A stretch of 26,195 nucleotides of DNA from a virus, in IMG/VR virus record IMGVR_UViG_3300032236_000168, positions 1 through 26,195 of that record, one strand, 5' to 3'. A program made the position numbers and the translations under genes. The notes beneath the pieces are model-generated. The model was not told the DNA's origin, made no database searches, and was given only the letters and a program-made list of their open reading frames with translations. How positions within the stretch are numbered: the stretch's first letter is position 1; every line of letters starts with the position of its first letter. This document shows, piece by piece, positions 1 to 26,195 of the stretch.

Positions 1-1631
1 ACAAGTGCATGCCCCCAGTTATCCAAGCTCCAAGTTTCTTGCACGGTATTTGCACCCGCGTGAACCGTGGTTCCCGACACCGTTTCTGAAGCGATATATT
101 GAGTTGGGGCAGGGCTGACTGTGTACCTACCCGTACCGCCTGATCCGCTATTAAACGCCGTCACAACAGTGGTGCCCGTTGTAGCTACACCGCCAATAGT
201 AACGGGGTATGTGATGACCGTCCCAATCGCGATGTTACCCGTTGATACGGCTGTGACGTTAAGGGTATTCCCAGCCCCACCTGACCCGTTTGAAATAGAT
301 GCTGTGCCCACAAAGTTCGCGCCAGATGCGCCAACACCATATCCCCCAACGCCATAAGGTCCAGCACCATACCCACCACCAGCGGTTGCCGGGCCTAATC
401 CTATGTAATAATAAAAATGGGCCAAATTCTGCGTTCCGTTAATAGTCGCAGAAGATGTGGTTTGGGAGTTATTTACAGTATATGTCCCGACCCCACCAGT
501 TGTGCCTGTCAATTGATTTGAGATTGTTGTTCCGGAAGATATCCCTGTTCCGGATATCAACATCCCTGCAAACAAAAATCCGGACGTTACAGTTGTAATA
601 GTAAGCGTGGTCCCGGAAATTGACCCAGAACCCGAAAACTGACCATTCATAAATGATGGGGTTGTCGTGGAGTTGGCCGCGACGGATGTATTAAACGTAA
701 ACGTATTCGCATCAACGACGGTTTGTACTGGGTAATCACCAAGTATCTTCACGCCGCCGATTGTGGTGGCGGTAAGGAAGGTGGCAGTGCTGCCTACAAT
801 AAACCCATGGTTATGGAATACGCATGTACAAATAGACGATCCGGCAGGGAGAGAGAAATATGGGACAACACCCGCTGATGCGGATGAGATTGTGGTAGAT
901 GATGTGTTTTGCGAATTGTTCACCAAATATGTGCCAACACCGCCTGAACCCGTGAGGATAGCCTCAACGTATGTGTTGGAAGATACGCCAGTACCTGTGA
1001 TGAAACTCCCAATCCCAATAGTACCGGATGACACTGCGGTAATGTTAAGGATTGTTCCAGCCCCACCAGAACCATTTGATATTGTCCCGGTTCCAGAAAA
1101 TGTAGAGCTGATTGTCTGAGTCGCATATGAACTTGCGTTAAACGTGTAAGTGTTTGAATCAACAAAAGTTATGTCGTACAGACCAGAAAGGATTAACCCG
1201 CCAACAGATATGGGTGTTTTAAGCCACAAAGTATCATACGAAGTGGCGTTGCGGTTTGTGTCTTTTACCGTTACCAAATATGACCCAGCGGTCGTTGTGA
1301 ATTTTGGCGCAACGTTTTGGTCGTCGTATTTTGGGCTAATGTTTGTGTAATACGTAGATGCTGGGTTGCTAGGGGTAAGGTTGGAAATATACCCAAGCGA
1401 GTTTGTCCCACCTACCCCAAGGTAGGTTTGCGTGTTCAGATCTTGCCACGCGTTCAAAGCGCGGACCTTTGATGGCATCACAGTGTTAATATACTTCGCC
1501 CACCCGCCTAATTTCTCAACCAGCCCATCACGGAAACGTATGAGGTTGCTGGCGGAAATCCCCGCCTCATTGAGGGTTGGGGTGTATTCCGCATTAACGC
1601 CGGGGGTAAACTTAATCGAACCAAATGGCAT
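1..1631 (-). CDS. Tail / DNA-stabilisation-like structural protein, C-terminus outside window
   Basis: The frame opens with ATG at 1631 and stays open for 543 codons to the window edge, so the C-terminal part is missing. A GAGG ribosome site lies 6 bases upstream, and the start is 3 bases after the stop of the adaptor gene. The first 45 residues ([17 protein letters not shown], then NLIRFRDGL and EKLGGW) match a pattern I recall from podovirus tail proteins that follow the adaptor, in the position of P22 gp10 (packaged-DNA stabilisation) or a tail nozzle. The role is inferred from this pattern and from position. The rest is Gly/Ser/Thr-rich beta sequence carrying five accessory modules: two at residues 110-172 and 268-322, three at 181-249, 335-398 and 443-512. 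A glycine/tyrosine linker ([12 protein letters not shown]) lies near residues 421-432. The modules make the protein longer than a minimal version would be. Confidence 0.75.
96..305 (-). repeat. Type A beta module, copy 3 of the left-end gene
   Basis: Residues about 443-512 of the left-end protein. It shows the order [20 protein letters not shown], then G-T-G-R-Y-T-V, as in the other type A copies, with an expanded centre around [12 protein letters not shown]. Confidence 0.6.
438..629 (-). repeat. Type A beta module, copy 2 of the left-end gene
   Basis: Residues about 335-398. This is the clearest copy: [15 protein letters not shown], then [12 protein letters not shown], then [18 protein letters not shown]. 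Confidence 0.75.
666..830 (-). repeat. Type B beta module, second copy in the left-end gene
   Basis: Residues about 268-322. The order is [13 protein letters not shown], a short variable loop, G-D-Y-P-V, then [10 protein letters not shown]. This matches other type B units with H-G-[FL]-x-x-G, a G-x-Y-x-V strand and a terminal N-T-F-T-[FY]. Confidence 0.5.
885..1091 (-). repeat. Type A beta module, copy 1 of the left-end gene
   Basis: Residues about 181-249: [15 protein letters not shown], then [12 protein letters not shown], then [18 protein letters not shown]. It aligns without large gaps to copy 2 in the same protein. Confidence 0.75.
1116..1304 (-). repeat. Type B-like beta module, first copy in the left-end gene
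   Basis: Residues about 110-172. The second half, [19 protein letters not shown] followed by [10 protein letters not shown], has the G-x-Y-x-[VI] strand and terminal N-T-[FY]-T-F of type B units. The first half is less similar. Confidence 0.45.
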
Positions 1632-1634
1632 GGC

Positions 1635-2336
1635 TTACCTCGTAGGAGAAGCCACTGCTGGCGGTGACATGGATGACCACGCGGACGCTTGGAATTTTTT
1701 GCGAAATTCTTCCACGGTAGCGGATTTAAGTAGGTTACCGTATTGCCCTTCCCACGATACGGACATTTGCGGGTTATCAGACTGCGACCCAAAGTTACGC
1801 ATCCAACCGGATGTGAAGATCATAGCAGCCGCCAAATATAGGTCTGGCAGGTAAGTGGAAAGGAAATTGGTACTATTTGTGGCGGAAAGAGGCGTAACAC
1901 GCTGCGTCCCCACAACCTCAAGGGTGTACCCATCATTTGGGTATGGCCCAAGGATGACGTTAAACTGGCTTAACATCGCGAACGTCACGGGTATGCCCGT
2001 AACGGATGGGGTGTTGTACACGGCATCCATATATTCTTTGGCAACGGGTGTTAAGGCTATGCGGGTTCCAGAAGTCGCTGTTGCCCCTGCGGGGGTAAGC
2101 GCGTTGATCTGTTGAACCGTCACAAATGTATTAGGGATCGTGACATTCCTGCTACCCGCTGTCGTAACTGTAGAAGTATCCGCCGTAACAGTATTTAATA
2201 GGTCAAGATCGCGCTGAATGCGCAATTCCGCGTAATCAATGATTTCAGGCAGGATGCCTTGAAAATTTGAATCGGAAGATTGGATGGCGATAAGGTTCGC
2301 CAATGAAGTGGTTAACGTCGCATAGGTAAGAGACAT
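1635..2336 (-). CDS. Head-tail connector / adaptor protein
   Basis: This 233-residue protein probably forms the ring that joins the portal to the tail. The N-terminal third is helical (LTTSLANLI, then IIDYAELRIQRDLDLL). A beta middle with FNVILGPYPNDGYTLEVVG follows, then a helix TYLPDLYLAAAMIFTSGWM and a C-terminal ...YGNLLKSATVEEFRKKF. I recall this arrangement from podovirus adaptors of the T7 gp11 / SU10 type; the assignment is by pattern, not by search. The ATG at 2336 is chosen over a TTG 12 bases upstream because GGAGC (the codons after that TTG) forms a good ribosome site for it. It sits between a 111-residue small protein and the tail/stabilisation-like gene, which starts 3 bases after its stop. 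Confidence 0.75.
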   Translation of the reverse strand: MSLTYATLTTSLANLIAIQSSDSNFQGILPEIIDYAELRIQRDLDLLNTVTADTSTVTTAGSRNVTIPNTFVTVQQINALTPAGATATSGTRIALTPVAKEYMDAVYNTPSVTGIPVTFAMLSQFNVILGPYPNDGYTLEVVGTQRVTPLSATNSTNFLSTYLPDLYLAAAMIFTSGWMRNFGSQSDNPQMSVSWEGQYGNLLKSATVEEFRKKFQASAWSSMSPPAVASPTR

Positions 2337-2364
2337 GATCGGCTCCAAAAGCTACCATTATATC

Positions 2365-2700
2365 TTACCCTAAAGTAAAGGGCGGCGGTAGGTTAGTATT
2401 TGATGTTGTTTTTTGTTTGTTTATGTTTTGTTCTAAGTTGGACTGCATTTGCTGGACTGTAGTGTCCCCAAGTGCGCCCGCGACCCAACTCGCGGCAATG
2501 TCCGGGGTAACCTGATCAAATGGTATGAAGTCTGGACCTTCAGGTTCACTTAATTCCGTAACCCCGGATATGGTTGAAAAGTATTGTCCGTCCCTAGCTG
2601 AATATTGCCAGTTAACGGTCATGATCACGTAACTATTGTACAAATTTGGGGATGGGATAGAACTCATCCCATTTATTTGCCAAGAGTACGTGATAGCCAT
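2365..2700 (-). CDS. Small conserved phage protein, 111 aa, tail region
   Basis: Begins MAITYSWQING and continues as beta-type sequence (NSYVIMTVNWQYSARDGQYF), then an acidic FIPFDQVTPDI segment and an amphipathic C-terminal helix ending in PPPFTLG. The pattern MAITY-x-W...V-x-W...F-x-x-F-D-Q-[LV]-T is one I recall from small phage proteins of unknown function near tail-fibre genes (I associate it with DUF7936, unverified). Its ATG is one base after the preceding gene's stop, so the two are probably translated together. No catalytic motif or membrane segment is visible. Confidence 0.75.
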   Translation of the reverse strand: MAITYSWQINGMSSIPSPNLYNSYVIMTVNWQYSARDGQYFSTISGVTELSEPEGPDFIPFDQVTPDIAASWVAGALGDTTVQQMQSNLEQNINKQKTTSNTNLPPPFTLG

Positions 2701-2701
2701 T

Positions 2702-2905
2702 TTAAGCCGCCGGGGTTTCTACAGCAGGTGCTTCTGGAGTGGCCGCAGGAGCAGCCGCAATCGCCGGGTTAGCTTCAATCTGCTTTGTCCCTTCCCCACG
2801 GATAAGCGTAATCAGCTCATGCACCGCTTCGTAAGGGAGTTTCGCAAGGCCAGTAAGGATTGCGTTTACTTCGTGGATAGCCAATTCAAGCGTAATTTTT
2901 GACAT
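2702..2905 (-). CDS. Small helical protein with Ala/Pro-rich tail, 67 aa
   Basis: Residues 1-40 (MSKITLELAIHEVNAILTGL, then PYEAVHELITLIRG) look like a beta strand plus two amphipathic helices. The last 25 residues are Ala/Pro/Glu rich and probably unstructured. GGAGG stands 9 bases before the ATG. Small proteins of this form (strand, helix, L-x-x-[LR]-P-Y-x-x-[AV]) are frequent in phage structural regions; the function is unknown to me. It lies between a membrane-anchored small protein and the 111-residue protein with minimal spacing. Confidence 0.75.
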   Translation of the reverse strand: MSKITLELAIHEVNAILTGLAKLPYEAVHELITLIRGEGTKQIEANPAIAAAPAATPEAPAVETPAA

Positions 2906-2926
2906 TTTTACCTCCGTTAAGGGACT

Positions 2927-3160
2927 TCACTTATCGACTTTATTGTCCAATTTGTCAAAGATTTTCCCAAGCAAGTCTTTGATTTCCTTTATACCTTCAG
3001 AGAATTCCTCCCTCCTGACGTATCGGGATGGTAGGGTTACCTCTAGGTCATGAACATCTTGACGAAGCTCTTTCATCGCGGTCCACATTTCATTTGCGAA
3101 CCACCCAAGTGCAGCAAGGACGGCACCAGCGATAATATCAATTATGGTTTGTGGTTCCAT
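2927..3160 (-). CDS. Small membrane-anchored coiled-coil protein, 77 aa
   Basis: Residues about 5-23 (TIIDIIAGAVLAALGWF) are one hydrophobic span. The remaining 50 residues are charged and helical (MKELRQDVHDLEVTLPSRYV, then IKEIKDLLGKIFDKLDNK), so the protein probably has an N-terminal anchor and a coiled-coil tail. This layout resembles XhlA-type phage membrane proteins and some holin-associated proteins. I see no lysozyme or holin beside it, so a lysis role is only a possibility. An AAGGTG ribosome site precedes the ATG. It follows the glycine-rich fibre gene. Confidence 0.75.
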   Translation of the reverse strand: MEPQTIIDIIAGAVLAALGWFANEMWTAMKELRQDVHDLEVTLPSRYVRREEFSEGIKEIKDLLGKIFDKLDNKVDK

Positions 3161-3168
3161 GATGCACC

Positions 3169-4794
3169 TTAGAAGAATAAGAAAAATTGACCGGGGGTAA
3201 AAGGAACGTAGCTGATAACAATTATACCTTGGGAACCCGCCCCACTTGTTGCGCTTGCACTTTGGTTAACTGAACCGCCGCCTCCCGCTCCATATGATCC
3301 TCCTGAACCTCCGGGGGTTGCATTAGCGTTACCACCGCCGCCTCCCCCAGATCCATATGCCGGAGACGATTGCCACTCTGTGCCATTACCACCCGCGCCG
3401 CCCGCTACGGTTCCTGCTGCTCCGCCGTTTCCTGCATCTCCAGATCCACCCGCAGAATTTGCCCCCGAGGGGGATGCTAAGTTTGCACCGCTGTTCCCAG
3501 ATCCACTAGGTCCAGCAGCACCTCCACCGCCTGTAGCATTTTGCTTTGTTGAAGACCCTGTTACCGATCCACCTGCGCCACCGGAATACTTAGTCGTGCC
3601 AACGCCTGATGCTGCTGCGCCGCCAGCCCCTCCAGCCAAAGATGAAGCAGAAGACGCGGCTCCTGCCGATCCACCTTTTGCACCAACGGAAGAAGCAGCT
3701 AACGATGCCCCATTAAACCAAGTGTCTCCGCCAGAATTTCCCGATGCTGATGCGCCACTTGAAACTGTAACAGCAGCTCCGCCGATTCCCACTGCATAGG
3801 ATATACTTGCACCTAACGTCAGCGTTAAACTATTAATTTTAGAATACGCTCCGCCGCCGCCGCCTGTTGCATTTTGCGCCGCTGAATTACCATTAGCGCC
3901 TCCAGATCCACCGCCGCCAATAACTTCAATAGTGTTATTCGCAGAGTTCCAATCAGATGGGACAGTCCACGATGTACCCGCCGTAATAAAAATTGTTTTT
4001 GTAGGACTAGAGGAAATATATGTGATTACGATGAGGCCTTGTGAGCCAGCTCCAGATGTAGTTGATCCAGCACTCGCAACAGCAATACCTCCGCCGCCAC
4101 CACCATAGTTTCCACCAGCGAAACCAGTGGCGTTTGACCCACTACCGCCTCCGCCTGATCCATATAAGGAGCTAAATTCTGTTCCGTTTCCGCCAACGCT
4201 TCCAGAACCAGCAGCACCACCAAATCCTGCGTCACCTGACCCGCCAATTCCTTGTGCAGTTGTAGTTTGTGCAGGTGAAGAATTACCAGCGCCATTAGGC
4301 CCAGCTGCGCCACCTCCACCTGTTGATGTTTTGCTGCTAGATCCACTTGCATCACCAGCATTTCCACCGGAAAAAGCATTAGCAGGAGGAATAGAAGCGG
4401 ATGCTAATCCACCTGCGCCGCCGGATGCTGTCGCGTTTGTTCTCCCTATCCCGCCGCCGCCACCTTTTGCGCCAACAGATGATGCGGCAAGAGACGCACC
4501 ATTGAACCAAGTGTCACCACCGGAGTTACCATTTGCTGTAGTTGAACTTGTCGCTGCTGCTCCTCCAGCACCAACAGTATAAGAGATAGAAGCGCCAATT
4601 GTTAAAGACAGGCTTGTGATTTTTGAATAAGCACCACCGCCACCGCCGGAAGCAATTGAAATGCCCCCAGCCGACACGCCGCCTGATCCACCCCCACCAA
4701 TAACTTCAACACTACTTAACGAGAAAAAGTCGCTTGGGACTGTCCAAGTTCCAGAGCCAACAGTAGTGAGAAATACTTGTTTAGTAACAGCCAT
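3169..4794 (-). CDS. Glycine-rich tail fibre / adhesin-like protein with internal duplication
   Basis: This 541-residue protein has two similar halves. Each starts with a beta segment (KQVFLTT...GTWTVPSDF; KTIFITAGTSWTVPSDW), then VEVIGGGGSGG, long runs of G, A, S and N, AYSKI-x-SL-[ST]-L and SYAVG-like strands, DTWFNGASLAASSVGAKGG in both, and ends GAGSQG-[LI]-IVI-[ST]-Y. Gly-rich stretches of this kind occur in phage adhesins that fold as polyglycine-II bundles (phage S16 gp38 type), so a tip or receptor-binding role is a reasonable inference. The start at 4794 overlaps the previous stop as TAATG; an in-frame ATG 33 bases upstream would extend into the preceding gene with a Cys-rich start and is less likely. 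The C-terminus is hydrophobic (GQFFLFF). Confidence 0.75.
   Translation of the reverse strand: MAVTKQVFLTTVGSGTWTVPSDFFSLSSVEVIGGGGSGGVSAGGISIASGGGGGAYSKITSLSLTIGASISYTVGAGGAAATSSTTANGNSGGDTWFNGASLAASSVGAKGGGGGIGRTNATASGGAGGLASASIPPANAFSGGNAGDASGSSSKTSTGGGGAAGPNGAGNSSPAQTTTAQGIGGSGDAGFGGAAGSGSVGGNGTEFSSLYGSGGGGSGSNATGFAGGNYGGGGGGIAVASAGSTTSGAGSQGLIVITYISSSPTKTIFITAGTSWTVPSDWNSANNTIEVIGGGGSGGANGNSAAQNATGGGGGAYSKINSLTLTLGASISYAVGIGGAAVTVSSGASASGNSGGDTWFNGASLAASSVGAKGGSAGAASSASSLAGGAGGAAASGVGTTKYSGGAGGSVTGSSTKQNATGGGGAAGPSGSGNSGANLASPSGANSAGGSGDAGNGGAAGTVAGGAGGNGTEWQSSPAYGSGGGGGGNANATPGGSGGSYGAGGGGSVNQSASATSGAGSQGIIVISYVPFTPGQFFLFF
3190..3999 (-). repeat. Second half of tandem duplication in the glycine-rich gene
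   Basis: Runs from KTIFIT to GAGSQGIIVISYV. Both halves share the WTVPSD, VIGGGGSGG, DTWFNGASLAASSVGAKGG and GAGSQG anchor blocks in the same order, with varied glycine-rich filling. Confidence 0.8.
4009..4782 (-). repeat. First half of tandem duplication in the glycine-rich gene
   Basis: Runs from KQVFLTT to GAGSQGLIVITYI, with the same anchor blocks as the second half. The halves differ in loop lengths and codons, so the duplication is not recent. Confidence 0.8.
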
Positions 4795-5441
4795 TACGAT
4801 TGCGTCCCCACAGCAACGACATCCCAAGTTGATGAAGAGGCATTATAAATGCACCCTACATAAGTAGCTTTATTGGCGGTTGTTGTGGTCGGTAAAGATG
4901 CCCCAACAGCCCTAAATGCCCCTGAACCAGACGTTACCCATGTTAATGCGCGGGCAGTGCCGTTATCATTAATACGGAAAATCATGCGCTGACCATCTAA
5001 TGGTGATCCAGAATCCGCGTTAATCGTAAGGGAATTCGCAAGGGCGGTAAGGGAATACTGTTGGTAGCTTCCACTATTCCACGCGAGTGGGGAAGATACA
5101 GTCGTAGTTGTGGATGTGACTGCGATCAATGGGACGCCAAACGTGACACTGCCGTTCGCGTTCATCGTCATGGAGACAGCACCAGTCGTGCCGTTAATCG
5201 TGGTGGATGATACGGTCTGAGATTGATTCACCACATATGTGTATGGGAGCGTCGTAGCTTGCGTAATACTTTGAATTGTTGTTGCGGGTGAAGATGTTAC
5301 ACCCGTACCCGTGATTGTAGCGCCTACCGCCAACACGCCAGATGTAACGGCGGTGATTGTGAGGGTAGTGCCAGAAATTGAACCAGTCCCCACAAAGTAG
5401 GTTGATGGGTTTGTAATTTGGGATACTGCAAGTGTTGACAT
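4794..5441 (-). CDS. Tail fibre protein with C-terminal receptor-binding-like domain, 215 aa
   Basis: After MSTLAVSQITNPSTYFVG comes one type A module (residues about 18-85), then a short linker (GAVSMTMNANGSVTFGVPL). The C-terminal domain of about 100 residues contains QYSLTALANSLTINAD, GSPLDGQRMIFRINDNGTA, ALTW, GAFRAVGASLPTTTTA and a final CIYNASSSTWDVVAVG. I recall this last domain as a common fibre-tip domain in environmental phages, with D-G-Q-[RK]-[ML]-x-x-R-[IL]-x-D-N-G-T-A-R as its hallmark. GGGA stands 7 bases before the ATG. It follows another short fibre gene and overlaps the glycine-rich gene by TAATG. A role in receptor binding is inferred from family and position. Confidence 0.8.
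   Translation of the reverse strand: MSTLAVSQITNPSTYFVGTGSISGTTLTITAVTSGVLAVGATITGTGVTSSPATTIQSITQATTLPYTYVVNQSQTVSSTTINGTTGAVSMTMNANGSVTFGVPLIAVTSTTTTVSSPLAWNSGSYQQYSLTALANSLTINADSGSPLDGQRMIFRINDNGTARALTWVTSGSGAFRAVGASLPTTTTANKATYVGCIYNASSSTWDVVAVGTQS
5187..5390 (-). repeat. Type A beta module in the 215-residue fibre
   Basis: Residues about 18-85: [16 protein letters not shown], then ITGTGVTSSPATTI, then YTYVVNQSQTVSSTTING. It lies near the N-terminus, ahead of the receptor-binding-like domain. Confidence 0.75.
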
Positions 5442-5455
5442 GATTTATTCCCACA

Positions 5456-6067
5456 TTACGCTGTTGCGCCCTTGATGAGAGCAAAATTTATTACAAGTGC
5501 TTCAGACAGCGATCCTGCTGAAATGTTTGTTACCCTAATAGAAAATGAGCCTGTTGTGCCGATATACGCTGTTTCAATTCGGTAGTTTGACGGATTTACA
5601 GTAAGGTAAGCGCCTGAAACTATAATCATATCACCAGATGCGACCGCCGTGTTATTTACAACAAATGAAACGGACGCGCCCGCTGCCAAAGCAGCATTAT
5701 TCATCGTGATCTGACCGGAAAGCGTATTAAGCGTCACGGCTGTAGATTTGCTGGTCGTTTGAGTTACCGCACCACCCGCTCCAGTCGTATAACCAATCGC
5801 ACTCGTTGATGCCAAAATATTACCCGTGGTAGCGGGAAGCGTAAGTGTGTTTGTCCCCGCAGTAGCAGGAGCAACAATAGTTACTGCCCCACTTGTTGCC
5901 CCGTTAAATGCAGCTCCGCCAGCAATAGCGGGAGTTGTGAATGTGTTGCTTGTGAGGGTAGCGACCGTATCCGTTGTTGTGGGAAGCGTAAGCGTCCCCG
6001 ACCCAGCAACTGCCGGGGCAGTAAGGGTAACTTGACCAGATGTCGTACCTTTAAGAGAAATTGGCAT
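5456..6067 (-). CDS. Short tail fibre protein, 203 aa
   Basis: Contains two imperfect repeats of about 30 residues: TTSGQVTLTAPAVAGSGTL and ATSGAVTIVAPATAGTNTL, each followed by TLP-[TA]-TT. Units of the form T-S-G-x-V-T-[LI]-x-A-P-A-x-A-G-[ST]-x-T-L-T-L-P are common in phage fibre shafts. The C-terminal 90 residues are a beta-rich domain (GQITMNNAALAAGASVSFVV, then YIGTTGSFSIRVTNI) that may be a tip or trimerisation domain. The start at 6067 is chosen because the ATG lies just after the stop of the large fibre and has AGGA upstream; an in-frame ATG 63 bases further upstream would lie inside the fibre gene. It is the second of three consecutive fibre genes. Confidence 0.75.
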   Translation of the reverse strand: MPISLKGTTSGQVTLTAPAVAGSGTLTLPTTTDTVATLTSNTFTTPAIAGGAAFNGATSGAVTIVAPATAGTNTLTLPATTGNILASTSAIGYTTGAGGAVTQTTSKSTAVTLNTLSGQITMNNAALAAGASVSFVVNNTAVASGDMIIVSGAYLTVNPSNYRIETAYIGTTGSFSIRVTNISAGSLSEALVINFALIKGATA

Positions 6068-6068
6068 G

Positions 6069-8306
6069 TTAGCTGATCCTGTAAAGTGAATAAGCGCCCG
6101 CACCAGTTTTTCTTGCTCTGAAGCGGGCAAAACTGTTGGCTGTAGCGCCTGTTGCCATCGAACCTACAAGTGTCCAACCCGTATTCGTGAGAAGCGTGAT
6201 CGCAAACGCAGCAGTTGTAAAAACAATAAATTCCCACCCTGTTTCGTTTGGTGGGGTACCTAAAGCAGTTTCAACCGCCGAAGCGAGCGGTAACGTATAA
6301 GACGCTGTTGCTGTAGGTGTTCCAAGCAAAAACGGCGAGGTAATTTGTGCAGCAGTCAGTGTCGCGGTGTTTGTGGCCGTCTGCGTGGCTGTGTTGTACC
6401 AGTTTACGGATGTAGCTACACCTGCCGTGTTAAAAGTAGCCGCCGTCACAGCACCGTTATTACCTGTTTTAACAACAACAGAGTCCGTTGTGCCCGCGCC
6501 AGATGTTGATTGAAGCGTAAGGGTCGAACTAGTTGCTGTACCGCCAAGAACCAATGGCACCGTTAATGAAGTCGTAAGCGTTGGTGAGGCGGAATAAGAC
6601 GGGGCTGTATTTACACCACCAGAAATAAGAACCTGCCCTGTAGCAACGTCTGCAAGGCGTGAGAGGGCATTTGTTGCGGATGCATAAAGCAAATCACCAA
6701 CAGCGTATGTTGATTGGCCCGTACCGCCGTTAGCTGCGACAAGTGTACCAGCTACTGTAACCACACCTTGTGTAGCCGTATTTGGGGTTAACCCAGTCGT
6801 ACCAAACGATATAGATGTGACAGCAACTGATGTAGCCGCCGCCCAAGATGGCGCAGCACTTGTGTTGCCAATTAGAATTTGCCCGGTTGTTCCTGCGGCT
6901 GTTACGCCAAGCGCACTTGTTGTATTGCCATAGATAATACCGTTTGCCGTAAATGTACCAGCGCCAGTGCCGCCATTGGTGACTGTAAGCGTACCAGTGA
7001 CGTTCGTATTGGCTGTGCCTATATTTAGATTGCCAAATGACGGGGCCGATGTTTGACCAGCGAGAAGAGGCTGACCAGCAACACCGACAGCCGTCGATGC
7101 GAGAACGCCCGTTGTTGACGCATAAATGGCTCCCCACTGAGTCCAGTTAGAGGATTGACCAGTTCCGCCATTCCCGACAGGAAGGGTTCCAGATACGTGC
7201 GTTGTAAGACCAATCTTACCCCAAGAAGGGGCGGTGGATACGCCGCCAGATATCAGGGCATTGCCCGTAGCGACATCAGCGAGGCGTGAGAGGGCTGTTG
7301 TTGTGCTGGCGTATAGGATGTCCCCAATAGCGTAAGAGGCCTGTCCCGTGCCACCAGAAGTGGCTGCGAGGGCTGTTGCTAAAGAGAAGATACCAGCAGA
7401 AGAAATGGTAGCTGCGTCTGTCGTGCCATTATTGACCACAAAGTGGATGGCGTTTGCTGTCGTCGTACCAATCGCAAGGTCTGCGGATGTTGAATCTAAA
7501 TAAACAGTATTAGGGGCATTAAATGCACCAGTTCCGGAAAAACCGGATGAGTTCATTCCAAATTCGCCAAAATATGTGGATGCTGTGCCAGCGTCATTTG
7601 AAACAAGGTACGATGCAGACGCCGCAGCGTTGTTGCTCGAATTTTGAACAATTATTTGATTATAAGAAGCTACAGACGATTGGAACGACGCGAGAACGTT
7701 CGTATCTGGATAACTTAATGTTCCATATGAAACAGCCCCAGCACTTAACGATCCGGTTACTGTCCCCGTAGCAATTAAGAATGGGGATGTGACTGATGTG
7801 TTAAAGGTTGGGTTATCGACGATGGAGATTGTACCAACCGCCGTAATAGGGGATGTTGTGGATACGGTTGAACCAATTTTCGTGACTAAGTTTGTATTGG
7901 ACGAGCCAGTATTGACCCCGACACTTTGAACCGTACCAAAACCCGGTTCAACTTGCCAATATGGGTCCGCGCTTGGGCCGCCAGATAATAAGGCGTAACC
8001 AGCGGAAGATGCTGGCTGAAGGAAATTCCAATTGCCGACACCGCGATAAAGAATCCCGCCCTGCGTAGAGCCAAAAGCAACATCTAAAAGGGCGGATACT
8101 GACGTTGGTTGTGATACAGCGGTACCTTGAGTTGGGTTACCAATCAAATAACCTGCCGAAATTGTTGGGTAATTGTAATTTGCAAGGTTAGCGATAGCAC
8201 CCGTCGTAGACTGATACGACGTTCCGCTCTGCACAATCTCAATTGCTTCATTGCCGTTTAACGCCGTAGGGACGTTAGGGAGCATAAGGATGGTTTCATT
8301 GGCCAT
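6069..8306 (-). CDS. Major tail fibre protein, 745 aa
   Basis: The N-terminus (LPNVPTALNGNEAIEIVQSG, then GAIANLANYN) looks like the attachment domain of many phage fibres, and GSTQGGILYRGVGNWNFL follows near residue 80. The middle carries four repeats anchored by GGTG, such as GGTGQASYAIGDILYAS and GGTGQSTYAVGDLLYAS, with ALSRLADVATG and LISGGV-x-TAPS shared by two of them. The C-terminal domain has ATASYTLPLASAVETALG and GWEFIVFTTAAFAITLLTN. These GGTG shafts are typical of fibres or spikes in environmental podoviruses. CGGAG precedes the ATG, which follows the zinc-ribbon gene stop by 3 bases. The protein probably sits at the tail tip and contacts the host surface; the receptor cannot be told. 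Confidence 0.85.
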   Translation of the reverse strand: MANETILMLPNVPTALNGNEAIEIVQSGTSYQSTTGAIANLANYNYPTISAGYLIGNPTQGTAVSQPTSVSALLDVAFGSTQGGILYRGVGNWNFLQPASSAGYALLSGGPSADPYWQVEPGFGTVQSVGVNTGSSNTNLVTKIGSTVSTTSPITAVGTISIVDNPTFNTSVTSPFLIATGTVTGSLSAGAVSYGTLSYPDTNVLASFQSSVASYNQIIVQNSSNNAAASASYLVSNDAGTASTYFGEFGMNSSGFSGTGAFNAPNTVYLDSTSADLAIGTTTANAIHFVVNNGTTDAATISSAGIFSLATALAATSGGTGQASYAIGDILYASTTTALSRLADVATGNALISGGVSTAPSWGKIGLTTHVSGTLPVGNGGTGQSSNWTQWGAIYASTTGVLASTAVGVAGQPLLAGQTSAPSFGNLNIGTANTNVTGTLTVTNGGTGAGTFTANGIIYGNTTSALGVTAAGTTGQILIGNTSAAPSWAAATSVAVTSISFGTTGLTPNTATQGVVTVAGTLVAANGGTGQSTYAVGDLLYASATNALSRLADVATGQVLISGGVNTAPSYSASPTLTTSLTVPLVLGGTATSSTLTLQSTSGAGTTDSVVVKTGNNGAVTAATFNTAGVATSVNWYNTATQTATNTATLTAAQITSPFLLGTPTATASYTLPLASAVETALGTPPNETGWEFIVFTTAAFAITLLTNTGWTLVGSMATGATANSFARFRARKTGAGAYSLYRIS
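6585..7360 (-). repeat. Four GGTG-anchored tandem repeats in the main fibre
   Basis: Four units begin near 7355, 7175, 6985 and 6735 on the minus strand. Units 1 and 4 are most alike: G-D-[IL]-L-Y-A-S, ALSRLADVATG, LISGGV. Units 2 and 3 keep the GGTG and [YI]-x-S-T anchors only. Unit boundaries are approximate. Confidence 0.75.
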
Positions 8307-8309
8307 TTA

Positions 8310-8729
8310 TTACTCCGTCGGTATCAAAAAGTGCGCGACATCAGTGGGTGGGGAAAGGTTTGGCTGACCATTCACAGGATCGCCGCCCACGTTCCATTGA
8401 ACAACACGCGGCTGCCCGTCTTGGGTAACGCGGGTCTTCCCATCCATTGTCGTGCGGTATGTGTTTTCAGCGTCAAGGAAGTTCTCAGGACGCGCATTAA
8501 TGATCGGCATAGGATCTTGCGTAAGAACGATAGGCTTTAATTGAGCCTGAGGCTTATCGTAGCAAGGTTTGCAAACAAGGATTTTCAAGTTAGCGAGGCG
8601 CGGGCCGCGATAATCAAACTGAAATTGCAATTGTCTGTGGTTGTAAATAAACCCGCAACGGTCACAGCGGGCAAATGCCGCCGGGTTGTGGGGATTTACT
8701 GTTGCTCTACCATGATAACGATACGCCAT
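8310..8729 (-). CDS. Zinc-ribbon-like virion-region protein, 139 aa
   Basis: Two Cys pairs, C22-x2-C25 (RCDRCGFIYNH) and C53-x2-C56 (LVCKPCYD), are 27 residues apart and form a probable four-cysteine zinc site. Between them is FQFDYRGPRLANLKI. A conserved-looking LTQDPMPIINARPENF follows. I recall this pattern (D-[WY]-R-G-P-R-L-x-N-L-[KR]-I-L-V-C) from proteins placed between fibre and connector genes in podovirus-like genomes, where it is annotated as a structural or hypothetical protein. The second half is hydrophilic and Gln/Pro rich. It starts 2 bases after the connector-like gene stop, with AGGA upstream. The function is unknown; zinc binding is inferred from cysteine spacing. Confidence 0.8.
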   Translation of the reverse strand: MAYRYHGRATVNPHNPAAFARCDRCGFIYNHRQLQFQFDYRGPRLANLKILVCKPCYDKPQAQLKPIVLTQDPMPIINARPENFLDAENTYRTTMDGKTRVTQDGQPRVVQWNVGGDPVNGQPNLSPPTDVAHFLIPTE

Positions 8730-8731
8730 GA

Positions 8732-9652
8732 TTATGTCCTGAAGTACCCGGACAACCCCGGCATAATGTAAAGAGGTACGTTTTCCGTATCCTGAGTAGC
8801 GGCTATATCATACGCCTGTGCAGCCTTTTGCTCAAGCAAATTAGACCTATCAGGAGAGTAAATATTAGCTAATCTAGCAGCTAACCCCGCACATGCCGCA
8901 TCAAGCCAACGATATGGGATATCAAGGGTTTGCGCCCCTGTTGTTTCCGCATCTTGCACCTGAATAACGCGGTAAAAGTTAAGCGTATAAACACCCGTTT
9001 GGTCAGGTACAGGCCACAATGTGATGGTTGGGTTAATCAAACGATCAAACCAGAACACAGTTGGTGGGGATTGAAGGTTTTTGTTAGGTGTTTGTGCGTA
9101 TTCCGTGCGCGAAATAGGCATAATTACGCGGTCAAATTGAGTTTCTTTACCAGAATTTGTCGTGATGTACGCGTCAAGCACCATAATGGTAGATTGCGCA
9201 TTACCCGTGATAGTGCCGCCGCTAATATACGTAGCCGTCACAGTAGAAGCGAATGATACAGATGTAGATGTCGCAGAGGTAACGGTATAAGTCCCATTAT
9301 ACTGAGTAGGATTAATGTTCGATACCGTTATAATTTGCCCTGCTGCATACGAATTGGTGCTGCTGTATGTCAAAGTAACGGTCGATCCATTTCCAGAAGC
9401 GCCCGTTACATTATCCATCTCTGCCGCAGAATAAGTGGTCACGCCCTGCACCAAGGGGACGCTTTGCAAATCTACCTTCCAAAGGTTTACCCCGCGATTA
9501 GACCACTCTGAGAACATAAGGTTCGCTTCAAACCTTGCGTCCTGCATGTGTTCTTGAAGGAGGGCGGTGCGGCGCACACCACAGCGGGCGAAGGCGTTGA
9601 GAACGACTTCACCTAAACTGGGGTTAAAATTGTATGTGCCGCTCGTTGTCAT
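8732..9652 (-). CDS. Connector / neck-like protein with inserted beta module, 306 aa
   Basis: The N-terminal 75 residues are helical (GEVVLNAFARCGV, then EANLMFSEWSNRGVNLWKVD). Residues about 82-150 are a Ser/Thr-rich type B module. The protein then resumes with STIMVLDAYITTN, FDRVIMPISRTEYAQTPN, PPTVFWFDRL, TITLWPVPDQTGVYTLNFYR and a C-terminal helical part (IPYRWLDAACAGLAARLA). The non-module parts look like the P22 gp4 / neck family, whose members bind below the portal; this is pattern recognition only. The ATG overlaps the previous stop as TAATG. The order L-W-P-x-P...Y-T-L and the closing helices parallel the 233-residue adaptor at 1635-2336, so the two may be distant relatives. Alternative: a tail-completion protein. 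Confidence 0.75.
   Translation of the reverse strand: MTTSGTYNFNPSLGEVVLNAFARCGVRRTALLQEHMQDARFEANLMFSEWSNRGVNLWKVDLQSVPLVQGVTTYSAAEMDNVTGASGNGSTVTLTYSSTNSYAAGQIITVSNINPTQYNGTYTVTSATSTSVSFASTVTATYISGGTITGNAQSTIMVLDAYITTNSGKETQFDRVIMPISRTEYAQTPNKNLQSPPTVFWFDRLINPTITLWPVPDQTGVYTLNFYRVIQVQDAETTGAQTLDIPYRWLDAACAGLAARLANIYSPDRSNLLEQKAAQAYDIAATQDTENVPLYIMPGLSGYFRT
9203..9409 (-). repeat. Type B beta module inserted in the connector-like protein
   Basis: Residues about 82-150: GNGSTVTLTYSSTNSYAAG, then ITVSNINP, YNGTYTVTSATSTSVSF, GGTITG. It sits between TTYSAAEMDN and STIMVLDAY, which read as adjacent strands of the host domain. Confidence 0.6.
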
Positions 9653-11676
9653 TAGGACATCGCTTCCTGCGCAATGATAGATGCACCAACGGTAAAGGTA
9701 CCAGACGATGGGGTCGTGATAGCGACCGTAAGGACGTCAGGAGCATCCCCCTGCACTGTGTTAAACAGCGGGAAGAAGTTTGTGAGGTCAAAGTTCTGCA
9801 ACCCACCAGCAGGAAGAGGGGTATTATACACCACTTCGCCGCCTGTGAGGGCTGTAGCCGAGACATCTCGTTCCACAAAGCTGTTCAAAGATCCAAGCGA
9901 ATACATCGTGTTAAACGTTGCGCCAGTCAAAGCGATTGGCGAATAGTACGTCGATGTGATCAATTCCAATGTGCAGTTGGCTGACGAATAAATGTTCAGC
10001 GTTTGCGGGAGGATCTGACCACGATCAATTTCACCAATGATGTAGTTTGCGCTCGCGCCCGGGGTAACAGCCATTGGATAAGGCAAGGAGGCGCTACCCA
10101 ACACGTTATCCACAACTGTCAATGCTGTGGTTGTGTTGGAGATAATGCGCCCAATTGGGCCAAGACCCTGAGTATACACAAGTGTACCGCCCGGCGTACC
10201 AGATCCGCTAGGAACCGTATACGTGAACGTCGTAGGCCCGGTAACCGTAATTTGGAACGTACCGTTTGGCGAACCAGTCGTAAGAGTACCGCCCGAGAAC
10301 GTAAGGTAACGCCCGGTTGTTAAGAAATGAGCGGATGATGTGGTTACCGTAACAACGTTTGCGGCTGCTGTGAAGCTGGATACGCCCTGAGTTACCCCAC
10401 GCGACCACACATACTTACCTGCCCACTGGTTAGCCGTCCAAGTGGCGCTAGAAGCAGTAATAACGCTACCAGCAGTCATGTACATGGTGGAGGAAGCCGC
10501 CGTCTGAGACACGTTTACGGTCCACGTAGAACCCGCTCCAGAGCCTGAGATATTGGCGGTGATGACAGTACCTTGCGCCACATTCGCCCCAGTCACAAGC
10601 TGCCCCACAGCCACTGTACCTGATGTGACCGTGCCAATGGTGAGCGTCGTGCCTGAAATGGAGGAAGTCGCAACCTGTGACGCAAGAACGGACGAGCTAG
10701 TGATGGCTGCGCCGCCAGTAGGGAGGGAACCGTTTGAGCCGGAATAGTTTGTATCTACGCCATACTCAAGCGTACCCATGGTGCGATAACGGATTGAGAG
10801 GAGGGGGTAACGAGTTGAAGACGTAGCTACAGTACGCGTTGGCGTATTCGCCGCCATCCCGTAACCGTATGTAAAGCCACGTTGCGTATCAATTTTGCCC
10901 TTCGCGAGAACCGAAACGCCGTAATGGGCCATCGTATAAGGCGACGAACCAGTCGTGATTGGGCCAATATTGCGCAATTCATAGCGAACCGGAATGTTAC
11001 CTGTGCGTGACCATGGCGTTGTCTGGCTGATTTTATTACCGATACCAACCTGATGAAGGACGTATGGTTCTCCGTTAATAACAACACCCCAACGAAGCAA
11101 ACCAGCGCCATACCAAGCGAACTCAATCCAGATCATCTGGATCTGACTCCAATTGATGGATGATTTGATACCCTGTGGGTCAGACCATTGATCAGATGTA
11201 ATTTTGGTGTCGAACGGCAATCCACCAACGTCAGAACGATAGACAACAGCCATTCCTGTTGGGTTGTTAGCCGTTGGGTCACCCTGTTCAAAGAAAATAC
11301 CGTTGCCGTCATCAAAGAAGCCAACACGCTGACGCTGGTTTGTGTAAGGCGCACCAAACACAAAGCCAGACGACATATAAATGGTTTTGCCCGGCTGATA
11401 GCGGATGTAAGGGCGTGTTTGACGAAGTGCGACATCTCCAGAAGCCGCCGTAACGGACATCGTGATACCACCAGAGGCAGAAACAGCAGATATGCTACCG
11501 CCGCCAGAAATGTATTGTTCCCAGCGCATTGGCTGGGTTCCGTATTCAAAGTCCGCTTCAAACAAATTCTGTACTTCAGATACTTCTGTGCGGCCCAAGT
11601 TATCACGCAAACGAGATGGGTACTCTGTTTGAATTGCTTGATCTACTGAGTTACCGGGGAAACTTAAACCAGACAT
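9652..11676 (-). CDS. Large virion protein with two accessory beta modules, 674 aa
   Basis: The N-terminal 330 residues form one domain: TEYPSRLRDNLGRTEVSEVQ, FEADFEYGTQPMRWEQYI, FDDGNGIFFEQ, INWSQIQMIWIEFAWYGAG and WGVVINGEPYVLHQV. This looks like a jelly-roll or lectin-like fold and is a pattern I recall from large phage virion proteins, but I cannot name the function. A type A module (residues 337-400) and a type B module (432-502) follow, then a C-terminal beta domain (DRGQILPQTLNIYSS, FVERDVSATALTGGEVVYN). The start at 11676 is preferred over an in-frame TTG at 11688 because GGAGC at 11682-11686 is well spaced for it. It lies between the 215-residue beta protein and the connector-like gene. 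It could be a fibre-attachment or baseplate-like protein. Confidence 0.75.
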   Translation of the reverse strand: MSGLSFPGNSVDQAIQTEYPSRLRDNLGRTEVSEVQNLFEADFEYGTQPMRWEQYISGGGSISAVSASGGITMSVTAASGDVALRQTRPYIRYQPGKTIYMSSGFVFGAPYTNQRQRVGFFDDGNGIFFEQGDPTANNPTGMAVVYRSDVGGLPFDTKITSDQWSDPQGIKSSINWSQIQMIWIEFAWYGAGLLRWGVVINGEPYVLHQVGIGNKISQTTPWSRTGNIPVRYELRNIGPITTGSSPYTMAHYGVSVLAKGKIDTQRGFTYGYGMAANTPTRTVATSSTRYPLLSIRYRTMGTLEYGVDTNYSGSNGSLPTGGAAITSSSVLASQVATSSISGTTLTIGTVTSGTVAVGQLVTGANVAQGTVITANISGSGAGSTWTVNVSQTAASSTMYMTAGSVITASSATWTANQWAGKYVWSRGVTQGVSSFTAAANVVTVTTSSAHFLTTGRYLTFSGGTLTTGSPNGTFQITVTGPTTFTYTVPSGSGTPGGTLVYTQGLGPIGRIISNTTTALTVVDNVLGSASLPYPMAVTPGASANYIIGEIDRGQILPQTLNIYSSANCTLELITSTYYSPIALTGATFNTMYSLGSLNSFVERDVSATALTGGEVVYNTPLPAGGLQNFDLTNFFPLFNTVQGDAPDVLTVAITTPSSGTFTVGASIIAQEAMS
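10171..10383 (-). repeat. Type B beta module in the 674-residue protein
   Basis: Residues about 432-502: VSSFTAAANVVTVTTSSAHF, TTGRYLTFSGG, NGTFQITVTGPTTFTYTV and GGTLVY. The N-G-T-[YF]-x-[VI]-T strand matches the copy in the connector-like protein. Confidence 0.6.
10477..10668 (-). repeat. Type A beta module in the 674-residue protein
   Basis: Residues about 337-400: [36 protein letters not shown], then STWTVNVSQTAASSTMYM. It directly precedes the type B module, separated by about 30 residues. Confidence 0.75.
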
Positions 11677-11688
11677 GGGTAGCTCCAA

Positions 11689-12336
11689 TTAGTACGGCGC
11701 AACGCCGAATTGCGTGAATATTGCGGTGACAGAACCCGTGCCGCTCGTAACGGTAACTTTAGCAAAAACAGGTGAATATTGGTAGCTGCTTTGAACAGAA
11801 GTTGTAGCATTAACCGCAGCAGAATCAGAGGAATTCAACCACGTAACAGAGTACGGGTTGACCGGATTTGTGGGGCTATTGGGATCTTGAAGGGTCTGTT
11901 GAATTGTGTACGTCACTGTACCAGAAACGGTACACTGAATGGCGGTTTGAGAGAGAGAAAACTCGTCAAAACGAACCCATGGGGATGACGCGATGTTGTT
12001 TGTTCCAACCGTAATTGCTGCTGCTGCAGCATTTTTCAATGTGATTGAAGTGACTGTCGCAAAATCGAGGTTTGAATAGAATGAAGTAGCGTTAGCACCC
12101 GCCAAGGCTTCAGTAAGAGGCGAACCATTAGCCGCCGTTCCAGTGATTGTGAATGTATTTGCCGCCTCATTACCCGTAGGGGTGAACAAAATACGACGCG
12201 GCGTATCAAGGGTCGCGACACCGCCAGAAGCAAGTGCTCCGTTGATTGTGAAGGATGATGTAGGTGTCTGAGTGAGGGCGATATTATTCGCACTAGCAGC
12301 CGCCAAAGAACCGACCGTTACTGTAATTGGGCGCAT
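11689..12336 (-). CDS. Beta-rich structural protein, 215 aa
   Basis: Begins MRPITVTVGSLAAASANNIA. Residues about 45-125 (RRILFTPTGNEAANTFTITG, NGSPLTEALAG, ATVTSITLKN, ITVGTNNI, PWVRFDEF) have the same strand order as residues 250-335 of the 410-residue protein upstream, so the two share a domain. The C-terminal 80 residues contain GTVTYTIQQTLQDPN, VTWLNSS and a final TAIFTQFGVAPY. AGGAAAG precedes the ATG at good spacing. It follows a 54-residue basic protein by 3 bases and is followed by the 674-residue protein. It is probably a virion component, perhaps head-surface or tail associated; no enzyme motif is present. Confidence 0.75.
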   Translation of the reverse strand: MRPITVTVGSLAAASANNIALTQTPTSSFTINGALASGGVATLDTPRRILFTPTGNEAANTFTITGTAANGSPLTEALAGANATSFYSNLDFATVTSITLKNAAAAAITVGTNNIASSPWVRFDEFSLSQTAIQCTVSGTVTYTIQQTLQDPNSPTNPVNPYSVTWLNSSDSAAVNATTSVQSSYQYSPVFAKVTVTSGTGSVTAIFTQFGVAPY

Positions 12337-12339
12337 TTT

Positions 12340-12504
12340 TTACTTTCCTTTCGTGCGGGCTACCGCTGCGTTATCTACCAAATTTGGGTATGGTCTGCCA
12401 GCAGCTCTTGCGTGTGCCTTCGCAGTTGTTTTTTGTTTCGCCGTCAAATGTTTATGATGCGCGTCTTTTTCAGCCGGGTGTTCCCAGAACGGTTTCTTAG
12501 ACAT
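12340..12504 (-). CDS. Small basic protein, 54 aa
   Basis: A short frame starting MSKKPFWEHPAEKDAHHKHL and containing AAGRPYPNLVDNAAVAR near the C-terminus. Its ATG overlaps the stop of the upstream gene as TAATG, which supports coupled translation. Its TAA is 3 bases before the next ATG, so it fits the operon exactly. The block A-x-A-G-R-P-Y-P-N-L-[VI]-D-N is one I recall from small phage proteins of unknown function in head/tail regions. It is rich in Lys, His and Ala, has no membrane segment, and is probably helical. Short length limits certainty. Confidence 0.75.
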   Translation of the reverse strand: MSKKPFWEHPAEKDAHHKHLTAKQKTTAKAHARAAGRPYPNLVDNAAVARTKGK

Positions 12505-12749
12505 TAACAGCCCCATTTCCTGAGGGATTTATTGATCCTGCTGTCAGGATCGTGAGCGTTATGATGGTTCGTCAGCTTTGAGCGCATACCCTCCATGCGG
12601 GCGCAAAACGATTTGTGACGAGAATTCCCTGTGTCTTTTGTTGGGGCTTTAAGAGTACCGCCAGTCTCAGAATGGTAAGATGAGCGGCCTTTGGCGTTTA
12701 ATCCGCCAGACTCCGACTTGCCTTCTTTTCTTGTCCATGCTGCTGTCAT
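12504..12749 (-). CDS. Small conserved basic protein (DUF6321-like), 81 aa
   Basis: The sequence carries WTRKEGKSESGGLNAKGRSS, then SFCARMEGMRSKL and a C-terminal DPDSRINKSLRKWGC. I recall exactly this set of blocks (E-G-K-x-x-x-G-G-L-N-x-K-G, K-S-F-C-A-R-M-x-G-M, D-P-x-S-R-I-N-K-S-L-R-K-W-x-C) from a small protein family in many marine and freshwater tailed phages, which I believe is DUF6321; this was not checked. It has two cysteines and is strongly basic, so nucleic-acid binding is possible but unproven. GAGG stands 8 bases before the ATG. It is the first gene after a strong terminator, and its stop overlaps the next start. Confidence 0.85.
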   Translation of the reverse strand: MTAAWTRKEGKSESGGLNAKGRSSYHSETGGTLKAPTKDTGNSRHKSFCARMEGMRSKLTNHHNAHDPDSRINKSLRKWGC

Positions 12750-12761
12750 ATCAATCCCTCG

Positions 12762-12790
12762 AAAAAAGAAGGGGGGATTTCTCCCCCCTC
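12762..12790 (-). terminator. Rho-independent terminator after the head operon
   Basis: On the minus strand an 8-bp stem (AGGGGGGA / TCCCCCCT) closes a GAAA tetraloop and is followed by TCTTTTTTC. The hairpin starts 6 bases after the stop of the frame ending at 12795, and the next ATG (12749) is 13 bases further on. The stem would also form on the other strand, but without a T-tract. Confidence 0.88.
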
Positions 12791-12794
12791 TTAG

Positions 12795-13007
12795 TCAATG
12801 CATCTTCTTCAGCGTCTTCGCGAGACTTGCGCGTTTAGCAAGCAAGGGGTTGCTGCTGTGCGCTGCTTTTTCCAGTTTTTTGGCGGGGATTTTCTCCCCT
12901 TCTGGAACGTGAAGCTGCCTATGTAGTGCGCCCGGGTGCTTTATCGCACCCTGTATCCACTTTGGACTACCACCTGCTGAGTAACCGCAGTCAGTCTTCC
13001 ACCGAGT
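12795..13007 (-). CDS. Conserved phage small protein frame lacking a start codon (70 codons)
   Basis: The frame is open from just after a TAG (13008-13010) to TGA at 12795. It reads ...CGYSAGGSPKWIQGAIKHPG, ALHRQLHVPEGEKIPAKKLE, then NPLLAKRASLAKTLKKMH. I recall this as a very common small phage protein (W-I-Q-x-A-I-K-x-P-G-A-L-H...V-P-E-G-x-K-I-P-x-K-K-L...A-x-L-A-x-T-L-K). No ATG, GTG or TTG occurs in frame before the conserved part. The frame is +1 relative to the histidine-rich gene, whose last five codons it overlaps, so it could be expressed by a +1 shift from that gene, by a non-canonical start, or the start may be lost through mutation or sequence error. The coordinates give the open frame, not a proven start. 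Confidence 0.6.
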   Translation of the reverse strand, partial: TRWKTDCGYSAGGSPKWIQGAIKHPGALHRQLHVPEGEKIPAKKLEKAAHSSNPLLAKRASLAKTLKKMH

Positions 13008-13389
13008 CTACGTCGCGGCCCGCTGGCGTCTTAACGTGACGAGCTGCCGAGAACGGGTTCATTTCAGCGCCGACCTTGCCGCCATGTTTACGTGCCGGGC
13101 GGTCAAGACGGTGATGAGCCTTATGCCCATGCATCTCGACTTCCTTGTGGCCATGGTGGACTTTTCCGCCGCGCTTCTTCTTCATCGCTTCCTTAACAGT
13201 AGGCGAATTTGCACCAGCGTAAACGTCGTGCGGTGCCTCGTCATGAGCAACGTCGCCTTCATGAGCAACGTTACCGACATGGCCGCCGTGTTTACGGTGG
13301 GCGCGGTGGTGGTGGCTTAGATCGTGGTGATCCATATGCCCTTTGTGATGCTGCGCAGCAGTATCACCGTGATGGTGCTTACCCTTCAT
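12991..13389 (-). CDS. Histidine-rich protein with K-x-G-G motifs, 132 aa
   Basis: About 26 of 132 residues are histidine, concentrated in the first half (KGKHHHGD, AQHHKGHMDHH, SHHHRAHRKHGGHV) and again near residues 75-95. Three K-x-G-G units occur (KHGGHV, KRGGKV, KHGGKV), as in the 592-residue protein of the same late region. The C-terminal part (RLDRPARKHGGKVGAEMNPF, SAARHV) resembles a pattern I recall from phage proteins of unknown function in the capsid region. The His clusters suggest metal binding, which is inference. AAGGA stands upstream of the ATG, and the gene begins 11 bases after the preceding stop. The stop at 12991 overlaps a conserved frame in +1. Confidence 0.75.
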   Translation of the reverse strand: MKGKHHHGDTAAQHHKGHMDHHDLSHHHRAHRKHGGHVGNVAHEGDVAHDEAPHDVYAGANSPTVKEAMKKKRGGKVHHGHKEVEMHGHKAHHRLDRPARKHGGKVGAEMNPFSAARHVKTPAGRDVDSVED

Positions 13390-13400
13390 AGCTTAGTTCC

Positions 13401-14633
13401 TTATACTTGGGTTACGCCGAACAGACCTGTGGTCGTCGTGCCGATATTATACGCTTGCGGAGACTGCGTTACGATGAGGCGGCGGGAGCCGTTAGAAGCC
13501 GTCTGCAATGCATACGTGCCGCGAACGTCGCCAGTCGTTGTCGTAGCGTAGGTAGTAACAGCCGCCGTAAACCCGGTATTTGCCGTCACAACTGTCGCAG
13601 GATAGTTGATCAAGAGTTCACCAAAGTTGTCCGCACGGATAGGAAGCCCGAAAATATCGGTCGTTCCAACCGAGTAAGTAACCGTATCTGTCACGCTAGG
13701 CGTTACAGATGTGATATACTTAAACGCTTTCTTTCCGTTCACAGCTGTTCCTGAAGTGGAACCAGTTGTGAGGGAAATCACTTCAGACATCGGATAGCCA
13801 TAAATATCATAGCCAGCGACTGTAAATGTGATCGAAGCGGTCGGGTTAGCGGATGTCGGCGTAATGCTAACAGCGCGAGCGATGAGGCTCTGTGGGTTCC
13901 ACAACTGGACCGTACCAGCTTGACCAAAAGCAATACGCGACTGCGAAGTGGCAGGAACGGTGCTTGTGCCAAGTGCAGCATTGATCGTAATTGGCGAACC
14001 ACTTGTGCCAGCGGCGAATGAGTTGCTTACGTAATAAGCACCCGTTCCGCCAGTAGCAGAATTGCCGTTTGAGACGTTAAGCGATGGAGCATAGCCAGTG
14101 ATATAAGTACCAGCCGTGACGCCCGTGCCGCTAATAACCATACCAACCGCGAGCGGAGCATACGATGCCGTGCTAACGATGAGGATGTTACCAGCCGTGC
14201 CGCTTGTGCCGTTCGAAACATAACCCGTGACCGAAGTGTAACCGTCAATAGCCAGAAGGCCAGTGACAGCAGCACCCGTATCAGCGCGGTTGATTGAAAC
14301 AGCGGTAGCAACACCTGTCGTTGTCGAAGAAGACGAGACAAGAATTACTGGCGTAGAGGCGGTAGTAGCCAACGCAGCCGAAATCGCTGTAGCACTCAAC
14401 GCATAAGGAACCACGTTCAGTGTTTGTACGTTCTGAACGGAGAAACCAGCCGTGACATTACCGAAGTTCTGTCCCGGTTCGTAGCTGTAAGGCCAACGCT
14501 GATCAAGAAGAGCCACGCCGTTGTAAAACAACGACGGGCCAGCTTCCGGATTATAGTCCGTCATTGTCGGACTATTCGGGTTGGTGTTCTGCCCAAAGGA
14601 TACTAATGGGCCGGAGAATGCTGAAATAGACAT
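13401..14633 (-). CDS. Structural protein downstream of capsid gene, 410 aa
   Basis: The N-terminal 90 residues are specific (MTDYNPEAGPSLFYNGVALL, DQRWPYSYEPGQ). Residues 92-138 are beta sequence, and a type A module covers about 140-218. Residues 250-335 form a domain also found in the 215-residue protein at 11689-12336 (ARAVSITPTSANPTASITFT, YGYPMSEVISL, GKKAFKYITSVTPS, YSVGTTDIFGLPIRAD). The final 60 residues contain GDVRGTYALQTAS, then RRLIVTQSPQAYN. It follows the capsid gene with a good AGGAG site, so it is probably an abundant virion protein such as a head fibre, head-surface or minor capsid protein. No enzyme motif is seen. Confidence 0.8.
   Translation of the reverse strand: MSISAFSGPLVSFGQNTNPNSPTMTDYNPEAGPSLFYNGVALLDQRWPYSYEPGQNFGNVTAGFSVQNVQTLNVVPYALSATAISAALATTASTPVILVSSSSTTTGVATAVSINRADTGAAVTGLLAIDGYTSVTGYVSNGTSGTAGNILIVSTASYAPLAVGMVISGTGVTAGTYITGYAPSLNVSNGNSATGGTGAYYVSNSFAAGTSGSPITINAALGTSTVPATSQSRIAFGQAGTVQLWNPQSLIARAVSITPTSANPTASITFTVAGYDIYGYPMSEVISLTTGSTSGTAVNGKKAFKYITSVTPSVTDTVTYSVGTTDIFGLPIRADNFGELLINYPATVVTANTGFTAAVTTYATTTTGDVRGTYALQTASNGSRRLIVTQSPQAYNIGTTTTGLFGVTQV
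13980..14216 (-). repeat. Type A-like beta module in the 410-residue protein
   Basis: Residues about 140-218: GTSGTAGNILIVSTASYAPL, AVGMVISGTGVTAGTYITGY, then GGTGAYYVSNSFAAGTSGS. It keeps the A-V-G-x-x-I-S-G-T-G-V-x-x-G-T core and G-T-G-x-Y-x-V strand with a longer loop between. Confidence 0.65.
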
Positions 14634-14645
14634 ATTGCCTTCTCC

Positions 14646-15563
14646 TTAAGCTGTTGGGAACGAGCCGTAGATCGAACGCCAGTTATAGTAACCCAAGGAA
14701 TAACGCTCGTAACCCTTGACCAACAAGTTGTCAGTCGTGAAGTCCACCTGCATGTCCATTTCGAATGGCATACGTTCCATGTATACGAGACCCTTAATGT
14801 TCGTAAGCAGGAACCAAGCGAAGTTCGAGGTCAAGAAGTCCATGACCATATAGCCTTCTGGGAGACCGCCGCCCGTAAACATGATAGCGTTTACGTCGTT
14901 GTCTGCCGTTCCCGGACGCAGCTGCGTCTTCGTGAGGCGAATAGCAACAGGCTCAAGTGCTGGCGGAACAATCAGCTTGCGACCACGCGCAAAAATCTTG
15001 TTACCAGCAATATCGCGGAAGTTCTGACGGATAGCGACCATACCGTTAAGGAGGGTCGATTCGTTCAAATCAACGTCGATTGTAGGCTTGTTAGCGATGG
15101 TCAGGCCGCCGTCGATTGGATGCGATGTCGAGCAGAGCGCAACACCGTCACCACCGACTGATGCGTTATACGTCGTAGCCGTGTTGAACACGTTAGCGGC
15201 GTAAATTTCCTTGGTCTGATGGAACGACTCAGTGAGGCCGAGGTTGGTCGGCTTAAACTGTGCCTTGTAGAGGTTATCGTCAATCGCCTTGCGGGTGATC
15301 GAGTAACCAAGAGCAATTTCATTATGCTCCTGATTGTAGACGTAGCGTTCGCCAGCAGCGTTATCGAACTGGGTGTTACCACCTTCGTTCTTGAGCTGGG
15401 CGAGACCGAGGTAACGCATTTCTGCGGTACGTTCGAGCGCCATGTTTGACTTGGTGATTTCAAACACCTTGTCGTACTGCGATGGGATCATCGCGTACTT
15501 ACCTTCAACCCCACGGAGGCCCGGGAGGAGAAGGTCACGAATCTGTGAAAGATTAATAGCCAT
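14646..15563 (-). CDS. Major capsid protein (HK97-fold, inferred)
   Basis: This 305-residue protein has the size and layout of a capsid subunit. It has an N-terminal arm, then SQYDKVFEITKSNMALERTA, EMRYLGLAQLKNEGGNTQFD (like an E-loop), YSITRKAIDDNLYK, ALCSTSHPIDGG, ARGRKLIVPPALEPVAIRLT, TGGGLPEGYMVMDFLTSN, AWFLLTNIKGLVYMERMPFE and a C-terminal YERYSLGYYNWRSIYG. The A-R-G-R-K-L-I-V-P-P-A-L-E-P-x-A block and the final segment are what I expect of Mu gpT-like capsid proteins; this is pattern-based. AGGAG lies 9 bases before the ATG. It is second in a unit with its own promoter, after a decoration-like gene, and follows a scaffold-like gene by two genes, as usual for head operons. Confidence 0.85.
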   Translation of the reverse strand: MAINLSQIRDLLLPGLRGVEGKYAMIPSQYDKVFEITKSNMALERTAEMRYLGLAQLKNEGGNTQFDNAAGERYVYNQEHNEIALGYSITRKAIDDNLYKAQFKPTNLGLTESFHQTKEIYAANVFNTATTYNASVGGDGVALCSTSHPIDGGLTIANKPTIDVDLNESTLLNGMVAIRQNFRDIAGNKIFARGRKLIVPPALEPVAIRLTKTQLRPGTADNDVNAIMFTGGGLPEGYMVMDFLTSNFAWFLLTNIKGLVYMERMPFEMDMQVDFTTDNLLVKGYERYSLGYYNWRSIYGSFPTA

Positions 15564-15578
15564 GTGACATTACTCCTA

Positions 15579-16190
15579 TTACGAGCCAGCAGTCAGACGA
15601 AGAGTCTGATTATTGAAGGCAACGAGGATCTGGTTGTAAGCGGTTGTCGAATCCGTGCCGTTTGCGCCCGGAGGAGCAGTGACGAGGCCGAGGATACGGA
15701 AAGCATACGTGGTCGAAGTGCTGATGTTCGCCTGATTGGCGTAAGCCGTTGACTGGCCAGAGAGTGTCTGGGCTGTCGATGGCGAAGCTGGGGAGTTACC
15801 AGCAAAGTCAATGTTCGAATTTACGTTAGCCTGAGTAACGGCAGCCGAACCCGAAGACTGAACCTTGAAGGTCGCCTGTGGGTCAGTAATGACATACGCA
15901 TTAATTACAGTTCCAGTCGGAACGGTCGTCGAAGCTGGCCAATAAGGCGACCAGATGACGCGGTTAACCGCCGAAGAATAATATTCGCAGCCAATGAAAA
16001 CGCCGAGAATAGCGCCCGTGCCAGCAGTAGCCTGAATTACATAGCCACCAGAAATAGCAACAGGGTCGCCTGTGAAGAGATTATAGCCAAGACCAGACTG
16101 AATCTGATACGTGGACTGGCCCAAAGAACCAGTGCGTCCGTCCAGAAATCCGGCAAGTTGGAAACCAAAAGGCGCTGAAGTGTTCGCCAT
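15579..16190 (-). CDS. Capsid decoration-like structural protein, 203 aa
   Basis: Begins MANTSAPFGFQLAGFLDGRT, a start I recall from virion proteins encoded beside the capsid gene in environmental phages. The body is beta-rich: YQIQSGLGYNLFTGDPVAI, GAILGVFIGCEYYS, VIWSPYWPASTTVPTG, INAYVITDPQATFKVQSSG, TTYAFRILGLVTAPPGANG and YNQILVAFNNQTLRL. It is the first gene of a transcription unit with a sigma70-like promoter and a strong AAAGGAG ribosome site 5 bases from the ATG, which fits a highly expressed virion protein. It lies directly ahead of the capsid gene. A decoration or head-stabilising role is inferred from position and the beta-rich content. Confidence 0.8.
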   Translation of the reverse strand: MANTSAPFGFQLAGFLDGRTGSLGQSTYQIQSGLGYNLFTGDPVAISGGYVIQATAGTGAILGVFIGCEYYSSAVNRVIWSPYWPASTTVPTGTVINAYVITDPQATFKVQSSGSAAVTQANVNSNIDFAGNSPASPSTAQTLSGQSTAYANQANISTSTTYAFRILGLVTAPPGANGTDSTTAYNQILVAFNNQTLRLTAGS

Positions 16191-16286
16191 AGGTTGCTCC
16201 TTTTCGGTAGAAAACTGTGCGACGGCGTGTCACGGTGTTTTCAAACGAGGAAGCCCACTACGGCGCGTAGCGGAGTTATGTGAGCA

Positions 16287-16315
16287 TGTATACACAATAA
16301 GAATTATGCTCGCAA
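16287..16315 (-). promoter_or_regulatory. Sigma70-like promoter for the capsid unit
   Basis: On the minus strand, TTGCGA (16310-16315) and TATACA (16287-16292) are exactly 17 bases apart. The start site would fall near 16280, giving a leader of about 90 bases before the ATG at 16190. It lies within a few bases of the upstream terminator's T-tract. Confidence 0.65.
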
Positions 16316-16318
16316 TAG

Positions 16319-16343
16319 AAAAAAGGGGGCCGAAGCCCCCTTT
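16319..16343 (-). terminator. Rho-independent terminator with UUCG loop
   Basis: On the minus strand, GGGGGC-TTCG-GCCCCC is followed directly by TTTTTT. The stem is flanked by three extra A-T pairs. It begins 5 bases after the stop of the 187-residue gene and separates the terminase/portal unit from the capsid unit. Confidence 0.92.
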
Positions 16344-16347
16344 ATTG

Positions 16348-16911
16348 TTAATTTGTAGGTACACTCATTGGTGAATACGATTTACGTACACCAGTTTTAC
16401 TTTGATCACGCTCAAACTGACCGCTAGGAGCAAGTCCAAGAGCGCGTTCCTTTGCGGCAACTGCTTCTCGGGCCGTTGAAAGCTCACGTTGTTTAGCGAT
16501 GTTGCTGATTTCAGATGGACGTTCCATCAAAATCATACCCTTTTTGGTGATCGCACCTTTATAACCGGGCGGTACCATGTCAGGGTGACGCGAAGCATCC
16601 ACTGGTTCCCAGCCCGCCTGAAGCAATTCGACTTCATACGCAGGATCTTTCATGCCAGCGATCTCTAAACGCTTCCAATTGTAGTCCCAACCTTCTGGAA
16701 CAACGCGTGGGTCAATGAAAAACTCGTCATAATGATCAAGGTTCTGCTCATTGTTACGCATACGGTCGCGAATTTGCTCCGCACGAAGCGCCGCATCGCG
16801 TAGACCGCGTGGTTTAGATGCGATTGGGGCCGCCTCTACTTCGTTATTAATCTCAATCACCTCTTCTGGGCGATCATACGTGCTTTTACGTGCTACTTTT
16901 GTGTTTGTCAT
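16348..16911 (-). CDS. Conserved phage protein of the head region, 187 aa
   Basis: The N-terminal 70 residues are charged and helical (LRDAALRAEQIRDRMRNNEQ). A compact segment follows: YDEFFIDPRVVPEGWDYNWK, RLEIAGMKDPAYEVELLQAG, WEPVDASRHPDMVPPGYKG, ITKKGMILMERP. A further helix comes next (ISNIAKQRELSTAREAVAAK) and then a basic tail. The block P-x-G-W-x-Y-x-W-K...Y...L...G-W-x-P-V-x-x-x-R-H-P is one I recall from phage proteins next to scaffold genes, function unknown. The ATG is 4 bases after the scaffold-like gene stop, with AGGG upstream. It is the last gene before a strong terminator. A role as capsid-associated or assembly protein is inferred from context. Confidence 0.75.
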   Translation of the reverse strand: MTNTKVARKSTYDRPEEVIEINNEVEAAPIASKPRGLRDAALRAEQIRDRMRNNEQNLDHYDEFFIDPRVVPEGWDYNWKRLEIAGMKDPAYEVELLQAGWEPVDASRHPDMVPPGYKGAITKKGMILMERPSEISNIAKQRELSTAREAVAAKERALGLAPSGQFERDQSKTGVRKSYSPMSVPTN

Positions 16912-16915
16912 AATA

Positions 16916-17857
16916 TTAAGCCCTTATGTTACCTGATTGGATCTCTTTAAGGCGGTACATTGCGTATTCCTCGTCCGACATGTCGTTGGCGCGGGCAATT
17001 TCTCGCATTTCAGGTGTAAGATTAATTGTCATTGAGCGCCCATTTTGCGTTACGGGTGCTGCACTGCGTGATACGGGTGCTGAAGCCATGGATTGACGCG
17101 TTGGGGCGGCTGTTCTCTGTTGAGGTTGGCCGTCATTGGTCAATTTACCTTCGATGTAAGAGAAATATTCAGGTGATTCGACCGGAATATTCTTCGCTAC
17201 AGCTTCAAAATGACCCGCAGTCATCAAAGCTTTCATCTGTGGGTTAGTAATGACCTCTGGGCGCTGACGTATCCAATGCTTGGAAGCTTCACTAAGGGTC
17301 GCGATCTGCGATTCAACAGGATCAAGGTTCTGTTGATGCACAGGGGGTTGCATTTGACGCTGCGGTTGCTGTGCCTCTGCTTGCTGTGTGCGTATTTTAT
17401 CTTCCAAAGCCTCTCGGCCCTGCTGAAGAGTCATCAATCGGTTATCAATTTGACCCATTTGGCGTTGAAGTTTGGCTGCCTTAGCGTAATCATTGGCTTC
17501 TAATGTAGCCGCCAATTCACGTTCCAGCATTTCCGCATCACGTTCATACGCCGCGATGGCATTTACAAACGATGTATGCTGGCTATCAGACGCTTGAAAC
17601 TGAAAATTACGTAGCTGAGCCTGTTGTTGTACAGCAATTTGCTCAACTTGTGCTTTCTGGCGTCTGGCTTCTTCCGCTTCACGGCGGCGATCTTCAAGCT
17701 GCTGTTTAAGAAGCTCAATCCCATCGTCTTCCGTGTTTCGTTTTTCAGGTGCCGCTTCTACTTTAAGCGGTTCATTTGCACCAAGATCAATTGCTGCGGC
17801 AGGTTTATCCGCCAATTTCTCGGTATCAATGACAATATCTACTGGTTCTAGATCCAT
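16916..17857 (-). CDS. Scaffold-like coiled-coil protein, 313 aa
   Basis: The sequence is acidic at the N-terminus, then almost entirely helical from about residue 40 to 170 (LLKQQLEDRRREAEEARRQK, AAYERDAEMLERELAATLEA, LMTLQQGREALEDKIR). A Gln/Pro-rich linker (QQPQRQMQPPVHQQN) and a smaller helical region with HWIRQRPEVITNPQMKAL follow. The C-terminus has LTPEMREIARANDMSDEEYA. Coiled-coil content, length and position two genes before the capsid unit fit a scaffolding protein, though nothing proves it. The ATG at 17857 is chosen because GGAGG at 17863-17867 is ideally spaced for it; an ATG 12 bases upstream overlaps the previous stop but has no such site. A protease was not found. Confidence 0.75.
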   Translation of the reverse strand: MDLEPVDIVIDTEKLADKPAAAIDLGANEPLKVEAAPEKRNTEDDGIELLKQQLEDRRREAEEARRQKAQVEQIAVQQQAQLRNFQFQASDSQHTSFVNAIAAYERDAEMLERELAATLEANDYAKAAKLQRQMGQIDNRLMTLQQGREALEDKIRTQQAEAQQPQRQMQPPVHQQNLDPVESQIATLSEASKHWIRQRPEVITNPQMKALMTAGHFEAVAKNIPVESPEYFSYIEGKLTNDGQPQQRTAAPTRQSMASAPVSRSAAPVTQNGRSMTINLTPEMREIARANDMSDEEYAMYRLKEIQSGNIRA

Positions 17858-17868
17858 AATGCCCTCCA

Positions 17869-18267
17869 TTAGAACACCACATCAGGTGAAGGGATGGCCA
17901 TGCGGATCTGAATGTCTTGCATCATGCGGCAAAGCACTCCGTTGACGGTCAAAGACCATCCATCAGACGATCTGAAAACAATCCACTCGCCTATGTTCAC
18001 GTTTTGTTCTTGAAAAGTTGTTGTTTCATCGTCCACAAAAGCCAATGGGCCTTTCTTGAGGACCAATCCTACCTTACCCTGATATTCATCTTCTTTACGG
18101 GTATTGTCGGTGAGGATAATTCCGCTTGCAGTCTTCTCAGGGCGCTTATAAATCGCGCACAAAATCCAATTGTTATAGATTTTAATGCCGGAAAGATCGC
18201 CTACAGACTCTCGCAACTCATTTACGGGGTCAACCGTATGAGTCATTTTCATACTATTCTTAGCCAT
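17869..18267 (-). CDS. GroES-like co-chaperonin, 132 aa
   Basis: The protein reads as a GroES/Cpn10 fold: NNWILCAIYKRPEKTASGII, LTDNTRKEDEYQGKVGLVLK, then NVNIGEWIVFRSSDGWSLTV and VLCRMMQDIQIRMAI. Residues 41-57 correspond to the mobile loop that binds GroEL; the G-I-I-L tetrad at 49-52 replaces the G-I-V-L of E. coli GroES, so chaperonin contact is plausible. The segment between the halves (GPLAFVDDETTTFQEQ) would be the roof or an insertion. At 132 residues it is longer than GroES (97) and T4 gp31 (111), mainly by an N-terminal extension of about 25 residues. It probably works with the host GroEL in capsid folding, as T4 gp31 does. It starts one base after the preceding stop. Confidence 0.85.
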   Translation of the reverse strand: MAKNSMKMTHTVDPVNELRESVGDLSGIKIYNNWILCAIYKRPEKTASGIILTDNTRKEDEYQGKVGLVLKKGPLAFVDDETTTFQEQNVNIGEWIVFRSSDGWSLTVNGVLCRMMQDIQIRMAIPSPDVVF

Positions 18268-18268
18268 T

Positions 18269-18481
18269 TTATCTCGCTTTTTCGTTAATGCCGATCAATT
18301 GATCATTGATCTCTTTTGCCCAGATAATTGCGTCGGATAATCCATTCAGGTACCCAACCGCGTATTTGTACTCCTCTAAGGTTTGTGCTGAACCGCCCAG
18401 AATTACCTCTGAGCGGTTTCTTTTTTCTTCTTCCAAACGCTCTTGAATCCTTCGAAACAAGAACAGATCAAGTGATGACAT
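18269..18481 (-). CDS. Small helical protein of the head operon, 70 aa
   Basis: Almost wholly alpha-helical: LFLFRRIQERLEEEKRNRSE, then LEEYKYAVGYLNGLSDAIIW and INDQLIGINEKAR. A strong AAAGGAG site is 6 bases before the ATG. The pattern R-I-Q-E-R-L...Y-x-x-x-[VL]-G-x-[LI]-x-G-L is one I recall from many phages between portal and capsid genes; the function is unknown. The Y-x-x-[AL]-V-G-x-L-x-G-L block suggests a short coiled-coil dimer, which is inference. It is placed between the 592-residue protein and the co-chaperonin with one-base spacing to the latter. Confidence 0.8.
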   Translation of the reverse strand: MSSLDLFLFRRIQERLEEEKRNRSEVILGGSAQTLEEYKYAVGYLNGLSDAIIWAKEINDQLIGINEKAR

Positions 18482-18493
18482 GTTTCTCCTTTA

Positions 18494-20272
18494 TCACTTG
18501 TACCATTTTGGCTTTTCTAGACGACCAAGGCCGCTACCGGAGCCAAATTCCGTTTCCTGATGGACACGCCCACCAGATTTTCTTGCCATTGGCGATGGGC
18601 CACCCTGCAACGCAGCAAGAGCCTGTGCCAATTGTGGAGGAGGACCACCAGCGCCGCCCGCAGGGGGCATAGGAGGGCCGCCAGCTCCCGGAGGAGGCAT
18701 TGGAGGCATACCACCCATAGGAGGGGCAGGAGGCATAGGTATGGCAGGTGGCTGGCTGCCCTGTGGTGACACATTGATTACAATGTTTGTTTTACCCTTT
18801 GTACGCCCACCGGAAGCGCGTTGAATGCGACCGCCATCTTTATAAACGCCAGATGCATTAAACCCCGGCATATTATTCATTGCGCCGCCCGTTGGAAGTG
18901 AACCATATCCACCAGTAATAGGCTGCATTGGGCCGGATGTAACAGGTTGGCCATTACCAAAACCACCCATAGAACCACCACCCTGCAGAGGACCACCCGG
19001 ATTACCACCCGGGAAAGCCATTGGAGGGTGACCCATGTAGCCACCCATGCCACCGCGCATTGGTTGACCATTCGGGCCAATACCCGGAGGTGTTCCAAAA
19101 TTACCTTGGTTAGGCGAACCACGCATACCCATAGCGTTTGTTGGAGCCATAGTCATGCCGCCGCCAGCAAACTTCTTTGCGCGGCCACCATGCTTGTGAG
19201 CAACTGGACCCTGACCACGGTTTTCTGACGGATCATTGTCACTCTTGCGTTCTTGAGCGTATTCCATACGGTCTAAAAGCCATTGATTTGGCTTACCGTA
19301 ATCATCTGCTTTAGAATCGCTTGTTTCCCAATCATACGTTGACGGATCAACGTGTTCATAGCTTTCATAATTCGGGTAAACTGTCCCCGGCTTTTTAGTG
19401 GCTTTCCCACCAAGATCGCGATGAGGGCGATGCTTCAAGGCTTCTGCTTTTACTTCCTTACGGATAAGCTTCTTATCTTCTGCTTCATCAGGGTGCTTAA
19501 CCGCGCCACCCTTCTTATGCATCATTGAATTCTGCACTGCGGGCGCACCAGCACCAGCAGGGGTAGGGATATTCATCATTGGGCCGCGAGGAGCAGCCGG
19601 GCCAGACGGGATACCAGCCTTTTTCTTACGGTTAGAAAGAGCCGCAACCATAGCCTGACGCTTGGCTGGGGAACCTTTAGGGATACCGCCGCGAGCATGT
19701 TTGGTGCGGCCACCGTTTTTCATTTCGGTGTCATTTGCCCAATCACTTAAACGTTGCAAAAAGCCGCGTGGTTGATTGCTTTTTTGCGTAATAATTTCAG
19801 ATGGCTCTCTATCGTAACCAGTCTGTGACAAAGAATTTTCGTATCCTTGATGGGCTTTGTTCTTAGCCATTTGCGAGGCCACAACCTTGTCTGGTGTCCC
19901 CTCTTGCGTAAATGGATTAAATGATTGATAAAATTGATGATTTGCTTCTTTATCAGCATCTGTTGATTTGCGATAAGCAAGTGCGTTTTGTGCTGCTTCT
20001 CCCGGGAGGCGACCGCCATCATCACGCTTTTTGCGGGCAGACTTGCCAAGGTTCTTGCGAGCCTTATCCCCCTCAAGATGAGCCACCTTGCCGCCGCGCT
20101 TGAAACGCTGCTTGCCCTTAGGCCACTGACCAGCGTTGCCGGAATCCAACTGCGGTACGCCATCGTATGGCCCCACATCATTAAACTCTTCCGACTTATG
20201 TTCTTTATGCAAACCCATGCGCTTCATCTTGGCTTGGGACGCGGACTTTGCTTCGTGTTTATAGTGGCTCAT
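18494..20272 (-). CDS. Large basic K-x-G-G motif protein, 592 aa
   Basis: The protein is mostly low-complexity and basic, with about eight short G-G units set in charged context (KRGGKV, DDGGRL, NGGRTKHARGG, KKGGAV, LGGKAT, KHGGRA, KDGGRI, KSGGRV). Residues around 370-470 are Gly/Met/Pro/Asn rich, and about 490-540 are Pro/Gly rich (PPAPPMGGMPPMPPPGAGG). One ordered-looking strand, KTNIVINVSPQG, precedes it. The C-terminus ends SGSGLGRLEKPKWYK, a signature (G-S-G-x-G-x-G-R-L-[EQ]-K) I recall from phage proteins placed after the portal. GGAG precedes the ATG. The function is unknown. Context suggests a head-internal, DNA-associated or assembly protein; the similar motifs in the histidine-rich gene point to a common binding partner. 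Confidence 0.8.
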   Translation of the reverse strand: MSHYKHEAKSASQAKMKRMGLHKEHKSEEFNDVGPYDGVPQLDSGNAGQWPKGKQRFKRGGKVAHLEGDKARKNLGKSARKKRDDGGRLPGEAAQNALAYRKSTDADKEANHQFYQSFNPFTQEGTPDKVVASQMAKNKAHQGYENSLSQTGYDREPSEIITQKSNQPRGFLQRLSDWANDTEMKNGGRTKHARGGIPKGSPAKRQAMVAALSNRKKKAGIPSGPAAPRGPMMNIPTPAGAGAPAVQNSMMHKKGGAVKHPDEAEDKKLIRKEVKAEALKHRPHRDLGGKATKKPGTVYPNYESYEHVDPSTYDWETSDSKADDYGKPNQWLLDRMEYAQERKSDNDPSENRGQGPVAHKHGGRAKKFAGGGMTMAPTNAMGMRGSPNQGNFGTPPGIGPNGQPMRGGMGGYMGHPPMAFPGGNPGGPLQGGGSMGGFGNGQPVTSGPMQPITGGYGSLPTGGAMNNMPGFNASGVYKDGGRIQRASGGRTKGKTNIVINVSPQGSQPPAIPMPPAPPMGGMPPMPPPGAGGPPMPPAGGAGGPPPQLAQALAALQGGPSPMARKSGGRVHQETEFGSGSGLGRLEKPKWYK

Positions 20273-20301
20273 TTTATAACTCCGGGGATTACTCTACGTA
20301 A

Positions 20302-22431
20302 TCATACTGATGGGTTTTGTACAAGTTCTTTAATTTTTGGTCCAAGGAAACTTTCAGCTTCTTGAGCACCCTCTGGGTGAACTGTAAGCTCACGGGCCAT
20401 CTGAAGCATCGCTATACGCTCTTTGCTTTCTCTTTCCGCGACGCGGTTGTCGTCATCCGCTTTCGCATCAAAAGCTTTGATGGTGACTTCAGCTTGGCGG
20501 GCTTGGGCATCCATCATCTTCGCTTGTGCCATGACAGTATTAGCGTCAGGTCCAGACGGAGGTGCGGGCGGGGCGAATAGCGAGGAAGCGTCCTCAATCC
20601 CCATCATGGTCAATACGCGCATATCCACAGACTTCGCATCGTAAAGTTGTGGGTTCGCGGATTGTAGTTGTTTAATCATCATGGCTTTTTGAATACGCGC
20701 CGAATGAGACGGGGTATTCGGATCAGCCACAGGCACAATGCTCACGTTATCCAAAGCCGCCAACAAAGCGTCGGGGGTCCATGGGAAAGCAGGGTACTTG
20801 TTATTTTCCCAGAAGCTTTCTGGGCTTTCTTTAAACAGCTCTTTCAGGAGCTGGAATTCACGCGCTTGTGACGCATGCATACGTTTATGCACAGAAGAGA
20901 TAACCTTCTGAGCTTGTTCAATCATCGCGATGGTTGTGCCGACTGGGGCTTCTGAATTGCCCTCACCGACATTAACCTCTACCGTTGAGCCAAGGCGCTG
21001 GCCCCCTTCCTCAACCATCTGGAGGAGGTTAAGGAAGGATGAATCTACCCCGCGATAAGGGAGGTTCATGACGACGTTTTGAATGGGTAGACCCGCTGTA
21101 TCAATCGGGAGACCGCCGCCCGGTGGGACGCGGAATTCGTTCGTGTTCTGTCTTCCAGCACCTTTTGCGTAAAGGAAGCCGGGGAAGTTAGCGAACATCC
21201 CGTTATCAATGCAGAGGCGGGTTCCCGCCGTCAACGTCATCGTGGTATTACCGAGAAGGTGAAGGTACCCAAGGCCATAGAACCCAAAGCCCGGGACAAA
21301 AATATAATCCACAAACACCTGCTTGCGGAGGTAAGATTGGTCTTCCGGCTTCCACCAACGGCGGATCTCCAGAATCTCTCTGCTGCTTTTGTCTAATGTG
21401 ACGCGGTATGGGAGGCGCAACCCAGTCTTCTCGCCCTTCTCCTCATGCTCAAACCCGGGGAGATCCAATTCGCAATAGCATTCGTATATGTCGCGTACCT
21501 CCGTCTCCATCTGATTGGAGATATTAGGTACAACCCCTTGCATACTCTCAATTTTTTCCTCAACCACATTCTTTTTAGGTGGCTGTGGGATTGTCATCGC
21601 GATATCCCTGTAGATACCAAGAAGCTGCATACGCTTCAAAGTGCTTGGGGGCATCTTAATGACATGAGTGACGCGCTGGGCTGACCAAGCGGATGTTTCC
21701 GCGCTGGAGATAATGATGTCGCGCAATGGGACAAATTCCGACACAGGGCGGCGACGAATAGGGCAATAATATACTTTTTTAAATGCGGTCCCACCAAACC
21801 CAAGGTCAAAGAACATACGTTCCGTGTCCGGGTAATATTCACTGGCGGTGACCGTTAGGTAATGGTTAAAGTCTCTCTCAAATTCATTCGCGTGATAATC
21901 CGCCTGAAGTGTCTCCATGCCATCATTACGTGCCTTTACAGGACCGTTAGATGGGAGAAGTTCCCCACGGGCGTTCGCTTGAAAACGCACGATAGCCTCA
22001 AGGAGGAGGGGATGACGGACTGTGGATTGCCCCTCAACCGCCGTAGAGCCATCTGAAGCGTTAGAGCGGGGTGTTTCAATCTTAGTCCCAAGAAGTTCAA
22101 GGCCAGCCGTGTACTGCTGGAGCAGCTCATCGCGTGACTTATCATCCTCCTCAATGAGGCGAATTAATTCCGACCCAATGCTACCCAATGCGGATGATTC
22201 AATCTCTAACGCTAAGTTAGCTTCAAAATCATCGCTTTTAGTGCCGGGCACAACGCCGCCCATACTAATGGTGACGGAACCATCAGGGAGTTCGATTTTA
22301 ATAAAACCGGACTTTGGGTCAATTGTGGCTTCCGTGTCTTCACCCGCATCCAAGTCAATATCCACCGACTCCATGTCTGGATAATTCCCTGCGACGGGAT
22401 TCTGACGCATGTTCATCGGGGCTAATGGCAT
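20302..22431 (-). CDS. Portal protein, P22/SU10-like, 709 aa
   Basis: This would form the dodecameric ring at the packaging vertex. Recognisable blocks in order: RHPLLLEAIVRFQANARGEL, RMFFDLGFGGTAFKKVYYCP, VPLRDIIISSAETSAWSAQR, IRRWWKPEDQSYLRKQVFVD, VPGFGFYGLGYLHLLGNTTM, VPPGGGLPIDTAGLPIQNVV, then EAPVGTTIAMIEQAQKVISS and a C-terminal helical and acidic part. The size, the D-x-G-F-G-G-T-A-F-K segment and gene order after the large terminase support portal; I associate it with the P22/SU10 portal type, unverified. An acidic N-terminus of about 70 residues precedes the core. The ATG is 3 bases after the terminase stop, with only a weak ribosome site (GGTG), so translation is probably coupled. 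Confidence 0.92.
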   Translation of the reverse strand: MPLAPMNMRQNPVAGNYPDMESVDIDLDAGEDTEATIDPKSGFIKIELPDGSVTISMGGVVPGTKSDDFEANLALEIESSALGSIGSELIRLIEEDDKSRDELLQQYTAGLELLGTKIETPRSNASDGSTAVEGQSTVRHPLLLEAIVRFQANARGELLPSNGPVKARNDGMETLQADYHANEFERDFNHYLTVTASEYYPDTERMFFDLGFGGTAFKKVYYCPIRRRPVSEFVPLRDIIISSAETSAWSAQRVTHVIKMPPSTLKRMQLLGIYRDIAMTIPQPPKKNVVEEKIESMQGVVPNISNQMETEVRDIYECYCELDLPGFEHEEKGEKTGLRLPYRVTLDKSSREILEIRRWWKPEDQSYLRKQVFVDYIFVPGFGFYGLGYLHLLGNTTMTLTAGTRLCIDNGMFANFPGFLYAKGAGRQNTNEFRVPPGGGLPIDTAGLPIQNVVMNLPYRGVDSSFLNLLQMVEEGGQRLGSTVEVNVGEGNSEAPVGTTIAMIEQAQKVISSVHKRMHASQAREFQLLKELFKESPESFWENNKYPAFPWTPDALLAALDNVSIVPVADPNTPSHSARIQKAMMIKQLQSANPQLYDAKSVDMRVLTMMGIEDASSLFAPPAPPSGPDANTVMAQAKMMDAQARQAEVTIKAFDAKADDDNRVAERESKERIAMLQMARELTVHPEGAQEAESFLGPKIKELVQNPSV

Positions 22432-22434
22432 TTA

Positions 22435-24030
22435 TTACACCGGGTAAAGTGGTTGAGGCTTTTGCGGTCTGTATAGCATACTATCTGTACGTTCCGCTAC
22501 AAGTTCTTGAGGCTTTTGAGCAAATCCAATTACACGGAGGTGAAGTAAAGCCTGAGTCATACTGTCAACTAAGTCATCATGCGTTACTTTTGGAAACGAT
22601 TCCGCCTGAGTAATAAGCTTATCTGCCCATTCGTAATCCGGCGCGTAAACCATGCCGTCAGCGAACAGATGCTGGATCGCATACGCTCGCGCTACCTTGT
22701 CACCTCTGCCCGGGTCAACGGTTTGGATGCCCCAATCTTCTCGGGAAAAAGTAGCGCGCAACTCCTGCGCGACGGATAACCCCGCCGCCTTAGATTCAAT
22801 GAGGAGCTTGTCCACTTTGAATTTGGTGCAAAGCTCCGCCACCTTTTTCGTAAGCTGCGGGAATTCCAACCTGTCCTGCCACGCGTAGACCAGCATGAGG
22901 CGACGGTTATCCTGACGATCCGTCCACACTCCCCAGATGGTCATCGCGGAGAAGTCATTCTCTTGTTTTGAGGTGTACGCGGTATCCAGCGACGCGATCA
23001 TATACTCGAATGTCGGAAAAACTGTTTTAGGTAAGCCTTCAGCACCGGAGACCGCCTCGTCCCAAAGAACCCACCAATCACGCTTAAAAATACCGCCGCC
23101 TTTTGGTTTGGGGCGCTGTTGAAGCTGACCAGCCGCCGCAAATGGGCCAAGAGAGCTTTCTAGAGATTTAACTTCTGCCTCGCCAAAACGATCCTCAATA
23201 AGGAGTTCCCCCTCCTCGCGATCATCCACAAACCACTGCGTGATGCATCGGCGATCCGTCTCCATGCGCATGGGGAGGCAGACATGGACCCACTCGCCCC
23301 TGCTTTTCTCCAGCACATGCCCGGTTAGGTCAGACTCATGGAGCCTCTGCATGATAACGATGTATGCGCCTGTCTTGGGGTCGTTGAGACGGGTGGACAT
23401 GGATTGATCCCACCACTCCAGCGTACCCTGACGGACAAGATCCGACTCCACCTCATTGGCGTTGTGAGGGTCATCCACCACGATTACGGACCCGCCTTCA
23501 CCCGTCAAAGCCCCATCCACAGAGGTCGCGAGGCGATAGCCGCCCTTATCGTTATCAAAACGTACTTTGGTATTTTGGTCGGACGTAATCTTAAACTTGC
23601 TGCCCCACCTGTCATGGTAAAATTTACTTTCCAGCAGACGGCGCGTTTTTATGCTGTCTCTGATAGAGAGAGATTGGGCGTAGGATGCAAAGAGGAATTG
23701 GACATGTGGTCCAGATAATGGTCCGGTTTCTGATTGTGCCCAGACCCATGCTGGGAAACATACAGAGACCATAGACGATTTCGAAGTTCTTGGTGGGACA
23801 TTAATGACAAGTCTGCGGATCTCTCCTCGCGCAACTGCTTGAAGATGTTCAGCAATGGCCTCCAAGTGCCATCCGTAGACGTAGGGGTTTGGGTCAATGT
23901 ATTTCCATGCACCTTCAACAAAATTAACAAGACTTTCTTCGCAATTAAGTCGATCTAATTCTAACTCAGCCGCCTCTGGGTACTGATTAATAGCCTCTTC
24001 CATAGTCTTCGCGTGTAGTATTTTACTCAT
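22435..24030 (-). CDS. terL: Terminase large subunit
   Basis: The 531-residue protein has both activities needed for DNA packaging. The ATPase half shows a Walker A at residues 78-86 (VPPRTSKSS), a Walker B at 182-187 (VIVVDD, followed by PHN), and motif III IVIMQRLHESDLTGH near 223-238. The nuclease half has the RNase H-type acids: D348 in IASLDTAYTS, E411 in KLLIESKAAGLS, and D484/D485 in THDDLVDSMTQAL. GRGDKVARA at 440-448 is typical of this family. All key residues are present, so the enzyme should be intact. It overlaps the small terminase by 8 bases and is followed by the portal gene after 3 bases. Confidence 0.98.
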   Translation of the reverse strand: MSKILHAKTMEEAINQYPEAAELELDRLNCEESLVNFVEGAWKYIDPNPYVYGWHLEAIAEHLQAVARGEIRRLVINVPPRTSKSSMVSVCFPAWVWAQSETGPLSGPHVQFLFASYAQSLSIRDSIKTRRLLESKFYHDRWGSKFKITSDQNTKVRFDNDKGGYRLATSVDGALTGEGGSVIVVDDPHNANEVESDLVRQGTLEWWDQSMSTRLNDPKTGAYIVIMQRLHESDLTGHVLEKSRGEWVHVCLPMRMETDRRCITQWFVDDREEGELLIEDRFGEAEVKSLESSLGPFAAAGQLQQRPKPKGGGIFKRDWWVLWDEAVSGAEGLPKTVFPTFEYMIASLDTAYTSKQENDFSAMTIWGVWTDRQDNRRLMLVYAWQDRLEFPQLTKKVAELCTKFKVDKLLIESKAAGLSVAQELRATFSREDWGIQTVDPGRGDKVARAYAIQHLFADGMVYAPDYEWADKLITQAESFPKVTHDDLVDSMTQALLHLRVIGFAQKPQELVAERTDSMLYRPQKPQPLYPV

Positions 24031-24568
24031 CGCTGACTATTTCACCTTCAATTGTTCTAGCGGCTAAACGTTTTTTCTCTTGTATCTTTTCCATCAATAC
24101 TTGGCGTTCTTCGTAAGATAGTTCACCAAAATTAAAAACAACTTGTGGTCTGCTGTCCTCGTCAGGTTTATCCTTCCACCCAAGGCGAGCCTTCGTCAGG
24201 TAAATACCCGCCTGAATTGATGCGGGCGTATCTTTCATCGCTTGCTGGTATAAGTTCTCAACGACCAACGCATCCGCGACTTCCCTGCCGGATTTAATTT
24301 CCTGCTGGTAATTTTCCTTCAGCCACGTTTTGCTGACGCCCACCACATCCGCAATCTGATCCAACGTGAACTGGCGTTTAGCAAGACCCATAATGGCCTT
24401 CTTTACCAGATCACTATCCTGCAACCTGCGCTTACGGGTTTTCTTCTCGATTTCCGGCTGCTTTTTCTCAACAGGCGGTTTCGTCGGTTTTCTACCCATG
24501 CGTTTCCCCGTCTTCGAACGCTTGCCGTAAGGACGTTCTGGAAATGGTGATTCATTAGTTTCGCTCAT
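24023..24568 (-). CDS. terS: Terminase small subunit
   Basis: The protein has a basic N-terminus (PYGKRSKTGKRMGRK), a Lys/Glu-rich linker, then a helix-turn-helix (FTLDQIADVVGVSKTWLKEN) that would recognise the packaging site. The second half is an oligomerisation-type region (ADALVVENLYQQAMKDTPAS, IYLTKARLGWKDKPD), common to small terminases. It overlaps the large terminase gene by 8 bases. The ATG at 24568 is chosen because a sigma70-like promoter predicts a transcript start at about 24569, making an ATG at 24586 lie upstream of the mRNA. Neither start has a ribosome site. A third candidate at the internal MGRK (24481) has GGGGA upstream. So the N-terminal 6 to 29 residues are uncertain. 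Confidence 0.88.
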   Translation of the reverse strand: MSETNESPFPERPYGKRSKTGKRMGRKPTKPPVEKKQPEIEKKTRKRRLQDSDLVKKAIMGLAKRQFTLDQIADVVGVSKTWLKENYQQEIKSGREVADALVVENLYQQAMKDTPASIQAGIYLTKARLGWKDKPDEDSRPQVVFNFGELSYEERQVLMEKIQEKKRLAARTIEGEIVSDE

Positions 24569-24575
24569 GAGTTGA

Positions 24576-24604
24576 ATAATATTCATGAGTTTACGTTATG
24601 TCAA
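24576..24604 (-). promoter_or_regulatory. Strong sigma70-like promoter for the packaging/late unit
   Basis: On the minus strand, TTGACA (24599-24604, perfect -35) and TATTAT (24576-24581, 5 of 6 to -10) are exactly 17 bases apart. The start site would be about 24569, next to the ATG at 24568. Confidence 0.78.
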
Positions 24605-24672
24605 ATTATATTAAAGGTTGACCGCCTTTAGTCCGAGTATTATGTTGATTCGTATGGGAAAAGGGGTGGGTG
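24587..24672. promoter_or_regulatory. Divergent intergenic region between late and plus-strand units
   Basis: The only major change of coding strand in the window. It holds two outward-facing promoters whose -35 boxes are separated by 13 AT-rich bases (24605-24617), a spacing at which two polymerases could not easily bind together. No clear palindromic operator was seen. Confidence 0.75.
24618..24646 (+). promoter_or_regulatory. Sigma70-like promoter for the plus-strand operon
   Basis: TTGACC (24618-24623, 5 of 6) and TATGTT (24641-24646, 4 of 6) are 17 bases apart. The start site would be near 24653, leaving a leader of about 20 bases with AAAAGGGGTGGG before the ATG at 24673. Confidence 0.6.
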
Positions 24673-24870
24673 ATGACGAACATTAAGTGGCTTGGGCCTT
24701 ACACACCGACGGATAGGCACGCTGATTCCGTGACGATTGACCACATTATTGACCTGCGTAAGCAAATTCTTGCCCTTGAAAAAAGGATTGAGAATTTACA
24801 GGAGGTCGTGAGGTATCAACATAAACACATATTGGAGTTGATAGAGGGGTTAGATGATAAGTTTTGCTGA
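24673..24870 (+). CDS. Small coiled-coil protein, first gene of plus operon, 65 aa
   Basis: The C-terminal two-thirds (VTIDHIIDLRKQILALEKRI, then ENLQEVVRYQHKHILELIEG) form a heptad-like helix; the first 20 residues (MTNIKWLGPYTPTDRHADS) are not helical. The ATG at 24673 is preferred over a GTG 3 bases upstream, with AAAAGGGG at usable spacing. It is the first gene behind the plus promoter, and the next gene starts inside its last 17 bases. I do not recognise the family; dimerisation is inferred from the helix. It could be a regulatory or accessory protein. Confidence 0.7.
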   Translation: MTNIKWLGPYTPTDRHADSVTIDHIIDLRKQILALEKRIENLQEVVRYQHKHILELIEGLDDKFC

Positions 24871-24967
24871 TTTTATTGTGTGCGTCTTGGCGGGGGTGGT
24901 TTACCGCGAGATAATTGAGGTTTCACTGGAAGTGATCCGTGAGTTTCACAAATGGAGGAATGGATGA
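24854..24967 (+). CDS. Very small hydrophobic protein, 37 aa
   Basis: Starts at ATG 24854 inside the end of the preceding gene and ends TGA at 24965-24967, overlapping the next start as ATGA. It reads MISFADFIVCVLAGVVYREI, then a charged helix ending HKWRNG. The first 17 residues are a possible short membrane span. It fills exactly the gap between its neighbours with overlaps on both sides, which is the main evidence that it is real. AGGGG lies 7 bases before the ATG. The function is unknown. Confidence 0.6.
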   Translation: MISFADFIVCVLAGVVYREIIEVSLEVIREFHKWRNG

Positions 24968-25212
24968 GTTGGAATTACAGGGTTGTTAAGGAGAGGCTTA
25001 AGGGTGAGGACATTGATACGTTCGGCATCTGCGAGGTGTTTTACGATAAGGAGGGTAGGGTTTACGGGGTTACGGAACCAATTCTGTTTGCTGAGTCAAT
25101 GGCTGAACTGGAAGCTGTGTTCCTTATGGTTGGCGAAGCTTTTGAGAAGAAGGTTTTGGATAAAACGGACCATGGTGAGATCATGAAGATGGCGGAGCCG
25201 GGCCAATGGTGA
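24964..25212 (+). CDS. Small conserved protein (MSWNYR type), 82 aa
   Basis: Begins MSWNYRVVKERL, a start I recall from a small protein found in many phages and bacteria, with FGICEVFYDKEGRVYGVTEP and a C-terminal helix ending GEIMKMAEPGQW. The fold is probably alpha/beta; the function is unknown. The ATG at 24964 is chosen over the one 12 bases upstream because GGAGG is spaced 5 bases from it and the family usually starts MSWNYR. Its start overlaps the preceding stop by ATGA, and it overlaps the next gene by 7 bases. Confidence 0.8.
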   Translation: MSWNYRVVKERLKGEDIDTFGICEVFYDKEGRVYGVTEPILFAESMAELEAVFLMVGEAFEKKVLDKTDHGEIMKMAEPGQW

Positions 25213-25448
25213 CGCTGGCGGTTAAGGGTGAGGTTGGGGAAGAGACATGCGCAAAATGCGCGTGGATGCTGAACCGCCCGGAAGGTGGGATGGTATGTCG
25301 CAATCCCATGAATGATACGTTCTATGACCATTTTAACCCGTCCAGTGGTGATATGGTCCCCCGCATCCGCCAAGCTATGGATGTGAATATCTATTGGACA
25401 TGCGCTTACTGGACAAAGAACAGATTTTTTCAAAACGGAGAGAAGTGA
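25206..25448 (+). CDS. Four-cysteine protein (probable zinc site), 80 aa
   Basis: Cysteines at 15, 18, 31 and 66 fall in TCAKCAW, MVCRNP and YWTCAYW. The same arrangement (C-x2-C, then C, about 34 residues, then a final C next to W) appears in the protein at 25672-25887, so the two look like paralogues. A zinc ribbon or zinc-knuckle is likely, though iron-sulfur binding cannot be excluded. It starts inside the last 7 bases of the preceding gene and its stop overlaps the next ATG as TGATG. The middle contains a P-R-I-R helix-like segment. The function is unknown. Confidence 0.75.
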   Translation: MVTLAVKGEVGEETCAKCAWMLNRPEGGMVCRNPMNDTFYDHFNPSSGDMVPRIRQAMDVNIYWTCAYWTKNRFFQNGEK

Positions 25449-25675
25449 TGCAAACTTGGTTGGTTGTTACACACGCTGATTGGACAGAAGATACCCATTC
25501 ATCCGCCAAAGTTACGGCTGATGGGGTTCGCGTTGGTGAGAGGGGTGTTGGGTTTTTCAATATTGATCATAAAGATGATGTAGATATGTGGTCAGAGGGT
25601 GTCCTTGTGCTGTTTATCCCGCATTCCCGCATCTACAGCATTTCCCTTGATGGGTATGACGGGATTGAAAAATGA
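25448..25675 (+). CDS. Small protein of the plus operon, 75 aa
   Basis: Starts MQTWLVVTHADWTEDTHSS. The body is beta-type (KVTADGVRVGERGVGFFNID, LVLFIPHSRIYSISL) with an acidic loop (HKDDVDMWSEG). The ATG at 25448 overlaps the previous stop by one base (TGATG), with GGAG 7 bases upstream; an in-frame ATG 54 bases upstream lies within the preceding gene and is less likely. The stop overlaps the next start as ATGA. I do not recognise the family. The short size and alternating hydrophobic pattern suggest a small barrel-like fold, which is only an impression. Confidence 0.75.
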   Translation: MQTWLVVTHADWTEDTHSSAKVTADGVRVGERGVGFFNIDHKDDVDMWSEGVLVLFIPHSRIYSISLDGYDGIEK

Positions 25676-25887
25676 GCTGCGAAACGTGCAGGTATCATGA
25701 TTACGATGCTGTGGACGATGACAAAGTGGGGTTGTGCAAACGCTACGCCCCACGCCCCGGTTATAACGACCCCAAAGTTCGTATGACAAACCCTTTTATC
25801 GTACCATTCTGGCCTATTACCGCCGTAGATGATTGGTGCGGGGAATGGGAAAAGTATGTGGAACAAGATCCAGCGAGGGAAATATGA
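25672..25887 (+). CDS. Four-cysteine protein, paralogue-like, 71 aa
   Basis: Cysteines at 3, 6, 22 and 56 occur in SCETCRY, GLCKRYAP and DDWCGEWE. The pattern M-S-C-x-x-C-[RK]-[YF]...G-x-C-[KR]-R-Y-x-P...W-P...D-D-W-C-G-E-[WY] is one I recall from small bacterial and phage proteins; a zinc-binding role is inferred from spacing. It resembles the protein at 25206-25448 in cysteine order. The ATG overlaps the previous stop as ATGA, and its stop overlaps the next start the same way. Confidence 0.8.
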   Translation: MSCETCRYHDYDAVDDDKVGLCKRYAPRPGYNDPKVRMTNPFIVPFWPITAVDDWCGEWEKYVEQDPAREI

Positions 25888-26195
25888 AAGTATTAGAAGA
25901 GCGAAAAACTACTCATGGTGACTATGAGGATGTGGCGCACACATCCCAGAAGTTCAAAAGGATGTTTCGCGACACCTTGAATTGGGAATGGATGGATAGC
26001 GAGCAGACGGAAGCTTTGGAGATGATCTCAATGAAGCTTGCGCGTATCCTTTGTGGTGACCCTAGTGAAAAAGACCACTGGGAGGATATTGCGGGCTACG
26101 CGATGCTTGTGTACAATTCGCTGGAGAAGGCGGAGGAAGATAGTGAAGATGAGGTTGACCGCATCTTTAGGATCAAGCTGAAATTCAAGGATAAA
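25884..26195 (+). CDS. DUF6378-like protein, cut by window edge
   Basis: The frame is open for 104 codons to the end of the window. It contains LEERKTTHGDYEDVAHTSQK, MFRDTLNWEWMDSEQTEALE, MISMKLARILCGDPS and HWEDIAGYAMLVYNSLE. The blocks [RK]-x-x-[TR]-[HY]-G-[DS]-[YF]-x-[DE], E-A-L-[ED]-M-I-x-x-K-[LI]-A-R-[IV]-L and W-x-D-I-A-G-Y-A-x-L are ones I recall from the phage family DUF6378, unverified. The all-helical pattern with conserved acids recalls MazG-like nucleotide pyrophosphohydrolases, but I cannot show a catalytic site. The ATG overlaps the preceding stop by 4 bases (ATGA). The C-terminus is outside the window. Confidence 0.85.
   Translation, partial: MKVLEERKTTHGDYEDVAHTSQKFKRMFRDTLNWEWMDSEQTEALEMISMKLARILCGDPSEKDHWEDIAGYAMLVYNSLEKAEEDSEDEVDRIFRIKLKFKDK

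Follow-up and report, generated by a model that had tools for sequence, protein, structure and literature searches.

Here we show that a small beta domain, which we call the type A module, is widespread in phages, occurs in proteins of both head and tail, and is present or absent in frame between relatives at two of its six places (c2 and c5) in the viral DNA analysed. The window is the whole stretch of 26,195 nucleotides of IMG/VR record IMGVR_UViG_3300032236_000168. On balance we favour the explanation that the module is a portable small barrel, gained in frame by virion proteins, in which it probably acts as a nearly uncharged spacer or decoration. It would enter these proteins as a whole unit, in loops and linkers, and the carrier proteins would be able to exist also without it.

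Six related copies in four virion genes

Translation places all six type A copies in frame on the minus strand, in four open reading frames of the window. The frame at 3-1631 (minus strand), a nozzle protein gene cut at the window edge (the contig end) and corresponding to 871 amino acids in the sister phage G001, holds c1 (879-1094, residues 180-251 of the nozzle protein), c2 (432-632) and c3 (69-308, residues 442-521). The other three, likewise on the minus strand, are c4 (5187-5390), near the N-terminus of a probable tail or fibre protein (4794-5441), c5 (10474-10671) in a large virion protein (9652-11688), and the diverged copy c6 (13974-14231) in the protein adjoining the capsid gene (13401-14633). 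These HMM boundaries, mostly a little wider than those proposed in a sequence-only reading of this DNA, delimit one portable domain of 64 to 86 residues.

Searching the 329 stop-to-stop frames of at least 40 amino acids with the six-copy profile recovered exactly the six copies, the next match reaching 3.7 bits. When each copy was left out in turn, the profile of the other five scored it at 62.7 (c1), 52.6 (c2), 27.4 (c3), 43.5 (c4), 35.8 (c5) and 16.8 bits (c6; E = 1e-4), the held-out row having been part of the column alignment, whereas in each run the best shuffled frame of the same composition (50 x 329 sequences) reached 10.2-12.7 bits and the best reversed frame 4.4-5.6 bits. The six copies are related to one another, and they occupy the four genes and the places that the sequence-only reading had given them. 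The strong divergence at codon level that it had also noted is confirmed, because the copies share 57-66% of their nucleotides pairwise.

Presence and absence of modules between relatives

The family profile of the nozzle protein matched the Pa223 tail chain 9nwi_Y (E = 3.5e-22, with a weak N-terminal half of 19.4 bits) and the VP1 nozzle 8zkm/8zkk (E = 1.1e-16), and the carrier of c1 to c3 is homologous in sequence to these solved nozzle proteins, its inserted part mapping to residues 103/104 of 9nwi_Y. The nozzle gene of G001 is 95% identical to that of the window; c1 is identical there in 72 of 72 residues and c3 in 77 of 80, and c2 has no counterpart, positions 423-641 of the window (219 nucleotides) standing against 6 nucleotides with clean ends. 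An exact 23-base piece of this insert, sought as a trace of a donor, was absent from all contigs of the viral collection. The homologue in MW202675 lacks c1 and has at the position of c3 another small domain, type-B-like by eye, and the nozzle region of phiM5, MJing1 and H47 (MW202711) holds no modules.

The nozzle modules of both types are confined to one short region, empty in phiM5, in which L004 has one type B (by eye) and one type A barrel, G001 two of each, and the window two of type B and three of type A. The two type B modules of the nozzle array (1098-1304 and 648-872) were assigned by eye from alignments, that of the c5 protein (10174-10407) was recognised by its match to E1_FCCH (PF16190), and a further one (9203-9412) is inserted in the adaptor-like gene at 8732-9652; all four lie on the minus strand with approximate limits. 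E1_FCCH matched weakly in three of the five type B stretches, and the matches in the c5 protein (E = 0.0011 and 8.1e-5) score below the Pfam cut-off. In the case of the adaptor-like gene, 67 of the 306 residues are without counterpart in G001, the match spans are too short to hold the type B module in all 22 relatives (G001 included), and an alignment with five relatives also shows the insertion. Type B is a different, E1_FCCH-like barrel, neighbouring the type A modules as a small beta module and inserted in the adaptor-like gene where relatives lack it; no sequence relation to type A was detected, and a single family of both types was rejected, having no hhalign support (probability 0.35%).

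The c5 carrier is a virion structural protein (phrog_1645, 5.6e-62) whose N-terminal part occurs also in cyanophages and HMO-2011. Four of its five end-to-end homologues, at 62-66% identity, are without c5, which is present in G001. The carrier of c4 matches phrog_3030 (function unknown, 1.9e-15) and the tail assembly family phrog_19976 (0.0029), and c4 is identical in G001 in 68 of 68 residues. The c6 carrier lies directly downstream of the gene at 14646-15563 and adjoins the homologue of that gene in related loci too; the HMM detected c6 in 38 of its 58 homologues, some of them fragments, and the five inspected among the other 20 all align through c6 in diverged form. No solved structure matched the c5 and c6 carriers by sequence at E <= 1. 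Coming and going is not seen for every copy: the two sister phages have c1 and c4 in identical form, and c6 seems to be fixed. The modules had been described as sitting between ordinary domains, which holds for c2 and c5, whose homologues without them are intact; c1, c2 and c3 sit in an array among other small beta modules.

Distribution and carrier families

Profile searches beyond this genome, as the sequence-only reading had proposed, found 207 type A domains in 124 open reading frames of 80 viral loci, and 130 domains in 72 loci of bacterial contigs, the scan of genome contigs having used a profile of seven closer modules in place of the six-copy alignment. The carriers include sheath, baseplate, neck, cement and minor-capsid proteins. 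Among 33 viral proteins the families were SU10 adaptor (7), XM1 gp53 (4) and cement (3); among 76 proteins of bacterial contigs they were DUF3383, neck terminator and Baseplate_J (7 each), XM1 gp53 (3), cement (2) and lambda D (1), with cellulase, Big_1, HYR and other families not typical of virions matched by one protein each. The copies resemble modules of other phages more than each other, clearly so for c1, c2 and c5 and marginally for c3 and c4. These better foreign matches, the many carrier families and the whole-module presence and absence at c2 and c5 support the proposal that the module is swapped among virion proteins.

No Pfam or NCBIfam family matched the module. E1_FCCH gave no match to the window carriers at the module or to 49 module sequences, and Ig-family profiles gave none to type A above chance, with one Big_6 match (E = 0.063) among the 49. 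The profiles of PHROG 21413 (function unknown) and PHROG 38233 (tail fiber protein) contain the module, 48 and 46 of the 49 sequences matching them respectively, and are whole-protein clusters rather than a domain family. A single module compared by tblastn with named phages found no match, possibly masked by the low-complexity filter of BLAST, and a longer query succeeded. Among open PMC papers, judged on title and opening of the abstract and retrieved with queries that mostly did not name the module, we found no published description of the type A family. The best-known mobile surface domains of phages are Ig-like folds; type A adds another widespread, unnamed and nearly uncharged domain, found in both head and tail proteins. 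With a Pfam-level model of type A, many virion proteins now listed as hypothetical could be annotated, and insertion-tolerant sites of phage particles would come to light.

Predicted fold and comparison with known systems

The AlphaFold2 model of c2 (pLDDT 95.6, pTM 0.82) is a small barrel. Its best Foldseek match in the PDB is chain 8eci_1 of Arthrobacter phage Bridgette (E = 0.046, probability 1.00, 27% identity), and VIA gave Z scores of 7.6 for IF2 and 7.0 for 8eci_1, its leading matches covering 65-70 of the 72 residues. The model of the c6 carrier, built separately from an alignment of that protein, reached a moderate mean pLDDT of 69.6; with the c6 region (residues 132-222) VIA placed 8eci_1 first (Z 5.9), followed by eEF1A, EF-Pyl, K1 lyase, SelB and EF-Tu (4.9-5.5 for the four translation factors), and Foldseek with the whole carrier model put unrelated proteins, PirA and nucleoplasmin, at the head of its list with E values no better than 0.2. 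All PDB matches stayed short of E 0.001 and of Z 8, and according to the tool's own warning a Z below 8 may stem from a common arrangement. Since the type A profile matched no PDB sequence at E <= 10, the evidence for the fold consists of predictions.

Domain II of EF-Tu and IF2, the N-terminal barrel of F1-ATPase and the FCCH domain of UBA1 belong to one RIFT class. In the predicted c2 and c6 models the barrel superposes on translation-factor domain II over the whole module, and we propose from these models that type A is a small barrel of this kind, a class that can now be put forward where the sequence-only reading could assign no named fold. The comparison of copies by structure that it had suggested points the same way, in that c2 and c6, predicted separately, resemble the same structures and are predicted to share one fold. 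Type A differs from RIFT-type barrels in being nearly uncharged and mobile between virion proteins, and no sequence relation to a solved member of the RIFT class or to EF-Tu domain II was detected. RIFT-related domains of phage tail and neck proteins are noted in a passage of PMC10684548. The Bridgette chain, presumably the capsid cement protein of that phage, shares 19-27% identity with c2 and c6, but it is a protein of 124 residues rather than an inserted module and the type A profile misses it by sequence.

The likeness to phage Ig-like domains that had been suggested holds for behaviour and not for sequence: both are facultative modules in several classes of virion proteins, whereas the predicted fold class is different and Ig folds do not stand out in the Foldseek and VIA lists, an absence that excludes nothing. 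In SU10, Ig-like domains are carried by the nozzle, as a section of PMC9509320 describes, and the gene of an Ig-like protein adjoins the major head gene; these are the places of c1 to c3 and of c6 here. The nozzle insert fell at the place of the SU10 nozzle domains in a weak alignment (probability 28.7%), and direct homology to the SU10 nozzle was set aside on this weak match. In kind the type A family resembles both the Ig-like and the RIFT-type domains, and is itself without a name.

Possible roles of the module

Charged residues number 3 of 439 in the six copies against 128 of 1407 in the rest of the four proteins, and the module is less charged than the rest of its carrier in 89 of 89 viral and 82 of 84 bacterial-contig reading frames. 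Most of the conserved positions hold Gly, Thr, Leu, Ile or Tyr; charged residues, His, Cys and Trp are nearly absent, and a catalytic or metal site was rejected, there being no conserved charged, His or Cys residue. An exchangeable, nearly uncharged spacer or decoration is the most likely role. In the nozzle, c1 to c3 and their small beta neighbours would together make up an arm on the outside that can be compared with the Ig-like domains of the SU10 nozzle, and on the capsid-adjacent protein c6 would be a decoration barrel, to be likened to the cement protein of Bridgette; the modules may also bring an advantage through weak, non-ionic contacts with surfaces. A bolder version, which we advance tentatively and consider rather doubtful as a whole, is that the nozzle arm consists of a variable number of interchangeable small barrels. 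Gain or loss of one barrel between phages otherwise almost identical would set the reach of the DNA-ejection nozzle, and head, sheath, neck and baseplate proteins would bear the same uncharged barrel as a decoration. The natural pairs with and without the module make its function directly testable.

The sequence-only reading had proposed surface or adhesion modules. Adhesion domains of the kind proposed for phage Ig-like domains, binding glycans or the host surface and exchanged so as to adjust attachment, are possible, though we hold this role to be appreciably less probable than a spacer. The module is borne by head, sheath, baseplate and nozzle proteins, its c6 model resembles part of the K1 capsule lyase 7w1c (Z 5.2), and there is a precedent in the Ig-like adhesins of gut phages, which confer epithelial binding according to a portion of PMC13370021; with hardly any charge and hardly any conserved polar residues for binding, the module suits the role of spacer or decoration no less well, and no ligand patch was identified from the sequences. 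Of that proposal, swapping among virion proteins is supported, and adhesion is a possible role.

We think it unlikely that the modules are instead a cement clamping neighbouring virion subunits and stabilising the particle. The rank of 8eci_1 as best match of c2 by Foldseek and of c6 by VIA points in this direction, as do the cement, lambda D and minor capsid proteins among the carriers and the dimeric capsid cement proteins that surround the penton in Bridgette, as part of PMC13033339 reports; but relatives lack c2 and c5, and the carriers include many sheath, neck and baseplate proteins.

An origin of the six copies by duplication inside this genome we regard as very improbable: c3 and c4 are almost as close to another copy of the window as to their best foreign relatives, but the nucleotide divergence of the copies speaks against it, as do the external rows that beat the best match within the phage (53, 29, 1, 5, 147 and 15 for c1 to c6), in a row set that is redundant, was fetched with these same modules and contains orthologues of c6 among the rows for that copy. 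Convergence of low-complexity beta sequence rich in Thr, Gly and Ser, residues that make up 53.3% of the six copies, is hardly credible, since the shuffled and reversed controls argue against it in the case of c1 to c5, and c2 and c6 have structural relatives in common in their predicted models.

Six copies of one module in four virion genes

We consider it fairly probable that the type A module is a portable small-barrel domain, gained in frame by virion proteins as a spacer or decoration. The sequence-only reading had this module recurring six times, and the recurrence held up: all six copies lie in frame, three (c1, c2 and c3) in the nozzle gene (3-1631) and one each in the genes at 4794-5441 (c4), 9652-11688 (c5) and 13401-14633 (c6, in a capsid-adjacent protein), and the six-copy profile scored the rest of the window at no more than 3.7 bits (329 frames). 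Every copy was recovered by a profile built from the other five; c6 scored lowest when held out, at 16.8 bits (E 1e-4), in a run where no shuffled ORF exceeded 10.2 bits. The strong divergence claimed between copies likewise stood, pairwise nucleotide identities being 57-66%. External rows scored above the best within-phage match in 53 of 424 cases for c1, 29 of 376 for c2, 1 of 416 for c3, 5 of 379 for c4, 147 of 378 for c5 and 15 of 347 for c6. Because these external rows contain redundancy and were themselves retrieved for their likeness to the modules, those for c6 including its orthologues, the comparisons support but do not prove that the six copies were acquired separately.

The window is an uncultured virus record of 26,195 bases. 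Its head and tail genes, all on the minus strand, include a nozzle gene, two genes matching the adaptor family of phage SU10 and a terminase matching TIGR01630, for which the top-ranked named phages were Roseobacter CRP-902 and CRP-901 (46-47% identity). The gene at 14646-15563 is tentatively assigned to the capsid from a weak NCBIfam match (3.4e-4) and gene order. In SU10 (L251:8535-8933) the gene for an Ig-like domain protein comes right after the major head gene, the place held here by the c6 carrier.

Presence and absence of the copies

The sister phage record G001 (58.9 kb) holds five of the six copies. Its capsid protein is identical to that of the window (305/305), and identity reaches 98.5% in the c6 carrier, 99.3% in the c5 carrier and 96.6% over the aligned residues of the nozzle (95.3% of nucleotides), with some fibre-region genes strongly different. 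The c2 site spans 219 nt in the window against 6 nt in G001, in frame, and since c2 is missing also from the nozzle homologues of records G003 and MW202675, it is simpler to suppose that the lineage of the window gained it. Copy c5 is shared by the window and G001 and missing from the other four end-to-end homologues found (62-66% identity; three of them aligned). For c6, an HMM detected the module in 38 of 58 homologues; of the remaining 20, the five inspected align across this stretch in diverged form and at least one is a fragment ending before c6, so that c6 looks fixed.

A distinct small barrel, type B, is inserted at 9203-9412 in the adaptor-like gene 8732-9652, where 67 of 306 residues have no counterpart in G001; in all 22 relatives, G001 included, the match spans (672-717 nt against 918) are too short to hold the barrel, five of the 22 having been aligned. 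One of five aligned type B stretches matches Pfam End_beta_barrel, a phage endosialidase barrel domain (E 4e-6).

Amid near-identical neighbour genes, the stretches at 5456-6130 and 3169-4827 share just 43% and 64% protein identity with G001 and are therefore likely a fibre-exchange spot. The gene at 3169-4827 is glycine-rich and, by eye, seems to consist of two repeated halves.

The nozzle array

The family of the gene carrying c1-c3 matches the solved nozzle proteins of phages Pa223 (E 3.5e-22) and VP1 (1.1e-16), the inserted part of the profile falling at the junction of Pa223 chain residues 103/104, with a weak N-terminal piece of the match (19.4 bits). In the alignments the inserts occupy one short region and no single point, which slightly lowers our confidence in the portable-barrel reading: the window has the c1 and c2 array before a Gly/Tyr-rich segment and c3 after it, and the insert of record L004, one type-B-like and one type A barrel, splits that segment. 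The module order, with type B assigned by eye, is B-A-B-A in G001 and B-A-B-A-A in the window. MW202675 carries other small domains, neither c1 nor c2, and the insert was found in none of phiM5, MJing1 and MW202711; the nozzle-family protein of phiM5 carries a note of its detection among the particle proteins (proteome).

The nozzle of SU10 has four Ig-like domains that sit between the second and third propeller blades and straighten as the genome is released, when the nozzle lengthens the tail by 277 angstroms (PMC9509320). By analogy, we infer that the window's array may behave like these domains; the alignment of the window nozzle to that of SU10 was weak.

Predicted fold and composition

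The AF2 model of c2 (49 sequences) had mean pLDDT 95.6 and pTM 0.82. In the PDB, Foldseek ranked a chain from Arthrobacter phage Bridgette first (8eci_1, E 0.046, prob 1.00), with UBA1 and F1-ATPase chains among the matches listed below it, and no PDB match reached E 0.001; against predicted viral proteins there were 18 matches at E <= 0.001. VIA-align, covering 65-70 of 72 residues, gave Z scores of IF2 7.6, eEFSec 7.3, Pyrococcus protein 1xe1 7.1, 8eci_1 7.0, eEF1A 7.0 and EF-Tu 6.8. The c6 carrier model, from its own 42-sequence alignment, was moderate (pLDDT 69.6); the top match of its residues 132-222 was again 8eci_1 (Z 5.9), with eEF1A, EF-Pyl, K1 lyase, SelB and EF-Tu next in order, and for the whole carrier Foldseek ranked unrelated proteins first (E 0.2 or worse). 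As both models match 8eci_1 and translation factors, the predicted folds of these two copies were not found to differ.

Charged residues number 3 of 439 in the six copies against 128 of 1407 in the rest of the four proteins (Fisher p 2.7e-12), and the module was less charged than the rest of its own ORF in 89/89 viral and 82/84 bacterial-contig ORFs. Conserved positions are mainly Gly, Leu, Ile, Thr and Tyr. Such a composition speaks against catalysis or ionic binding and favours a passive role as spacer or decoration; neutral glycan binding is possible.

Spread and carrier proteins

Scanning IMG/VR with the six-copy alignment matched at least 598 stretches, at least 312 of which encoded a relative; the best 80 loci held 207 module domains in 124 ORFs, 66 of which had two to four modules. 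A set of seven related modules, run against bacterial genome contigs, found 72 loci, in which 85 ORFs hold 130 domains. Many of these carriers match phage families, and for those a prophage origin is likely.

Among the 76 of 85 bacterial-contig ORFs up to 1450 aa, a Pfam scan (E 0.001) found DUF3383 (probably tail sheath), neck terminator and Baseplate_J in seven each, XM1 gp53 minor capsid in three, cement in two, and lambda D, capsid and adaptor in one each. Eight bacterial-contig carriers matched PHROG 205 (tail sheath), and ten more, scanned one by one, gave few family matches. The 124 viral ORFs reduced to 34 non-redundant ones, of which 33 were scanned, one above 1500 aa being left out: SU10 adaptor was matched by seven, XM1 gp53 by four, cement by three and three other families by one each. 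No replication enzyme occurred among the Pfam families of these 76 and 33 carriers; the carrier PHROG families (25 of 42 listed) include a head maturation protease. The module lies within the family match in the sheath protein L180 and beside the main matched stretch in other carriers. Cellulase, Big_1, HYR, Laminin_G_3 and others, families atypical of virions, were matched by one carrier each of the 76; extracellular proteins of bacteria may thus carry the module as well.

The type A module is described by no family of Pfam or NCBIfam, and PHROGs 21413 and 38233 include it within whole-protein clusters. It fits best as a new family within a known kind, alongside the RIFT-related domains that Smug et al. 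note in phage tail and neck proteins (PMC10684548), the Ig-like adhesins noted in PMC13370021 and the Bridgette cement proteins noted in PMC13033339. The module model also has matches in two BFVD entries, A0A1V0SCQ2 (55% identity) and A0A1V0SDM6_2 (39%), both attributed to a giant virus, Indivirus ILV1; transfer or misbinned phage sequence may account for them.
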